Source: Arthrobacter sp. TMP15 (GTDB lineage Bacteria > Actinomycetota > Actinomycetes > Actinomycetales > Micrococcaceae). From it: DNA of 64,000 nt. The position numbers were made by a program, and so were the translations under genes. Below the pieces are notes generated by a model that worked only from the letters and a program-made list of their open reading frames with translations, searched no databases and was not told the DNA's origin. The DNA is taken from positions 682,001-746,000 of the forward strand of contig NZ_CP154262.1 of NCBI RefSeq assembly GCF_039529835.1, in the 5' to 3' direction. Positions 1 to 64,000 of this stretch are shown here, piece after piece. Numbering within the stretch: the first letter of the stretch is position 1; each line of letters opens with the position of its first letter.

Positions 1-2
1 GC

Positions 3-317
3 GCCACGCTGGGCTCGGCCGTTGTTGGCGCCATGTTCGCCACGCGCTTGTACGATCTCATTGCGGAAAAGATCCCCGGTGGCACTGGAGGCGGTGGCGC
101 CAGCTCCTTCACCCCGCACCTGGTGAACAGCATGCCCGAACCCGTCAAGTCCCTCATCATCGAGTCATATAATGAAGCCTTGATTCCGCTGTTTCTGTTC
201 ATGGTCCCGCTGGCTGTCCTTGCCGCGATAGTGCTGTGCTTCGTGAAGGAAATTGCGCTGGAAACAAAAGCCGACAGGGAGAATATTGTCGATGTTTCTA
301 CACGGGAACTGTCGTAG
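3..317 (+). CDS. MFS drug exporter (DHA2 type), C-terminal end only
   Basis: This is the 3' end of a gene that begins before the window; the frame is open from base 3. The visible part ends with one clear membrane helix around bases 185-245 (LIPLFLFMVPLAVLAAIVL) and a charged cytoplasmic tail. The short helix, glycine-rich extracellular loop and final helix fit the last segments of 14-helix EmrB/QacA-like proton-driven exporters. The assignment comes from overall pattern, because no diagnostic motif lies in this fragment. Substrate unknown. Confidence 0.6.
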   Translation, partial: ATLGSAVVGAMFATRLYDLIAEKIPGGTGGGGASSFTPHLVNSMPEPVKSLIIESYNEALIPLFLFMVPLAVLAAIVLCFVKEIALETKADRENIVDVSTRELS

Positions 318-445
318 ACGTCCAACGTGTGGCCGTAAGTCGCTGATAAGTAGCGTGTGCAGAGAGTGTGCTGGCGAGTGTGCGGGGGTATTGATGGCCG
401 GTAGAGTAGACGAAGCGAATACATGCCAACGTAATTGAGGGTCTC

Positions 446-1519
446 TTGCCAGAATTTACTGCCCGCTTTGCCACAGCCGCCGAGATTGAACAATGGGACA
501 CACTCGTCACTGCCAATCCCAACGGCGGTAACCTGCTCCAGTCTGAGGCTTTTGCGGCCGTTAAAAAGAACTACGGCTGGGACACGCAATTCTTGGCTTT
601 TGAAGGACCGCATTACACCAGCTACAACTTGGTCCTGGAAAAGTCTTTTCCGGTGCTGGGTAAGCTGTGGTATCTCATCAAGGGCCCCGATGTTGCTGAT
701 GTTTTTGAGGTCCCAGCCGTGCTCGAGGCTTTGCGAGTCTTCGTCAAACACGCCAAACTTCACGTTTTTGCGGTAAAGATAGAACCGGACATCGTGGCTT
801 CCGAAGAAGCCCATTCAGTTCTTCGGGGGGCGGGCCTGGTTGAGGTTCCAGACCTGCAGCCCAACGACAGCACAGCTTTGCTTGATATTTCCCCGGAATC
901 CAGTGAATTACTCCGCAAGCTGCATTCTCGCGGCCGCAACGCAGTGCGTCGAGCTATCCGCGAAAACGTCGAAGTTGTTCGCATGGATCCGACAGAATCA
1001 ACTATGCGCACAATGTACTCCTTGATGGTAGGCACCATCGCTGCCAAAGCCACCACACAGGCCCGCGACTTTGAGTACTACCGGCAGTTCTGGACAGAGT
1101 TCACCCAACGCGAACAGGGACATTTCTATTTTGTCTTTGAAGACGGCGTCGCCTCCGTGGGTGCGTTTGTCATTAACTACGGTGCCAAAGCCACCTACAA
1201 GGATGGTGGCTCGCTGCAGAAGCGCAGCCAGTATGGAGATTCCCACCTAGTGCAGTGGGCCGCCATCAATGACATGAAGGAACTTGGCGCTCTCGAGTAC
1301 GACTTCTGTGGCACGCCGCCAGCGGACCGGCTCAAGGATCCCACTCACCCACACCACGGCCTAGGTTTGTTTAAAACGAGCTTCTCTAAAACAGTCACCG
1401 ATTTTGTAGGTTGCTATGACTTAGTGCTCAGCCCCGTGCGGTATAAATTATGGTCTAGGGCCGGTGAGCGCGTGTTCAGGCAGCTTTACACTCGCCGCAC
1501 CGGAAAGCAGTTTTACTAA
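446..1519 (+). CDS. FemX/FemAB-family peptidoglycan bridge aminoacyltransferase
   Basis: Predicted to add amino acids from aminoacyl-tRNA to the lipid II stem peptide, building the peptidoglycan interpeptide bridge at the inner face of the membrane. The 357-residue protein has the paired GNAT-like layout of FemAB proteins. Typical segments are LHSRGRNAVRRAIRENVEV in the middle and a C-terminal DFCGTPPADRLKDPTHPHHGLGLF-like block, the latter spanning bases about 1303-1375. There is no signal peptide. The start is TTG at 446, with GAGG a few bases upstream. Micrococcaceae have diverse interpeptide bridges, so the role fits, but the amino acid added cannot be read from sequence. Confidence 0.85.
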   Translation: MPEFTARFATAAEIEQWDTLVTANPNGGNLLQSEAFAAVKKNYGWDTQFLAFEGPHYTSYNLVLEKSFPVLGKLWYLIKGPDVADVFEVPAVLEALRVFVKHAKLHVFAVKIEPDIVASEEAHSVLRGAGLVEVPDLQPNDSTALLDISPESSELLRKLHSRGRNAVRRAIRENVEVVRMDPTESTMRTMYSLMVGTIAAKATTQARDFEYYRQFWTEFTQREQGHFYFVFEDGVASVGAFVINYGAKATYKDGGSLQKRSQYGDSHLVQWAAINDMKELGALEYDFCGTPPADRLKDPTHPHHGLGLFKTSFSKTVTDFVGCYDLVLSPVRYKLWSRAGERVFRQLYTRRTGKQFY

Positions 1520-1589
1520 TTATTTTTTGTGGTGCAGGCGTCATTGGATCAGAACGCCAGCACCGGTAACGAGGGCTCAGGGAGCATGA

Positions 1590-3371
1590 ATGACAAGCAC
1601 ACCCAGTAGCCGGGACCAAGACGTTGCAGGCAACTCCCACAGTGATGGCGCCTCCAAGGATGCGGCCCAGGGCGATAACGGTCAGGGCGATAACGGCCAG
1701 GGCCGCAAAGTCCAGCGCAGTAAGGTCCCAAGCACCAAGGTGCCGAACGCCAGCGTGCCAGGCATCAAAGTACCAGAGCGCAGTACCAAAGACCGCATTG
1801 CCAAAGAGCGCAGTACCAAAGGCCGCAGTGCCAAAGGCGGGAGTGTGCAAGACGGAACCGTGCACGCCGGAAGTGCGCACGGCCGTTCGGTAAAGAAAGT
1901 CAAAGTGGCCAAGGGCGAGAACACTACGGCACCTGTCGCCGGGCTGATTCCTGTGGTGGCTCCTGCCCGTCCCAACAAGGCTGCACGGACCGTGCTGCGT
2001 AAACTCGTGCAGGGTGAGGCTCCCCCTACGGCGCCCATGTCCATCGTCGACAGGCTCGCCGGTACTCCTTATGCAAACTTCACGATCCAAGTGGGCAAGG
2101 CCGAAGAGTCTGCCCGAAAAACGATTGATTTAGCTCTTCGCCTGGCTGAGACCATGTTCCGGTACGGTGCCGGAGCACTTGAAGTTGAGACGAGCATTAT
2201 TGCTGTCACAGCAGCCCTGGGACTGCGCACCATTGAGGTTGATATAACCAACCAGTCGGTAGTTTTGAATTATGCGCCGAGGGATGCTGTTCCCATCACT
2301 CTTTTGCGGGTGGTGCGTTCTTGGACCAATAACTACGCAGGCTTGGTGGAGATTCATGAGCTCGTGACAGATATTGCTAGTGGTGGTGTTTCCAGAGATG
2401 AAGCGCACAGGCGCCTGGATGTCATAGTCAAAAGGCCCAAGCCGTTTCCACGGTGGATGGTTTCAATGGCGGAGGCTGTATTTGCGGCCGCCGTTGTAGG
2501 TGTTATTGGTGGGACTGCTTTCGGCATGCTGGTTGCCTTCGTGACCATATTCATGGCCGGACAGGTGGCAAGAGTCCTTGGAAAGTGGCGGGTACCTGAC
2601 TTCTTCATTACCGCCAGCAGCTCATTTATTGTCACAGTTGTGGCGGTGTTATGTTTCATGGCGCAAGTGCCGTTGAGCCCCTCAATTGTGGTTGCCGGCG
2701 GAATTTTGCTGATGCTTCCCTCGGGGCGTCTGGTCTCTGCTGTCCAAGATGCTATCAACGGGTTCCCCGTTACAGCTGCGGGCCGTTTCCTCTCGGCTTT
2801 TCTGACTTTTGGTGCCATTGTGGCAGGCATCGCCGTTGCCCTTGTTTCAAGTGCAATGTTTGGGGCCGACAGGTTAAATGTTGCTGAGACTCTCACGCCG
2901 TCTCTGCCGTTGTATGGGGCACTCGCGCTCGTGGCCGTGGCTACCGTGGCCATCTGTATTGCTGAACAAACTGCGGTTCGATTGCTGCTGCCCACCATGG
3001 GGGTGGCACTGGCCGGTTACGTTGTTTTTCACTTCGGCCTGCAAATCGGACTGGGTGACCGCTTTGCCCCGGCCGTTGCCGCTGTTGTTATTGGCATGCT
3101 TGCCCGTGTTGTTGCCCTGCGCTTGGATGCTCCGCAACTAGTCGTGGCCGTGCCATCCATCATATTCCTGCTGGTAGGTTTGTCCATCTTCCGGGCCATG
3201 TTTGTTATGACGCTGACACCAGAAGATTCAGCGATCGGTGCCGTTGGCATTTTCAACGCTTTGGTGATCATCCTTGCCGTTGCTGCGGGTGTGGTGCTTG
3301 GGGATAATGCTGCCAGACCATTCACACGCAGCAACGGGCTTAAGGACAAGCGCAGCAACCGCAGGCGCTAA
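1590..3371 (+). CDS. ThrE-family threonine/serine exporter
   Basis: Predicted inner-membrane exporter of threonine and serine. The 593-residue protein has a soluble domain at about residues 170-280 with the family signature for a hydrolase-like cytoplasmic region (FRYGAGALEVETSI). About ten hydrophobic helices follow from residue 290 to the end, matching the ThrE domain plus the ThrE_2 domain. The first 120 or so residues are low-complexity and very basic, built from short Ser/Thr-Lys repeats, and longer than a usual ThrE N-terminus. ATG 1590 has GGGAG upstream; the ATG at 1586 is out of frame and quickly stops. The gene stands alone between femX-like and siderophore genes. Confidence 0.87.
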   Translation: MTSTPSSRDQDVAGNSHSDGASKDAAQGDNGQGDNGQGRKVQRSKVPSTKVPNASVPGIKVPERSTKDRIAKERSTKGRSAKGGSVQDGTVHAGSAHGRSVKKVKVAKGENTTAPVAGLIPVVAPARPNKAARTVLRKLVQGEAPPTAPMSIVDRLAGTPYANFTIQVGKAEESARKTIDLALRLAETMFRYGAGALEVETSIIAVTAALGLRTIEVDITNQSVVLNYAPRDAVPITLLRVVRSWTNNYAGLVEIHELVTDIASGGVSRDEAHRRLDVIVKRPKPFPRWMVSMAEAVFAAAVVGVIGGTAFGMLVAFVTIFMAGQVARVLGKWRVPDFFITASSSFIVTVVAVLCFMAQVPLSPSIVVAGGILLMLPSGRLVSAVQDAINGFPVTAAGRFLSAFLTFGAIVAGIAVALVSSAMFGADRLNVAETLTPSLPLYGALALVAVATVAICIAEQTAVRLLLPTMGVALAGYVVFHFGLQIGLGDRFAPAVAAVVIGMLARVVALRLDAPQLVVAVPSIIFLLVGLSIFRAMFVMTLTPEDSAIGAVGIFNALVIILAVAAGVVLGDNAARPFTRSNGLKDKRSNRRR

Positions 3372-3405
3372 TCAACTACGGGCGCTACGCCCGCAGTGGG
3401 GGACT

Positions 3406-4260
3406 TTAGAGGATCTTGCCGATGGGCTCACGCTTTTCGGCTTGAAAGTTGTCCTCGTTGCGGCCATAAGCCCAGTATCCCGACAGGGATACTTGTGAAC
3501 GCTCAAGTCCACGCTGTTTGAACAGTAGATCGCGCAACGCCTTCATACACTCGCGTTCACCGTGGACGAAGGCGTCTACGGTACCGGCTGGCCATGCTCC
3601 GTTGGTAACAGCATCTAGAAGCAGCGTGCATTTATCTGGCGCGGTGCCGTTGCGGAAAACCCAGGTCAGTTCTACGCCGTCGGGCTTGGCCATGGGCTGG
3701 ATGTCTGCCGCCGTGTCTGCTTCGATATATGCGTGGCCGCGGGCATCGTTCGGGAGTGATTCAAGTGCGCAGGCTATTGCCGGGAGGGCAGATTCGTCCC
3801 CCACAAAGAGGTACCAATCGGCATCGGGATTGGGTTTATAGGCGCCGCCTGGGCCAACGAATATGATGCGCTCACCCGGTGCTGCAGCCGCCGCCCACGG
3901 CCCTGCAAGTCCGGACTCACCGTGTACTACGAAGTCGATGGCGATCTCCTTGGCGGCCATGTTGATCCAGCGGACGGTATAAGTGCGGGTGACTGACCAG
4001 TGTTCACGCGGCATCACCTCTCGCAGTGCGAACACGTCCACGGGCTCGGCGTACTGCACATCAGGGCGCAGGAAATGTATCTTTACATACATGTCGGTGG
4101 CGTCCTTGGCCTCAAATTTCGCCAGCTCCGGGCCTCCGGCAATGATGCGCACCATGTGCGGGCTGAGCTGTTCTTTGCGAAGAACTTCAAGGGTGATTTG
4201 AGCGCGTGGCCGGGTGGTGCGGGCCGGGGTTTCAGCGGCGGCAGTGTCTGGGGATGTCAC
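3406..4260 (-). CDS. siderophore-interacting protein (FAD-dependent ferric-siderophore reductase)
   Basis: Predicted cytoplasmic reductase that releases iron from imported ferric siderophores, of the ViuB/SIP family. The 284-residue protein shows the FAD-binding RTYTVR motif near residue 115, a GDESALPAIA motif near residue 173 in the NAD(P)H domain, and the family-typical C-terminal SGYWAYGRNEDNF block. The start ATG at 4260 lies 76 bases after the ung stop. An imperfect iron-box palindrome lies in that gap, so expression is probably repressed by the IdeR/DtxR-type protein when iron is plentiful. A candidate regulator is encoded at 36884 in this window. Confidence 0.92.
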   Translation of the reverse strand: MTSPDTAAAETPARTTRPRAQITLEVLRKEQLSPHMVRIIAGGPELAKFEAKDATDMYVKIHFLRPDVQYAEPVDVFALREVMPREHWSVTRTYTVRWINMAAKEIAIDFVVHGESGLAGPWAAAAAPGERIIFVGPGGAYKPNPDADWYLFVGDESALPAIACALESLPNDARGHAYIEADTAADIQPMAKPDGVELTWVFRNGTAPDKCTLLLDAVTNGAWPAGTVDAFVHGERECMKALRDLLFKQRGLERSQVSLSGYWAYGRNEDNFQAEKREPIGKIL

Positions 4261-4316
4261 AGTGGGCTCCTTGGGCTGGGCAGAGCCCGGCGTGGTGAGC
4301 GCGTCAATAGCGCGAA

Positions 4317-4332
4317 GTTAGGTGATCCTAAC
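4317..4332. promoter_or_regulatory. possible IdeR/DtxR iron box
   Basis: The 16-base GTTAGGTGATCCTAAC is a perfect palindrome upstream of the siderophore-interacting gene on the minus strand. Aligned from TTAGG, it agrees at most positions of the first 16 with the known actinobacterial iron box TTAGGTTAGSCTAACCTAA, but the last three bases do not match. Location and target gene support the call; the binding protein is inferred. Confidence 0.6.
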
Positions 4333-4336
4333 CAGT

Positions 4337-5104
4337 CTAGGCCACGGGGATCATCCAGTCGATCGGTGAAGCGCCTTGAGCTACAAGCAGATTGTTTACA
4401 CGGCTAAAAGGTTTAGAGCCAAAGAAGCCTCGCGAGGCTGAAAGCGGACTCGGGTGAGCCGACTCGATCACAGCAGTGCCCTCCAATAGCGGGGCTAGAC
4501 GTTGCGCATCCTTGCCCCAGAGAACACTCACCAGAGGCTTTTTTCTGGCGACAAGGGTTGTGATGACTGCCTCCGTGACTTCCTCCCACCCGCGTCTGCG
4601 GTGCGAACCGGCTGCGCCGGGGGCTACCGTCAGGACCCTGTTCAGCAAGAGAACGCCTTGGTTGGCCCACGCGCTGAGATCGCCATGAGCGGCTGCGGGG
4701 AAGCCCAAGTCAGAACTCAGCTCCTTATAAATGTTCTTCAAGCTGCGGGGTAGCGGACGTGTAGATTTATCAACTGCGAATGCTAAACCCACAGAGTGTC
4801 CCGGTGTTGGGTAAGGATCTTGGCCAACGACCAAAACTTTGACGTCCACCATGGGTGTGCTCAACGCACGCAGCACCTGGGTGGGCGGTGGCAGGAAGCG
4901 AGTTCCGGCGTCGTACTCCTTGGTCAACATGGCCCCTAAGCTGCGCAAGGTGGCATCCAGCGGAGCCAGCGCCGCAGCCCAATCGGAAGCCATTTGGCCC
5001 AAGGGATCGTTCCGCAATGCGGCCAAAGCATGCAGTTGCTGCGAGTCCCACGGGTCTTGTGCCGGTAGGTCAAAGAGTCCGGGTGTGCTTTCCATGGTTT
5101 CCAT
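4337..5104 (-). CDS. ung: uracil-DNA glycosylase (family 1)
   Basis: Removes uracil from DNA as the first step of base-excision repair. The 255-residue protein has the catalytic water-activating motif GQDPY at residues 94-98 (Asp96), the uracil-binding region and the C-terminal HPSPLSA motif followed by a GFFGSKPFSRVN block typical of family 1 enzymes. Length is close to that of actinobacterial Ung. The start ATG at 5104 has no strong ribosome binding site; an in-frame ATG lies three codons inside. Transcribed divergently from the DUF3263 gene. Confidence 0.95.
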   Translation of the reverse strand: METMESTPGLFDLPAQDPWDSQQLHALAALRNDPLGQMASDWAAALAPLDATLRSLGAMLTKEYDAGTRFLPPPTQVLRALSTPMVDVKVLVVGQDPYPTPGHSVGLAFAVDKSTRPLPRSLKNIYKELSSDLGFPAAAHGDLSAWANQGVLLLNRVLTVAPGAAGSHRRRGWEEVTEAVITTLVARKKPLVSVLWGKDAQRLAPLLEGTAVIESAHPSPLSASRGFFGSKPFSRVNNLLVAQGASPIDWMIPVA

Positions 5105-5264
5105 TGTGCTTCATGCAAGGAGGTGTACGTCCATTCCCGCACACCCGGAGCATGCACAGAGACTTTCCACAGGAGCTCAAATGACATAGTTGTGATTCGC
5201 CCTTATTATGGACAGAGCGGGTCATGAATCATGGCCCTATGCGCAATTTTCAAGGGAGGCTATT

Positions 5265-5573
5265 GTGGCCGATGCTATCCAGCACGAGCAAGACTCGGTG
5301 GGCCCTGCCGCAGTACCGGTAATTCAAGGCGGCATCACCGAACGTGACTCTCAGATGCTTGACCTTGAACGGCAGTGGTGGAAGTACGCTGGTGCCAAGG
5401 AACAAGCCATCCGCGACATGTTCGACCTTTCAGCAACTCACTATTACCAAGTGCTGAACGCGTTGATCGACACGGAAGCTGCATTGACTTATGACCCCAT
5501 GCTGGTCAAACGGTTGCGTAGACTACGTGTGTCACGTCAACAGGCCCGGTCCGCGCGCCGGCTGGGCAACTGA
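5265..5573 (+). CDS. DUF3263-domain protein
   Basis: A 102-residue cytoplasmic protein of unknown function, widespread in actinobacteria. The core (EWQWWKYAGAKEQAIRDMF-like, bases about 5365-5425) and the following ATHYYQVLNALID segment look like a small helix-turn-helix. This hints at nucleic acid binding, which is inference. GTG 5265 is chosen because GGGAGG lies five bases upstream; a longer reading from 5208 lacks such a site. It is followed 41 bases later by a LytR_C-domain gene, a pairing common in this group. Confidence 0.82.
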   Translation: MADAIQHEQDSVGPAAVPVIQGGITERDSQMLDLERQWWKYAGAKEQAIRDMFDLSATHYYQVLNALIDTEAALTYDPMLVKRLRRLRVSRQQARSARRLGN

Positions 5574-5614
5574 CGCCACCTCACCCAACGCACCCACAAG
5601 GACAGCACTGCACA

Positions 5615-6214
5615 ATGAGTAAATACCCGCGGGATGAATTCGACGCCGTAGAGGAAAGCTCGGCACGCCACGGCGTTCACCGGGCTTCGATGGATCCGCA
5701 AGGGCGCTCCCTAATGCCGCTGATGATCTTTGGTGTTGTGGCTCTGTGTATTGGGCTGTTGGCATTTATCATCATGCCTAAGATGCTCAACACTACGAAC
5801 GCGCCGGTTGTTGCGAAAACCACCTCCGCTCCGGCCGAAAGCGCGGAAGCAGAGGCCACCACCGAGGCTCCTGCTACTTCTGCTGTGGAAACGCCGGCTC
5901 CGGAACCTGAAACGACTACTGAGGCTGCGCCGGATTCCGTTGTTGATAAGAGCGCTCCCGTAGCAATATTCAACGCAACGGGCACCCCCGGGCTGGCTGC
6001 CCGATATTCGGGGCTTGTTACGGCCGACGGTTGGGCAGTCTCCCAGTCGGCCAACTGGGCAGGGCAGCGTCAAAACACATCGGTTATTTTCTACAACGGC
6101 ATTGAACAGAAAGCCAACGCGGATGAGCTAGGCGCGGTGCTAAAGATTACGGTGCTGGTTGATACCGCTGAGCTCGGAATTCCGCTGGCCGTGGTTCTTG
6201 GGCCAGGCGCCTAA
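5615..6214 (+). CDS. LytR_C-domain membrane protein
   Basis: A 199-residue protein with one membrane helix at about residues 30-50 (MIFGVVALCIGLLAFIIM), an extracytoplasmic Ala/Glu/Thr/Pro-rich linker at residues about 60-115, and a C-terminal LytR_C domain (VAIFNATGTPGLAARYSG onward). LytR_C domains occur at the end of some LCP cell-wall ligases and alone in actinobacterial proteins such as this one, where their role is not established. Location outside the membrane suggests a cell-envelope job. The gene ends at a long palindrome facing the TM2 gene. Confidence 0.85.
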   Translation: MSKYPRDEFDAVEESSARHGVHRASMDPQGRSLMPLMIFGVVALCIGLLAFIIMPKMLNTTNAPVVAKTTSAPAESAEAEATTEAPATSAVETPAPEPETTTEAAPDSVVDKSAPVAIFNATGTPGLAARYSGLVTADGWAVSQSANWAGQRQNTSVIFYNGIEQKANADELGAVLKITVLVDTAELGIPLAVVLGPGA

Positions 6215-6224
6215 ACGCTCTTCA

Positions 6225-6287
6225 ACGCGAGAAGCCACTTATGGTGTCCAAAACCCGGTTTTGGACACCATAAGTGGCTTCTCGCGT
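6225..6287. terminator. very long perfect palindrome between convergent genes
   Basis: Two arms of 31 bases (6225-6255 and 6257-6287) are perfect reverse complements around a single central base. Transcripts from either side would fold into an unusually long hairpin. The position, 10 bases after the LytR_C gene and 27 bases before the end of the TM2 gene, fits a bidirectional terminator, but there is no U-tract and the arm length far exceeds what termination needs. Confidence 0.7.
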
Positions 6288-6313
6288 GCGTGGTGCAGGT
6301 GTGAATGCGGAAA

Positions 6314-6805
6314 CTAGTCCTTCAGCGGAACACCATTGACATCAGTGCGGTAACCTTCTTGGCCCACGAGAATCAAGATGCCCTCAACCAGTCCCCAGAT
6401 CGCCATAAGCGGTGCGAGGATACCCAGGCTGATCACAGACACGAGAAGCTGGATCAACGCGATCTTGGTTTTGCCCAAGTAGAAGTTGTGGATACCCAAA
6501 GATCCAAGCAGGATGCCCAAAATACCTGCAACAACCTTTGACTTCTGCTCGGTACCCGGAGCTGCGTTGTAGGCAGGCTGTTGGTAAGGCTGCTGCATAT
6601 TTTGCTGCGGGTAGCCCTGCTGCGCCCCGGGCTGCTGGTAGGTGGGCTGTTCGTAGGCTGGCGCTTCGGGAGCTACCGGTGCAGCAGGTGCTTGATAACT
6701 AGGGGTTTCATAGCCCGTCTTGGCGGGCGCGTCGTAGCCTGCGGGGATGTCATTGGGAGTGCCCGGTTGTTCGGGGGTGTGCTCTGGCTTAATGTTCTCA
6801 GTCAA
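6314..6805 (-). CDS. TM2-domain membrane protein
   Basis: A 163-residue protein with a Pro/Gln/Tyr-rich N-terminal half and a C-terminal TM2 domain. The domain has two hydrophobic helices joined by the conserved GIHNFYLGKTK turn and ends with an acidic-polar tail (GYRTDVNGVPLKD). Function unknown; TM2 proteins are small two-helix membrane proteins. TTG 6805 is chosen because AGGAG lies six bases upstream. A longer reading from GTG 6862 has no ribosome binding site. Confidence 0.85.
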   Translation of the reverse strand: MTENIKPEHTPEQPGTPNDIPAGYDAPAKTGYETPSYQAPAAPVAPEAPAYEQPTYQQPGAQQGYPQQNMQQPYQQPAYNAAPGTEQKSKVVAGILGILLGSLGIHNFYLGKTKIALIQLLVSVISLGILAPLMAIWGLVEGILILVGQEGYRTDVNGVPLKD

Positions 6806-6930
6806 GGTGTCTCCTGGTGCTTGAGCTGTGGCACGCGTCGCTGCCGGGGCAGTGGGTGTCACTTGCGTATGCGTGCATCGGAATACTTACAGATCCCACA
6901 ATATCCGCTTAGGGGCCCAGCCGGAAGTGC

Positions 6931-6959
6931 AGGACACTGAAGTTCTAAGAAAGTGTCCT
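6931..6959. repeat. inverted repeat in the TM2/groEL intergenic region
   Basis: AGGACACT and AGTGTTCT-like arm AGTGTCCT (6931-6938 and 6952-6959) are perfect reverse complements separated by 13 bases. It lies upstream of the TM2 gene on its transcribed side and could be an operator or a short hairpin. Nothing coding was seen in the rest of the 6806-7083 gap. Confidence 0.45.
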
Positions 6960-7083
6960 AGACATGGGTCTATACGGTCGCTTCTGCCAGTGTTGCGTGC
7001 CCACGGAGTGGGGATGCTGCCCATGATTATGACCTCTTAGCTGCTCGAGGCGCGTTCGCCTCAAGCTCATACCGGCCTCTGCG

Positions 7084-7110
7084 CTTGCACTCTGCTGTAT
7101 CGAGTGCTAA
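7084..7110. promoter_or_regulatory. CIRCE operator, distal copy
   Basis: CTTGCACTC-N9-GAGTGCTAA. The right arm is exact and the left arm has two changes from the CIRCE consensus TTAGCACTC-N9-GAGTGCTAA bound by the heat-shock repressor HrcA. It lies 210 bases upstream of groEL, and the second copy follows eight bases later. Confidence 0.85.
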
Positions 7111-7118
7111 TTATTGAC

Positions 7119-7145
7119 TTAGCACTCTGAGGTGGCGACTGCTAA
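7119..7145. promoter_or_regulatory. CIRCE operator, proximal copy
   Basis: TTAGCACTC-N9-GACTGCTAA. The left arm matches the HrcA-bound CIRCE consensus exactly and the right arm has a single change. With the copy at 7084 it forms a double operator in front of groEL, the usual arrangement for heat-shock control in actinobacteria. hrcA itself is not in the window. Confidence 0.9.
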
Positions 7146-7260
7146 TTATTAGCTGTCCAACCGCCGTCGGAGGATTAAACTTTCCTCATTGGGCGAGGGT
7201 TCACGGCCACTGTAAATAGATCAGTGGCAGGGTATCCGTCCGTCGCGGGCGCCGCAATGA

Positions 7261-8949
<1,689 letters not shown>

Positions 8950-8961
8950 TCCCCAGCTCCT

Positions 8962-8995
8962 CCCCAATGCGGGTCGCGAGCGACCCGCATTGGGG
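8962..8995 (+). terminator. groEL terminator hairpin
   Basis: Arms of 16 bases (8962-8977 and 8980-8995) are perfect reverse complements around a two-base centre, starting 13 bases after the groEL stop. There is no U-tract, as is common in high-GC bacteria. The central GCGGGTCGC stem is repeated in the following tandem copy. Confidence 0.75.
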
Positions 8996-9086
8996 CCCCT
9001 CGGAGCTGTGGGCCCAGGCGCTCCTCTAGGTGCGGGTCGCGAGCGACCCGCGTTGGGGCCCCTCGGAGCTGTGGGCCCAGGCGCTC
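8968..9086. repeat. two tandem copies of a 63-base hairpin-bearing repeat
   Basis: The unit 8968-9030 is repeated from 9031 to 9086 with very few changes. Each copy contains the GCGGGTCGC/GCGACCCGC hairpin followed by a GGGGCCCCTCGGAGCTGTG stretch. No convincing gene lies in 8950-9269; an open frame over it is low-complexity repeat translation. Confidence 0.85.
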
Positions 9087-9110
9087 TCGCTTTCATAGGG
9101 TTTTAGTCTT

Positions 9111-9201
9111 CAAACAAAGGCGCCATTGCCTTACGGGCCATATGGTTTCGTGGAAACTACACGAAATCACGTCCGTGACAGGCAGTGGCGCCTTTCGTTT
9201 G
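9111..9201. repeat. nested imperfect palindrome upstream of the RNase HI gene
   Basis: Outer arms of about 20 bases (9111-9130 and 9181-9201, containing AAAGGCGCCA and TGGCGCCTTT) match with one gap and one mismatch. Between them sits an inner inverted repeat, TTTCGTG at about 9145-9151 and CACGAAA at about 9159-9165. The layout could be a regulatory RNA leader, a small non-autonomous mobile element or a double operator; I cannot decide. Confidence 0.6.
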
Positions 9202-9269
9202 CTCAAACGGTGGACACTGATGCCGCGCTTCGGCATGGAGATGTCAGTGGAGTCTGAAAGTATGGACTT

Positions 9270-10304
9270 ATGACAATTGTTGCTGCTGCCGATGGTTCGG
9301 CGTTAGGGAATCCCGGTCCCGCTGGCTGGGCTTGGTACGTTGATGAGAACTGCTGGCGGGCAGGTGGCTGGCCGCACGGCACCAACAACATGGGTGAGCT
9401 CATGGCAGTGCTGGACCTCTTCATCTCCACAGCGCACTTGCCGGAGGAGCCGCTGCACATTCTCTGTGACAGCCAGTACGTCATCAATAGCGTCACGAAG
9501 TGGATGCCCGGTTGGAAGCGTAAAGGTTGGCGCAAGTCTGACGGTAAACCAGTGTTGAACGTTGAGATCCTTAAAGAGATCGATGCCGTAATCAAAGACC
9601 GTAAATTCACTTTTGAATGGGTCAAGGGCCATGCCGGCCACGAGCTCAATGAGGCCGCAGATGACCGGGCACGTGCGGCTGCCACTGCTTACCAGGCCAA
9701 GCGGGCCCCGGAGCAGGGCCCGGGCTACCCGGGTTCGGCACAGACCACTTCCGAACAAGCCAGCTCGGCTTCAGCCAACGGCAGTGCCGAGGCAGGCAAG
9801 AGTGCTGGCAGCTTCTCCCATGCTTCAAAGAACCCTGACTCCGTTGTCCCCGCCCAGGGCAGGCTGCTGCTGGACGAACTTGAACAGCCCGACCTGTTTT
9901 CCATGTTGGACGACGAGGCCGATCCGGCCTTTACCGCTCGCGCTGAGGATGGCTTAGAAACGGTCGTGGAACTTGAGCGTGAGCTTCTGGACCCGGCTGT
10001 TCGTGCAGATCCACTGCGTACGGGGGAACTTTTGCATCCAGATTTTGAAGAAATTGGTGTCTCAGGGCGCCGCTGGTCCCGGCAGGAGATCCTGGATATG
10101 CTCCAGGATGAGGAAGCTACCAGCACAGACCTGGAAGTCCTTTCGTTGGTCAAGATTGATACCGTAACGGCTCTTCTGAGCTACCGCAGCGTTGCGCAGG
10201 TTGAGAAGAGCTCGCAGCCTAGATCTTCGTTACGGAGTTCTCTGTGGCAGCGAGACAGCGGAGCGTGGCGTCTGCGCCACCACCAGGGCACTGCCGAGGT
10301 TTAG
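9270..10304 (+). CDS. ribonuclease HI fused to a DUF4440/NTF2-like domain
   Basis: Residues 1-140 form an RNase HI domain that cleaves the RNA strand of RNA:DNA hybrids. The catalytic acids are visible as Asp8 (AADGSALGNPG), Glu43 (NMGELMA), Asp67 (CDSQYV) and Asp131 or 132 (NEAADDRAR). A Ser/Ala-rich linker runs from about 145 to 215. The C-terminal part (about 225-340, ELLHPDFEEIGVSGRRWSR onward) resembles DUF4440/SnoaL-like cone-shaped domains, which often bind small ligands. The fusion is unusual; the role of the second domain is unknown. ATG 9270 matches the expected RNase HI N-terminus. Confidence 0.88.
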   Translation: MTIVAAADGSALGNPGPAGWAWYVDENCWRAGGWPHGTNNMGELMAVLDLFISTAHLPEEPLHILCDSQYVINSVTKWMPGWKRKGWRKSDGKPVLNVEILKEIDAVIKDRKFTFEWVKGHAGHELNEAADDRARAAATAYQAKRAPEQGPGYPGSAQTTSEQASSASANGSAEAGKSAGSFSHASKNPDSVVPAQGRLLLDELEQPDLFSMLDDEADPAFTARAEDGLETVVELERELLDPAVRADPLRTGELLHPDFEEIGVSGRRWSRQEILDMLQDEEATSTDLEVLSLVKIDTVTALLSYRSVAQVEKSSQPRSSLRSSLWQRDSGAWRLRHHQGTAEV

Positions 10305-10364
10305 GACAGGAGCTGGTTAGCTCTACGTTTTCTGTGAGGGCGGTGCCGTTCGGCGCGGGCAACG

Positions 10365-10658
10365 CTACCGTGCGGTGAACATTCGTGTGTTGGCATCTTC
10401 TGCCTGGGCGTATTGTGTGGCCGCCATGGATAAGGCGCTGTTGATACTCTCCAGCGACGCTTCAACCCTGAGCTCAGTGGCATGCCACTCCTGCATGAGT
10501 GCGTGAAAGTTTGTGGCCGCCGTCCCTGTCCACGTGGACTGTAAATCCAAGAGGTTGCGCTTCATGGCGTCCACCTCAAGGCGGATCCTATCCACGGATC
10601 CTTTAACGGCCGTGCTCTTCAGCGCCAAGTCGTCGCTGTTAACGTTGAACTGTGCCAT
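10365..10658 (-). CDS. WXG100-family protein (possible type VII secretion substrate)
   Basis: A 97-residue helical hairpin protein with the central WTG (W-x-G) turn at about residue 43, flanked by two long amphipathic helices, as in ESAT-6/CFP-10-like proteins. ATG 10658 gives the family's usual length; an ORF extending to 10745 has an implausible N-terminus. It is alone here: no second WXG partner, EccC ATPase or other secretion component is adjacent. Another WXG-like domain occurs in the protein at 46011. Confidence 0.8.
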   Translation of the reverse strand: MAQFNVNSDDLALKSTAVKGSVDRIRLEVDAMKRNLLDLQSTWTGTAATNFHALMQEWHATELRVEASLESINSALSMAATQYAQAEDANTRMFTAR

Positions 10659-10794
10659 GAGTGGAACCTTGTCTGTGAAGTGAAAATCGTTTGAATTCAT
10701 TGACAAGTTCCAGCCTAGGAGCAGTATTCTGCCACGGAAAGCCACGCCGGTGCTTCAGTGGACGAGCGGGCCGCCAAGGCACACTGTGGAGGAA

Positions 10795-12306
10795 TTAATC
10801 AGAATCAGCACCAGATGCGTCATCGCTGCCGTGTTCTTCTGCGTTCATCGGGGCAAAGGGCAGTTCGATGGCCAGAGTGGCGCCTCCGCCAGGTGTTTGT
10901 TCAAGGCGAACGGTGCCTTTATGCGATGCCACAATAGCTGAGACAATGGCCAGGCCCAGACCGCTGCCGCCGGTGTTGCGATCACGGGAAGAGTCCGCAC
11001 GATAAAAACGCTCAAAGACCCGTGGGGCTTCTTCTTCGGAAATACCGGGGCCATGATCACGAATCTTAATTACAGAAGAGGTTCCGGTATCCGCAGCCTT
11101 GGTGCCAACCATAATTTCGATCGGCGTCCCCTCAGGTGTGTGGCGCAACGCGTTGCCCATGAGGTTGGTGACAACCTGACGCAATTTTGCTTCGTCTCCG
11201 ATACTGGGCGCAGGGGTGCCCGGACCGCCGTCGAGCCCTACGACGGCGAAGGACCGCTCCTGAGCTGACGCGCGCGCATCAAGCACTGCATCGTGGCCAA
11301 TGATCAGCAGGTCTACGGGTTTGAGTTGCAGCGGGCGCTGCTCGTCGATGCGTGCAAGCACCAGCAGGTCCTCAACGAGTTCGCCCATACGTTTGGCCTC
11401 ACTCTCGATCCGCCCCATCGCGGTGCCAACGTCGTCTGGAGTTTGCAGGGCACCGTGCCGGTAGAGCTCGGAAAAACCTCGAATGGTAACCAACGGGGTG
11501 CGGAGCTCATGCGAGGCATCCGCCACAAATCGACGCATCTTCGTTTCGGAGGCTGTCCGCGCTGCAAACGCGTGCTCAATATGGGCCAACATGGTGTTCA
11601 GGGATCCTGACAGGCGGCCTACTTCAGTGTTTGGATTCTCAATGTCCACACGGCGAGAGAGGTCACCGGCAGCAATTGCCGCAGCAGTTTTCTCCACCCT
11701 TGCCAAAGGCCTAAAGGATCTTGTCACCGTCCAATACGCGATCATAGTGCCCAACGTGATGGTCAAAATAGCCACTCCGGCAATCACCACGGCGAGCCGT
11801 TCCAAGGTGCTGTTGAGGGTTTCGTAGGGCAGGCCTACCACCACATAACCGAGATACTCTGGCCGCGTATCGGTGATTTCGGAGGGACCGTAGTTGAACT
11901 TTTGGGGCGCCACAATGGTGATGCGCCAGGGCGCGCCACCATCACTGCTGGCTACTGTGAATGGTTTCCCGTTCAATTCCTTGGCTTGTGCCACTGTAAA
12001 AGGCGGGTAGACGGGCTTGTCCTTACCGGAACGGTTTTGGTCAGCTAGGGAGCCGTCGGCAAAGTGGAAGCCCACATAGTAGTCAAAGCTGAACGGTGTT
12101 TGCCCGGTGTTTTGGGAATCCACCGTGCCATGGCCAATGATCGACTTTTGAAACGTTGTCAGCTGCGTGTCCATCTGGTCTTCCAGGAAGGAGTGCAGCA
12201 AGAGAAACGTTGTTGACCCCAGCGCCAACAAGGACACACTCAACAAGGCACTGATGATGGCCACCAGTTGTGAGCGCAGGGAGGCGTTCTTCCACAACGT
12301 AATCAA
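10795..12306 (-). CDS. sensor histidine kinase (HAMP-HisKA-HATPase)
   Basis: A membrane sensor kinase of 503 residues. Helix 1 is at about residues 13-38, an extracytoplasmic sensor region at 40-170, and helix 2 at about 171-193. HAMP follows, then the H-box VADASHELRTP with phospho-acceptor His266, the N-box NLMGNALRHTP, the G1 box DHGPGISEEE and the G2 box GGSGLGLAI. The start appears to be TTG 12306; no nearer ATG would keep helix 1. It lies 15 bases downstream of its response regulator and is surely co-transcribed with it. The sensor domain is not recognised, so the stimulus is unknown; the layout resembles mycobacterial TcrY-type kinases. Confidence 0.93.
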   Translation of the reverse strand: MITLWKNASLRSQLVAIISALLSVSLLALGSTTFLLLHSFLEDQMDTQLTTFQKSIIGHGTVDSQNTGQTPFSFDYYVGFHFADGSLADQNRSGKDKPVYPPFTVAQAKELNGKPFTVASSDGGAPWRITIVAPQKFNYGPSEITDTRPEYLGYVVVGLPYETLNSTLERLAVVIAGVAILTITLGTMIAYWTVTRSFRPLARVEKTAAAIAAGDLSRRVDIENPNTEVGRLSGSLNTMLAHIEHAFAARTASETKMRRFVADASHELRTPLVTIRGFSELYRHGALQTPDDVGTAMGRIESEAKRMGELVEDLLVLARIDEQRPLQLKPVDLLIIGHDAVLDARASAQERSFAVVGLDGGPGTPAPSIGDEAKLRQVVTNLMGNALRHTPEGTPIEIMVGTKAADTGTSSVIKIRDHGPGISEEEAPRVFERFYRADSSRDRNTGGSGLGLAIVSAIVASHKGTVRLEQTPGGGATLAIELPFAPMNAEEHGSDDASGADSD

Positions 12307-12321
12307 TGTCTTGGCGCTGCG

Positions 12322-13035
12322 CTAGCGCTTGTCGGCCGTTCGCAGCACGTAGCCCACGCCGCGCTTGGTTTGGATGAGAGCAGGAAGTTCAGCATCGGTA
12401 TCGATCTTGCGGCGCAGGTAGGAGATGTAAGACTCCACGATGGAGGCGTCGCCATTGAAGTCGTATTCCCAGACGTGGTCAAGGATTTGGGCTTTGGAAA
12501 GCACCCGGTTGGGGTTGAGCATGAGGTAGCGCAGAAGTTTGAACTCGGTGGGGGAGAGCTCCACCGTTTTCCCTGCCCGGCGCACCTCGTGGGCGTCGTC
12601 GTCGAGCTCCAAATCGGCAACACGGAGAACGGCGTCGTCATCTTCCATGGGTTGAGTACGGCGCAGCACTGCGCGGATGCGAGCCACCACCTCATCCAGG
12701 CTGAACGGCTTGGTGACGTAATCATCGCCACCCACTGTCAGGCCCGTGACCTTGTCCTCAGTGTCATCGCGGGCAGTGAGGAACAGGACAGGAAAATGCC
12801 GGCCAGCAGCACGCAGTCTGCGGGTCACAGTAAAACCGTCCATGTCCGGGAGCATCACATCCAGCACAGCAAGGTCGGGGTTGTGTTCTTCGGCTGCGGC
12901 GAGGGCTTCGCGGCCGTTGGCGGCCGCAATGACCTCAAACCCTGCGAATCGCAGGGACGTTGAGAGCAGTTCACGAATATTGGGCTCGTCATCAACTACG
13001 AGCAACTTGGCTTCAGGTCCGATCTTTTTCACCAT
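12322..13035 (-). CDS. OmpR/PhoB-family response regulator
   Basis: A 237-residue two-component regulator. The receiver domain (residues 10-122) has the acidic pocket VVDDE and phospho-acceptor Asp59 in AVLDVMLP; a winged-helix domain (about 140-235) ends with the KRGVGYVLR segment that contacts DNA. ATG 13035 follows GGAGACTGAA. It precedes its partner kinase on the same strand. Targets are unknown; the neighbouring sulfatase operon lies upstream on the same strand but is separated by 84 bases. Confidence 0.95.
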   Translation of the reverse strand: MVKKIGPEAKLLVVDDEPNIRELLSTSLRFAGFEVIAAANGREALAAAEEHNPDLAVLDVMLPDMDGFTVTRRLRAAGRHFPVLFLTARDDTEDKVTGLTVGGDDYVTKPFSLDEVVARIRAVLRRTQPMEDDDAVLRVADLELDDDAHEVRRAGKTVELSPTEFKLLRYLMLNPNRVLSKAQILDHVWEYDFNGDASIVESYISYLRRKIDTDAELPALIQTKRGVGYVLRTADKR

Positions 13036-13119
13036 TTCAGTCTCCGACCATTGGCTGGGAATACGCTGAAGATTCCGTGGGTAGATACTGTCAGCATACG
13101 CCCAGCGACTTCTCAGGCG

Positions 13120-14448
13120 CTAATAAGGGAGCATAAAAATTTCTCGATGTTGATCAGCGGAGGCAAATTTCGGTAGCACGAGCTTTTTCAAAAAAGCGGT
13201 ATCACCGGTGGTCAGTGCCCAGTCAAGCAACTCTTGACGCATGGATTCAAGCACTGGTTCATGGTCCCGCTCAACGGCCAGGTTTCGCTGTTCGCCGGGG
13301 TCTATGTCCAGATTATGCAGCTGCTCCCGATTCCTACCCCAGCTGTACACAACATATTTCCAATTTCGCAGAATAAGTGCCCGCCCGGTGGTTCCTGCGC
13401 CGGGAAGCGCAGCCCCATCGCTAAATGAGGTTTGCACCACCACCGGAGCGGTTGTGGCTTCCAGCACAGAGGGTACGGCGAGTCCCCCCGGAGCTGGAAT
13501 CCCCGCCACCTGGCACAGGGTCGGCAGGAGCCCCAGAACCGCCGGGACGGGTGCGTCGATCACCGCAGCGCGCTGCCCCGGAACATGTACCATGAACGGC
13601 ACCTTGATGCATTCTTGGTATAGCGCGGTCTTTTGGTTCCAGGCATGAGAGGCATCGCCGTCGCCGTGATCGCTAATTAGTACGACGGCGGTGCTTGCCA
13701 AATCGATCCGCTCCAGCAGTTGCCCCATGCGTTGGTCAACGCGCTCCACAAGTGCCGCGTACACATGCCGGTAACCTCGCCATTCATCGGGGCTGAAACC
13801 GTTGGTGCCATAGACGCGTGCGGCTGCCACTTGCTCCATGGATAGTGCCTCCGGAGAATAAGGCGCAGGAGGAAAATTTGCAGGCAGGGCAGGGGCGTCC
13901 GCCACGGGGACAGGGGGTATGTTTCCGTACGGCATCGGCTGGGAGCGGGCGTATTCACAGATCGTGTGGGGGTCATCGAAGGAAGCAACCAAGAAGAAGG
14001 GACGGGTATCTTTCCTGCCGTCCAGCCAGGTACTGCAGGCCTGAACCAAGCCCTCGTCACCGAAGGGGTGGATGGGGGTGAAACCGTCAGCCTCCGTGGC
14101 ACTGGCTTGGAGGGCGTGCCATTTTCCTGCATATGCGCAGTCATACCCGGCCGCTGTGAACCAGTGCCCCAACGAGTTTGTTCCATGTCCGGGTTCCTCG
14201 GTGGGCTCCGCGCCCGCAGGGGATGCCTTCGCATTGGAAATGACCCCCAGCTGGTGCGGATACCGGCCGGTGACCATGGCGCTGCGAGCCGGCACGCATA
14301 AAGGAAAGGGCGTGTACGCCTGCGTAAAAGTTGTCGATGACGTGGCCAGCCGGTCAAGGTGAGGAGTGCGGAAGTGCTCATCCGTGGAGCGGACCCGTGT
14401 CAAAGCATGAGCTGCAAATTCATCCGCCATGATCAGTAAGATATTCAT
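13120..14448 (-). CDS. sulfatase (Cys-type, formylglycine-dependent)
   Basis: Predicted to remove sulfate esters from a carbohydrate. The 442-residue protein has the metal-binding N-terminus LLIMADE, the maturation motif CVPAR with Cys51 as formylglycine precursor, the TGRYPHQLG block, and a second metal site VLISDHGDG. There is no signal peptide, so it should act in the cytoplasm. It is the last gene of a five-gene operon with an ABC importer; its start overlaps the stop of the preceding sulfatase by four bases (ATGA). The exact substrate linkage cannot be read from sequence. Confidence 0.93.
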   Translation of the reverse strand: MNILLIMADEFAAHALTRVRSTDEHFRTPHLDRLATSSTTFTQAYTPFPLCVPARSAMVTGRYPHQLGVISNAKASPAGAEPTEEPGHGTNSLGHWFTAAGYDCAYAGKWHALQASATEADGFTPIHPFGDEGLVQACSTWLDGRKDTRPFFLVASFDDPHTICEYARSQPMPYGNIPPVPVADAPALPANFPPAPYSPEALSMEQVAAARVYGTNGFSPDEWRGYRHVYAALVERVDQRMGQLLERIDLASTAVVLISDHGDGDASHAWNQKTALYQECIKVPFMVHVPGQRAAVIDAPVPAVLGLLPTLCQVAGIPAPGGLAVPSVLEATTAPVVVQTSFSDGAALPGAGTTGRALILRNWKYVVYSWGRNREQLHNLDIDPGEQRNLAVERDHEPVLESMRQELLDWALTTGDTAFLKKLVLPKFASADQHREIFMLPY

Positions 14449-15872
14449 GCGCTAGCCACCAAATCCCGCAGAGCTGGTGCTCCGGTCCATTGCTGATCGG
14501 CTGCAGAAAGTGCTTCCTCCAACGCCGCAGCATGACTGCGCACCAACACCGGGTCTGAGATGTTGTCAAGCTCGAACGGATCGTCCACCAGATTGTATAG
14601 GCCAGTGGTGAGGCCACGTTCGGGATGGAAACCCGCAATGAACTTTGTGGTGCGGGTCCTGAGGCCGCGAAGGTCCTCGTCTTCGGCATTTCGTGGATAG
14701 TAGAAGTACAGTGCCGCTTCCCCGTCGTCCGGGGCTAGACCCGCTCCTGTGCACAGCAGGGGTGCTAGGTTGCGGCCGTGCATCTGGGCTGGAATGCTGT
14801 GGGCAACGCCAAGCAGCCCCAAAAGAGTAGGGGCAATATCCACGCTGGAAAGTACCGTGGTGGCGGCGGCTTTGGCAGAGAACTCTTCGGGGCCGCGCAT
14901 CACAAAGGGGATGCGCATGGACTCTTCGTAGGGCACATTTTTGTACAGCAGGCTGTGGCTGCCCATCTGTTGCCCATGATCGGAGGTAAAAATGACAAGG
15001 GTATTCCGGGCCAGATCCAGTTCCTCAAGAGCCTGAAGCAACCGCCCCACTTGGACGTCAATGGCACTGACGGCTGCGTAATATAGCGCGGCTATGCCTG
15101 CCGCTTCCCGGCTAATGTCAGAATCCAGATCAACGTTGGGCCGGTTGAGCAGCTCCGAAGCGGGCAGCCCGGCATAGCTGGTGTCATAGCCTTCGGGGAG
15201 TTGGTCGAAGGGCTGGTGCGGCGGGTTCCAGGACACGGTGAGGGCAAACGGCGCGCCGCCGGGTGCTGTGCCAGAGCCGCCGGGTGCTGTGCCGGCCCTG
15301 CGCAGGAAGTCCAGTGCCACATCCGTTTCATGCCCGGCTGACCAGCCCTGAACGTCCACCCGCTCATGCCGTTCGGCGTGGCCGGTCCAATAATGCGGGG
15401 TCAAGTGCTCGTCACAGCAGCCGTAGGAGTACCAAAAATCAAAGCCGTGCCGCCGGTCAAGGGGGGAGTAGGCATCCCAGTAGCGGCCATCTTCCAAGGG
15501 CCCGGTGCCGTAAATCGCATCGGCAGGAACAGGTGCCTCCAAGTGCCACTTGCCAATGTATCCGGTGGCGTAGCCGGCATCCCTGAGCACGGCAGCCCAT
15601 GACGGGGCGTCGGGGCGAAGCCCAACACCCCACGTAGCAGTTTCAGAGTTCACATTGTGTGTGACTCCATTGGCGGCAGGGTATTGCCCGCTCATCATCA
15701 TGGCCCGGTGCGGGCTGCACACCGGGTAGCTGCTAACAGCGTGGGCCAGGGATACGCCGTCGGACGCCAAGGCATCCAAAAAGGGGGTGGAAACCGCATC
15801 GCCGCCCGGCTCCAGGCACATGGCCCGGAACTGGTCAGCGATCACGAACAGCAGATTTGGTTGTTCTACCAT
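14445..15872 (-). CDS. sulfatase (Cys-type, formylglycine-dependent)
   Basis: A second sulfatase of 475 residues, distinct in sequence from its neighbour. Motifs are LLFVIADQFRA at the N-terminus, VCSPHR with Cys52 as the formylglycine precursor, SGQYPAANG, and IFTSDHGQQMGSH for the second metal site. A small duplicated stretch encodes GTAPGGSGTAPGG at about residues 194-206. No signal peptide is seen. ATG 15872 starts seven bases after the permease gene stop. Position inside the importer operon argues that both sulfatases act on the imported sugar. Confidence 0.93.
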   Translation of the reverse strand: MVEQPNLLFVIADQFRAMCLEPGGDAVSTPFLDALASDGVSLAHAVSSYPVCSPHRAMMMSGQYPAANGVTHNVNSETATWGVGLRPDAPSWAAVLRDAGYATGYIGKWHLEAPVPADAIYGTGPLEDGRYWDAYSPLDRRHGFDFWYSYGCCDEHLTPHYWTGHAERHERVDVQGWSAGHETDVALDFLRRAGTAPGGSGTAPGGAPFALTVSWNPPHQPFDQLPEGYDTSYAGLPASELLNRPNVDLDSDISREAAGIAALYYAAVSAIDVQVGRLLQALEELDLARNTLVIFTSDHGQQMGSHSLLYKNVPYEESMRIPFVMRGPEEFSAKAAATTVLSSVDIAPTLLGLLGVAHSIPAQMHGRNLAPLLCTGAGLAPDDGEAALYFYYPRNAEDEDLRGLRTRTTKFIAGFHPERGLTTGLYNLVDDPFELDNISDPVLVRSHAAALEEALSAADQQWTGAPALRDLVASA

Positions 15873-15879
15873 TGGGGTT

Positions 15880-16803
15880 CTACTTGCCCATCCCCAAGGT
15901 CAGGCCCTCCGTCAGGCGACGGCCCAGCCAGATGTAGATGGCCAGCATGGGCAGGATCACGATGCATAGACCCGCAAAGAGTCCGCCCCAGTCTGCACCG
16001 GAGTAGGTCTGCTGCTGAACGAACGAGATCAAGGCTACTGGCAGAGTGTACTTTTCGGTGCTCTGGAGCAGGGTCAGCGCCAGCAGGGTTTCATTCCAGC
16101 TCCCCACCACCAGCAGCACAAAGGCGGTGAGGATGCCACCTTTGGCCAGGGGCAGGGTGACCTGGATAAAGGTGCGCAGGGCGGACGCGCCGTCCAGTGC
16201 AGCCGCTTCCTCCATTTCAAGGGGGAGACTGCGGAAGAAGGCCGTCAACAAAAAAACCGTGAATGGCAACGACAAACCGATGTAAACCAAGTTCAAGCCG
16301 ATCAGGCTGTTGGTCAGGTGCACCTTGTCCAACATGACAAAGAGCGGAATTAAGATGACCTGGGCTGGGATTCCCAGTCCAAGAATGAAGTACAAGCTCA
16401 GGCCATCGGTGAGACGGTTCTCCACCCGGCTGAGGTAGTAGGCGGCAGGTGCGGCCACGGCCACGCACACGAACGAGGACACCGCCGTGGTCAAAACACT
16501 GTTAAGCGTGGCCAACGCGAAACCGCTGACATTCCAGGCCGTGGCGAAGTTATCGAAGTTGAACGATGTTGGCAGACCCCATGGGCTTTCCAAGATTGCA
16601 TGGGTGTCGCGGAAGGCCTGCAGCACTGTCCAGACGAGCATGGCGATGAATAACACCACCACAGCCCACAGAATAAACACACCGAGGCTGCGGACCCAGT
16701 TGTGATCGGCCTGCAGGGCGGGACTGACGCCGCCACGGTTTCTTTTGCGACGGATTGGCGGTGGAGCGGCTTTCTCGGATGGAGACGAGGTAAGGGTTGT
16801 CAT
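15880..16803 (-). CDS. carbohydrate ABC transporter permease (MalG type)
   Basis: One of two membrane subunits of a carbohydrate importer. The 307-residue protein has six predicted helices and the permease-ATPase coupling loop EEAAALDGASALRTF (EAA motif) near residue 210. It follows the MalF-type permease after nine bases. No ATP-binding subunit is encoded here. Actinobacterial sugar importers of this class commonly share a multitask MsiK-like ATPase encoded elsewhere, which is the likely arrangement. Confidence 0.94.
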   Translation of the reverse strand: MTTLTSSPSEKAAPPPIRRKRNRGGVSPALQADHNWVRSLGVFILWAVVVLFIAMLVWTVLQAFRDTHAILESPWGLPTSFNFDNFATAWNVSGFALATLNSVLTTAVSSFVCVAVAAPAAYYLSRVENRLTDGLSLYFILGLGIPAQVILIPLFVMLDKVHLTNSLIGLNLVYIGLSLPFTVFLLTAFFRSLPLEMEEAAALDGASALRTFIQVTLPLAKGGILTAFVLLVVGSWNETLLALTLLQSTEKYTLPVALISFVQQQTYSGADWGGLFAGLCIVILPMLAIYIWLGRRLTEGLTLGMGK

Positions 16804-16812
16804 GAGGATTCC

Positions 16813-17778
16813 TTAGAACTCAATGGCGTCACGGCGCATGGCACGGCGCAGGAGCACCACCAGTACGGTAACCAAGGCCAAAGAAATGATGGCTGATGCT
16901 GTGGCGGCACCATAGGCCGGGGTGGACATGCCGGAGAACGCTGTGACGTAGGTGTACACGGCCACGGACCAGGTTTGGGTGGGTGGCAGGCCCGCGCCGC
17001 TGCTGCCGCCAAAGACCCAGATGATTTCAAAGATCTTGACGGAGGAGATTGTCCACAGCACGGCACAAGTGCCGAAAACGTCCCAGGTCAGCGGCAGAAT
17101 GACGTACCGGAGACGCTGGAGCGCTGTTGCGCCGGCAAGAGCGCAGTCCTCATAGAAGTAAGGCGGGATCCTGTCTACTCCGGCCATGATGATGGTGGTG
17201 AAGTAGCCTGTGGTGGTCAGGACCATGGTGGCCATGATCAACGGAAAAATATTGTCCTGGGCAAGCCAAGCCGGCGGTTCCGTGACACCCAAAGGCTTGA
17301 GCAGGCTGTTGACCATGCCACCTGGGTTGAAGATGAAACCGGCCAGGATGCCAAAGACAAGAGCATTGATCAGATGGGGGAAAAAGATGACGTTGCGAGC
17401 TATTCTCTTTGCAGCCATGTCCCGAAGAACCAGCGTCATGGCAAAGGCCAGGATGAAGATTGCCGCACCCACCACGAACAAAAGGAGCAGCGTGTTTCCG
17501 AAGGACTTCAAGAACAACGGGTCTTGGAAGACTTTAACGTAGTTCTTGAAACCCACGAAGGTCATGGGACCAGAACCGGCCCATTCGTTAAGACTGATCC
17601 AGAGTGCCGCTATCGTGGGAACGATGAACAAGACGGTGTAGAAGAGGAAAGCCGGTCCGACGAACGGTACCAGAAGCTTGCGGCGCTGGCGTTCAATGCT
17701 GCTTCCGCCCCGGCCCTGCCCCGGCTTGAGAGCCGGAGCAGGGTTGCGACGGGTGCGCTTGAGAGTCGAGGCAGACAT
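16813..17778 (-). CDS. carbohydrate ABC transporter permease (MalF type)
   Basis: The second membrane subunit, 321 residues, with a basic N-terminus (about residues 1-35), six helices and an EAA-like loop (YEDCALAGATALQRLR) near residue 225. Its start codon overlaps the stop of the solute-binding protein gene by one base, so translation is probably coupled. It forms a heterodimeric channel with the MalG-type protein. Confidence 0.94.
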   Translation of the reverse strand: MSASTLKRTRRNPAPALKPGQGRGGSSIERQRRKLLVPFVGPAFLFYTVLFIVPTIAALWISLNEWAGSGPMTFVGFKNYVKVFQDPLFLKSFGNTLLLLFVVGAAIFILAFAMTLVLRDMAAKRIARNVIFFPHLINALVFGILAGFIFNPGGMVNSLLKPLGVTEPPAWLAQDNIFPLIMATMVLTTTGYFTTIIMAGVDRIPPYFYEDCALAGATALQRLRYVILPLTWDVFGTCAVLWTISSVKIFEIIWVFGGSSGAGLPPTQTWSVAVYTYVTAFSGMSTPAYGAATASAIISLALVTVLVVLLRRAMRRDAIEF

Positions 17779-19082
17779 TAGCCCTGCGCCTTCCAGTAAG
17801 CGATGGTCTCCGACTTCATTTTGGAGACAAACTCGCCGGCATCAATCTTGCCCAGGAACAACTGATCATCGGTCGGGTTAAAGTTCTTCTCCAAGTAGCC
17901 CGGAGCGGTGACACCATCGTTGCCCAGGTAGATCTCCTTGGCGCCGTCAATGTTCTTCTTAAGCGCGGCGAGCTCCGGTGAAATAGCGGCATCTGCGCGG
18001 ACGGGAAGGACCTTGGCTACTGTGCCCATAGCGTCCTGGTTCTTCTTGTTCATCAGGAACGCAGCCAACTCCTGGGCGGCGGCAGGATTCTTTGCCTTCT
18101 TGGGAATGGCGAAGCCGGTGAAGTCCGTGCGTGCCATGCTGGGCTGGCCGGCTACGGCCGGGTACGGAAAGGATTCATACTTGAATCCGGGTGAGGCGTA
18201 CGTGCCAGTCTCCGTGGGGATCCAGGAGCCGTTGAAGAGCAGATCTGCCCCGCCGGTGGCCCAAGCCTGCTGCTGAGCAGGCCACTTGCTGGCGTTGTAG
18301 CCATTGATCAGGTAACCGTTGTCCACGAGCTGCTGCACCGTTTTGGCTGCGGCCAGTACTGCGGGGGAGTCCCAGCCGGCGCCCGACTTATCAGTGACAA
18401 TCTTGTTGAACGCACCGGGGCCCTCGCTGTGGACTAGTGCGCTGACGAACCAGTAGGCGCTGTAGCCGGCAATGTCACCGTCTGCAGCAATGGGTGTCTG
18501 CCCGGCGGCCTTTTGCTTGTCAAGGAGACTTATAAAGTCCTCCCAAGAGGCCGGGGGGTTCGTCACCAGGTCCGGGTTCTTCTCGGCGTCGAACCAGATG
18601 CCGTCCGAAGTGAGGCTGTAGGGCACCATCCACGGTTCGCCGTCTTTGCCTTTGATGTTGCTCACGGCGGCGAACTTGGTCGGAATGAGCTCGGAGAGCT
18701 TCTTGCCGTCGATCTCGGTGTTATAGGCATCCGTCATGGGCAGTGCCTGTCCGGTGCTGCCCAGGGCGATATCAAGGTTGGCGTTGGAGCCGTCAATGAT
18801 GTCCGGGACGTTATTGGTGTTCAGTGCAGGAATGATCTTTTTCGTGTTGGTGCGGCCCTGCCACTGCACGTCAACCTTGTTGCCGGTTTCCTTTTCGAAA
18901 TCGGCGATGGCGCTTGCGAGTACTTTTTGCTGTGCCTCGCCAACCTTCCACATGGACCAGTACGTCACTGTACCGTTGTCCTTTGCTCCGGCGTCGCTGC
19001 CGCCACCTCCGCAGGCCGTCAGGGCCATTGATGCGCCAGCCAGCACGGCCAACGTTTGTACAATTCTGGATTTAGTACTCAT
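17778..19082 (-). CDS. carbohydrate ABC transporter solute-binding lipoprotein
   Basis: A 434-residue extracellular sugar-binding protein of the family 1 type. The signal peptide ends at the lipobox LTACGGGG near residue 24, so the mature protein is lipid-anchored. The body has the usual two-lobe signature, including KKIIPALNTNNVPDI. ATG 19082 is preferred because GAGG lies about eight bases upstream; the GTG at 19091 overlaps that site. It is the first gene of the operon with two permeases and two sulfatases, and so is likely specific for a sulfated oligosaccharide. Confidence 0.93.
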   Translation of the reverse strand: MSTKSRIVQTLAVLAGASMALTACGGGGSDAGAKDNGTVTYWSMWKVGEAQQKVLASAIADFEKETGNKVDVQWQGRTNTKKIIPALNTNNVPDIIDGSNANLDIALGSTGQALPMTDAYNTEIDGKKLSELIPTKFAAVSNIKGKDGEPWMVPYSLTSDGIWFDAEKNPDLVTNPPASWEDFISLLDKQKAAGQTPIAADGDIAGYSAYWFVSALVHSEGPGAFNKIVTDKSGAGWDSPAVLAAAKTVQQLVDNGYLINGYNASKWPAQQQAWATGGADLLFNGSWIPTETGTYASPGFKYESFPYPAVAGQPSMARTDFTGFAIPKKAKNPAAAQELAAFLMNKKNQDAMGTVAKVLPVRADAAISPELAALKKNIDGAKEIYLGNDGVTAPGYLEKNFNPTDDQLFLGKIDAGEFVSKMKSETIAYWKAQG

Positions 19083-19159
19083 AGAAGACACCTCGTGAAG
19101 TTGTTGTGCCGTAGATCACGACTCAGTGACATGACTCAAACAGTCAGCAAAGATAGGAA

Positions 19160-19174
19160 TCAAGGTGTACTTGA
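19160..19174. promoter_or_regulatory. possible operator in the divergent promoter region
   Basis: TCAAG-GTGTA-CTTGA is a perfect short palindrome between the importer operon and the GntR-LacI regulator gene. It is of the size expected for a GntR-type binding site. The assignment is by position only. Confidence 0.35.
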
Positions 19175-19231
19175 AAACTAATTTGAAATTTGTGAAACGT
19201 CTCGGAGTTAGGTAGACCGTAAAATTGGCGG

Positions 19232-19269
19232 AATATTGGACTTAAGCGGCAGCTTTAAGGTTCAATATT
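19232..19269. promoter_or_regulatory. imperfect inverted repeat upstream of the GntR-LacI regulator
   Basis: AATATTGGAC..TTAA at 19232-19246 is repeated in reverse complement as TTAAGG-TTCAATATT at 19255-19269, with single-base gaps. It lies in the 295-base divergent region 19083-19377 that must hold promoters for both the importer operon and the regulator. It may be an autoregulatory site. Confidence 0.4.
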
Positions 19270-19377
19270 GCTAATTACACCTTTATTCATTACTTATACA
19301 TCTGTCATGCTCATCACAAGTGGGGTCGAAGCGTGCCCGCCACCACATGATGAGTAGACAGTGAGGAGAAGTGCACC

Positions 19378-20517
19378 GTGACTAGACGGACAAAATCCGG
19401 GACCGTGCGTGACACTGACTCCCGTGAACTGAAGTTTCAGGCACTGGCCGATGAGCTCCGTCGCGGTATTTTGGCCGGCACATGGGCGGCAGGAGCCAAG
19501 TTGCCCACCGAAGCCCAGCTTGCTGCCGAGACTTCTTTGTCCTTGACAACTGTCAGGCGTGCTTTCGATGAACTTGTGCAGGAAGGAATTGTTGTTCGCC
19601 GCCAGGGTGCGGGAAGTTTCGTCTCGGAACGTCCACTGGCGCGCCGCCGAACTCGGCTGCGGGTGGGGGTTCTGCTGCCGGACACTCAACTGTATTATCC
19701 GCGCGTACTCAAAGGTATCGAAGAAACACTCTCTGCCCACGATGTTTCACTGCAACTCTCAACCTACAATTACGAACCGGAACGAGAAAATGCAAGTATT
19801 GACTTCCTCATCGACTCTGGTGTTGACGGACTGATTCTTGTGCCTACTCTGAGCGGGATCGGGGATCCGCAGCAGCGGGTTCGTGAACTGGCTGCACTGA
19901 ATGTGCCAGTGGTTCTTTTGGAGCGCAGCCTGATGGATCTGGGGCCGGGGGACAGGACCGAGCACGTGTGCTCGGATCACCAAGGTGGAGCGTACGACGC
20001 CGTCCGTCACCTTGTCGATTTAGGTCACCGCAGGGTGGGGTTGCTGACACGCAGCCATACTCCCACCGAACCGGCCATTGTGGCCGGCTACGAACGCTGT
20101 GCCAAGGATCTGGGTTTTGCCCCGTTGGTGCTTCCGGCACCGAGGGAGGAGTGGGAAGCTGGCGAAGCTGAACACATGCTGGACCAACTTCGCGCCGCTG
20201 GGATCACAGCTGCCCTGGTTTTCGGTGATAGGGAAGCAACATTTTTGGAAGCTGCAGCACGCCGAGCCGGAATTAACATACCCGAAGAGCTGGCCCTTGT
20301 CTCCTACGATGACGAATTAGCGGACCTTGCCGAGGTCCCCTTGACTGCTGTGGCACCTGCCAAGCACAGGATGGGAAAAATGGCTGCGGAGATCCTACTC
20401 CGCCGTCTGGTGGAGGGTGATGACTGCCCTATCCACCAAGTCCGGCTGCGTCCGCGGCTGGTTATTAGAGAATCTTGCGGTGCCAAGAGGCAATCCGCGC
20501 AGCACGAAGAGGAATGA
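19378..20517 (+). CDS. GntR-LacI hybrid transcriptional regulator (AraR-like)
   Basis: A 379-residue sugar-responsive regulator. Residues about 15-80 form a GntR winged helix (LPTEAQLAAETSLSLTTVRRAF-like, bases about 19501-19566); from residue 97 on there is a LacI/periplasmic-binding ligand domain (GVLLPDTQLYYPRVLKGIEE through VSYDDELADLAEVPLTAV). The same combination is known from the arabinose repressor AraR. GTG 19378 has GAGGAG upstream. Divergent from the importer operon and seven bases upstream of the oxidoreductase gene, it probably controls the sulfated-glycan island, with a sugar released by it as inducer. Confidence 0.92.
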   Translation: MTRRTKSGTVRDTDSRELKFQALADELRRGILAGTWAAGAKLPTEAQLAAETSLSLTTVRRAFDELVQEGIVVRRQGAGSFVSERPLARRRTRLRVGVLLPDTQLYYPRVLKGIEETLSAHDVSLQLSTYNYEPERENASIDFLIDSGVDGLILVPTLSGIGDPQQRVRELAALNVPVVLLERSLMDLGPGDRTEHVCSDHQGGAYDAVRHLVDLGHRRVGLLTRSHTPTEPAIVAGYERCAKDLGFAPLVLPAPREEWEAGEAEHMLDQLRAAGITAALVFGDREATFLEAAARRAGINIPEELALVSYDDELADLAEVPLTAVAPAKHRMGKMAAEILLRRLVEGDDCPIHQVRLRPRLVIRESCGAKRQSAQHEEE

Positions 20518-20523
20518 GTGTAA

Positions 20524-21516
20524 ATGCGATTGGGAATTGTTGGCGCAGGCGCCGTAGCTGGCCTCCACGCACATGGCGCATCGGTCCTTGACGGCGTTGA
20601 GCTAAGCGCTGTTTGTGATTTACAAGAGGATGTTGCCGCAGCCGTTGCTCAACAGTGGGGCGCTGCCGTCTTCACGGACTACAACACGATGCTAGCTGCC
20701 GGAGCGGTGGATGCGGTTGTTATCAATACCCCGCACAGTCTGCACAAGGATATGGTTCTGGCGGCAGCCGCACACGGTGTTCATGTGCTCGTAGAGAAGC
20801 CTATGGCAACGACCCTTGCCGACTGCATCCTTATGGAAAATGCTTGTGCCAGTGCCAACGTAGTCATGGTGATTGGCATGATCCAGCACTTTATGTCGGA
20901 GAAGATGGCGACTCAGAAAGCACTGAAGAGCGGGAAGCTGGGACGGGTATTGATGATCCATGACTACCGCAGTACCGACTACCGTCCCGGCACACGCCCA
21001 GAGTGGTTCTTTGACAAGGCTGTTTCAGGAGGTGGAGCACTGATCAACATTGGTGCTCACTGTTTGGATCGCAGTCTTTGGATAGGAGGGGCCCCAGCGG
21101 TAAAAATAACTGCCACCACGCTCAGCCGATTTGGCGCCGCTGTTGAAACCGACGGTGCCATGGAACTGCGACTGGCCAATGGCGTTCAGTTGCGCGTCAC
21201 GATCGTTTCTGACACACCCCGACACATTGATGAGATGCTAGTTGTGGGCGAGTTTGGCACCATCACAGTTGATCCACGGCATGGAACGTTCATGGAAATT
21301 AACGGCGTGCGGAGTACTTTGCACACCACGAGCGCGGATGACATCCAAAACGCTTTCACCGCACAGTTGGCCGATTTCGTTGCCGCTGTGGGCGGAGCGG
21401 AACCCAGTGTGAGCATTGAACACGCCAAACATGTGGTGGAACTGGTACTTGCCGCCTACGACTCCGCAAGCACTGGTGCGCCGGCGGTGTTGGCGTCTAC
21501 CCTGGCATCAGCGTGA
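20524..21516 (+). CDS. Gfo/Idh/MocA-family oxidoreductase
   Basis: A 330-residue NAD(P)-dependent dehydrogenase. The N-terminal Rossmann fold starts with GIVGAGAVAGLHAHG, followed by the family motif VEKPMATTLADC near residue 97, whose Lys is catalytic, and a C-terminal domain with GGALINIGAHCLDR containing the conserved His. It follows the regulator gene closely and its stop overlaps the DUF2264 start as TGATG. Members act on sugars, inositols and glycosides; here it probably oxidises a carbohydrate from the imported glycan. Confidence 0.92.
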   Translation: MRLGIVGAGAVAGLHAHGASVLDGVELSAVCDLQEDVAAAVAQQWGAAVFTDYNTMLAAGAVDAVVINTPHSLHKDMVLAAAAHGVHVLVEKPMATTLADCILMENACASANVVMVIGMIQHFMSEKMATQKALKSGKLGRVLMIHDYRSTDYRPGTRPEWFFDKAVSGGGALINIGAHCLDRSLWIGGAPAVKITATTLSRFGAAVETDGAMELRLANGVQLRVTIVSDTPRHIDEMLVVGEFGTITVDPRHGTFMEINGVRSTLHTTSADDIQNAFTAQLADFVAAVGGAEPSVSIEHAKHVVELVLAAYDSASTGAPAVLASTLASA

Positions 21517-23438
21517 TGAACTTGCCCAGCCCCGACTGGGCACAAGCTCCTTTTACAGGTTTGAGCCGGGCTCACTGGGAGGCGGCAGCCGATGAACAAA
21601 TCGCTGCGGCCAAGAGATATTCCTCTCCTCGTGGCGCTCAAGTGCATTTCCCCAGTGTGTATGAACAGAGCCCGGATGAGCTCCTGGAAGGCTTTGCAAG
21701 AACATTTTTGTTGGCGGCGCTTCGTCTCTCCGGTGCTGCCGGCGATGGCGGTCCAGCGGCAGAAGTAACGGCACAGCTGGCGCAGTGGTATGCCCAAGCC
21801 CTCGATGCAGGCACTGATCCATCTTCAGATGAACGCTGGCCAAAACTGACAGCTCATTCGCAAACCACTGTGGAGGCCACAGCCGTGGCGCTGGGACTCC
21901 ACCTGAGCCGGAAATGGATTTGGGCTGTGGTGCCGCAAAGAGTGCGGGATAACACTGCCGCATGGCTGGGGGATTCGGCTCAATCTTTCGGAGCCGACAA
22001 CAACCACGTCATGTTCGCCGCAACGATCCAAGCTTTTCTGGGTTCTGCAGGCTACGCGTACGACGGTGCCGGAATCGAAGCCGCGCTGGCCAGGATAGAG
22101 GATTGGTATGTGGGCGACGGCTGGTACTCAGATGGTGAGGGTCGCCGGTTCGACCACTACAACGCCTGGACCTTCCATGTGTACCCCTTCTTCATCCTCG
22201 ATTTGTTGGGGGAGGATGCAGCCACGGGGCGCAGGAAGGTCTACCGGGACCGACTGGGACAGTTTGTGCATGGCTACAGCCATCTCTTTGGTGCAAATGG
22301 GGCACCTTTGATTCAAGGCCGCTCCTTGCTGTATCGCTGGGGTGTTGCCGCCCCCTTCTGGATGGCGATGCGGGAAGGAATCACGGTGGTTTCCCCCGGT
22401 CAAACCCGCCGAATTGCCTCGGGGGTGCTGAAATACTTTCTCGACGGCGGGGCTGCTCCGGATGGCGTACTTACTCTGGGTTGGCATGAAACCAACAGCA
22501 GTATTTTGCAGTCGTACAACGCACCGGGTTCCCCGCAGTGGGCCGCCAAGGGCTTTTTGGGATTGCTGCTGCCCGCTGATCATCCGGTTTGGACTGAACA
22601 AGAACAGCCTTTGCCTGTTGAGCAAGGGGACTACACACTACCGATGAGCGGACCCGGCTGGTTGGCTGTTGGCACCGCTGCTACAGGAACTGTGCGGGTG
22701 CTTAACGCCGGAAGTGACGGACACCCGCAAAAGGATGATCCACTGTACCGACGCTTGGCATTTTCCACCTCAACTGTTCCTTGGCTGGAACCCGGCTCGG
22801 GCGAGCGAGATAACGATATTTTCATTAGACACGACGGCTCCAGTAGCAGGCATCGAGGCCTGCACGGAGGCAGTGTCCGCTCCGGTGGCGGATCCAGTAC
22901 CTTCGCGTTGGATGCTGCCGGCAGGGACGTTTTGGTCCAGAACTCCTTCGCCGTGCTCGACGGCGTGGAAGTCCGGGCAGCCAAGCTCACCGGTGTGGTG
23001 GGACTTACACCCGCCCTCTCCGGCTACCTGTGCAGCACCGATGCGGCCCCGGAAACCCTTGTTAATGGTGGAGGGGCCCAGGTCGGCATCAAGCCCGGGG
23101 CGCTCTCCAGTGTCCTCCTATTGGAGGCCACTGCGGAGGCGGAGCCCCACGTTGTTCATGGCGAGGGCACCATACTTGGCGCACACTCTGGGTTGCCACT
23201 GCTGCAATTCCCGCCGCTGGCCTCCAACGAACTCACGCTGATGGCACTCATTGGCCTGGATGTGACATTGGCCCGTCTGCGCTCAATGGCGTTGGAGCTT
23301 CAATGGCAGTGGGCACCGGACGGGGTGCAACTGCGGTTCAGAAACCGCACTGTAGTTTTGCCGTGGCAACGAAAAGCAACTTGGCCGGCCGATTCCATCA
23401 ACCAAGGCGTTTTCCGTTGGAACCCACCCGAAAATTAG
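21516..23438 (+). CDS. DUF2264-domain protein (putative glycan-active enzyme)
   Basis: A 640-residue cytoplasmic protein. The N-terminal two-thirds match DUF2264, with an early segment FLLAALRLSG, then LGDSAQSFGADNNHVMF, DGWYSDGEGRRFDHYNAW and FGANGAPLIQGRSLLYRWG, an aromatic-rich pattern typical of an alpha/alpha barrel. The C-terminal third is beta-rich. As I recall, some DUF2264 proteins are linked to exo-beta-glucuronidase activity (GH154), but I cannot confirm that this protein belongs there. ATG 21516 overlaps the upstream stop; a GTG one codon earlier is possible. Context says it processes the imported sulfated oligosaccharide. Confidence 0.88.
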   Translation: MNLPSPDWAQAPFTGLSRAHWEAAADEQIAAAKRYSSPRGAQVHFPSVYEQSPDELLEGFARTFLLAALRLSGAAGDGGPAAEVTAQLAQWYAQALDAGTDPSSDERWPKLTAHSQTTVEATAVALGLHLSRKWIWAVVPQRVRDNTAAWLGDSAQSFGADNNHVMFAATIQAFLGSAGYAYDGAGIEAALARIEDWYVGDGWYSDGEGRRFDHYNAWTFHVYPFFILDLLGEDAATGRRKVYRDRLGQFVHGYSHLFGANGAPLIQGRSLLYRWGVAAPFWMAMREGITVVSPGQTRRIASGVLKYFLDGGAAPDGVLTLGWHETNSSILQSYNAPGSPQWAAKGFLGLLLPADHPVWTEQEQPLPVEQGDYTLPMSGPGWLAVGTAATGTVRVLNAGSDGHPQKDDPLYRRLAFSTSTVPWLEPGSGERDNDIFIRHDGSSSRHRGLHGGSVRSGGGSSTFALDAAGRDVLVQNSFAVLDGVEVRAAKLTGVVGLTPALSGYLCSTDAAPETLVNGGGAQVGIKPGALSSVLLLEATAEAEPHVVHGEGTILGAHSGLPLLQFPPLASNELTLMALIGLDVTLARLRSMALELQWQWAPDGVQLRFRNRTVVLPWQRKATWPADSINQGVFRWNPPEN

Positions 23439-23482
23439 CGTCATCAACAAAAAATAACCAGTATTGGACCTCAGTGAACATC

Positions 23483-25303
23483 ATGAATTTTCCAACCAGC
23501 AATGGGACGCGGGATCGGCCAACCGAGGGTAATTTCCTGAACATACCTTCGACGCTCCCCGCAAAATCGACCAAGTCTGCCTTTGCCGCACCAACGGCCG
23601 ATGAAGGCATCCACGGCCCATCGGTGGTGCGCCAAGGCCCCGAAGACATTGCGCGGCGGCAGCCATGGGCGGAGTCAAAATTTGGTTTCTTTGTGCACTG
23701 GGGCATATCCGCCACTCTGGGTGGGCTCTGGGAAGGAAAGCACGTTGAAGGGCTGGCCGAATGGATCCAATTCAAGGCCAAAATCCCCCTTTCCGAGTAT
23801 GCCGAGCTGGCCAAGTCATTCAACCCCACTGAATTCAATGCCCGGGACTGGGTCCGCACGGCCGCGGAAGCTGGGGCGAAGTATTTTGTGTACACAGCCA
23901 AACACCATGACGGATTCGCCATGTACCACTCGCAGGTATCCGCCTATAACATCGTTGACGCCACACCGTTTAATCGCGACCCGTTGGCCGAAATAGCCCA
24001 AGCCTGTGACGAGTATGGCGTCATGTTGGGAATCTATTACTCCCAAACCATCGATTGGGAAGACCCGGATGCGGTGGGGCCCAGCTGCAATAGCTGGGAC
24101 TTCGACACCGATGAGGGAGACTTTCAGCGTTACTGGCGTCGCAAGGCAGCGCCGCAGCTACGCGAAATCCTGAGCAACTATGGCAGCATCGGACTGATGT
24201 GGTTTGACATGCCCCGTGGCATCCCTGCCGAATGCGCCCAGGAAGCGTTCAACCTGGTGCGGGAACTGCAACCGGGCGCCGTCATCAACAGCAGACTTGG
24301 TGGAGGAGTTGACGCCGATTACAACTCCATGGATGACAATTACTTCAATAACTTCCTGCCTGCGCAGGCGTGGGAGACGGCTGCCACCACCAACGACAGC
24401 TGGGGATTCTCCCAGCTGGCATCGGGCTGGAAGCCGGTAGCCAGCCTCTGTGAGACTCTGGCCTACACGGTGAGTCGCGGCGGAAATCTGCTGCTCAACG
24501 CCGGGCCCGACGCCAACGGCGCCATTCCAAAGCAGGCCCAGGAGCAGTTCGCGGGCATCGGAACCTGGATGCAGCGAGCGGTTCCGGCCATCCGCGGCGC
24601 CGGACCATCGCCCTTTCCCGCCACCTTTGACTGGGGCCAGGTAGCTACCCGCGGATCCTCGATTTATCTGCACGTTACCGATTCTGGAAAAAAGGAACTG
24701 TCCCTGAACGGTATTACGGTAGCGCCTGACTCCGTGCGTGATCTTGGCGCAGGCTCCCTGCTGAACTTCTCCCTGAATGAAAGCAGCGGTGCGGGGCCGC
24801 TTCTGACTCTGGAACTGGCTGAGCCCACCGATGACCTTCCGCGGACGGTAGAGCTGACTTTCGCCAAGGCCCCGATTATCGCCCAGGATATTAGGCAGGT
24901 CCCAGGATCACCGCTTCGACTTGATATATGGAACGCTGAAACTGGCCCCGATGAATCACTGCGCTGGAGCTTCACGATGGCTTCCCCGGGCGAGTACCGT
25001 GTGGTGCTGCTGAGCAAGGAAACGTTCGGCAATTTCAACCCGCAATGGTGGGCCGATGGCTTGACGGGGACGCTGGAAACGGAAACTGGCCGCACCCCGT
25101 TCACGCTGCACAGGGACGGCGACGAGCTTTACCCGATCCTGCATTATTGGAAGGTGGTGCGCAGCGAGATTGGGCGAATCACCGTGTCCGGGCAGGGACA
25201 ACAGAACCTGAGCATCAAAGATCTGCCCGTTGTTGACTCGAAATGGGATCCAGCGGGAGTGAACATGATCGGGTTGAGACTTGAGCTCATCACGCCAGCG
25301 TAA
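23483..25303 (+). CDS. alpha-L-fucosidase-like glycoside hydrolase (GH29)
   Basis: A 606-residue enzyme. The GH29 barrel starts near residue 60, with KFGFFVHWG, the active-site HHDGF at 141-145, and IGLMWFDMPRG, where Asp242 occupies the position of the GH29 nucleophile. A beta-rich C-terminal region runs from about 395. The general acid is poorly conserved in GH29 and is not identified. No signal peptide is seen. ATG 23483 is used; a GTG at 23474 is possible, and the longer frame reaching back into the DUF2264 gene is rejected. It probably releases L-fucose, or a related deoxysugar, inside the cell. Confidence 0.88.
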   Translation: MNFPTSNGTRDRPTEGNFLNIPSTLPAKSTKSAFAAPTADEGIHGPSVVRQGPEDIARRQPWAESKFGFFVHWGISATLGGLWEGKHVEGLAEWIQFKAKIPLSEYAELAKSFNPTEFNARDWVRTAAEAGAKYFVYTAKHHDGFAMYHSQVSAYNIVDATPFNRDPLAEIAQACDEYGVMLGIYYSQTIDWEDPDAVGPSCNSWDFDTDEGDFQRYWRRKAAPQLREILSNYGSIGLMWFDMPRGIPAECAQEAFNLVRELQPGAVINSRLGGGVDADYNSMDDNYFNNFLPAQAWETAATTNDSWGFSQLASGWKPVASLCETLAYTVSRGGNLLLNAGPDANGAIPKQAQEQFAGIGTWMQRAVPAIRGAGPSPFPATFDWGQVATRGSSIYLHVTDSGKKELSLNGITVAPDSVRDLGAGSLLNFSLNESSGAGPLLTLELAEPTDDLPRTVELTFAKAPIIAQDIRQVPGSPLRLDIWNAETGPDESLRWSFTMASPGEYRVVLLSKETFGNFNPQWWADGLTGTLETETGRTPFTLHRDGDELYPILHYWKVVRSEIGRITVSGQGQQNLSIKDLPVVDSKWDPAGVNMIGLRLELITPA

Positions 25304-25367
25304 GAAGGGTTGCCGGGACCCCGAGCGCCCCCTGCTATAACCCTGACACCGGGTTGAACCAGGGGGC

Positions 25368-26834
25368 CTAGGCTCCGTCCCAAAAAGGTGCGTTGAAAGC
25401 ACCCAGCGGATCCGGGCTTCCCTCGGGGAATGCCAGTGGGCTGTGCTGGCCGGCTCCGGCAACGGCCAGCGCAGCACCATCAAACTCTGGCACACCGTGC
25501 TGTGCGAACCAGCCAGCCATGCGCGAACGCAAACCTGCCAGCGCGGGGTGGGGTTCGGCGTCGTCCATCAAGTTCACACGCTCGCCGGGATCTGCGGCCA
25601 GATCGTAGAGCTCATGCGGACCGTGGGGGTGGCGATGGACATACTTGCGGTCCTGCGTACGGATCATCCGTACGGGCCCGTACTCGTCATAAACCACGAC
25701 GGCGGAATCCGCACGCGCCGCCGAACTCGCCACGTCATCGGCGCTGAGCTCCAAGAGCGGGGCAAAGGAGCGTCCCGGGCCGGTTTCAAAAGGCGTTGGG
25801 TCCAGCCCCACCAGCGCCAAAATGGTGGCGGCGACGTCGTACGCCGAGAGCAGCTCCGCGCGCACCGGGCCGGCAGCGATACGCCCGGGCCAGTTGAAAA
25901 TGGCAGGGACCTTCACGGAGGAATCGTACATATTTTGTGGGAAGGTGCCATTGCCCTTGCCCCACACCCCGTGATGGCCGGCGTTAAAGCCGTTGTCGCT
26001 GCTGAAAACAATCAGCGTATTCTCGCGCACGCCCAGACGCTCCAGATGGTCTATGACATCACCGATGGCAGCATCCATGGCGCTGACAGCTGCAAAATAC
26101 CCAACCAACGCAGCGCGCACATCCGGTTCCCCGCCAACAGCCACCCCATCCACTGTGGGCTGCCACGGATGCGGCTCCTCCTGCGGGCAGCTGGCAAAGG
26201 CACAATCGGCGTAGAGATCCTCAAATTCCTTGGGGTGCTGGCCTTTCCACGGCTTGTGGGGGGCCGTGTAGTTGATGGCCAAAAAGAACGGTTCATCCCG
26301 GGCGGCCTCCCGGTCCAGGAACGCGTGCGCATCCTCGGTGATGGCATCCGTGAGGTAGGTGCTGGTTTCTTCGCGCTCGCCGTTACGGTACATGGTGGCG
26401 CCGGTGTAGGGACTGCCGCCGCCTTCAAGCCCATACCAGTGCACAAAACCTTTACGGGGGGCGTCATTGGCCCCCAAATGCCACTTTCCCGAAAGCCCCA
26501 TCCGGTAGCCGTTATCCGCCAACACGTCGGTGAAGATCTGTTGGCCCGCCAGGTAATCCGGTGCTTGGGCGCCCACTTCAATCCCGGTGAGATAGTCGTG
26601 CACGCCGTGTCTTGACGGGATCTGCCCGGTCATGAGGCTGGCACGGGCGGGGGAGCAGACCGGTGAGACGCAAAAGAAGTTCTCCAACCGGGTGCCTTCG
26701 GATGCCAAAGCATCAAGAACCGGGGTATGAATATCCTCGTTGCCAGCGCAACCCAGTGCCCAAGGTCCTTGGTCATCACTAAGGATAAAAACAATATTGG
26801 GCGACGTGGACAGTTTGGTTGACGAACCGGTCAT
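25368..26834 (-). CDS. sulfatase (Cys-type, formylglycine-dependent)
   Basis: The third sulfatase, 488 residues. Motifs are NIVFILSDDQGPWALG, VCSPARASL with Cys60 as formylglycine precursor, SGKWHLG, and VFSSDNGFNAGHHG for the second metal site. No signal peptide is seen. Start choice: GAGGAG places the second of two adjacent ATGs (26834) at the best spacing. The frame could extend to 26861, but that GTG lies inside a perfect palindrome that looks like an operator. It is divergent from the TIM-barrel gene and convergent with the fucosidase gene. Confidence 0.93.
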   Translation of the reverse strand: MTGSSTKLSTSPNIVFILSDDQGPWALGCAGNEDIHTPVLDALASEGTRLENFFCVSPVCSPARASLMTGQIPSRHGVHDYLTGIEVGAQAPDYLAGQQIFTDVLADNGYRMGLSGKWHLGANDAPRKGFVHWYGLEGGGSPYTGATMYRNGEREETSTYLTDAITEDAHAFLDREAARDEPFFLAINYTAPHKPWKGQHPKEFEDLYADCAFASCPQEEPHPWQPTVDGVAVGGEPDVRAALVGYFAAVSAMDAAIGDVIDHLERLGVRENTLIVFSSDNGFNAGHHGVWGKGNGTFPQNMYDSSVKVPAIFNWPGRIAAGPVRAELLSAYDVAATILALVGLDPTPFETGPGRSFAPLLELSADDVASSAARADSAVVVYDEYGPVRMIRTQDRKYVHRHPHGPHELYDLAADPGERVNLMDDAEPHPALAGLRSRMAGWFAQHGVPEFDGAALAVAGAGQHSPLAFPEGSPDPLGAFNAPFWDGA

Positions 26835-26852
26835 CATTGCTCCTCTTACGAC

Positions 26853-26881
26853 GTGGAACACTAGTCATATCAGTGTTCCAC
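26853..26881. promoter_or_regulatory. perfect 10-bp inverted repeat, candidate operator
   Basis: GTGGAACACT (26853-26862) and AGTGTTCCAC (26872-26881) are perfect reverse complements with nine bases between. The site sits 19 bases upstream of the sulfatase start in a divergent promoter region. Size and symmetry fit a dimeric repressor. Confidence 0.65.
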
Positions 26882-26932
26882 GGGAGGACTCAAGGGGTAC
26901 TTCAGGTTCTTTTTCTTAGCTTCTAACATTGA

Positions 26933-26948
26933 TGGAAAGCGTTTTCCA
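26933..26948. promoter_or_regulatory. LacI-family-type operator
   Basis: TGGAAAGCGTTTTCCA is a 16-base palindrome with one mismatched pair and a central CG, close to the general LacI/GalR-family site pattern. It lies 44 bases upstream of the chosen start of the TIM-barrel gene. The regulator at 19378 has a GntR, not LacI, DNA-binding domain, so a different LacI-type protein may act here. Confidence 0.6.
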
Positions 26949-26991
26949 GACTATTCTTGAACAAGACCCGCAACCCGTTGAAAGGCGCATC

Positions 26992-27927
26992 ATGCCATTG
27001 GCGTTCTCCACCCTGGGCTGCCCAGGGGATTCCCTTGCCCAAGTTATTGCTACAGCCCACAACGCCGGAGCCACCGGACTTGAGCTGCGCGCGGCGGCGG
27101 GCGAGTTTGTGTATCCGCAGATGGATGCGGCCCAGCGAGCGGCTTTGGCCACCGAGCTGGCCGACGCCGGCCTGACGGTACTTGCGCTGGCTAGCTACGT
27201 CCGCATTTGTGCGCCCACAGGTACCGCCGGCAACGGTACTTATGGTGAGGCCGGTACTTTCGGTGAGGACGGCGCGAACGATCCGGTGCTCGCGGAACTA
27301 CTGGCCGCCGTCGACCATGCCGCAGAGCTTTCCGCCCAAAACCCAGGGCAAGGACAGTGCGCCCAACTGCGGGTGTTTCCCGGTGCAGGTCTGGAGCCCA
27401 CACAGCGGGGGGTCGAACCTTCTCCTGAAATGGCTGCTGCGGATCTCCGTGGTGCACGCCGGCTTAATGCTGCGGCCAGCCATGCCACAGCATGCGGGGT
27501 AAAAATTTTGTTGGAGACGCACGATTCGCACCCTCGTGCTGCAGATGTTTGCCGAATATTGGCCCACGTGGATGCCGCTGCGCCGGTTGGGGTCATTTGG
27601 GATCTCATGCACCCTTGGCGGTATGACGAAGCGCCGGAGGTGACTGCCTCGCTGCTGACCGATTGGCTGGCCTATGCCCAGTTCAAGGATGGGGTGCGGC
27701 AACCGGGCTCGCACACAGTTACGCTCACGCTGCCGGGGGAGGGCGAGCTTCCTCTGGCTGCCATGCACGCCCTGGCGCAGAAGATCGCTTCAGATCACGG
27801 AAATTCGGACCCGTGGATTTCACTTGAGTGGGAGCGTGCCTGGTATCCGGAGCTACCCCACGTCTCCACTGCGCTGGCCTCGCTTAAGACGGCACTGGCC
27901 GAACCTGAGAATCAAAACAGCAAGTAG
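26992..27927 (+). CDS. sugar phosphate isomerase/epimerase-like TIM-barrel protein
   Basis: A 311-residue member of the xylose-isomerase-like barrel superfamily. It opens with LAFSTLGCPGDSLAQ and has likely metal ligands in LLETHDSHP, VIWDLMHPW, YAQFKDG and ISLEWE. A Gly-rich insertion (residues about 75-95) is unusual. ATG 26992 is preferred over TTG 26929 because an operator-like palindrome lies between them and homologues start at this point. It lies between two sulfatase genes and reads toward the next. Possible roles are epimerisation of a released sugar or the elimination step of an oxidative glycoside-cleavage pathway. Confidence 0.85.
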   Translation: MPLAFSTLGCPGDSLAQVIATAHNAGATGLELRAAAGEFVYPQMDAAQRAALATELADAGLTVLALASYVRICAPTGTAGNGTYGEAGTFGEDGANDPVLAELLAAVDHAAELSAQNPGQGQCAQLRVFPGAGLEPTQRGVEPSPEMAAADLRGARRLNAAASHATACGVKILLETHDSHPRAADVCRILAHVDAAAPVGVIWDLMHPWRYDEAPEVTASLLTDWLAYAQFKDGVRQPGSHTVTLTLPGEGELPLAAMHALAQKIASDHGNSDPWISLEWERAWYPELPHVSTALASLKTALAEPENQNSK

Positions 27928-27968
27928 TTTTAGCCGGACAGAATCGCACCCGAACTAAGGATTTTTTC

Positions 27969-29423
27969 ATGCCGTCCAAGAATGCACAGCGCCAGCCCAA
28001 CATCATGATCATCATCTCCGATGACCACGGCTATGCCGACCGTTCCATTCTGGGCGTGCAAGCTGATGTGAGCACTCCGGCCCTTGACCGACTGGCAGCA
28101 GAAGGGGTCTCCTGCAGCAATGCCTACGTCACGGCACCCATTTGCTCCCCGTCGAGGGCGGGGTTGGCGGCGGGCAGCTATCAGCAGCGCTGGGGTGCTC
28201 GGTGGTTCACCGATTCCGAGATTTCGCCAGCCAATGTGCCAACTATTGCCGAACTGATGCGGGCACAGGATTACACCACCGGCTACTTCGGCAAAGTGCA
28301 CTATGGCACCGAACATCATGGGGACCGCGGCACTCCGCCCCAGCATGGTTATGACGAATCGTTCTACGGCCTCGCCGGGGAATCCATGGGCCGGCTCAAT
28401 TACCTGCACCACTCAGAAGAAGCCGTTGATGAGTATGGTGAGGCGGCAGGTCCCATGGCTGTCCAGCCACTGTGGAATGGTGAGGAACCCCAAGAGTTGG
28501 AAGGCTTCCTCACCGATGCCATTGGCGAACGTACCCGGGAGTTCGTGGCTGAACATGCCAACAAACCGTTTCTGGCAACTGTTGCGTTCAACGCCGTCCA
28601 CAACTTTTGCTGGCAGCTACCTGCGGATGAACTAAAGAAACGCGGGCTGCCAGCCTATGAAGATTGGAATCCCGGAGCAAGTCAGTACCTTGACTGGTAC
28701 GACGGCGCCATCAGTCCCCACCTGGAAAATGGTAGAGCGTATTACCTGGCTCAGCTGGAATTGATGGATGGGCAGATCGGGCTGATACTGGACCAGCTTG
28801 ATGAGTTGGGGCTTGCCGAAGACACGATCGTCATATACCTGACGGACAATGGTGGTTCCACCTGCAACTACGGAGTCAATTTGCCTCTGCGCGGCACTAA
28901 ATACACGCTGTGGGAAGGCGGAGTGCGGGTGCCGTTTATTCTCCGTTGGCCCAACAATGTTCGCGCAGGCACCACTCATGCTGGCCTCACCAGTGCCATG
29001 GATATTGTGCCTACGGCGCTCGCGGCTGCTGGGGCGGACCCTGCCGTGTACGCCCACTGCGACGGGCGGGATTTGCTGGGCCGGGATTTGCTGGGCGCAT
29101 CCTGTGAAGCAGGTATGAGTGATTCACAAGGTTTCCTGCAGGGCGGGCACGAAGCTCTTCATTGGGATTGCGGCTGGCAATGGTCGGTGCGTAAAGGCGA
29201 CTGGAAGCTGCAGTGGGTGGAGCCTGAATCGCCGGTGGCAGACGCCATCCGGGATGTTGAGCGTGCCGAACCTGGCAGCGGTTACTTCCTGTGTAATCTG
29301 GCAGCCGATCCAGCAGAAACCACTAACTTGCACGACGCCGAGCCTGCCTTGGTAGCCGAACTCACCGCTCTGCACCAGGCATGGGCTGCTGGCGTGAACG
29401 GGGAACACTCACTGTCAGTGTGA
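27969..29423 (+). CDS. sulfatase (Cys-type, formylglycine-dependent)
   Basis: The fourth sulfatase, 484 residues. Motifs are NIMIIISDDHGYADRS, ICSPSRAGL with Cys59 as formylglycine precursor, YFGKVHYG, and VIYLTDNGGS for the second metal site. It lacks a signal peptide. A short internal duplication, GRDLLGRDLLG, occurs at about residues 360-370. ATG 27969 has AAGGA upstream. It follows the TIM-barrel gene after 41 bases and is probably co-transcribed with it. With the three others it suggests sequential removal of several differently placed sulfates. Confidence 0.93.
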   Translation: MPSKNAQRQPNIMIIISDDHGYADRSILGVQADVSTPALDRLAAEGVSCSNAYVTAPICSPSRAGLAAGSYQQRWGARWFTDSEISPANVPTIAELMRAQDYTTGYFGKVHYGTEHHGDRGTPPQHGYDESFYGLAGESMGRLNYLHHSEEAVDEYGEAAGPMAVQPLWNGEEPQELEGFLTDAIGERTREFVAEHANKPFLATVAFNAVHNFCWQLPADELKKRGLPAYEDWNPGASQYLDWYDGAISPHLENGRAYYLAQLELMDGQIGLILDQLDELGLAEDTIVIYLTDNGGSTCNYGVNLPLRGTKYTLWEGGVRVPFILRWPNNVRAGTTHAGLTSAMDIVPTALAAAGADPAVYAHCDGRDLLGRDLLGASCEAGMSDSQGFLQGGHEALHWDCGWQWSVRKGDWKLQWVEPESPVADAIRDVERAEPGSGYFLCNLAADPAETTNLHDAEPALVAELTALHQAWAAGVNGEHSLSV

Positions 29424-29477
29424 ACCCCGCCAAATGTGGCCCATCCAGATGATGGTGCTGGCTTTGACGCGTGGAGC

Positions 29478-30269
29478 TCAGGGAAGATGGGCGTAGATTT
29501 CCACGGGTCCCAGCAATCCCGATTCAAAGCCGGCCAGCAGATTGACCAAGGCGGCCCCCTCCAGACCGGGAGGTCCGCCAACGCTCAAAACTCCCTGCAG
29601 AAACTCAATGCCTTAGGCTAAGGGTTTCGCTTCAACATCCACGCTGAATCCAGCCTGTGCCAGCGCATCGCTGTAGGCAAGGGGTGGTTGTATAAACGAG
29701 GTATCTGCAGTTGTGGCCCATGGCAGTGGATACTCTTCCACGTCCCCTCCCAGAAGCATGATGTCGTAGAGCGCCAAAACGCCGCCGGGGCGCAGAACAC
29801 GCGCAGCCTCTGCAAAGACCTTGTCTTTGGCGGGGATGTTCATTCCCACATGCACCATGAGCGCCGCATCAAAGCTCCCATTTTCGAAAGGCAGAGCCAA
29901 GATACTGCCCTGACTAAATGTCACATGGGCGGACAACCCTGTGCGTTCGGTCAGGGAGCGGGCTGTGGCAACAAATTGTGGCGTCAGATCAATTCCATGG
30001 ACAGTGGCACCGAATTCTTGGGCCAGGTACCTGGACACTGCCCCAATGCCGGAGCCCAGATCAATGACACGGCTTCCTGCGTAAATGCCTGCGCGGGCTG
30101 CGATCCGTGCGGTAGCTGCGGAGCCGCCAATATGAAGTTGGTCCGCGCCGTGCAGATCGGCTTGGGAAAAGTTTCTAGTGTCCCCGCCCGCGGCCCGGAT
30201 AATGCCCAGTAGCCGCTCTTCAACGTTGCCGTGGGCGTAGTGTTCGGCAACGGACTCTTCGTATTTCAT
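29478..30269 (-). pseudogene. class I SAM-dependent methyltransferase gene interrupted by an in-frame stop
   Basis: The open part (29613-30269, 218 residues) has the SAM-binding motif VIDLGSGIGAVSRYLA near residue 72, HGIDLTPQFV, and VLRPGGVLALYDIML near residue 163, of UbiE/Coq5-type small-molecule methyltransferases. It ends at TAA 29613-29615. Translation in the same frame continues for 44 more codons to TGA at 29478-29480, and this tail contains GLLGPVEIYAHL, which looks like the normal C-terminus of this family. The gene is therefore probably truncated by a nonsense mutation or a sequencing error. The start ATG 30269 has GGAAGGGG upstream. Substrate unknown. Confidence 0.75.
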
Positions 30270-30387
30270 GGCCCCTTCCAGAATTCTGGAACCGGGTACC
30301 TCTTACTCTCCCGGGAACCTCGGCTTTTCTCGATCCTACTCTTGTGGAGCGTGCCGGCACAGTGTGCAGTTAGTGGGGTGCAGTTAG

Positions 30388-30461
30388 TGAGCGAGCGTTA
30401 GAAATAAGTGCGCTTTATGTGAGCGAGGGATGGGGGAAAGTCCACGTTAAGTGAGCGAGCG
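30388..30461. repeat. three degenerate repeats with GTGAGCGAGSG core
   Basis: GTGAGCGAGCG at 30388 and 30451 and GTGAGCGAGGG at 30419 occur 31-32 bases apart, each preceded by TTA. Just upstream, GTGCAGTTAGTG is itself duplicated (about 30364-30390). The array ends at the stop of the XPB helicase gene. No gene is seen in 30270-30468. Confidence 0.6.
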
Positions 30462-30468
30462 ATGGTGG

Positions 30469-32133
30469 TTAGGGGGGCGGAGGGGAGGCGGCGTCTTTGG
30501 CGTCCATGATGCGGTACGCATAGCCTTGCTCGGCCAGGAAACGCTGACGTTTCGCGGCAAAATCGGCGTCCACAGTGTCGCGGGCCACCAGGGTGTAAAA
30601 CCGCGCTGTGCGTCCATCAGCTTTAGGACGCATGAGCCGGCCCAATCGCTGGGCCTCCTCCTGCCGGGAGCCGAACGCCCCGGAGACCTGAATGGCAACG
30701 GAAGCCTCTGGCAGGTCGATGGAAAAATTCGCCACCTTGGACACCACAAGAGTTGATAAGCGCCCTGCCCGGAACTCCGCGAAAAGCCGCTCCCGCTCCT
30801 TGACGTCGGTTGTGCCCTTGATCAGTGGTGCGGCCAGACGAGCAGCCAGCTCATCAAGCTGGTCAATGTACTGCCCGATCACTAAAATCTGCTCTCCTGC
30901 ATGGGCGGCAACCAGTTGCTGGGTAACCACAGATTTAGCCAGCGAGGTGGCACACAAACGGTACTTCCCGCCGTCGTCCACCGTAGCGTAAGCCAACCGC
31001 TCCGAACGGGCCAGATCCACACGAACCTCAACGCAGTCGGCCGGGGCAATATAGCCCTGCGCCTCGATTTCCTTCCACGGGGCGTCATAGCGTTTGGGCC
31101 CGATCAGTGCGAAAACTTCGCCCTCGCGGCCATCTTCACGCACCAAGGTGGCCGTCAGTCCCAGCCTGCGGCGCGCCTGCAGCTCAGCGGTCATACGGAA
31201 GATCGGGGCGGGCAGCAGATGAACCTCGTCATAGATCAACAAACCCCAGTTATTGTCATTGAGAAGGTTCATATGCGGGTAGGTGCCATTGCGCTTGGTT
31301 GTCAGGACCTGGTAGGTGGCGATCGTGACAGGGCGTAATTCTTTAACAGTACCGGAATACTCGCCAATTTCTGACTCAGTCAACGTTGTGCGTTTGAGCA
31401 GCTCAGCCTTCCACTGCCGGGCCGAGAGCGTATTGGTCACCAAGATCAGTGTGGTGGTACCGGAAGCGGCCATGGCCGCGGCGCCCACCAGCGTTTTGCC
31501 TGCCCCACACGGCAAAACCACCACACCGGATCCGCCAGCCCAAAAATTCTCTACTGCCACACGTTGGTATGGGCGCAGCGCCCACGGGGTGGGTTCCATA
31601 TTTTCATTCAACGCAATCAAATGCGCAGTACCGTCAACGTAGCCGGCCAGGTCCTCGGCAGGCCAACCGGCCTTGAGTAGCAGCTGCTTAAGCTCACCGC
31701 GTGCAGCCCCATGGACCACAACTGTCAGTGGATCTATGCGGGCACCAAGCAAAGACGCAACTTTCTTGACATGGCAGACCTCGGCCAGGATCAGCTCGTC
31801 CTCGCTGCGCAGCACAAGACCATGATGGGCGTCCTTTTCCAACCGCAACCGCCCGTAACGTGCCATGACCTCGGCAACGTCAAGGAGCAGAGCGTGTGGC
31901 ACCGGGTAGCGAGAGTAGCTCAGCAGCGTATCAACAACATGTTCGGCATCGAGCCCTGCTGCTCTGGCGTTCCACAGCCCGAGGGGAGTGATCCGGTAGC
32001 TGTGCATGTGTTCCGGGGCGCGTTCCAGCTCGGCAAAGGCGGCTATGGCGTGGCGTGCGGCACTGGAATCCGGATGGGCCACTTCCAGCAAAATTGTTTT
32101 ATCGCTTTGCACAATCAAGGGGCCATCAGCCAT
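30469..32133 (-). CDS. XPB/Ssl2-type superfamily 2 DNA helicase
   Basis: A 554-residue 3'-5' DNA helicase of the bacterial XPB group. An N-terminal damage-recognition-like domain covers about residues 1-165. The helicase core has Walker A CGAGKTL near 216, the DEVH box near 307, SAT-like TATLVRED, and the motif VI block QEEAQRLGRLMRP near 495. ATG 32133 has GGAGAG upstream and overlaps the end of the partner gene by eight bases. The same gene pair is conserved in mycobacteria. The in vivo role is thought to be DNA repair or transcription-linked. Confidence 0.94.
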   Translation of the reverse strand: MADGPLIVQSDKTILLEVAHPDSSAARHAIAAFAELERAPEHMHSYRITPLGLWNARAAGLDAEHVVDTLLSYSRYPVPHALLLDVAEVMARYGRLRLEKDAHHGLVLRSEDELILAEVCHVKKVASLLGARIDPLTVVVHGAARGELKQLLLKAGWPAEDLAGYVDGTAHLIALNENMEPTPWALRPYQRVAVENFWAGGSGVVVLPCGAGKTLVGAAAMAASGTTTLILVTNTLSARQWKAELLKRTTLTESEIGEYSGTVKELRPVTIATYQVLTTKRNGTYPHMNLLNDNNWGLLIYDEVHLLPAPIFRMTAELQARRRLGLTATLVREDGREGEVFALIGPKRYDAPWKEIEAQGYIAPADCVEVRVDLARSERLAYATVDDGGKYRLCATSLAKSVVTQQLVAAHAGEQILVIGQYIDQLDELAARLAAPLIKGTTDVKERERLFAEFRAGRLSTLVVSKVANFSIDLPEASVAIQVSGAFGSRQEEAQRLGRLMRPKADGRTARFYTLVARDTVDADFAAKRQRFLAEQGYAYRIMDAKDAASPPPP

Positions 32134-34024
32134 GCTGCTCTCTCCTTCTTTGTGGGCCGGCTTTACCGGGATCGGAGGATTCGGGTTGCTCCGGTTCCGC
32201 CATTTCTTCCGCTTGTTCCGTTGCCATAATGCGATGAATGCTGAAGCGCCGCTCCGTAGTGCCGCCGGCCAGAAATGTCTTTAGCGTGCCAGCAACAAGT
32301 GAGAGTGGACGGAGCCGGAGCCTCTCACGTTCCCCGGCAGCGGTGACAATCTGCAGCCAGATGTCAACATCTGCCGCTATTGCCTGCCGCAATTCTTCCA
32401 TGACAAGTGCTGGTCCCGACTCGCCACCACCTGCTACGGAGAAGAGCGGCTGACTGCGCAGACGTGCAATCTGGGTGGCCACCCGTGCTGCGATGCTCTC
32501 TTCATCCTCGGCTGTGGCGGCTTCCTGCGCTGGCACTTGGTGTGTTGCTCCTGCGGAAAGCGGCCTGGAACCCGGGGGCACTGCTGTGCCGTGTGCGGCG
32601 GCTGAAATCAGATAACTCAACGATTGTGGCACAGCTGTACTTGAATGCGTCAGCAGGAAACCAAGGATGGCTTCTTCATCCATCCCGGCAGAAACTGCAC
32701 CCTCTAGGGAGGCTTGGCTAAAACGAAAGATCCCGGCAGCACCGTGGCCCTCAGGGACTGCCAGTAATTTCAGTTGTGCCGCCACTGCCGGTGCTAGAAA
32801 ACCGGGAGCCACAGCCGTCAGATCGCCTTGAATGATGAAGTGTTCAATGGGAGCTGGCAGCAACGTCCCCAATGCCGCATCAGCACCGTCCCAATCTGTC
32901 AGTGCCACGGCCTGTCCGGGCTCACTCAGTGCGCCCGCTCCAGTAAGCCCCAGGAGTTCTAGCTCGGCCAGGACGCCGGGGAGTTGGGCGCAGACTTCAA
33001 CTGACCGGCGGGGATGGCGCCACCGCAGGTATTCCTGGAGTGCTACATGCGTGGGTACGGGCGCTTTGCCGTCGGCTGCGGCTGCCCCAGCGCTCATAAC
33101 GGGTGCCAGCGCGGAAAGTGCGCAGAGAACTGTGAAGCGCATTGATGCACTCTGGGAAATCGGCGAAAGGTGTGCCATTCCAGTCAAAGGCCTCGTGCTG
33201 GCAGCCTTATCGACGCAGCGTGGCGGGTTCAGCAGGGTTGGACGGGGACTGTGTAGCCATGGCTTAACGAGTTGAAGCCACTGCTGGGCGCGGTCCTGCT
33301 CCAGCCAATTATGCTCCGCCACTTGCCATTTCAGGGTGCCAGCGTCAAAAGTGATCAGACCGGCCATGGCTGCCAGTTCTAGGTAAAACCCCGCTGCCGG
33401 GTCGTTAGAGAGAAGTTCTCTTGAAACTTTACGCACCGTGCGCACACTGGCGCCACCACCTCGCAATGCCTCAAGAGGAGTGTTCTGGGCTAACTCTATG
33501 AGTGTTCTTATGCTGCGCAACAAGGTTTCCATGGCACTGCCACAGGCGTTGTCCCGCGCACTGAGCGGCACTGTTGGTAGCGGAAAAACAGGCGCCAATG
33601 ATTGCAGGGGACCTTCTAGATCCGGGCCGGGAGTAGAACCGGGAGTAGAGCCGTAGGTGCTCCCGCATAAGACTGGCGCTACTGCGGCGAGGGGCAGGAA
33701 GTCCTGCCGCACGCCGTCGTACTTGTCCCCCTCCTGCGTCCCGGCAGTGGAGAGGATCAGAGCAAGACGATGCAAACTTGGCAGCCATGCGGAATAGGAG
33801 TTGGGATTCTTGCCGGCGGGCAGGGCGGCCAGCACTTGCAATTGAGGGAGGTTCAGCTGCGCCAGCGCCAGATTCACGCTGTGTGCGGTTGAAAGCCTGC
33901 TGGCAAGGTCAGCGAATGTGGCAACCGGTGGGGTCATTGCATCCGGGCGCAGACGCAGCAGGTGGCACAGTTCGGCGTCACTGCGCGCAGCCAACTCAAC
34001 CGCGAAAGCGGCCAGCGTACTCAT
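32126..34024 (-). CDS. helicase-associated protein, XPB partner
   Basis: A 632-residue protein of the family annotated as helicase C-terminal or XPB/Ssl2-like domain protein. It has no Walker motifs and looks helical, with a winged-helix-like C-terminal region ending in TERRFSIHRIMATEQ. In actinobacteria this gene nearly always sits directly upstream of the XPB gene, and here the two overlap by eight bases. That argues for a physical or functional partnership. The exact role is unknown. Confidence 0.85.
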   Translation of the reverse strand: MSTLAAFAVELAARSDAELCHLLRLRPDAMTPPVATFADLASRLSTAHSVNLALAQLNLPQLQVLAALPAGKNPNSYSAWLPSLHRLALILSTAGTQEGDKYDGVRQDFLPLAAVAPVLCGSTYGSTPGSTPGPDLEGPLQSLAPVFPLPTVPLSARDNACGSAMETLLRSIRTLIELAQNTPLEALRGGGASVRTVRKVSRELLSNDPAAGFYLELAAMAGLITFDAGTLKWQVAEHNWLEQDRAQQWLQLVKPWLHSPRPTLLNPPRCVDKAASTRPLTGMAHLSPISQSASMRFTVLCALSALAPVMSAGAAAADGKAPVPTHVALQEYLRWRHPRRSVEVCAQLPGVLAELELLGLTGAGALSEPGQAVALTDWDGADAALGTLLPAPIEHFIIQGDLTAVAPGFLAPAVAAQLKLLAVPEGHGAAGIFRFSQASLEGAVSAGMDEEAILGFLLTHSSTAVPQSLSYLISAAAHGTAVPPGSRPLSAGATHQVPAQEAATAEDEESIAARVATQIARLRSQPLFSVAGGGESGPALVMEELRQAIAADVDIWLQIVTAAGERERLRLRPLSLVAGTLKTFLAGGTTERRFSIHRIMATEQAEEMAEPEQPESSDPGKAGPQRRREQHG

Positions 34025-34055
34025 AAAGACGTGCTCATGACGTGCGGGGAAAACG

Positions 34056-34295
34056 TCAGAGTCTGCGTCGAATGGTCACCGAGCGAAGGACACTGGCACC
34101 CATCATAAGAAATGCGGTGGGCAAGGCGATCATGGCGATCCAGTTGAACCCGGGCCACGGTGCACCGCCTGCCCATTTGCTGATCAAAACCACAATGAGC
34201 GCGATCAATGCCAGAAAAGCCATCGCCATAGCCGTGTAGTTGAACATCTGCCAGCCACGATTTACGATTTGCGGGGCGGAAAAATGAGGGTTCAT
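34056..34295 (-). CDS. small two-helix membrane protein
   Basis: A 79-residue protein with two hydrophobic helices (MAMAFLALIALIVVLISKW and WIAMIALPTAFLMMGASVL) and a basic C-terminus. Family not recognised. ATG 34295 is chosen because the frame upstream encodes an implausible extension; no strong ribosome binding site is visible. It lies just upstream of the helicase pair on the same strand and divergent from the cold-shock gene. Confidence 0.65.
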   Translation of the reverse strand: MNPHFSAPQIVNRGWQMFNYTAMAMAFLALIALIVVLISKWAGGAPWPGFNWIAMIALPTAFLMMGASVLRSVTIRRRL

Positions 34296-34495
34296 GGAGT
34301 TAACGCTAACAGCGGACAGATATGGGGCAAAGCCGCGGCGGTTTTGCCAGCACGGTAACCTAGGAGCAAGTAGAATCGTGTGATGTTTCACTGCAGGTGC
34401 CGGCCGTGAGTTTCTTGGCGTGAGCAAGGTGAAGTTCAACCGCACAGGCCACCGAACGTGATTGCGGCCAACGAGACTCCAAAGGGGTAAAGCAA

Positions 34496-34876
34496 GTGCC
34501 TATTGGCAAAGTGAAGTGGTATGACAATGAAAAGGGTTTCGGCATTATTGCCGCCGACGACGGACGCGAAGTTTTCCTGCGTGCCAATGCTCTTCCCGCT
34601 GACGCAGTCGACATCAAGCCGGGCATGCGGATGGAGTTTGGCGTAGCCGATGGCCGCAAGGGCGCTCAAGCCATGGCAGCCAAAATCCTGGACCGCAGCG
34701 CTTCAGTGGCGAAGGCCAAGCGCATGCCAGCACGCGACCTCGCCCCGATTGTGCAGGACCTGGTTTCCCTGCTTGAAAACTCTGTAGGATCTTTGACCAA
34801 TGGCAAATACCCTGACGGTGATGCGAGCAAGATTGCTGCAGCGCTGCGCAAGGTTGCCGACAACTTCGACGCATAG
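34496..34876 (+). CDS. cold-shock-domain protein with C-terminal extension
   Basis: A 126-residue RNA/DNA-binding protein. Residues 1-65 form a cold-shock domain with RNP1-like KGFGII and RNP2-like EVFLRAN. A further 60 residues form a basic helical extension (AKRMPARDLAPIVQDLVSLLE) not found in short CspA proteins. This longer form is known in actinobacteria. GTG 34496 has AAAGGGG eight bases upstream. The following DUF3027 gene starts within a few bases, suggesting an operon. Confidence 0.9.
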   Translation: MPIGKVKWYDNEKGFGIIAADDGREVFLRANALPADAVDIKPGMRMEFGVADGRKGAQAMAAKILDRSASVAKAKRMPARDLAPIVQDLVSLLENSVGSLTNGKYPDGDASKIAAALRKVADNFDA

Positions 34877-34887
34877 CGGTGCCCTCC

Positions 34888-35436
34888 ATGACCGAATTTC
34901 CCAGCGAACCAGCCCTCTCTTCGGCTCCAAAAACCAACTCTGAGAGCCTATACGGCGTTCCTCTGTGGCGTCTTGGGAAGCCTGATGCTTTCCTGGCTGC
35001 CGAGGAACGCGCTGCCCGAACTGCTGCACAGGACATTGCTGGTGCCGACGAGATTGGTGTACATGTGGGTGTTCGCAGCGAAGGTGTGCGGTGTGTGACG
35101 CACCTGTTTGAGTCCCTCAAGCCCGGGTACCGGGGCTGGGTGTGGTTTGCCACGCTGACGAGGATCTCGCGCAGTAAAGCCGCCACTGTCAATGAAGTGG
35201 GGCTCTTACCCACAGGCGATGCCGTGCTGGCCCCTGCCTGGGTGCCTTGGTCTGAGCGGGTGCGCCCGGAGGACCAGGAAAGCGCTGATGCTGGCTCTTC
35301 TCACGCTATTGCTGAACGGCTTGCCGGCGGGACGGTTCCCGAAGGGGACGCTGAGTCGGTGCAGGAGCTTAACGACGATGCCGAGGGTGACCCGTCAGCG
35401 TTCGTAACCGATGATGACGCCGTAGACTCCGACTAA
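34888..35436 (+). CDS. DUF3027-domain protein
   Basis: A 182-residue protein of an actinobacteria-specific family of unknown function. The conserved core GVRCVTHLFESLKPGYRGW and the segment WFATLTRISRSK are visible, with an acidic tail (DDAEGDPSAFVTDDDA). GTG 34879 is an alternative start three codons upstream. It immediately follows the cold-shock gene, an arrangement also seen in related genera, and ends at a strong terminator. Confidence 0.85.
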   Translation: MTEFPSEPALSSAPKTNSESLYGVPLWRLGKPDAFLAAEERAARTAAQDIAGADEIGVHVGVRSEGVRCVTHLFESLKPGYRGWVWFATLTRISRSKAATVNEVGLLPTGDAVLAPAWVPWSERVRPEDQESADAGSSHAIAERLAGGTVPEGDAESVQELNDDAEGDPSAFVTDDDAVDSD

Positions 35437-35464
35437 GCATCTTCTCCGGCATAGGCCGTGATCG

Positions 35465-35508
35465 AAAAAAAGGGGCTTCTTCCAGGCACTGGAAGGAGCC
35501 CCTTTTTT
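35465..35508. terminator. bidirectional rho-independent terminator
   Basis: A-tract, GGGGCTTCTTCCA stem, short loop, matching GGAAGGAGCCCC stem and a T-tract. It lies between the convergent DUF3027 and serC genes and has U-tracts in both directions. Confidence 0.93.
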
Positions 35509-35526
35509 ATGGCACGGGTGAACTTT

Positions 35527-36657
<1,131 letters not shown>

Positions 36658-36883
36658 TTACTCCAAAAATATTCGATGGAAGGTATGTCGGTGCCAAGGG
36701 GTCCTTGCCAATTCTGCCGTAGAACCGGGCTCAGCGGAAAAATGACCTGTTGCAACGAAATATTCTTAGCCCCGCACTCGGGTCCATAATCAAATACATG
36801 GATTCTCGGGATCGCTGCAATCAGGCTAACGTAGAGATAAAAGTCCTTGCTCCAAACTCGCCCTATAACAGGAGGATGCTGAC

Positions 36884-37579
36884 GTGGCTGATCTGATTGA
36901 CACGACCGAAATGTATTTGCGGACCATCCTTGAGCTGGAGGAAGAGAACATCGTGGCACTGCGGGCACGCATTGCCGAACGTCTTCACCATTCGGGCCCC
37001 ACCGTCTCACAAACCATTGGCCGTATGGAGCGCGACGGCTTGGTTGTAGTCTCTGGGGATAGGCATTTAGAGCTCACACCTGTCGGTCGGGACAAGGCTA
37101 CCCGCGTGATGCGCAAGCACCGGCTGGCTGAAAGGCTCCTTGCTGATGTGATTGGTCTTGATTGGGCTTACGTCCATGAGGAGGCTTGCCGCTGGGAACA
37201 CGTGATGAGCGAAAGGGTTGAGCAGCGACTGTTTGACTTACTTGGCCGTCCCAATGAGTCACCCTACGGAAATCCGATTCCGGGGTTAGAGGAGCTGGGT
37301 GGTGAAGTTGCGCCGCAATTTGCAGCCGGGCTCGTCACCCTCGTAGAGGCCATGTCAACGTATTCCCCCGGACAGCAGGTTGTGATCCACAGACTTTCTG
37401 AACGCATCCAGGTTGAGCCGGAGCTGTTGCTTCAGCTCGATGAAGGCGGCTTGCGTCCCGGAGCGCGAATTTCATTGGCCCAGGTGGGGGAATACGTCTC
37501 CGTCCGCGTCCCTGGTATTGAGGGAGCCCTGGAACTGCCGCCTGAAGTTGCTTCACACGTCTTCGTTGCAATGAGCTAG
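36884..37579 (+). CDS. DtxR/IdeR-family metal-dependent regulator
   Basis: A 231-residue iron- or manganese-responsive repressor. The N-terminal winged helix has TTEMYLRTILELEEE and SGPTVSQTIGRMERDGL. A metal-binding dimerisation domain follows (HRLAERLLADVIG, HEEACRWEHVMSERVE, GNPIPG), and an SH3-like domain lies at about residues 150-231. GTG 36884 follows AGGAGG. Iron versus manganese specificity cannot be fixed without an alignment, but the three-domain length and the iron-box-like site at 4317 favour IdeR. Confidence 0.92.
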   Translation: MADLIDTTEMYLRTILELEEENIVALRARIAERLHHSGPTVSQTIGRMERDGLVVVSGDRHLELTPVGRDKATRVMRKHRLAERLLADVIGLDWAYVHEEACRWEHVMSERVEQRLFDLLGRPNESPYGNPIPGLEELGGEVAPQFAAGLVTLVEAMSTYSPGQQVVIHRLSERIQVEPELLLQLDEGGLRPGARISLAQVGEYVSVRVPGIEGALELPPEVASHVFVAMS

Positions 37580-37616
37580 AGTTCCATGGTCTGAGTAAAA
37601 ATTATTGACAAGCTAG

Positions 37617-37632
37617 GTAACGAAATTGTTAC
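37617..37632. promoter_or_regulatory. GTnAC pair, possible MtrA-type box
   Basis: GTAAC-N6-GTTAC, two pentamers at 11-base period, overlapping a likely promoter for the M23 peptidase gene (TTGTTA near 37626 and TATAGT at 37650). The four-copy array upstream of the next cell-wall hydrolase has the same period. OmpR-family regulators such as MtrA bind repeats of this kind at peptidoglycan hydrolase promoters. Confidence 0.5.
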
Positions 37633-37694
37633 GTTTGCCGGTCGTACCGTATAGTATTATTTCAACGCCGTAATCAAAGCGTTACCATTGTGCG

Positions 37695-37925
37695 ACACCG
37701 AACCTTGCCTTCGCACAATGGGCGGCAATCACTGTGGCAGGGGCGGGGGAACCACATTCGGCAGACAACCCAGTCTGCCTTGGGGTGAAGCCCACATTCG
37801 AAAGCAGCACACCATTCTGGCCCAATCTCTTTAGAGAGTGCCAGGCATGAAAGTGTGCCAAGAGCATGGGCCGGATCAAAAGATTTACTCTCTGATCCGA
37901 ATCCGACAGCTAACTTCGCAGGTGT
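37695..37925 (+). ncRNA. c-di-AMP riboswitch (ydaO-yuaA type)
   Basis: The leader of the M23 peptidase gene has the conserved ydaO blocks: GGCAGGGGCGGGGGAACCA at about 37736, GGGGTGAAGCC at about 37781 and the 3' block CCGAATCCGACAGCTAAC at about 37898. CACC at 37696 can pair with GGTG at 37921 to form the closing stem. In actinobacteria this riboswitch typically controls secreted cell-wall hydrolases. High c-di-AMP is expected to lower expression. Confidence 0.92.
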
Positions 37926-37943
37926 TTTACAGAGAGGTCTTTA

Positions 37944-38759
37944 GTGTCAGAAGTTAAACAGCGGGGACGTCGTCGCGCGTCACCGTCGGTAACTCACGAG
38001 CTTGTTTCCACACCGGGAACCCGCCGCGAAGCAATTGCTGCAGAGCGTTTAAGTTCGCCCTCAAATATTTCGGTCGCCCACCTGCTGCGTGTTCATGCGG
38101 CAAGTGGAACTGGCCAAAGAGTTGGCATGGCCATGGCTGCCACCGGCCTAGTCTTGGCTGTCACTCTGCCTTCCGCTCAGGCCCTTGACGCCCACCAGAT
38201 TGATACTGTTGCCTCTTCCGCAGTATCAGTGGAGACCGCTGTCACGGCGGGTGCGGAAATCCCCATCACGTTTGCCTCACCCGAGGTTGCCAGTGCCCTG
38301 AATCCTGATGGCATGCTCAAGGAGACCCTGAAGGTAAACGCCTCCAATGTCACCCCGCAGGCAGCCAAGGGAACTCTTGGCGCACCACTGAAGAACCTGG
38401 TGACAAGCTCGCCCTTCGGTGGGCGCATCAGTCCCATCACCGGGCAGATGGGTGAACAGCACACGGGCCAAGACTTTGCCATAGCCAGCGGGAATGAAGT
38501 TCTTGCAGCGGCCGGCGGCACCGTGACGTTCTCGGGTTGGCATCAGTATGGTGGCGGCAACCGCGTAGTGGTGGATCACGGCAATGGACTTTCAACGTCC
38601 TACAACCACATGAGCGCCAATGCCGTGAAGGTTGGCCAGCATGTTGAGCGCGGAGAGCTTGTGGGCTTCAGCGGCTCCACGGGCGCCTCTACAGGGCCCC
38701 ATTTGCACTTTGAAGTAATCATCAATGACGAACCAGTTGACCCCATGGGCTGGCTTTAA
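37944..38759 (+). CDS. secreted M23-family metallopeptidase
   Basis: A 271-residue zinc-dependent peptidoglycan endopeptidase. A hydrophobic export segment lies at about residues 55-72 (GMAMAATGLVLAVTLPSAQA) after a long basic N-terminus. The LytM domain covers about residues 150-271, with metal and catalytic residues in HTGQDFAIASG and HLHFEV and the usual GGGNRVVVDHGNGLSTSYNH stretch. GTG 37944 follows AGAGAGG by six bases. Expression is set by the riboswitch just upstream. Confidence 0.93.
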   Translation: MSEVKQRGRRRASPSVTHELVSTPGTRREAIAAERLSSPSNISVAHLLRVHAASGTGQRVGMAMAATGLVLAVTLPSAQALDAHQIDTVASSAVSVETAVTAGAEIPITFASPEVASALNPDGMLKETLKVNASNVTPQAAKGTLGAPLKNLVTSSPFGGRISPITGQMGEQHTGQDFAIASGNEVLAAAGGTVTFSGWHQYGGGNRVVVDHGNGLSTSYNHMSANAVKVGQHVERGELVGFSGSTGASTGPHLHFEVIINDEPVDPMGWL

Positions 38760-38780
38760 TTCCTCCACAGGGGGCATTTA

Positions 38781-38818
38781 GTTACGTTTTAGTCACAAGA
38801 CCGTGACCTGAACGTGAC
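38781..38818. promoter_or_regulatory. array of four GTnAC pentamers at 11-bp period
   Basis: GTTAC at 38781, GTCAC at 38792, GTGAC at 38803 and GTGAC at 38814 are exactly 11 bases apart, placing them on one face of the helix. The array lies directly upstream of the second riboswitch and its promoter. It resembles tandem sites of OmpR-type regulators, MtrA being the best candidate. Confidence 0.6.
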
Positions 38819-38849
38819 ATTGGGAAAAATCTGTTGTACCGTCGTAATC

Positions 38850-39096
38850 GCGCCGACTTCGAATCAAGTCAGCGTCCGTGAGTCGATTGCCTAGCTCTGC
38901 CACTACTCATGGTCCGTTCGTATCAATCGTCTGGCAGGGGCGGGGGAACCAATAATCGGACTTCGCGTCAAGCAAAAGTCCTAGGGGTGAAGCCGCGAAG
39001 CGTTTAGTCACAAATAAAGAAATGATTCTTTAGATGTGTGAACGTGGAGCGGCCGGGTGACTCCCATCCGAATCCGACAGCTTACCTCGCAGGCTT
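38850..39096 (+). ncRNA. c-di-AMP riboswitch (ydaO-yuaA type)
   Basis: A second ydaO-type leader, with GGCAGGGGCGGGGGAACCA at about 38933, GGGGTGAAGCC at about 38983 and CCGAATCCGACAGCTTACC at about 39068, ending CTCGCAGGC. It precedes the NlpC/P60 gene, whose ribosome binding site follows within ten bases, so control could be by terminator formation or by occlusion of the ribosome binding site. Confidence 0.92.
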
Positions 39097-39113
39097 TGGG
39101 AGAGGAATCCTTC

Positions 39114-39908
39114 TTGGCTTCAAACACTGCCCTCGGGCGCCACCGCGCCGAGGTTGTTAAGACCAGCTCGATCTCCAGCCTTACGAAAGCCGTCAGCTCC
39201 AACGTCGGCGGAGTTGGCCGTCAGGCCGCCGTAATCGCAGCAGCTTCTGGTCTGGTATTGACATCCGGCATCGCAGCAAACGCGGCAACTCCCACTGTGG
39301 AGCGTGCTTCTGACGGTGCTACGACGTTGTCCTTGAACACGGAACTCGCTTCCGCTATCACGGCAGCATCAACGGTGAAGATTTCATTCGCCACTCCCGC
39401 CATCACCTCCACCCCGGCTCCTGTTGTTGAAGCGCCGGCAGTTGTAGAGGCACAGAGCAACGAGGTTGTTGCAACACCAGCAAAAAATGTTGCTCCGGCC
39501 GCGGAAGTTGCACCAGCAGCTGCTCCGACCGTAACTACAAATACTCCTGAAGAAGCACCCGTACCTGTTGCAAAGAGTGGGATTGGCGCCACCATCGCCA
39601 GCGCCGCACTTGCCCAGCTTGGTGTTGCACAGGATTGCACAGCGCTAGCCAGCAACTCTTTGGCTGCCGCAGGAATTAACTTCCACGGCTGGCCCGCTGG
39701 TTACTTGAGCTTGGGCCGCACGGTTTCTGCTGCCGAAGCCCAGCCAGGTGACTTGATCTACTACGCAGACGGTGGCGCGGGCCTTGCCCACATCGCTGTT
39801 TACATTGGCAACGGCCAGGCCGTACACGGTGGATGGAACGGCTTCACAACAGCCGTATTCTCCGCCAACGTTGGCTCAGGTCCTGTCTTCATCGCGATGG
39901 GTCACTAA
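39114..39908 (+). CDS. secreted NlpC/P60-type peptidoglycan hydrolase
   Basis: A 264-residue protein with a signal peptide (AAVIAAASGLVLTSGIAANA, about residues 38-57), an Ala/Pro/Val-rich linker at about 95-155 and a C-terminal NlpC/P60-like cysteine peptidase domain. The probable catalytic Cys is in VAQDCTALA and the His in GLAHIAVYIG. TTG 39114 is chosen because AGAGG lies eight bases upstream; the longer frame from 39057 starts inside the riboswitch. It probably cleaves stem peptides in concert with the M23 enzyme. Confidence 0.9.
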   Translation: MASNTALGRHRAEVVKTSSISSLTKAVSSNVGGVGRQAAVIAAASGLVLTSGIAANAATPTVERASDGATTLSLNTELASAITAASTVKISFATPAITSTPAPVVEAPAVVEAQSNEVVATPAKNVAPAAEVAPAAAPTVTTNTPEEAPVPVAKSGIGATIASAALAQLGVAQDCTALASNSLAAAGINFHGWPAGYLSLGRTVSAAEAQPGDLIYYADGGAGLAHIAVYIGNGQAVHGGWNGFTTAVFSANVGSGPVFIAMGH

Positions 39909-39923
39909 AGAACATTTTTGCCC

Positions 39924-39958
39924 AATGAACCCCGTCCACGGACGGGGTTCATTGTTTT
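39924..39958 (+). terminator. rho-independent terminator
   Basis: Arms AATGAACCCCGTCC and GACGGGGTTCATT flank a three-base loop and are followed by GTTTT. It lies 16 bases after the NlpC/P60 stop. Confidence 0.92.
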
Positions 39959-40065
39959 AAGCTCTTCTTTTTGCCGTTCTCGTGCTTGAACCCATCTCAG
40001 CGGCATCTACCAGCAGCCAGTTAGCATGACTCCATGGACATCTTAAAGAACAGAATGCGCAGAGC

Positions 40066-40713
40066 ATGCAAGCAGTGATCCTGGCCGGGGGTTTATCGAA
40101 AAGACTCGGCGGTGTCCCCAAGGCAGGGCTCATGCGAGATGGGCAGACCCTGCTGGTGCGCACCCTCGATGCAGCGGTACAAGCGATGACTCCCCAGTCG
40201 ATGATCGCCGTCGTAGGCCCTGTGGAGAAGGTAGTTGGCTGGCTTGCTGGATCGCAGCAGCGTAATTTTGTAGTCACTGTGCAAGAGGACCCCCCGTATG
40301 CAGGTCCCGCCGCGGGTATTTCGGCCGGTCTGGCAGTTTTGGAAGAGCGCAGCGGCGATGCGTCCGGCTCCAACCATGTGTTGATCCTGGCTTGCGATAT
40401 GCCCCACGCCAGTGAAGTTGTGCGGTTGCTGCTGTCAGCGTTGAGGCGATGCAATGAAGATCAAGGTGTCATGGCCGTGACAGGGGGTCGCAAACAGCCG
40501 TTGGCCGCGATCTACCCCTTGGCTTCCCTTCGGGCTGCGGTCGCGGCGGCGCGAGCGGCGCACCGGCTAGAGAACGCGTCAGTTTTCTCCTTGCTTGCTA
40601 CTGTAAAGATCAACGACTGTGTCATGCCCGCGGGTCTGACGGCAGATATAGATACTTGGGAGGACGCCCGCGCGCAAGGGATCGTTGCGGGGCCACCGGA
40701 TGCGAAAGGTTAG
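40066..40713 (+). CDS. mobA: molybdenum cofactor guanylyltransferase-like protein
   Basis: Predicted to attach a nucleotide (GMP) to molybdopterin to make the dinucleotide cofactor. The 215-residue protein opens with the nucleotidyltransferase signature VILAGGLSKRLGGVPKA, followed by AILACDMPHASEV-like LILACDMPH near residue 108 and a C-terminal ADIDTWEDA block. It begins a cofactor-synthesis run with DUF6457 and moeA, followed by a formate dehydrogenase gene, which supports the role. Exact nucleotide specificity not determined. Confidence 0.87.
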   Translation: MQAVILAGGLSKRLGGVPKAGLMRDGQTLLVRTLDAAVQAMTPQSMIAVVGPVEKVVGWLAGSQQRNFVVTVQEDPPYAGPAAGISAGLAVLEERSGDASGSNHVLILACDMPHASEVVRLLLSALRRCNEDQGVMAVTGGRKQPLAAIYPLASLRAAVAAARAAHRLENASVFSLLATVKINDCVMPAGLTADIDTWEDARAQGIVAGPPDAKG

Positions 40714-40716
40714 CAC

Positions 40717-41025
40717 GTGGAAAATCAAGACGAGATATTGAAGGTTTGGACGCAAAAGCTACTTGAAGCCTTTGAGATTGCCGATATTGACGTAGATATC
40801 CATGCCGTCTTGAACGTGGCCGGGGTGGCCGCCCACTCAATCGTGCGTCCGGCAGCCCCATTAACAACTTTTGTGGCTGGGCTGGCCGCTGGGCTGGCTG
40901 CCGGATCAGGCCAGGCCAGCGAGGATGCGGCCATGAAGGCAGCGTTGGGAATGGCCAAGGAGCTTGCGGCGCAGCAGGCACCAGGGCCCGTTGAGGGCAG
41001 CGCCGAAACAGCCACCGGTAAATAG
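40717..41025 (+). CDS. DUF6457-domain protein
   Basis: A 102-residue protein of unknown function with an acidic N-terminal helix (ILKVWTQKLLEAFEI) and the conserved PAAPLTTFVAGLAAGLAAG segment. Such proteins are regularly found next to mobA-like genes in actinobacteria, suggesting an accessory role in molybdenum cofactor synthesis (inference). GTG 40717 is three bases after the mobA stop. Confidence 0.82.
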   Translation: MENQDEILKVWTQKLLEAFEIADIDVDIHAVLNVAGVAAHSIVRPAAPLTTFVAGLAAGLAAGSGQASEDAAMKAALGMAKELAAQQAPGPVEGSAETATGK

Positions 41026-41035
41026 CATCACCATC

Positions 41036-42301
41036 GTGGAACACACTGGAGCGGCAAATGCCGAACAGAGCCCTGCTGAGAGCGTCCCGGTGGAGGAGAG
41101 TGCCTCCGCGGCAACCGCTATTATTTTGCCGCACACATGGCACCAGGCCCGCGAGAAAGCGTGGGACGTCGCTGTGCCGCTGGCAGCGCACACGGTTCCG
41201 CTGGCGGAAGCCGTGGGACGGATCCTTGCCACAGATGTTTTAGCTCGTCATGCCATGCCCCACTACGCATCATCAGCCATGGACGGGTGGGCTGTTGCTG
41301 GCAGTCCGCCGTGGATCATTGCTAAAAAGGGGGACAGCCTGGCTCCGGGGCAAGCGGTCCCTATACTCACAGGCGGCTTGATTCCTTGCGGCGCCAAATC
41401 GGTTTTACGTAGTGAGGCCGCCAAACTATCCATCGATGACGACGGTCTACCGGTTCTGGTTCGCGGGGATGCTGCCCGTCCCGGCGAACCAAAAAACTCC
41501 CAGCATATTCGGCCAGTTGGGCAGGAAGCAGAAGCCGGTGAACGCCTGATATCTGCAGGGACAACCTTGAACCCGGCTCACGTTTCCCTGGCGGCCCTTG
41601 GTGGTCTGGATGAGCTTCACGTGCTTGGAAAACCGGCAGTAAAAATTGTCCTGACCGGCGATGAAGTTGTGCTCTCCGGAATCCCGGCACCGGGCTTTGT
41701 GCGCGACGCATTTTCCCCCCAGCTCGGAGCTGTTGTCACCATGCTGGGTGGCACTGTTGTTGGATTGCAGCGCGCAGGGGACACCCTGAACTCGATGCTT
41801 GCAGCACTTCTGGATGACGAGGATGATCCAGCTGATGTCATCATCACCACCGGTGCCACAGGTAAATCAAGTGCTGACTTCCTGCGGGAGGCCATCAGCG
41901 CAATGGGCGGGACCTTCCACATTCCGCAGATTGCCATGCGCCCAGGACACCCCACCCTGTTGGCTGAACTGCCCGACGGGCGCTTCATCGTCGGCTTGCC
42001 AGGAAATCCGTTAGCGGCCATGATCGGCCTGATGACCCTGGGCGCACCGCTGCTGGCTAGGTTGGGAAGTTTGCCGCAGCCAACGCTGACAGAAGTCGCC
42101 TGTGGTTCGCCCGTGAAGCCATTCACAGGGCCTACCCGCCTCATGCCCTACAGACTTGTTTACGGGCTGGCATCACCGTGCGTGCACACCGACTCCGCCA
42201 TGATGCGTGGACTTTCAATGGCCGACGGCGTCATGGTTGTCCCGCCGCACGGCACCAAAATGGGGGAGAGCGTTAGCGCAATGCCCCTGCCTTGGAAGTG
42301 A
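41036..42301 (+). CDS. moeA: molybdopterin molybdotransferase
   Basis: Inserts molybdate into adenylylated molybdopterin. The 421-residue protein has the MoeA motifs PHYASSAMDGWAV near residue 80, a GGLIPCGAKSVLRSE segment, TGDEVVLSG, the ITTGATGKSSADFLREA stretch (GGxSxG-like) and GRFIVGLPGNPLAAM. GTG 41036 is preferred because it lies just after the upstream stop; a longer frame from 40964 would overlap DUF6457. The ADIITTGGVSVG motif usual in the family reads IITTGATGKS here, a mild divergence. Confidence 0.92.
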   Translation: MEHTGAANAEQSPAESVPVEESASAATAIILPHTWHQAREKAWDVAVPLAAHTVPLAEAVGRILATDVLARHAMPHYASSAMDGWAVAGSPPWIIAKKGDSLAPGQAVPILTGGLIPCGAKSVLRSEAAKLSIDDDGLPVLVRGDAARPGEPKNSQHIRPVGQEAEAGERLISAGTTLNPAHVSLAALGGLDELHVLGKPAVKIVLTGDEVVLSGIPAPGFVRDAFSPQLGAVVTMLGGTVVGLQRAGDTLNSMLAALLDDEDDPADVIITTGATGKSSADFLREAISAMGGTFHIPQIAMRPGHPTLLAELPDGRFIVGLPGNPLAAMIGLMTLGAPLLARLGSLPQPTLTEVACGSPVKPFTGPTRLMPYRLVYGLASPCVHTDSAMMRGLSMADGVMVVPPHGTKMGESVSAMPLPWK

Positions 42302-42317
42302 GATCCGCCCCTTAGTG

Positions 42318-42374
42318 GTTGAGATTGGAGGTGATGACACCCCGGAGGAACGAAGGGGGTGCCAACCTCAACGG
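42318..42374. repeat. degenerate palindrome between convergent moeA and formate dehydrogenase genes
   Basis: GGTTGAGATTGGAGGTGATGA on the left (about 42318-42337) is partly complemented by GGTGCCAACCTCAAC (42358-42373) on the right. It looks like an eroded copy of the perfect palindrome at 56725-56791 (shared GTTGAG-TTGGAG-T-ATGAC). It could act as a bidirectional terminator. Confidence 0.5.
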
Positions 42375-44701
42375 GTTGTGAGCGGCTCCAACCTGATCAC
42401 AACTGACTTTGACGTGGGTGTGCCGCTAACATCGGCCTTGGAGTCGAGGGGGACCAGCACGTTGGTTTCAGGGTAATAGGCGGCCGCGCAGCCAACCGGG
42501 GTTGAGTAAGCCACCACTCGAAAATCAGGCGCCCTACGGTCTACGCCGTCCTTCCACTCCGAGACCAGATCAACCATTGACCCATCGGCAATGCCGAGCG
42601 AATCAAGGTCAGATTGGTTAACAAACACCACACGGCGACCGTTCTTGATGCCGCGGTAGCGATCGTCCTTGCCATAAATAGTGGTGTTGTACTGGTCGTG
42701 AGAGCGCAGCGTTTGTAGTAGCAGTCGCCCCTTTGGAACCAGCGGATATTGCAGTTCATTGGCGGTGAAATGGGCCAGGCCCGACTGGGTGGTGAACGTC
42801 CGTGAATCACGGGGACCATGCGGCAAAATGAAGCCGCCGGGCTTGTTGATCTTCGCCTCAAAGTCCTCAAATCCGGGAACCACCGCGGCAATGTGGGCGC
42901 GAATCAAACTGTAATCCCCTGCCAGGGCGCCCCAATCGGTGAGAGGGGCACCCGGGCGTGTGCCGCCGTCGTCCGTTTCAAAAAGTAGCTTGGCAAGCTG
43001 GCACACTATGGCTACTTCCGAGCGCAAGTTATCCGAGGCAGGAGCAAGACGCCCGCGCGAGGCATGCACGGCACTCATGGAGTCCTCCACGGTGACGCGT
43101 TGTTCGCCGCTGGCCTGGGTATCGCGTTCGGTGCGGCCAAGGGTGGGCAGGATCAGTGCCTGCCTGCCGGTGATCAGGTGGGACTTGTTGAGTTTGGTGG
43201 AAATTTGAACAGTCAGTGAAAGGTTGTTCAGAGCCTTTTCGGTGACATCCGAATCCGGGGTGGCCCGAACAAAGTTCCCGCCCATACCCACAAAGACACG
43301 CGCTTTTCCATCCCGCATGGCCTCTATGGCGGCTACCGTGTCGAAACCATCGGGGCGGGGTGAGGCAAAAGAAAACTCGCGGTCCAGGGCATCATGGAAG
43401 GATGTGGGCATGCGCTCAAAAATGCCCATGGTTCTGTCGCCCTGAACATTTGAGTGGCCGCGGACAGGGCACACCCCTGCTCCTGGTTTGCCGATATTGC
43501 CCTGCAACAGCAGTACGTTCACCACGTCGCGGAGCATGGCAACTGAGTGTTTATGTTGGGTCAGACCCATGGCCCAGCAAACAACAGTGGCTTTGGAGGC
43601 CAATAAACGCTCACCGGTTGTTCGGATTTGCGTCTCGGTCAGACCCGTAGCGGTGACAATCTGCGCCCACGTGACCTGCTCGAGTTGTTCTTGATACTCG
43701 CCAAGCCCGGTGGTGTGTGTGTCGATGAAAGCTGTGTCAAAGACCCTGCCGAATTGGGGAGATCCCGGCCGGCGCTGTTCTTCAAGGAGAAACTTCCCCA
43801 AGCCCTGGAAAAGGGCCTGGTCGCCGCCAAGTTTAATTTGCAGGAAATCGTCGGCCAGCGCGGTGCCCCCACCCGCCAGTCCGCGAAGTGTCTGCGGGTT
43901 CTCAAAGCGCATCAGCCCGGCTTCGGGGAGCGGGTTGATGGCAACAATCACCGCCCCGTTCTTCTTGGCCTTCTCCAGCGCAGTCAGCATGCGTGGGTGG
44001 TTGGTGCCGGGGTTTTGTCCGGCGATTAGGATCAGTTCAGACTTGTAAATGTCTTCAAGGGAAACTGACCCCTTGCCAATACCGATGGTCTGGCTCAGCG
44101 CCGACCCGCTGGATTCATGGCACATATTTGAGCAGTCAGGCAGGTTGTTTGTGCCCAGCCCGCGGACCATCAGTTGGTACAGGAACGCTGCCTCATTTGA
44201 GGTGCGGCCAGACGTGTAGAAAATCGCCTCGTTGGGGTCATCCAGGGTTAACAGTTCTTCGGCCAATAACCCCAAGGCCCGCTCCCACGAGATCGGCACG
44301 TAGTGATCGGAACCCTCGGCTAAAAACATCGGATCTGTCAGCCGCCCTTGCTGGCCAAGCCGGAAATCGTCCCAGTCGCGTAGCTCACTCACAGAATTTT
44401 CTGCAAAGAACGACGGCGGCACGCGCCTTTTTGTGGCTTCCTCCGCTACCGCTTTGGCCCCATTCTCACAGAACTCGGCTGTGTGGCGCTTATCTGCTTC
44501 TGGCCAGGCGCAGCCGGGACAGTCAAAGCCATCCTTTTGGTTGATCGCCAGCAGAGTCTGGGCTGTGCGCAGTGGACCCATTTGCTTTAGCGAAATTTCC
44601 ATCGAGTGCATGATGCCGGGGATACCGACAGCTTTTTTGCGTACATTGCCAATGGTGAGCTTTTGCTCATCAATGTTTTCTTCCGGCGCTGTGCCAGCCA
44701 T
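42368..44701 (-). CDS. FdhF/YdeP-family molybdopterin oxidoreductase
   Basis: A 777-residue molybdenum- or tungsten-dependent enzyme related to formate dehydrogenase alpha subunits. The N-terminal motif FDCPGCAWPEADKRHTAEFC replaces the usual cluster-binding region of FdhF, and GMGGNFVRATPD plus DQYNTTIYGKDDRYRGI belong to the cofactor-binding domains. No selenocysteine codon is seen. The YdeP branch is poorly characterised, and formate is not proven as substrate. It is divergent from fdhD, whose product is needed to activate such enzymes, and convergent with moeA. Confidence 0.92.
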   Translation of the reverse strand: MAGTAPEENIDEQKLTIGNVRKKAVGIPGIMHSMEISLKQMGPLRTAQTLLAINQKDGFDCPGCAWPEADKRHTAEFCENGAKAVAEEATKRRVPPSFFAENSVSELRDWDDFRLGQQGRLTDPMFLAEGSDHYVPISWERALGLLAEELLTLDDPNEAIFYTSGRTSNEAAFLYQLMVRGLGTNNLPDCSNMCHESSGSALSQTIGIGKGSVSLEDIYKSELILIAGQNPGTNHPRMLTALEKAKKNGAVIVAINPLPEAGLMRFENPQTLRGLAGGGTALADDFLQIKLGGDQALFQGLGKFLLEEQRRPGSPQFGRVFDTAFIDTHTTGLGEYQEQLEQVTWAQIVTATGLTETQIRTTGERLLASKATVVCWAMGLTQHKHSVAMLRDVVNVLLLQGNIGKPGAGVCPVRGHSNVQGDRTMGIFERMPTSFHDALDREFSFASPRPDGFDTVAAIEAMRDGKARVFVGMGGNFVRATPDSDVTEKALNNLSLTVQISTKLNKSHLITGRQALILPTLGRTERDTQASGEQRVTVEDSMSAVHASRGRLAPASDNLRSEVAIVCQLAKLLFETDDGGTRPGAPLTDWGALAGDYSLIRAHIAAVVPGFEDFEAKINKPGGFILPHGPRDSRTFTTQSGLAHFTANELQYPLVPKGRLLLQTLRSHDQYNTTIYGKDDRYRGIKNGRRVVFVNQSDLDSLGIADGSMVDLVSEWKDGVDRRAPDFRVVAYSTPVGCAAAYYPETNVLVPLDSKADVSGTPTSKSVVIRLEPLTTR

Positions 44702-44766
44702 GAGGGGGTCCCTTCGCCGTGGAGGATCTAGTCTGATCTTAGACGCAATATTTTTTGGAGGACTTC

Positions 44767-45600
44767 ATGGGACGGCTGATCCAACGGGTCAAGGCAACAA
44801 AGATTGATATCACTGATGGCAGGAGGGTTGTGCGGGAGGAAGCGCTGGCCGCAGAAGAGCCTCTGGAAATCCGGTTGGGGCATGAATCCTTCACTGTGAC
44901 AATGCGTACCCCTGGTGACGATTTTGACCTCGTAGCAGGTTTCCTTATCTCCGAAGGCCTCATCTTTGAGCCCGAGCAACTGATTTCACTGCGGTTTTGT
45001 GCCGGCGAGGATGAAAACGGAGTGCAAACATTCAATGTGGTTGAGGCGCAACTGCGCCCTGATGTGGCCTTGCCCCTGGAGGTAGCACGGCGGCACGTCA
45101 CAACCACCAGCGCCTGCGGAATTTGCGGTACGGCCTCCATTGACGGAGTGGTGAAATCTTCGCACTTCGGCATTTGCCGTGACGTCAATGCGCCATTGAC
45201 GCAGGCGTCGGTGCTGGCCGGGCTGCCTGACACTCTCCGCGAACAGCAGAAGTTGTTTGAAAAAACAGGGGGAGTTCACGCAGCCGGCTTGTTTTCTCCA
45301 GAGGGTGAACTGTTGATAGTGCGCGAAGATGTGGGACGGCATAACGCAGTTGACAAGGTTGTGGGGGCGGCCTTCCGGGAACGGACTCTGCCGTTATCTA
45401 GAAGTATTCTGCAGGTGTCGGGGAGAGCCTCGTTTGAGCTCGTTCAGAAGGCCGCGATGGCAGGGGTTCCGATGCTCGCGGCCGTGAGTGCGCCGTCGTC
45501 CCTGGCTGTTGAGCTGGCACGTAGCTCCGGGTTAACCCTTGTGGGGTTCAGCCGCGGGAGCACCATGAATGTGTACACACATCCAGGACGGGTGGGCTAG
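44767..45600 (+). CDS. fdhD: formate dehydrogenase accessory sulfurtransferase
   Basis: Transfers sulfur to the molybdenum site of formate dehydrogenases. The 277-residue protein has TPGDDFDLVAGFLISEG near residue 48, the catalytic SACGICG loop (Cys117 and Cys120), the GGVHAAGLF segment and REDVGRHNAVDKV. ATG 44767 has GGAGG upstream; a TTG twelve bases earlier overlaps that site and is rejected. Its stop overlaps the tail of the convergent lipoprotein gene by four bases. Confidence 0.95.
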   Translation: MGRLIQRVKATKIDITDGRRVVREEALAAEEPLEIRLGHESFTVTMRTPGDDFDLVAGFLISEGLIFEPEQLISLRFCAGEDENGVQTFNVVEAQLRPDVALPLEVARRHVTTTSACGICGTASIDGVVKSSHFGICRDVNAPLTQASVLAGLPDTLREQQKLFEKTGGVHAAGLFSPEGELLIVREDVGRHNAVDKVVGAAFRERTLPLSRSILQVSGRASFELVQKAAMAGVPMLAAVSAPSSLAVELARSSGLTLVGFSRGSTMNVYTHPGRVG

Positions 45601-45998
45601 CGGCTCGACCTAGCATATTCGCGGATTTCATCCACTGTGGGGGTGATGGCCAAACCCACTTTGTCCGGCCGGATGCCTTCCTCTTCGGCACCTTCGGGGA
45701 AAACGTAGTAAGCCACCGAGATGGTTCCCTTGGTCTTTCCGGAGGCGTTGGCGAAGGCTCGCAGGGAGTCTTCCAGCACAGTATTGAGATCAGCGCGGGT
45801 GGATGCTGTGATGCGTACGTTGATGCGAGTGCTCATTCCTGCACTGTTGTTGTATTGCGTTTGTGCGGAAACAACGTCGCCCACCTGGCTCAGGGAAGCA
45901 TCCATGTCTTTGACGAATGATGCCCCTGTGCTGCAGCTGGCTAAGAGTGCAGCAATAAGTCCCATGAGTAGAACCCTACTGAATCTGCCTGTCTTCAT
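45597..45998 (-). CDS. small lipoprotein of unknown function
   Basis: A 133-residue protein with a lipoprotein signal (VLLMGLIAALLASCS; lipobox LASC near residue 21). The mature part is a mixed alpha/beta domain (NVRITASTRADLNTVLEDSL, VAYYVFPEG). Family not recognised. ATG 45998 has AGGAG five bases upstream. It is the last gene of a three-gene operon, 12 bases after the WXG-hydrolase gene. In effector operons this place is often held by an immunity or helper protein, which is only a suggestion here. Confidence 0.78.
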   Translation of the reverse strand: MKTGRFSRVLLMGLIAALLASCSTGASFVKDMDASLSQVGDVVSAQTQYNNSAGMSTRINVRITASTRADLNTVLEDSLRAFANASGKTKGTISVAYYVFPEGAEEEGIRPDKVGLAITPTVDEIREYARSSR

Positions 45999-46010
45999 AA
46001 ACACTCCTGG

Positions 46011-47459
46011 TTACTTTCGGCCAACGGGGATATCCACACCAGTGACTCGCTCAGGATCGTCGCTGAGGAATGGTGCCATTGAGGGGTCTTGCTCGTAGAC
46101 GGCCAGCTCAGGATATTTGGACGTGTTCTTCAAATCAGAAACGTAGTTTTCCGTGGCGTGGTTATTGATGACGTCCCTGATGCTTTGAACCGAGTTCCCC
46201 AGTGGTGAAGGCGTGTAATGCAAAATATTACCCAAAGTGTCACGGGGTGGATCATCCATGGTGACAACTGTGGTGTTGGAGGGTGTGCCGGGCATGGACA
46301 GATGCGTATCTACTCCACCCAAATCAAGTTTAGGCACCAGATCGCCCTCATGCGCGGCTGCGAGCACATTGATCCCGGGATCAATAGAGGAGGTGTCGAT
46401 CGGAGACCCAACGGTCATGATGTTGGTGACGTTGTATTGGTCTAAAAATTCTTGATCTGATCCCAATTGGGCGGCCAACATGCCGCCCTGACTGTGCCCG
46501 GCCAGCATGACGGGTGCCCCCGCGGGAATACCAGCCCGTTCCATGGCAAGGACAATGTCCTGCTGCGCTGTGGTTGATTGGCCGGCCACCAGCATCAAGT
46601 TACTGGTGAGGTCCCGCGCCTGACCACTGCCGGTAGGACCCCATTGTTCCGTCCCTGGAATGTTAACAATGTAGGCAATCGAATCGTCATCTTGTTTTAC
46701 GCTGATGATTCGGATGTCGCCGTCCTCGGTCCCAGGCACGTCGGCCATAGCGTAGGCGTCTTCAACGCTTCCAAAAATGGAGGCAACGGAGGTTGGCATT
46801 TGCAGGGGGTTCTTGGAACTCTGCAGGATGTCTTGAGGGTCGCCAACTAAGGGCGATCCGTCATCGAAAAGGTGCATGTTCAGGAGCCCGCCAGTGCTTT
46901 GCACGAAGAGCGAATTGGCTCCGGAGCCGCCGGTGAGAACAATCTGGGCAAACAGCCCGGACACTGACGGGGGATTACCTGAGAAAATATCAAGGCCCAT
47001 ATTGCCAAGGTGGTTCAGGTTGGTCAGGAAGGTGCCCGTGGCCTGGGTGAAGTTGCCCTCAGCATGAGCACCCAACCAGCCCAAACCGTCCCCAACAGTG
47101 TCTATTGCGTTACCGACCCCGTCCGTGAAATCGTCCCATAAGCCTTTGCCGGCATCGACCAGGCCGTCCCAGAGACTCCCGCCACCAGCATTGACGGAGC
47201 TAGCTCGTTCCTGCTCAGCAATCTCGCGAAGCACCACTGTTGCAATGTCTTCCAGGTCCTTGGCGGTTTGATTCAAACGGCTGCGGTTCCCCGGCCATTG
47301 TGATCGGAACCGTTGGCTGTCAGGTCCCTGCCAACCAGTGCGGGTGACAGTCTGGTTTAGCTGAGCCCCGGTGCGCTCCAGCTGGTGTGCCGAATTTTTC
47401 AGGAGCTTCGCCAGATCGTGGCAGTCTTGCGGGTCAAGTCCGTACATTCCGGCGCTCAT
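46011..47459 (-). CDS. WXG-domain alpha/beta-hydrolase (putative type VII secretion effector)
   Basis: A 482-residue protein. Residues 1-90 form two helices around a WQG turn (TGWQGPDSQRFRSQW), the pattern of WXG100/ESX-type N-terminal domains. A Gly-rich hydrophobic middle follows. From about residue 215 there is a lipase-like domain with the nucleophile elbow GHSQGG near residue 322, a likely acid in the MTVGSPIDTSS-GDLVPKLD region, and a late His. There is no classical signal peptide, consistent with type VII secretion. The start overlaps the upstream stop by four bases. Possible toxin, envelope lipase or cutinase-like enzyme; target unknown. Confidence 0.8.
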   Translation of the reverse strand: MSAGMYGLDPQDCHDLAKLLKNSAHQLERTGAQLNQTVTRTGWQGPDSQRFRSQWPGNRSRLNQTAKDLEDIATVVLREIAEQERASSVNAGGGSLWDGLVDAGKGLWDDFTDGVGNAIDTVGDGLGWLGAHAEGNFTQATGTFLTNLNHLGNMGLDIFSGNPPSVSGLFAQIVLTGGSGANSLFVQSTGGLLNMHLFDDGSPLVGDPQDILQSSKNPLQMPTSVASIFGSVEDAYAMADVPGTEDGDIRIISVKQDDDSIAYIVNIPGTEQWGPTGSGQARDLTSNLMLVAGQSTTAQQDIVLAMERAGIPAGAPVMLAGHSQGGMLAAQLGSDQEFLDQYNVTNIMTVGSPIDTSSIDPGINVLAAAHEGDLVPKLDLGGVDTHLSMPGTPSNTTVVTMDDPPRDTLGNILHYTPSPLGNSVQSIRDVINNHATENYVSDLKNTSKYPELAVYEQDPSMAPFLSDDPERVTGVDIPVGRK

Positions 47460-48316
47460 TGTCTCTTATCCGTCCCTGTTGGGGCATTTGCTGCCGCTGT
47501 CAGGGCGTCATGTGCGCCCACCACGGCGAAGAGAAGTTCATTGGCAATGTGTCCGGCTGGAACTTCGGTCAGACGTAATTCAGGAGCGGCTTCGGTGCCG
47601 CTTGTCACTGAAAAGAGCTGCTCGTCCTTGACCGTCCACATACCAGCCCAGATCCGAGAGGGCAGCCCTTCCTTTGCCGTGACAACGCTGAGAGTGACGT
47701 TGGCGTCCTCGTCATTGATCAGGGCGGCGGCCGCTTGTGGCAATGCGCCAGGATCACTGTCCGGGCCCACCACCAGCGTCGGCTCCGAGTTCAAGGGCGC
47801 CGCCTTCGCGCCTGCCTGGATCACCTCAAGGGGCGGCAGAAGACGCGCCGCCGCACCCCATACGTTCTCTTCGTCGAAAAGCGTGATTTCCATGCTGTCT
47901 TCGCTGCCGGTTATGACTGTGCCCTGCTCCCCGCTTTCGGATAGATGCCGTTGGTGGGCGGCCAGACCGCGCCCGGCGCGCAAACCAAGAACACTGGTTG
48001 TACTGACTCCCTGGTAGCTTGCTCGGGCAGTGATAGTAATCGGCGCAGTGAGAAGAAGTGCGACGGCGCCCGTCCACTGACGTTTGATCTCACCTGGTGC
48101 CGGGGACATGTCAAGCGCATTTAGCTCATCCCACGCAGCTGCTGCGGCTTCTGTACTCAGTTCAGCTGGGGTGTTAGGAGCATCAGGGGCTTGTGCGCTC
48201 GCTGGGGTCTCCAACCCAAGCGTGGTGCTGGTTGATTCGCAGAGGAGCTGCCATGCGGCGGTACTGAGCTGGACACGGCGCAAAACGATTGGGCGAGGTG
48301 TGGCTGGGTTGGTCAT
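47456..48316 (-). CDS. uncharacterised protein, possibly EspG-like chaperone of the WXG-hydrolase
   Basis: A 286-residue cytoplasmic protein. I do not recognise the family. The layout (alpha-helical N-terminal stretch, then strands such as GAVALLLTAPITITARASY, a VLGLRAGRGLAAHQ segment, and a helical C-terminus LLFAVVGAHDALTAA) is reminiscent of EspG-type chaperones that bind ESX substrates. This is a weak resemblance. ATG 48316 has AGGGGA upstream; the longer frame to 48355 lacks one. Overlap with the WXG-hydrolase gene by four bases says the two products are made together. Confidence 0.65.
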   Translation of the reverse strand: MTNPATPRPIVLRRVQLSTAAWQLLCESTSTTLGLETPASAQAPDAPNTPAELSTEAAAAAWDELNALDMSPAPGEIKRQWTGAVALLLTAPITITARASYQGVSTTSVLGLRAGRGLAAHQRHLSESGEQGTVITGSEDSMEITLFDEENVWGAAARLLPPLEVIQAGAKAAPLNSEPTLVVGPDSDPGALPQAAAALINDEDANVTLSVVTAKEGLPSRIWAGMWTVKDEQLFSVTSGTEAAPELRLTEVPAGHIANELLFAVVGAHDALTAAANAPTGTDKRQ

Positions 48317-48434
48317 GAAATTCCCCTGCTGCAGGTTGGACTGGAAATGAATCAACTTTGTACCAAGCTACGCCACCGCCGCTTTGATAGCGATGGGGTG
48401 AGCTGCCCATTCCCTGCCCAGCCCCGCTCCCCTT

Positions 48435-48499
48435 CCCCCGCCGAGGTTGGAGATAAACCCGAACCCTCCGTTGAGGTTTATCTCCAACCTCGGCGGGGG
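48435..48499. repeat. long perfect palindrome with GTTGGAGATAA core
   Basis: Arms of 25 bases (48435-48459 and 48475-48499) are perfect reverse complements with a 15-base loop. A further copy of the right arm with one change follows at about 48510-48533. It fills most of the gap between the EspG-like gene start and the end of the amino-acid ABC transporter gene, and may terminate upstream transcription or act as a repeated extragenic element. Confidence 0.8.
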
Positions 48500-48535
48500 C
48501 GAGGTGTTGTTATCTCCAACCTCGGCAGGGGCGGG

Positions 48536-49384
48536 TTAGGTTTCGTGCAGGAGTCGCCGGACAAACGCCTGCGTGCGTTCTTCTTTCGGATTGCGCAGTA
48601 CCTGGCTGGCCGGTCCTCGTTCAACCACAACGCCGCCGTCCATAAAGACCACCTCGTCGGCTGTTTGACGGGCGAACGCCAACTCATGGGTAACTATCAC
48701 CATGGTCCAACCTTCCTCGGCTAGTTCCTGGATGACAGCTAAAACCTCGTCAACCAACTCTGGGTCCAGCGAAGAGGTTGGCTCGTCGAAGAGCAACAGC
48801 TGCGGCCTCAAGGCCAGCGCCCGAACAATACCAACGCGTTGCTGCTGTCCGCCAGATAGCTCAAAGGGGTGGGCGTCCTTCTTCTCCAGCATCCCCACTC
48901 GCGCCAGCAACGACTCCGCCTCCGCCACGGCCTCGGCACGGGGCCGCTTTTGCACCTGAACGGGACCCTCAGTGACATTTTCCAGCACTGTCATATGAGG
49001 GAAAAGGTTGTATTGCTGGAACACCATGGCGCTGCGGTCGCGCAGGGCGGAGAGCGCCCTGGCCCGCTCCTTCTTGGACGGTGCAGTTCCGCCAAAGTCA
49101 ACGATCAACGGTTTTTCTGCGCCTTGGCGGCTTGTAGCTGGTGTGTCCCGTGCTCCCACGGTGACGGTTCCGGCGTCGGGGATTTCCAGTCCGTTCAGGG
49201 ATCGCAGAATGGTGGTCTTGCCTGAACCGGATGGGCCAATCAGGGCCACCACCTTCCCGCGCGGTACCTCCAAGTCGATGCCACGGAGCACTTGGTTAGT
49301 GCCGAAGGACTTGCTGAGGCCGCGCACGGCAAGCACGGGGCCGGCGGCGGAGATGTCAGTGGGTGGCATATCAGTGGGCGACAT
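48536..49384 (-). CDS. polar amino-acid ABC transporter ATP-binding protein
   Basis: A 282-residue ATPase of an amino-acid importer. It has Walker [10 protein letters not shown] near residue 50, the signature [11 protein letters not shown], Walker [13 protein letters not shown] and the H-loop VTHE. An insertion of about 35 residues between Walker A and the Q-loop region ([19 protein letters not shown]) is longer than usual. ATG 49384 is chosen; a longer frame to 49513 is a translation of the permease gene's other frame. Overlaps the permease gene by 14 bases. Confidence 0.93.
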
Positions 49385-50030
49385 AGCGGTCCAACCTCTT
49401 TTCCACACTGGTCTGGGCCGTTGAAAGAACAAGGCAGATGACCCAGTAAATGAGTGCCGCTTCAAGATAGAGCAGCATGAATTCCCTGCTGAAAGCCGCC
49501 ACTTGCTGGGCAACTCGGAACAACTCGGTCACAAGGATTAGTGAGGCCAGGGAGGTATCCTTAACCAGCGAAATGAAGGTGTTGGACAGCGGTGGGACGG
49601 AAACACGGGCGGCTTGGGGAAGGATAATCCGCAGCAAGGCTTGATTGCGGGTCATGCCAATCATGTGCCCGGCTTCCCACTGGCCGCGAGGTACCGAGAG
49701 GATGGCGGCCCGAATAATTTCTGCGGCGTAACCACCCACATTTAGCGAGAAGGCGATAATCGCACTGGGCCAGGGGTCAATCTTCACCCCAATGGCCGGC
49801 AGGCCGTAGAAGATCACGAATAGCTGGACCAGCAGTGGAGTTCCGCGGACAAGCGAGATGTATACCCGTCCCACCGTGTTGGCCAACTTGTTAGGGCTGA
49901 TGCGCATGATCGCGATGACAAGGGCTATCACTAACCCCAGCGCGAAGGAGGCCAGGGCCAGTGGGATGGTGCCTTGAATGGCTCCCAATAGCAAGGGGCC
50001 AAGGGAACTCCAAAACAGATCAAAGTCCAT
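49371..50030 (-). CDS. polar amino-acid ABC transporter permease
   Basis: A 219-residue membrane subunit with about five helices, of the HisM/GlnP type. It contains the family stretch [18 protein letters not shown] near residue 60 and a coupling loop [21 protein letters not shown] 50030 has GGGAGG upstream. It sits between the binding-protein and ATPase genes of one operon. Confidence 0.94.
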
Positions 50031-50056
50031 GGCGGGCCTCCCGCTTCAGGGCGGGG

Positions 50057-50875
50057 CTACTGGCTGACATCTTGGCCAAAGTACTTTTCGCTGAGTTTCG
50101 CCAATGAACCGTCGGACTTGAGCTCGGCGATGGCCGTATCCACCGCGTCGGTCAGGGCTGTGGAGCCCTTGCGGAAGGCGAAAGCGGATTCGGAGGATTC
50201 CTTGGTGGTGGCGGCAATCTTTAGACCGGAGTTGGGCGTGGTGACCTCGTAGTCTAAGAATGTGAGCTTGTCATTGACGATCGCGTCCACGCGACCATCC
50301 TTCAACAATGAGACGGACTGCGCCCACCCCTCGACGGACTCCACGTTGGCTCCACTTTCGGTGGCTAGCGTGTACCAGTTGCTTGATAGCGACTGGGCTG
50401 TTGTTTTACCTTTGAGATCATCAAAAGAGGAGATGTCGGTGTTGCTGTCCTTGGTCACAATGACGCCCTGGGAGATAGTGTACGGGGTGGAAAAACTGTA
50501 CTTCTCCTGACGCTTGGGATCGATTGTGACCTGATTGGCGACCGCGTCAAAACGACCGGCTTCAAGCCCGGCAAAGATGGATTCAAATTGAGTTTCCTCA
50601 AATTTTGCTTCCACACCCAGCTTCTTGGCTACCGCAGTGGCAACATCCACGTCGTAGCCGGTCAGGGCCCCAGCGCCGCCTTCGTGGAAGCTGAACGGCT
50701 TGTACGTCCCCTCTGTGGCAAAAACGATCGTGCCAGCATCTTTGACGCTACTCAGGGACGTGTCCGCGCCGCTGTCCGCGCCGCTGTCCGCGCCGCCACT
50801 AGTGCCACCGCACGCGGCGAGGACCAAAGAAGTGGCGGCTAGCAGGCCAACGAGTCCAATGCTGCGACGATTCAT
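50057..50875 (-). CDS. amino-acid ABC transporter substrate-binding lipoprotein
   Basis: A 272-residue family 3 binding protein. The lipobox LVLAACGG is near residue 21, followed by a short ADSGADSGAD linker encoded by a 12-base direct repeat. The fold signature YKPFSFHEGGAGALTGYDVDVA and the Arg/Asp ligand-binding region are typical of cystine/glutamine binders. Resemblance to FliY/TcyA-type cystine-binding proteins suggests cystine, with low certainty. ATG 50875 is the operon start. Confidence 0.92.
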   Translation of the reverse strand: MNRRSIGLVGLLAATSLVLAACGGTSGGADSGADSGADTSLSSVKDAGTIVFATEGTYKPFSFHEGGAGALTGYDVDVATAVAKKLGVEAKFEETQFESIFAGLEAGRFDAVANQVTIDPKRQEKYSFSTPYTISQGVIVTKDSNTDISSFDDLKGKTTAQSLSSNWYTLATESGANVESVEGWAQSVSLLKDGRVDAIVNDKLTFLDYEVTTPNSGLKIAATTKESSESAFAFRKGSTALTDAVDTAIAELKSDGSLAKLSEKYFGQDVSQ

Positions 50876-51217
50876 AGCTGTGTGTTCCTTTGCTGTTCAG
50901 GACCATTCAGGATTGTTCAATATGAAAGGTCCATGAGGCCGCGAAGTTGTTGGGTCGCGGTTGGCCCGTAAATGGACGCTATCACTGGGAAACCTCAAAC
51001 CAAGAGGGAATATTTCCCATTGTTACTCATTTATGAAGCGGGTGAGTTGACTCACGCTTCTATGGTGGCCTAGGAGTCGCTTGCCAGGCAAGCTCTATTC
51101 TCTGTTTAGGAAGTCTCCAACGCGCGCCCGCAGCGGAATCAGGGGCCGGGAATTTCTTTGGCTGTGTCAGGGGTTTAAGCTTGTACCTTGCCCTCTTAAC
51201 TATTAAGGAACACACGC
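50876..51217. other. 342-base intergenic region with divergent promoters
   Basis: No gene is supported here. It separates the amino-acid transporter operon from the ABC exporter gene. The only clear structure is an imperfect hairpin or operator at 51035-51060 (GAAGCG-GTGAGT-TG-ACTCAC-GCTTC). Confidence 0.6.
51035..51060. promoter_or_regulatory. inverted repeat upstream of ABC exporter
   Basis: GAAGCGGGTGAGT and ACTCACGCTTC are reverse complements apart from two extra bases on the left. It lies 158 bases before the exporter gene. Either an operator or a transcript hairpin. Confidence 0.4.
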
Positions 51218-53119
51218 ATGAGTATGGAAGGCGCTGCGTGGAGCTCACTTTGGAGCACCATGCGCTCGGACAAGTCCAACGGCGGAATTTCCAAAGACAC
51301 CTTGCGTCGGACAGTTCTCTTTGCCAAGCCCTACAGCCGCAAACTCCTGATCTTCGTGGTGCTGTCGGTGATTTCTGCTGCGCTGGCCGTGGCCACCCCG
51401 GTGCTGGCGGGGCGGGTTATTGATGCCATCGAGGCGAAAACTGCTATTAATGTGGTGGTGAAACTGGCAGTCCTGATAGCCATCGTGGCCGTCTTGGACG
51501 CCGGGCTCTCGCTGGTGATCCGATGGATCTCAGCGAATTTGGGCGAAGGCGTCATTTTGGATTTGCGCACGGCGGTCTTTGACCACGTACAGCGGATGCC
51601 TATTGCATTTTTCACCCGAACCCGCACAGGTGCACTTGTCAGCCGTCTCAACAGCGATGTCATCGGCGCCCAGCAGGCCTTTAGTGGGACGCTCTCAGGC
51701 ATTGTCTCCAACTCGGTCCAGCTGATTTTGACGTTGATTGTCATGCTGAACACGTCATGGCTGGTGACTGTCCTGGCCCTGGTGCTACTGCCGATCTTCC
51801 TCATGCCGGCGCGCCGTTTTGGCTCGCGGTTGGCTGGGCTGCGTCGGGAAGCAGCAGATTTGAACGCGGACATGAGCACCCAGATGACTGAGCGTTTCTC
51901 CGCTCCGGGCGCCACGTTGGTGAAATTGTTTGGCCGTCCTGCTGAGGAATCTCGTGAGTTTGCCTCACGCGCTAACAGGGTCCGCGAGATTGGCGTGCGC
52001 ACGGCCATCTTGCAGTTTGTGTTCTTCACAGCGCTGATGCTGGTTTCCTCACTGGCATTGGCGCTCGTCTACGGCCTCGGTGGCGCGCTAGCAATCGGCG
52101 GCACACTGAGCCCGGGCGACGTGGTGGTACTGGCATTGCTGTTGACCCGCCTTTACGCTCCGCTCACCGCCCTGGCCAATGCCCGCGTGGACATCATGAG
52201 CGCGCTGGTGAGCTTCGATCGGGTCTTTGAGATCCTGGATTTGAAGCCTTTGATCGCCGAAAAGTCCAAGACCATTGCCCTGCCGTCTGGACCTGTAGGC
52301 CTTGAATTCCACGATGTGCGCTTTGCCTACCCATCTGCGGACAAGGTTTCCCTGGCGTCTCTGGAGGACGTGGCCACGTTGGACACTCGCGGCGGTGAGG
52401 ATGTTTTGCACGGGATTTCCTTCCGCGCCGAACCGGGCCAAACCATTGCCCTTGTGGGTTCTTCAGGAGCGGGAAAATCTACCATCGCCCAGCTACTTTC
52501 GCGGTTGTACGACGTCGATTCAGGCTCTGTGACGCTTGGTGGCGTGGACGTGCGGGATCTGTCCTTCGATGGTCTCCGGGCAGGGGTGGGCATGGTGACC
52601 CAGGACGGACACTTGTTCCACGAGTCGATCCGCTCCAACCTGAGATTGGCTCAACCAAACGCCACTGATGCGCAGATTTGGGATGTGCTGCACCGGGCCC
52701 GATTGGAAGACTTCGCCAAGTCGTTGCCTGACGGTCTTGACACGGTTGTGGGGGAGCGCGGGTACCGACTTTCCGGTGGTGAACGTCAGCGGCTGACCAT
52801 TGCACGTCTACTTCTTGTGCAGCCTGCCGTAGTGATTTTGGATGAGGCCACGGCAGCGTTGGACTCCACGAATGAGGCGGCCGTGCAGGCGGCCCTTGGT
52901 GAAGCGTTGGAAGGGCGTACTGCCCTTGTCATTGCGCACAGGCTTTCCACTATCCGCAGCGCCGATGTCATTTTGGTGTTGGAAGCCGGACGCATTGTTG
53001 AACGCGGCACCCATGACGAGCTGATTGGTCGAGGTGGACGGTATGCCGAACTTCATGACACCCAGTTCTCTCAAGCCGTAGCGGCCGTTGCCGATGCTGC
53101 GGTGCCTGAAGACGGCTAG
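51218..53119 (+). CDS. ABC exporter, fused permease and ATPase
   Basis: A 633-residue half-transporter. Six helices lie in residues about 40-320, including LLIFVVLSVISAALAVATPVL, with the intracellular loop sequence FFTRTRTGALVSRLNSD. The ATPase domain has Walker A VGSSGAGKST near 413, signature LSGGERQRLTI, Walker B VILDEATAALD and the H-loop AHRLST. It should work as a homodimer or with a partner outside the window. Drug or lipid export are both possible; the substrate cannot be inferred. It stands alone. Confidence 0.93.
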   Translation: MSMEGAAWSSLWSTMRSDKSNGGISKDTLRRTVLFAKPYSRKLLIFVVLSVISAALAVATPVLAGRVIDAIEAKTAINVVVKLAVLIAIVAVLDAGLSLVIRWISANLGEGVILDLRTAVFDHVQRMPIAFFTRTRTGALVSRLNSDVIGAQQAFSGTLSGIVSNSVQLILTLIVMLNTSWLVTVLALVLLPIFLMPARRFGSRLAGLRREAADLNADMSTQMTERFSAPGATLVKLFGRPAEESREFASRANRVREIGVRTAILQFVFFTALMLVSSLALALVYGLGGALAIGGTLSPGDVVVLALLLTRLYAPLTALANARVDIMSALVSFDRVFEILDLKPLIAEKSKTIALPSGPVGLEFHDVRFAYPSADKVSLASLEDVATLDTRGGEDVLHGISFRAEPGQTIALVGSSGAGKSTIAQLLSRLYDVDSGSVTLGGVDVRDLSFDGLRAGVGMVTQDGHLFHESIRSNLRLAQPNATDAQIWDVLHRARLEDFAKSLPDGLDTVVGERGYRLSGGERQRLTIARLLLVQPAVVILDEATAALDSTNEAAVQAALGEALEGRTALVIAHRLSTIRSADVILVLEAGRIVERGTHDELIGRGGRYAELHDTQFSQAVAAVADAAVPEDG

Positions 53120-53175
53120 CGATTACCGGTGAGCCGCGCGTGAGGCAACGGAGCGAGCGGTCTGGCCGTGCCTGA

Positions 53176-53613
53176 TTAGGGGTGCTGTTCGCGGCCGGTG
53201 AGTATCGGCAACACGTATTGCGTTAGAAGCGGGGCAAGATCGTGTACCTCGGTGACGTGCGTCAAGTCCAGCCAGCGCAGCTCAGCTATTTCCGCCGAGG
53301 GGTGTATTGAGGCGGCGTCCCAGCTGCCGGGGGCTGTGAACACCGTGGCCACAATGTCTGTGTTGGATTCATTGGCAGCTGTGCCGCTCCAGATGCCAAG
53401 AAGTTCCAACGTGGCTGCAGGAATTTCGATGCCCACTTCTTCAGCTACTTCACGGGACCCAGCCTGGGCCGCGCTTTCACCGGGCTCAGGCTTTCCGCCG
53501 GGATGCATGAACTTTGTGGTGCCCGATTTACGTACTGTCAGGAGCCGTCCAGCGTGATCGTATAGACAGACGGCTGACACGTGGAGAATATTTTTCACGT
53601 TGTTGATCCGCAC
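53176..53613 (-). CDS. NUDIX hydrolase
   Basis: A 145-residue pyrophosphohydrolase. The Nudix box is visible from GGKPEPGESAAQAG through REVAEEVG, with the metal-binding glutamates in place. Substrates of the family are nucleoside diphosphates linked to another group; the specific one is unknown. The start seems to be GTG 53613. It lies nine bases after ynfA-like gene end on the same strand and may be co-transcribed. Confidence 0.9.
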   Translation of the reverse strand: MRINNVKNILHVSAVCLYDHAGRLLTVRKSGTTKFMHPGGKPEPGESAAQAGSREVAEEVGIEIPAATLELLGIWSGTAANESNTDIVATVFTAPGSWDAASIHPSAEIAELRWLDLTHVTEVHDLAPLLTQYVLPILTGREQHP

Positions 53614-53622
53614 TTTTACGTA

Positions 53623-53958
53623 CTAGGCCGGCCGTGGTGCAAACATGATAATGCCGTCACCACCGATGGCGATGAGTGCGCCAATAATGTCCCAGCGGTC
53701 GGGTATGAATTTATCGAAGATCATGGCCCAGATCAACGATCCGGCAATGAAGACCCCACCGTAGGCTGCCAGCACCCGGCCGAAGTTAGCCTCTGGTTGA
53801 AGTGCCGCGATGAAACCGTACGCACCAAGTGCTACCACGCCCAGAGCCGCCCACCACCAGGCCTTGTCTTCACGCACTGCCTGCCAGACCAGCCATGCGC
53901 CACCAATTTCAGTGACCGCAGCCAAGATGAACAGAACAATAGTTTTAGTGATGGCCAT
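53623..53958 (-). CDS. YnfA-family (UPF0060) small membrane protein
   Basis: A 111-residue protein with four helices and the family motifs [44 protein letters not shown] (bases about 53706-53816) and [15 protein letters not shown]. The family is related to small multidrug transporters; its physiological role is not firmly known. ATG 53958 has GAGG upstream. It follows the rarD-like gene, with a hairpin between. Confidence 0.92.
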
Positions 53959-53968
53959 GCCTCATTCT

Positions 53969-53992
53969 CTCAGGCGCTTATGCCTGAGAGCT
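53969..53992. terminator. hairpin after rarD-like gene
   Basis: CTCTCAGGC and GCCTGAGAG form a perfect nine-base stem around GCTTAT directly after the rarD-like stop and before the ynfA-like start. It may attenuate transcription into the ynfA-like gene. No U-tract is present. Confidence 0.55.
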
Positions 53993-54922
53993 CTACCGCG
54001 GTGCGCCGCGGCGGCTGTCCAGGCCAAGGAATAACAATGCCAGCAGGATCGGGCCATATGTCAGAAGGGCAGACCAGCCCAAAATTTCTCCCAAGAGGAC
54101 TGAAACCCCCACCAGCAGCACTGGTTCCACATAGCTCAGGAGCCCAAACAGGGATAGCGGCAGCCATTTACTGGCTAACAAATACACAGCCATGGCAAGT
54201 CCGCCCAGCACACCGATTGACCAAGCCGCCCAGAGCCCGTCAGTGCTCAAAGTGGAGCCGGCGCCCAGCCCGTGTGGCCCCGCAATAATGAAGTAGATGC
54301 CCAACGGCAGCAGAACAATGAGTTCGCCAAAAAAAGCTGCCAAATTGTCGAAGCCAGCCTTACGCCGTAACACGAAATAGACCGGATAGCCCAGGCACAC
54401 AACAAGAGTGGGCCAGGTCAATCCGCCTGCAGAGAAGGCTTCATGAGCCACGCCCAACGCCGCAGCGCCAACAGCGAACTTTCGCAGCGGGCTCAGTCTT
54501 TCCGCAAAAAATAACCGACCGGCCAACACCATGGTCAGTGGCAACAGAAAATAGCCAAAGGACACTGACAGCGCCATGTTGTTCAGGGGCGCCCACATGA
54601 ACAGCCACAGCTGAACGCCCACTAACCCGGCCGCCAGTACCCCTAACAAAAGAAGAGTTGGCCGGCGTCGTAGGCGCATCGCCAATGCTGTGACCTCGGC
54701 CCGCCACCATGCAAGAAACGGGAGAATACAAGAGAGCGTGAGCAGCGTCAGGACTACCCGCCAACCAAAGATCTCCTCCGCACCCCAACCAGGCAGCAGA
54801 CCGGCCAGCAGGAAAATGACGGCGAAAAGCACTGAAGCGATCAAGGAAACGAGCACTCCGCGGCCAACCGTGCTGTGCGGGGAACTGGCAGCGGGTGGAA
54901 CCGGGCCCGTACTTGAAGTCAT
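53993..54922 (-). CDS. rarD: EamA/RarD-family permease
   Basis: A 309-residue drug/metabolite transporter with about ten helices. RarD features include EIFGWRVVLTLLTL near residue 50, WAPLNNMALSVSFGYFLLPL and SYVEPVLLVGVSVLLGE. Physiological substrate not known. ATG 54922 is preferred because AAGGATGG lies upstream with good spacing; alternative starts at 54943 and 54973 extend it. Convergent with nothing; the tRNA-Arg gene lies upstream. Confidence 0.88.
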   Translation of the reverse strand: MTSSTGPVPPAASSPHSTVGRGVLVSLIASVLFAVIFLLAGLLPGWGAEEIFGWRVVLTLLTLSCILPFLAWWRAEVTALAMRLRRRPTLLLLGVLAAGLVGVQLWLFMWAPLNNMALSVSFGYFLLPLTMVLAGRLFFAERLSPLRKFAVGAAALGVAHEAFSAGGLTWPTLVVCLGYPVYFVLRRKAGFDNLAAFFGELIVLLPLGIYFIIAGPHGLGAGSTLSTDGLWAAWSIGVLGGLAMAVYLLASKWLPLSLFGLLSYVEPVLLVGVSVLLGEILGWSALLTYGPILLALLFLGLDSRRGAPR

Positions 54923-55041
54923 TGGCCCATCCTTACTGTTCATAACTGAAGAATGCCAGCTCGCGTATGCCAAAGAAACGGCAACCGCGGACGTGGGAGT
55001 GCATGTAGCTTAGCCCACCTGCTAAATGCGGGCATGAAAAG

Positions 55042-55113
55042 TGCCCCCGCCGGGGATCGAACCCGGATCTGCCCTTTAGGAGAGGGCTGTCTTATCCATT
55101 GGACTACAGAGGC
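55042..55113 (-). tRNA. tRNA-Arg (CCT anticodon)
   Basis: The minus strand folds into a cloverleaf: acceptor GCCTCTG with CGGGGGC (two G-U pairs), D-arm GTCCAATGGATAAGAC, anticodon stem GCCCT/AGGGC with loop CTCCTAA giving anticodon CCT, T-arm CCGGGTTCGATCCCCGG, discriminator A. CCA is not encoded. It reads AGG codons. Confidence 0.96.
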
Positions 55114-55175
55114 GCGTCAACCAGCTTAGCGGAACTGGCAGGCAAGGAAAAAATGGGTGCCAGGAGGCAGGCGCG

Positions 55176-55802
55176 CTATTGGCGCACAGCAGCGGGTTTT
55201 GGTTTGCGGCCCATAAACAGGGCCACGCCTATTCCGGCCAGTGTCAGCACTAAAAACGTCCAACTAGCTACCACAAGTGCAGAAGCCAGTGAGACGGAAC
55301 CGGCTTCCAACACTTCGGCACCAAGCATGTTATCGATGACAATATTGGCCCACAATTGAACCACTGCAAACAGAATCGGGAGCGTCCACAGCACCCGACG
55401 CAGAGATTTTTTGGCAACATTCATGGCGATCATGGTCATAGCAACCAAACCAAACACCAACGGAAACAACATTCCAGCGGTCTTGTGGACAAACTGGAGC
55501 TGGCCTAAGGCATCGGAATTCATCGCGGCACGCAAGGCCTCAACGTGGCTCACATTAAAGCCGAAAACCATGGAATCAGGCATGGCCAAACCCCCAGCCA
55601 GATCGCTCATTTGGTTTAGTGTCAGCAGATGAAAATACCAGAACAGGAACAGGCTGGCCACAGAACCGGCAATGAGAATGAGGTTCGCATTGCCTTGGGC
55701 CTTCTGTGGGGAACGTTCGGTGCTTGCATTGACAACGGGAGTGCTGGGCGGCGTTGCAGCCTTGCCATGTTTTGCGGCACGCTGCGCGGGAGTTTTAGCC
55801 AT
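55176..55802 (-). CDS. multi-helix membrane protein of unknown function
   Basis: A 208-residue protein with a basic N-terminus (AKTPAQRAAKHGKAA) and four hydrophobic helices (LILIAGSVASLFLFWYFHLL, MLFPLVFGLVAMTMIAM, VLWTLPILFAVVQLWANI, ALVVASWTFLVLTLAGIGVA). Family not recognised. ATG 55802 is chosen; a longer frame to 55970 overlaps the divergent phosphatase gene and has an implausible composition. Confidence 0.78.
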   Translation of the reverse strand: MAKTPAQRAAKHGKAATPPSTPVVNASTERSPQKAQGNANLILIAGSVASLFLFWYFHLLTLNQMSDLAGGLAMPDSMVFGFNVSHVEALRAAMNSDALGQLQFVHKTAGMLFPLVFGLVAMTMIAMNVAKKSLRRVLWTLPILFAVVQLWANIVIDNMLGAEVLEAGSVSLASALVVASWTFLVLTLAGIGVALFMGRKPKPAAVRQ

Positions 55803-55834
55803 GGAACCATTATCGCGCAGATTAGGCTGGTCCC

Positions 55835-56698
55835 ATGGCAATAGATAAGGGCTCCGCGCCCAGTGACAGCGAATTGGCGGCGAAGCTGCTGCGCCATGCC
55901 GGCGAAGTGGCCCAGTTGATCCGTGCCCAGGGCCTTGGCGCCTTGAACGCCGGTAGCCAGGTAAAAACAAATACAGCGGACTTTGTGACAGCCGCGGACC
56001 TTGCCGCAGAAAAGTACATCTTCGAAGAATTGCGACAAGCCCGGCCGGGTGATTCCATCCTGGGTGAAGAAGGTGCCGGCTATCGCGGCACCTCAGGACG
56101 CTGCTGGGTGATCGACCCCGTGGATGGCACCTACAACTTTGCCAGCGGCTCCACTTATTGGTGCGCAGCCTTGGCGTTGACTGGGCCTTCCCCTGATTTA
56201 GGGATATCTACTTTAGGCACGACGACGGATAGGCTCACCACCGCTGAGGTACTCCTGGGAGCCGTCTACCAGCTGGACGAGGACAAACTGTGGCTGGGCG
56301 GAACCACCCAGCCCGCCACGCTGAACGGCCAACCAATTCATGTTGATACCCGTCAAGAACTGGGTGAGCTTTCTGCCGGAAGCTACATCCATCCTGGCTG
56401 GCTTGCCGAGCCCCGTGCGGCTGTGCCGTGGAAGAGCGCAGCGCAACTGCCGGCCACCCTGCGCATGCTGGGGTCCGGCTCCTGCGATCTGGCGCGGGTG
56501 GCGCAGGGCGAATTGGGCGTGTGGTTTCAACACAGTTGCCCGTCATGGGACTGGCTGCCAGGCAAAGGGATCGTTGAAGCGGCGGGCGGGGACACCGCCG
56601 TCGTGCACGTCAATGGTCTTCACTGGTACGTTGCCGGACCCTCCGGTGCTGTGGCGCAGCTCAAAGTGGCGCTTGAACTCGGCGTCCTGCCCGCCTAA
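55835..56698 (+). CDS. inositol monophosphatase-family protein
   Basis: A 287-residue magnesium-dependent sugar or inositol phosphatase. Metal-binding motifs are DFVTAADLAAEK, GEEGAGY near residue 78 and WVIDPVDGTYNF near residue 90; the late SCPSWDWLPGKG provides the third Asp. Substrate could be inositol phosphate or histidinol phosphate; sequence alone does not decide. Divergent from the membrane protein, with 32 bases between starts. Confidence 0.92.
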   Translation: MAIDKGSAPSDSELAAKLLRHAGEVAQLIRAQGLGALNAGSQVKTNTADFVTAADLAAEKYIFEELRQARPGDSILGEEGAGYRGTSGRCWVIDPVDGTYNFASGSTYWCAALALTGPSPDLGISTLGTTTDRLTTAEVLLGAVYQLDEDKLWLGGTTQPATLNGQPIHVDTRQELGELSAGSYIHPGWLAEPRAAVPWKSAAQLPATLRMLGSGSCDLARVAQGELGVWFQHSCPSWDWLPGKGIVEAAGGDTAVVHVNGLHWYVAGPSGAVAQLKVALELGVLPA

Positions 56699-56724
56699 AT
56701 ACGGACCAGTCTTACCCGATTTGG

Positions 56725-56791
56725 CCGTTGAGGTTGGAGATAATGACGTCCGCTCGTTCCTCACGGACGTCATTATCTCCAACCTCAACGG
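56725..56791. repeat. long perfect palindrome with GTTGGAGATAA core
   Basis: Arms of 28 bases (56725-56752 and 56764-56791) are perfect reverse complements around an 11-base loop. It lies between the phosphatase stop and the pcrA start. The core GAGGTTGGAGATAA is shared with the palindrome at 48435. It can act as terminator for the phosphatase gene. Confidence 0.85.
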
Positions 56792-56847
56792 GCGGTGCGG
56801 GACCCTGTCGGGCTTTGTCAGTGGGGCGAACTACACTGGATGGCACC

Positions 56848-59418
56848 ATGGATATGTTGTTTGACCCTTACCCCGAAAAGTCCAAACCAAAGCTCAGCCC
56901 GGGAGCCGGACTGCCTGCGTGGCAGGCCTTTGACCAGGACGATCCCGGGGCTGACGCGCCCGAATTTAGTGGCGAGAGCCCCGTTCTTGGCGATGGCCAA
57001 GATCAGCAATTGCGAGCATCTGCCAGAGAGCAGGGGATCAGCTCGGCCCGGCGCTGGCCGGATCCCGCTGAATTACTGGAGGGGATGAACCCGCAGCAGG
57101 AAGCGGCCGTTGTGCATACTGGTGCCCCGCTGCTGATTGTGGCGGGTGCCGGCTCGGGCAAAACCCGGGTCCTCAGCCACCGGATCGCCTACCTGTTAGC
57201 TACCGGGCAGGCGCATCCTGGCCAAATTCTGGCGATCACTTTCACGAACAAGGCTGCTGCGGAGATGCGTGAGCGCATCGAGGCGCTCATTGGTGATGCG
57301 GCCAAAAGTATGTGGATTTCAACGTTCCACTCGTCCTGTGTGCGAATTTTGCGCCGCGAAGCCAAAACCATTGGACATAATTCCAACTTCTCCATCTACG
57401 ACTCCGCCGATTCTTTGCGGCTCATTACGCTGGTGTCCAAGGGGCTGGACCTGGACCCGAAGAAGTTTGCGCCCAAGGCCATCATGCACAAAATTTCGGC
57501 GTTGAAAAATGAGCTCATCGATGATGAAGAGAATTCGCTCAACACCAATTTCAACGAACCCTTCGCCGCCGCCGTTGCCGAGGTCTATAAGGGGTACACC
57601 CAACGTCTGCGCCAGGCTAACGCCATGGACTTTGATGACCTTATTGCTCAAACCGTGTATATGTTCCGGGCATTTCCCGGGGTGGCGGATTATTACAGGC
57701 GCCGTTTCCGGCATGTTTTGGTTGACGAGTACCAGGACACCAACCACGCCCAATATGCACTTGTCCGGGAAATAGTGGGAACAGATGCTGGCGCTGACAT
57801 GGCTGATCCAGCCAGCGTAGCCCCCGCAGAATTGACCGTTGTAGGCGATTCCGATCAGTCCATCTATGCATTCCGTGGCGCAGACATCCGCAACATTGTG
57901 GAATTTGAGCAGGATTATCCCAGCGCGGACACCATCAAGTTGGAACAAAATTACCGCTCCACACAGAACATTCTCAGCGCCGCCAATGCAGTGATCTCCC
58001 GCAACCCCAACCGCCGGGAAAAACGGTTGTGGACCGCTGAGGGTGATGGCGAAAAGATCATCGGCTACGTGGCCGAATCCGAGCATGAGGAAGCCAGATT
58101 CATCGCCAAGGAAATCGACAGGCTCCAGGACGAAACTGATGTTCGTCCAGGCGATGTCGCCATCTTCTACCGCACCAACGCGCAGTCCCGTGCCATTGAG
58201 GACATTCTGGTCCGGGTTGGGCTGCCCTACCGTGTTGTGGGCGGAACTCGTTTCTATGAGCGTAAGGAGATCAAGGATGCACTGGCCTATCTTCGCGCGC
58301 TGGTAAACCCGGACGACGATGTGAACCTGCGCCGAATTCTCAACGAACCCAAGCGGGGGATCGGTGACCGTGCAGAAGGCGCTGTTGCAGCACTGGCGGA
58401 GCGGGAGCGGATCTCCTTCTCGGCCGCGCTGGTACGGGCGCAGGAAGCCCCCGGCATCGCTTCACGGTCCCTGAACGCTGTGAACGTCTTCGTTAAAATG
58501 ATGGCGGATCTTGGTGAAGTGGCGGCAACAGCCACCCCCGCCACCGCGCTTGAGGCGGTCCTTGAGCAAACCGGCTACCTCGTTGCGTTGCGTAACAGCA
58601 CCGATCCACAAGATGAGTCACGCGTGGAGAACCTGGCCGAACTTCTCGCCGTCGTGCGTGAATTTGGGCAGGAAAATCCAGAAGGGACCCTGGGTGAGTT
58701 CCTCGAGCAGGTCTCCTTGGTTGCTGATGCTGACCAGATTCCTGACGCTCCTGGCGGCTCCGAAGCCGAGGCCGCAGCGGCTGTTGCCGAGGCCAAACGG
58801 CTCGGAGTGGTGACATTGATGACGCTGCACACGGCCAAGGGCCTTGAGTTTCCGGTGGTATTTTTGACCGGAATGGAACATGGTTTGTTCCCCCATGCAC
58901 GCTCCGCCACGGATCCAAAGGAACTTGCCGAGGAAAGGCGTTTGGCTTACGTGGGCCTGACTCGAGCGCGCAAACGGCTCTACCTGACCCGCTCGGAAAT
59001 GCGTAGTTTGTGGGGTCAAAGTCAGTACAACCCGGCCAGCCAGTTTATTGATGAAGTTCCGGCCGAACTTATTCAGTGGAAACGTGAAGGCACTACACGT
59101 GCGGCCCCCCTTGCCGGGAACTTTGGCAGTAGCCGGTATTCGGGGTCGTCCTGGGGTGCCGGGTCGGCAGTTGGTGGGCGTGATTCAGGAGTGTTGCCGC
59201 CAAGTATTTCGGCCAGGACCGCTGCCGGACGTGTACAGCCGCAAAAAGAAGTCGTTTCAGTCACCGTTGGCGACAAGGTCAATCACACAAGCTTTGGTAA
59301 CGGCACAGTGTTAGAAGTCAGCGGCGCCGGAGATAAGTCGGTGGCAAAAGTGCGCTTTGAAATTGGCGAAAAACGCCTGCTGCTGCGTTATGCGCCCGTG
59401 GTCAAGGTGGATGGATAA
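56848..59418 (+). CDS. pcrA: ATP-dependent DNA helicase PcrA/UvrD
   Basis: A 856-residue superfamily 1 3'-5' helicase for repair and replication restart. It has the Q-motif MNPQQEAAV, Walker A GAGSGKTRVLSHR near residue 100, the DEYQDTN box, GDSDQSIYAFRGAD, the QNYRST motif, TLHTAKGLEFPVV and YVGLTRARK. A C-terminal Tudor-like segment (VGDKVNHTSFGNGTVLEV) binds RNA polymerase in this family. ATG 56848 is chosen; upstream in-frame starts fall in or beyond the palindrome. Followed by a lipoprotein gene and sucCD, as in related actinobacteria. Confidence 0.96.
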   Translation: MDMLFDPYPEKSKPKLSPGAGLPAWQAFDQDDPGADAPEFSGESPVLGDGQDQQLRASAREQGISSARRWPDPAELLEGMNPQQEAAVVHTGAPLLIVAGAGSGKTRVLSHRIAYLLATGQAHPGQILAITFTNKAAAEMRERIEALIGDAAKSMWISTFHSSCVRILRREAKTIGHNSNFSIYDSADSLRLITLVSKGLDLDPKKFAPKAIMHKISALKNELIDDEENSLNTNFNEPFAAAVAEVYKGYTQRLRQANAMDFDDLIAQTVYMFRAFPGVADYYRRRFRHVLVDEYQDTNHAQYALVREIVGTDAGADMADPASVAPAELTVVGDSDQSIYAFRGADIRNIVEFEQDYPSADTIKLEQNYRSTQNILSAANAVISRNPNRREKRLWTAEGDGEKIIGYVAESEHEEARFIAKEIDRLQDETDVRPGDVAIFYRTNAQSRAIEDILVRVGLPYRVVGGTRFYERKEIKDALAYLRALVNPDDDVNLRRILNEPKRGIGDRAEGAVAALAERERISFSAALVRAQEAPGIASRSLNAVNVFVKMMADLGEVAATATPATALEAVLEQTGYLVALRNSTDPQDESRVENLAELLAVVREFGQENPEGTLGEFLEQVSLVADADQIPDAPGGSEAEAAAAVAEAKRLGVVTLMTLHTAKGLEFPVVFLTGMEHGLFPHARSATDPKELAEERRLAYVGLTRARKRLYLTRSEMRSLWGQSQYNPASQFIDEVPAELIQWKREGTTRAAPLAGNFGSSRYSGSSWGAGSAVGGRDSGVLPPSISARTAAGRVQPQKEVVSVTVGDKVNHTSFGNGTVLEVSGAGDKSVAKVRFEIGEKRLLLRYAPVVKVDG

Positions 59419-60154
59419 GGCCATGGGTGCACACGCACGGATTGTTGCTGCCTTGATGACTGCGGTGGCGGCAACCCTAGTACTCTCTGGCTGTATAACA
59501 GTGCCTGTGGGGAACGGGGAACCCACCGCCACCCACAGCTCCACGGCAGCACAAACATACCTGGACCGGCTCAAAGACACACCGGTTGGCCAGCCAGGTG
59601 AGGAGGATACCCCCGCCGAACTGCCACAGTTCATCACCGATACACGGAACATCGCCTGTGTTTTCACCTCAGCCAAAGCGGGCAACCTAAATCAACCCTG
59701 GGAACCAAAAAACTTTAGTGACAAGGCCAATGACGCTGCACCCATAATTCCTGTGGTGAACTGCCAAATGGTTACTTACCCGCAGATACAAGCCGCGGAT
59801 GACCATGAATCCTGCGCCGGAACCAACGTTGGATTGCTTGGTGGTACGGCCGTGCTGTATCCGGACAAGGCCACTTACGGTGGTTGTCGAGCAGGTGTCA
59901 CAGCCGTTGAAGCCGCCTTTGGTGCTGATGGAACAGTGAATCAAGAGATGGGCAGCATCCCGGTGCTGCCGCCGGGACTGGCCATGGATGAGCAAGGGTA
60001 CCGCTGCTCACCCATGGATGATGGCGTTGCGTGCGCAAACTTGGCCAATGGAACCGGGTTTTTCATTTCCCCCGGTAAGTATGAACTGTTCAGCCCGGAG
60101 AAAAAGACAGAGCAGAGCCCCACCCCCACCACAAGCGCCTCCAGCATGAAATAA
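59411..60154 (+). CDS. DUF6636-type lipoprotein
   Basis: A 247-residue secreted lipoprotein. The signal (IVAALMTAVAATLVLSGC; lipobox LSGC near residue 27) is followed by a Thr/Pro-rich linker and a domain starting RNIACVFTSA and ending GYRCSPMDDGVACANLANG. This Cys-rich pattern with GFFIS matches DUF6636 as I recognise it. Function unknown. ATG 59411 overlaps the pcrA stop; ATG 59423 is an alternative. Confidence 0.75.
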   Translation: MDKAMGAHARIVAALMTAVAATLVLSGCITVPVGNGEPTATHSSTAAQTYLDRLKDTPVGQPGEEDTPAELPQFITDTRNIACVFTSAKAGNLNQPWEPKNFSDKANDAAPIIPVVNCQMVTYPQIQAADDHESCAGTNVGLLGGTAVLYPDKATYGGCRAGVTAVEAAFGADGTVNQEMGSIPVLPPGLAMDEQGYRCSPMDDGVACANLANGTGFFISPGKYELFSPEKKTEQSPTPTTSASSMK

Positions 60155-60352
60155 CGTGAGCCCAGCGAACGGTGCCCCTGTATGCGAGCCGGGTCACGCC
60201 GTCGTGCGCTGAACGGGCTCCATTGTGAGCTGAATAACCAATTCTGGTGGTGGCGCATGAGTGAAGTATGTGCTTTACCAACTACGCGGTAATGTGTGAA
60301 AGGGGTCAACGCCCCTCAAAATCACTACTTCGACGTAGAAGGACACAAATCC

Positions 60353-61522
60353 GTGGACCTGTTTGAATACCAGGCGCGCGACATGTTTGAGGCTCACGGC
60401 GTTCCCGTGTTGGCCGGCATCGTGGCGCACACCCCTGAAGAAGCAAAGGCAGCAGCCGAGAAAATTGGCGGCGTCACAGTCGTCAAGGCACAGGTAAAGG
60501 TCGGTGGCCGCGGCAAGGCCGGCGGCGTGAAGGTTGCTAAAAACGCTGACGAAGCGTTTGAGTACGCCTCCGCCATTCTTGGCATGGACATCAAAGGTCA
60601 CACCGTTAATACGGTCATGATCGCTCAAGGTGCCGACATCGCTGAGGAGTTCTACTTCTCAGTTCTGTTGGACCGCGCCAACCGCAACTACCTGGCCATG
60701 TGCTCGGTGGAAGGCGGCGTGGAGATCGAGGTCTTGGCCGTGGAACGTCCGGAAGCCCTGGCTCGCGTTGCTGTTGACCCCGCTGTGGGCATCGACGCCG
60801 CCAAGGCCGATGAGATTGTGGCAGCAGCAGGCTTCAAGGCCGAATTGGCGCCGAAGGTTGCGGCAGCCATCATCAAGCTGTGGGACGTCTTCAAGAAAGA
60901 AGACGCCACGTTGGTTGAAGTTAACCCGCTGGTTCTCACCGGAGCAGGGGACATCGTTGCGCTGGACGGCAAGGTCTCCATCGATGAGAATGCCGAATTC
61001 CGCAACCCGCACCACGCTGAGCTAGAGGATGCAGCCGCTGCAAATCCTTTGGAAGCCAAGGCTAAGGCTGCCGGCTTGAACTACGTCAAGCTCGACGGCG
61101 AAGTTGGAGTTATCGGCAACGGTGCCGGCCTGGTTATGTCCACGCTGGATGTTGTTGCCTACGCTGGCGAAAAGCATGGCGGCGTCAAGCCCGCCAACTT
61201 CCTGGACATTGGCGGTGGAGCATCCGCAGAGGTCATGGCCGCTGGTTTGGACGTCATCCTCAACGACCCTCAGGTGAAGAGCGTTTTCGTCAACGTCTTC
61301 GGTGGAATCACCGCCTGTGACGCTGTTGCCAAGGGCATTGTTGGCGCACTGGCCGAGCTGGGCTCAGCTGCCAACAAGCCGCTGGTAGTCCGTCTCGACG
61401 GCAACAACGTTGAAGAGGGCCGCCGCATCCTCAACGAAGCCAACCACCCGTTGGTCACCCTGGCCGCCACGATGGACGAGGGCGCCGATAAGGCTGCCGA
61501 ACTCGCCCACGCTGCAAAGTAG
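60353..61522 (+). CDS. sucC: succinyl-CoA ligase (ADP-forming) beta subunit
   Basis: The beta subunit of the TCA-cycle enzyme that makes ATP from succinyl-CoA. The 389-residue protein starts [18 protein letters not shown] and carries the ATP-grasp domain ([16 protein letters not shown]) and a CoA-ligase domain with [17 protein letters not shown] and [17 protein letters not shown] 60353 has AAGGA upstream. Operon with sucD, 15 bases apart. Confidence 0.97.
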
Positions 61523-61537
61523 AGGTTTAGAAAACAC

Positions 61538-62440
61538 ATGTCTATTTTCTTGAACAAGGACTCTAAGGTCATCGTCCAGGGCATCACCGGCGGCGAAGGC
61601 ACCAAGCACACCGCCCTGATGCTCAAGGCTGGTACCCAGGTTGTTGGTGGCGTGAACGCACGCAAGGCCGGCACCACGGTTACCCACGGTGATGTTGAAC
61701 TGCCCGTTTACGGCACCGTGACCGAAGCTGTCGCCAAGACCGGCGCAGATGTTTCCATCGTGTTTGTGCCCCCGGCATTCACCAAGGACGCTGTGGTTGA
61801 AGCCATCGAAGCTGGCGTGCCCCTGGTTGTTGTTATCACCGAAGGCGTGCCGGTTCAGGACTCAGCCGAGTTCTGGGCATTGGCTCAGTCCAAGGTTGAT
61901 GCGAACGGCAACCAGATCACCCGCATCATTGGGCCCAACTGCCCCGGCATCATCACCCCCGGTGAAGCACTGGTTGGCATCACGCCAAACAACATCACTC
62001 AGAAGGGCCCCATCGGCTTGGTTTCCAAGTCCGGTACCCTGACCTACCAGATGATGTACGAACTGCGCGATCTGGGCTTCTCCTCAGCGATCGGCATCGG
62101 TGGCGACCCCGTCATCGGCACCACGCACATTGACGCGCTGGCTGCATTTGAGGCAGACCCGGAGACCAAGGCCATCGTCATGATCGGTGAAATTGGTGGC
62201 GACGCTGAAGAGCGCGCCGCTGAATACATCAAGGCTCACGTCACCAAGCCTGTTGTTGGCTACGTTGCAGGCTTCACCGCTCCCGAGGGCAAGACCATGG
62301 GCCACGCCGGCGCCATCGTCTCCGGCTCCGCGGGCACGGCACAGGCCAAGAAGGAAGCCCTCGAGGCTGCCGGTGTCAAGGTTGGCAAGACGCCGTCCGA
62401 GACAGCCACACTGCTGCGCGAAGTTTACGCGGCACTGTAA
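61538..62440 (+). CDS. sucD: succinyl-CoA ligase alpha subunit
   Basis: The 300-residue CoA-binding subunit. It has the CoA-site segment [13 protein letters not shown] near residue 13, [13 protein letters not shown], and the phospho-histidine motif GHAGAIVSG near residue 250. It partners with sucC directly upstream and ends at a strong terminator. Confidence 0.97.
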
Positions 62441-62455
62441 GTCTTCTGCATCGCT

Positions 62456-62504
62456 AAAAGCGCGGCTACATCACGAATTTCTTGTGGTGTAGCCGCGCTT
62501 TTTT
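62456..62504 (+). terminator. sucCD terminator
   Basis: AAAAGCGCGGCTACA pairs with TGTAGCCGCGCTTTTTT across a loop of about 17 bases, with T-tracts on both sides. It also faces the convergent rhodanese gene. Confidence 0.92.
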
Positions 62505-62520
62505 CTGCCCTTTGGTGGTG

Positions 62521-62826
62521 CTACTGCTCTGGAACCGTTGGCAGGCCCTGTGCCTCCCAGCCTGTCATTCCACCGCCAAGGGTGTCAGCGTTGTACCCAC
62601 GTGCTGTCAGTGCTTGTGCAACTTTTTCGCTGCGTCCTCCTCCGTGACAAACAGCAATGATGCGTCGGGACTTATCTAGTTCCCCCACACGCTGGAGAAT
62701 CTCACCGGAAGGGATATGGACAGCATCCTCGATCATTCCCGTAGCTAGTTCTGAGGCTTCGCGGACGTCGATGATTTGGACATCCGGGTCTGCGGCCAAG
62801 ATATCGGCCGGGGTGATCTCTTGCAT
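62521..62826 (-). CDS. rhodanese-like sulfurtransferase
   Basis: A 101-residue single-domain rhodanese. The substrate loop CHGGGRS has the catalytic Cys60; IIDVREASEL and the C-terminal GGMTGWEAQGLP are family features. Possible roles are sulfur transfer or cyanide detoxification. ATG 62826 has AGGAG six bases upstream; an extension to 62856 is not supported. Confidence 0.92.
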   Translation of the reverse strand: MQEITPADILAADPDVQIIDVREASELATGMIEDAVHIPSGEILQRVGELDKSRRIIAVCHGGGRSEKVAQALTARGYNADTLGGGMTGWEAQGLPTVPEQ

Positions 62827-62907
62827 GGGTGCTCCTGAAAATGGTGCCAGCCCCAATACGGAGCCGGCGTCGAAGAAGAAATATCACTTCCAGACTAGGC
62901 TAGAGGC

Positions 62908-64000
62908 GTGAATTCACCACTTGCACCCCGCGCCAGGGACATTGAAATTGAAGACCTGAGAGAATTTGACCAGCTGATCGATGGTGGCGTGAAATCGATG
63001 CGCGGCTGGCACGTTCAGTCCGTAGATCTGCGTGGTCGGGCTGTGGAGCTATCAACTGTGTGCGCTGCGGGGGCTGTTTTCATGGGGTGCCGCTTCGATC
63101 CGGGCATTGAGGATTTGCTGCGCAGCCAAGGTGCATTGATCTTCCCCACGCTGCCGCACGTCCCTTTCAACGCCTACCGCGGGCACCTTTACACGGGCGA
63201 GGAGCTCTTTAGAGGTATTGCCCACGCACAGTATGAGACGGTCCCAGATGCTCTCATCTACCAATGGACCCTGCAGACTGGCCGCGCGTCCGGGCTGCAT
63301 GCCTCGATGGCCACCGCCATGCATGATCACGCCATATCTGACGCACTTGATGATTTCTTAGGGCAGATCTTGGTCCCTGTTGTGGGTGTCATGGGCGGCC
63401 ACGCGGCGAAGCGAGGTAGCGCCCAATATGCCCAAGCGGCATGGCTGGGCCGCGCCCTGAGTAAGGCAGGATTTCTTGTGGCAACTGGCGGCGGCCCCGG
63501 TGCTATGGAGGCGGCTAATCTGGGTGCCTATCTTTCCATGTACGACGCCGGAACCTTGGAAAGTGCCCTTCTCACCTTGGCAGCCGTTCCCGGCTTCCGT
63601 CCGTCGGTCACCGAGTGGGCCCGGGCTGCGTACAGGGTGTGTCAGGAGCATCCGGAGGGTGCTGACACTTTAGGGGTCCCCACCTGGTTTTACGGACACG
63701 AGCCACCCAACATGTTCGCCACGAAGATCGCCAAATATTTCACCAACGCCTTACGCGAGGCGATCTTACTTGAGCGTTCCCGTGGCGGAATAGTTTTCCT
63801 GCCAGGAGCTGCCGGCACCGTGCAGGAGATCTTTCAGGATGCCTGCGAGAACTACTATGCTCCCGAGCAGGCAGTGACTCCTATGGTGTTAGTTGGGCGT
63901 CACTACTGGGAGGCGGAGGTTCCAGTGTTGCCGCTTCTGAAGACATTGGCAGCTGGCCGGGCTATGGACAGCTTTGTTCATGTGGTGGAGTCTGTGGAGG
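62908..64000 (+). CDS. LOG-family nucleotide-binding protein (3' end outside window)
   Basis: At least 364 residues of a Rossmann-fold protein related to cytokinin-activating LOG phosphoribohydrolases. The core motif GGGPGAMEAAN is clear near residue 194. The second motif reads PGAAGTVQE where PGGxGTxxE is usual. It is longer at the N-terminus than a typical LOG (about 150 extra residues), as in a distinct actinobacterial group. GTG 62908 is the likely start, with AGAGG close upstream. The reading frame is still open at the last base. Confidence 0.83.
   Translation, partial: MNSPLAPRARDIEIEDLREFDQLIDGGVKSMRGWHVQSVDLRGRAVELSTVCAAGAVFMGCRFDPGIEDLLRSQGALIFPTLPHVPFNAYRGHLYTGEELFRGIAHAQYETVPDALIYQWTLQTGRASGLHASMATAMHDHAISDALDDFLGQILVPVVGVMGGHAAKRGSAQYAQAAWLGRALSKAGFLVATGGGPGAMEAANLGAYLSMYDAGTLESALLTLAAVPGFRPSVTEWARAAYRVCQEHPEGADTLGVPTWFYGHEPPNMFATKIAKYFTNALREAILLERSRGGIVFLPGAAGTVQEIFQDACENYYAPEQAVTPMVLVGRHYWEAEVPVLPLLKTLAAGRAMDSFVHVVESVE

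Follow-up and report, generated by a model that had tools for sequence, protein, structure and literature searches.

The analysed DNA is a stretch of 64,000 nucleotides from Arthrobacter sp. TMP15 (NZ_CP154262.1, positions 682,001 to 746,000), hereafter the window, and 12 of its genes form an island at 13120-29423. Five lie together on the minus strand: the Cys-type sulfatases S1 (13120..14448) and S2 (14445..15872), both predicted to be cytoplasmic, two ABC permeases (15880..16803 and 16813..17778) and a solute-binding lipoprotein (17778..19091). They are followed on the plus strand by a GntR-LacI type regulator (19378..20517), a Gfo/Idh/MocA oxidoreductase (20524..21516; Gfo), a DUF2264 protein, formerly GH154 (21513..23438), and a GH29 alpha-L-fucosidase (23483..25303). 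The sulfatase S3 (25368..26861, minus strand), an AP_endonuc_2/xylose-isomerase-like TIM barrel (26929..27927, plus strand; TIM) and the sulfatase S4 (27969..29423, plus strand), both sulfatases again Cys-type, complete the island. Pfam assigned PF00884 to the four sulfatases (4e-38 to 2e-47), DUF2264 (1e-101) and Alpha_L_fucos (1e-73). Further matches were SBP_bac_1, GntR with Peripla_BP_3, GFO_IDH_MocA, AP_endonuc_2 and, in the two permeases, BPD_transp_1, for which the second permease, at 25.3 bits, narrowly missed the curated cut-off of 26.4. The gene list given in the preliminary description was thus confirmed throughout. The GH29 reading frame as listed starts at 23303 and overlaps DUF2264; we took the start as 23483, and in this form the part similar to the relatives starts between residues 1 and 39.

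By eye and by hydropathy, the sulfatases, DUF2264, GH29 and TIM showed no hydrophobic signal segment at their N-termini, and the binding protein carries a lipobox-like LTAC, in agreement with the earlier statement that the degradative enzymes lack signal peptides and that the binding protein is a lipoprotein. Pfam gave no SusC/SusD pair, the mark of Bacteroidetes polysaccharide utilisation loci, for the 12 island proteins. Import of short sulfated glycans with processing in the cytoplasm, as first proposed, is the best reading of this layout; that proposal left the substrate open, and comparison with related islands points to chondroitin/dermatan sulfate, a sugar chain of animal cartilage. Judged by the features of bacterial glycosaminoglycan (GAG) utilisation clusters, an importer predicted to take up GAG pieces is present together with cytoplasmic sulfatase, and an extracellular polysaccharide lyase was not found in the window species by PL8 family search.

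The gene-neighbourhood comparison that the preliminary description had proposed showed that the core genes and much of the gene order recur across the 22 homologous islands compared (two from one species), indicating that the window island is not a chance assembly. The 22 islands comprise those of 20 island genomes among 295, together with AL07 (L067) and MP36 (L069); three 295-genome searches were treated as one and the same genome sample. The figure of 20 is a lower bound, 12 having been found via DUF2264 and 8 via PL8 neighbourhoods. These neighbourhoods were examined for 26 of 32 genomes with PL8 (all but G019, G047, G054, G086, G097 and G114); islands without both genes would therefore be missed. 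The regulator and Gfo were present in all 22 islands, TIM in 21, a PL8 lyase of any type in 19, S4 in 14 and the optional GH29 in 7 (MP36, with a partial GH29-like match of 31%, is not counted), and DUF2264 was absent from 8; a contig or locus end truncates the stretches of G070, AL07 and MP36, which makes absences in these three uncertain. The island of G231 has neither TIM nor S3.

In many islands, the relatives' PL8 genes lie between DUF2264 and GH29 or S3. The N-termini of all 13 lyases looked at bear an RR-type segment, which we take to be an export signal, and the AC-type PL8 of the Arthrobacter sp. E3 island matches the A. aurescens chondroitin AC lyase (1rw9, E 1.4e-250). The window genome and a second assembly of the same species gave no PL8 match in a search that was positive in 10 of 13 genomes, which lends good support to the earlier suggestion that the strain may rely on products made by others. 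In a tree of five island proteins, the window species falls inside the lyase carriers, next to Arthrobacter sp. H35-D1, with node support of 0.96-1.0 around it, and A. cryoconiti represents a second lyase loss. Comparison with relatives also revealed a deletion scar between DUF2264 and GH29 (23439..23482); the bases left there align to the sequence immediately preceding GH29 in H35-D1 with a score of 58 (best of 200 shuffles, 30). Given the absence of PL8 from the genome, the nested position and the scar, the PL8 lyases appear to have been lost in the window species and a chondroitin/dermatan sulfate locus reduced to scavenging. We consider it extremely unlikely that the window lineage never held lyases and that the relatives gained PL8 independently. 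Two separate lineages do carry an island from which PL8 is missing, which shows that it can occur as a unit for import alone, but the well-supported nesting, the gene neighbours shared with close relatives and the GH29 upstream sequence preserved in the scar all argue for loss. It may also be that the GAG pieces taken up by the window species are products of hydrolases instead of lyases.

All four sulfatases contain the CxPxR motif (CVPAR in S1, CSPHR in S2, CSPAR in S3 and CSPSR in S4). Among solved proteins, S2 is closest to a chondroitin/dermatan sulfate 4-O-endosulfatase (6j66, 2e-90), followed by an endo-4-O-sulfatase (6s21, 5e-75). Matches of S1 and S4 to solved sulfatases were much weaker: the nearest full-length relatives of S1 are 3b5q and 5g2t (2-O-glycosaminoglycan sulfatase; E about 1e-33), and the nearest solved relatives of S4 are an exo-4S kappa-carrageenan sulfatase (1e-49) and then an N-acetylgalactosamine-6-sulfatase entry (1e-44). 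For S3, the relevant enzyme is SulA1, which the accessible part of its report describes as a cytosolic GalNAc-4-sulfatase of about 484 aa without signal peptide (residues D17, D18, C57, H190, D277 and N278) that cuts only monosaccharide GalNAc4S, not delta-disaccharides, and does not act on fucoidan, neocarrabiose sulfates or Gal4S (PMC10972148). The comparison used the residue positions published for SulA1. On SulA1 numbering, window S3 has 485 residues and no signal segment, and its offsets of 40 (DD to C), 133 (C to H) and 220 (C to DN) equal the published spacing; a PL8 neighbour is found in relatives only. This spacing was present in three of the five S3 copies checked (G000, which is the window genome, G076 and G113), and the copies of G024 and G192 have extra residues and do not keep the fixed offsets.

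These matches bear on whether the island instead serves an algal sulfated glycan (fucoidan, carrageenan or ulvan), the relatives having merely gained chondroitin lyases. Such a role would fit the presence of GH29, whose best solved match is an alpha-L-fucosidase, and the carrageenan sulfatase nearest to S4. However, PL8 occurs in 19 of the 22 islands including those of the deepest branches, GH29 is restricted to one part of the island tree, S2 is a relative of a GAG endosulfatase, and the S3-type enzyme SulA1 is inactive on fucoidan and the other sulfated sugars listed above, as far as the available text of its report goes (PMC10972148). We rejected a fucoidan, carrageenan or ulvan locus as the main reading because PL8 reaches into the deep branches of the tree and GH29 joined later and in only some of the islands, and we judge it very unlikely. 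Points against chondroitin are that GH29 has no required role there, that SulA1 spacing is incomplete among the S3 copies and that the solved matches of S1 and S4 are weaker. On balance, we are confident that in Arthrobacter this island serves the utilisation of chondroitin/dermatan sulfate and that its exported PL8 lyases have been lost in the window species.

The preliminary description also stated that no secreted depolymerase, L-fucose gene or formylglycine-generating enzyme (FGE) is present, and that maturation may be encoded elsewhere. The absences hold within the island; for FGE they do not hold genome-wide, since a PF03781 protein is encoded elsewhere in the window genome (C1:1144561-1145412, 251 bits), in line with the maturation envisaged. 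It contains the two-Cys segment CHDSYCNRYR, presumably typical of FGE. No NCBIfam cut-off was reached (best SenA, 123 bits versus 420), and the assignment as FGE is therefore based on the Pfam match and this segment.

Chondroitinases from Arthrobacter have long been known as reagents (PMC7793863), and a locus of this type is not alien to Actinobacteria. Marine Arthrobacter MAT3885, whose closest 16S relative is A. cryoconiti, has a chondroitin lyase cluster (choA1, sulA1, sulA2) that resembles the islands of the window's relatives in its PL8 lyase with a SulA1-type, signal-peptide-less sulfatase beside it, further sulfatases and sugar genes, but differs from the window species in retaining the lyase (PMC10972148, as far as available). 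Since this cluster with its cytoplasmic sulfatase is already published, the novelty of the locus is lowered; the available text of that account names neither an importer nor a role for DUF2264, Gfo or TIM, and does not raise the question of delta-UA removal. In the GAG cluster of Streptobacillus moniliformis, an ABC system imports unsaturated GAG disaccharides, the sulfatase is predicted to be cytoplasmic and a PL8 gene is included (PMC5430744). The window shares the ABC importer, its ligand being predicted by sequence, and the cytoplasmic sulfatase; S. moniliformis has a GH88 UGL and one sulfatase, whereas the window has four sulfatases, no lyase and no GH88. A plasmid chondroitin locus of Vibrio navarrensis (NZ_CP065219.1) encodes chondroitinases, GH88, KduI, KduD, aga genes and a PTS. 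It shares with the window an S2-type sulfatase (37% identity), along with chondroitinase-family lyases and GalNAc genes; of its further components, GH88 and KduI were looked for in the window genome without success. Plasmid carriage of the island itself was rejected, as the plasmid collection gave only distant S2 homologues (7 records, all below 60% identity).

Unsaturated disaccharides are normally split by GH88/GH105 enzymes. A search for GH88/GH105 (PF07470) gave no match in 13 genomes including the window's, and the 9 positives among 295 genomes included none of the 20 island genomes; the AL07 genome was outside this search, so the absence covers 21 island genomes and not 22. KduI was likewise not found in the window genome: PF04962 occurred in 4 of 13 genomes, and the window genome's only copy was typed as IolB (272.7 bits, cut-off 205; KduI model 21.3 versus 250). 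An AgaS-type gene was present in all 26 genomes searched, the window's included, six of which have no known island; AgaS is therefore not diagnostic, and we rejected it as an island marker. A keyword literature search, mostly at listing level, returned no account of GH88-free GAG use, and a search by the name DUF2264 returned nothing. Because SulA1 acts on free GalNAc4S and not on delta-disaccharides, delta-UA should come off before that desulfation, yet the island genomes searched hold no GH88/GH105. Three island genes, DUF2264, Gfo and TIM, are clear candidates for this step.

DUF2264 resembles BcGDH, a beta-D-glucuronate dehydratase of Bacteroides caccae PUL25 that works with a GH88 partner and in which Ala mutants of ten active-site residues were inactive, according to the available part of its report (PMC12269599). 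The window protein keeps 7 of 8 aligned active-site residues, and E74/R78 of BcGDH, which lie ahead of the aligned stretch, were matched by eye to E59/R63. The full set of ten is not kept, as W178 is replaced by H165. His occupies this position in each of the 14 island copies, and Trp in each of the 20 other copies examined, which were chosen among the matches listed in the 295-genome search. The island form also differs from BcGDH in having no GH88 partner found and in its length of 641 aa, against a 400-residue construct (PMC12269599, available part). DUF2264 could be an ordinary BcGDH-like glucuronate dehydratase, with an unrecognised uronyl hydrolase outside PF07470, encoded elsewhere, splitting the unsaturated disaccharide. 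The conserved residues favour this, as does the association of DUF2264 with the island beyond in-island copies (7 of 8 island genomes versus 1 of 6 others in the genus; Fisher p 0.026, uncorrected for relatedness and with islands lacking both DUF2264 and PL8 missed). However, a dehydratase would have little to do once a lyase has made the double bond, the GH88 partner was not found in the island genomes searched, and the Trp is His in every island copy; we regard this explanation as rather unlikely. DUF2264 as the sole, indispensable GH88 replacement was also weakened: 8 of 22 islands lack it, and the genome of one of these, G024, has no DUF2264 match anywhere, so it cannot be a general solution.

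A GGHGG loop in Gfo-type proteins is a GH109 feature. It was found in none of the 22 island Gfo proteins, and Gfo was therefore rejected as a GH109; nor did it reach any NCBIfam cut-off (best inositol 2-dehydrogenase, 123 bits versus 355). At a threshold of 0.001, no entry of the PDB set matched TIM by sequence. We tentatively propose, at somewhat less than an even chance, that the island encodes a new, GH88/GH105- and KduI-free route by which Arthrobacter and its relatives break down unsaturated chondroitin disaccharides, and that two lineages living off lyase-bearing neighbours dropped the exported lyases independently. Either the His-type DUF2264 would represent a novel unsaturated uronyl hydrolase or hydratase family, or Gfo would act with a metal-dependent TIM; by analogy with 3-keto-glycoside pathways, Gfo may oxidise the allylic C3-OH of delta-UA and TIM eliminate the aglycone.

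The sequence itself shows the gene content, its conservation, the lack of PL8 and GH88/GH105 matches and the scar; the scheme that we infer covers the substrate, the order of steps and the remover of delta-UA. Other organisms would release unsaturated, sulfated di- or oligosaccharides (delta-UA-GalNAc), which would bind the lipoprotein, enter via the ABC permeases and be desulfated inside the cell by sulfatases that the FGE-type protein would mature. S2 may remove the 4-sulfate of GalNAc in oligosaccharides, S1 probably the uronate 2-sulfate, S4 a remaining GalNAc sulfate, and S3 would act on free GalNAc4S. The delta-UA end would be removed without GH88/GH105, most likely by the His-type DUF2264 and/or the Gfo and TIM pair, and the same genes would take over KduI/KduD-type steps. 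GalNAc would pass into the genus-wide AgaS-type route, and GH29, where present, may trim fucose branches. A GH88-independent GAG route, if true, would change the annotation of lyase loci in Actinobacteria, and the repeated loss of secreted lyases, with importer and cytoplasmic enzymes kept, offers a clean genetic model of public-goods scavenging. Neither the loss of the lyases nor the lack of a GH88/GH105 step can be seen without the relatives.

Two observations concern the surroundings of related genes. The AL07 island adjoins SIS, ROK, PfkB and class II aldolase genes, a point in favour of the chondroitin reading. Elsewhere in the family, further PL8 loci show 28-36% identity to the island AC lyase and are sited in different clusters; of three with annotated neighbours (L148, L152 and L139), two have a 2-hydroxyacid dehydrogenase adjoining the lyase.

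We analyzed the island at 13120..29423, and all twelve genes named in the preliminary description were found to be real at their assigned coordinates. Its account of four Cys-type sulfatases without signal peptides also held, since S1 (13120..14448, -), S2 (14445..15872, -), S3 (25368..26861, -) and S4 (27969..29423, +) all carry CxPxR and none has an N-terminal hydrophobic segment, and a lipobox-like motif was present in the proposed solute-binding lipoprotein. The genome (3.72 Mb, completeness 99.98%) contains seven PF00884 matches, four of them in the island; of the three outside it, two have the Cys motif as well and one is a weak match interrupted by stop codons. Sulfatase maturation would be encoded elsewhere, as had been allowed for, by an FGE-type gene outside the island (C1:1144561), which lies ~3 kb from an AgaS-type SIS gene (C1:1148049). 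Paenarthrobacter sp. PH39-S1 has a PF03781 (FGE-type) gene within its island (L068 20443-21498, -), near an NMT1-type binding protein gene.

We then compared 22 islands: 20 were drawn from the family sample, and the other two belong to Pseudarthrobacter sp. AL07 and Micromonospora sp. MP36. The binding protein, both permeases, the GntR-LacI regulator, Gfo and S2 (including a contig-edge fragment in MP36) occurred in 22/22, S3 and TIM in 21/22 each (G231 lacks both), S1 in 17, DUF2264 and S4 in 14 each, and GH29 in 7, leaving out a 31% partial match in MP36. PL8 lyases occurred in 19/22 islands and were of two kinds: one is of the chondroitin AC lyase type, and the other is assigned to the chondroitin ABC type by its domain content (Lyase_N + Lyase_catalyt). 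All 13 PL8 N-termini inspected carry an RR-type signal, which we take to be twin-arginine. The comparison points to chondroitin/dermatan sulfate as the island substrate, and the island very probably represents a scavenging locus for it. S1 of G170 (L052 9761-11055) and one permease of G263 each appear as two overlapping pieces, from either decay or sequencing error.

Within the genus, the island occupies a single chromosomal site. All 17 genus stretches (17/17) carry a homologue of the response-regulator gene at 12322-13035; in 14 it lies no more than 212 bases from the closest island gene, and in G277, G284 and G231 the distance is 1.4-5.3 kb. A nearby ORF (9270-10304, +) encodes a fusion of RNase H (PF00075) and DUF4440 domains, and its homologues cluster in 14/22 island stretches.

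A chondroitin lyase cluster has been reported in marine Arthrobacter MAT3885; its SulA1 lacks a signal peptide, uses GalNAc4S, and does not act on delta-disaccharides, fucoidan or carrageenan saccharides (PMC10972148). ChoA1 is described as active on chondroitin, CS and HA (PMC7793863). The published SulA1 residue spacing is shared by window S3 and the copies of A. cryoconiti (G076) and G113, whereas the S3 copies of G024 and G192 miss its fixed offsets. From spacing, length and context, we infer that S3 is orthologous to SulA1. The island appears as a reduced variant of the known Arthrobacter chondroitin system.

No PL8 match was found in the genomes of the window's species; the search is sound, because 10/13 genomes gave matches. 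In a FastTree phylogeny of five concatenated island proteins, the window genome and a second assembly of its species adjoined H35-D1 (0.963) within the lyase carriers, with A. cryoconiti on a separate branch, and parsimony on this tree indicated that PL8 was lost twice. Only 44 bases are left between DUF2264 (21513..23438, +) and GH29 (23483..25303, +). This piece aligned to the H35-D1 flank upstream of GH29 with a score of 58 (best of 200 shuffles, 30), and to the H35-D1 bases directly after DUF2264 with a score of 16. H35-D1, with lyases, and H35-MC1, without, have the same strain prefix and adjacent accession numbers, a hint that both came from one sample; a literature search by strain name found nothing on their origin. 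The window derives from Arthrobacter, its DUF2264 being 99% identical to the copy of Arthrobacter sp. H35-MC1.

The island leaves a testable gap in the pathway: in the island genomes searched, the step that should follow lyase action, release of the unsaturated uronate, lacks its standard GH88/GH105 enzyme. PF07470 matched nothing in the window genome, in 13/13 island genomes searched, or in any of the family sample's 20 island genomes. Overall, 9/295 genomes were positive, and at this base rate of 3% the absence by itself shows no association. PL8 lyases are nevertheless present in 18/21 island genomes without a PF07470 match, and their products should call for a GH88/GH105-like enzyme. In Vibrio, an S2 homologue lies in a locus that carries GH88, KduI and KduD, whereas searches of the window genome found neither GH88 nor KduI. 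PL8 clusters of another kind, in L148 (5492-12710, G024) and L152, have a 2-hydroxyacid dehydrogenase adjoining the lyase, in genomes without a GH88 match; L148 also encodes two large proteins without a Pfam match.

Among the candidate genes, DUF2264 belongs to the former GH154, reassigned as glucuronate dehydratase, and ten BcGDH residues are reported whose mutation abolished activity (PMC12269599). Eight of these fall within the alignment to window DUF2264, where seven are conserved; the other two, E74 and R78, are not covered by it and were paired by eye with invariant E59 and R63. The eighth aligned position, W178, is His in 14/14 island copies, compared with Trp in 20/20 non-island copies and three solved relatives. 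Within the genus, a DUF2264 copy elsewhere occurred in 7/8 island genomes lacking an in-island copy versus 1/6 of the comparison genomes (p 0.026, uncorrected for relatedness). One island genome, G024, had no DUF2264 match anywhere.

The nearest solved relatives of Gfo (20524..21516, +) included DgpA and, lower down, glucuronide-3-dehydrogenase, among other Gfo proteins. Three motifs, presumably a metal site, are kept in most of the 21 copies of TIM (26929..27927, +). The Gfo and TIM pairing resembles 3-keto-glycoside pathways, and such a role is offered by analogy as a lead. TIM relatives (32-38% identity) lie near 4/20 Trp-type DUF2264 loci outside the island, suggesting that DUF2264 and TIM may act together more widely. 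One of these four, L139 (4138-17116, G255), is a separate locus in which a distant PL8 and ABC permeases are lined up with a Trp-type DUF2264 and with relatives of GH29 and Gfo.
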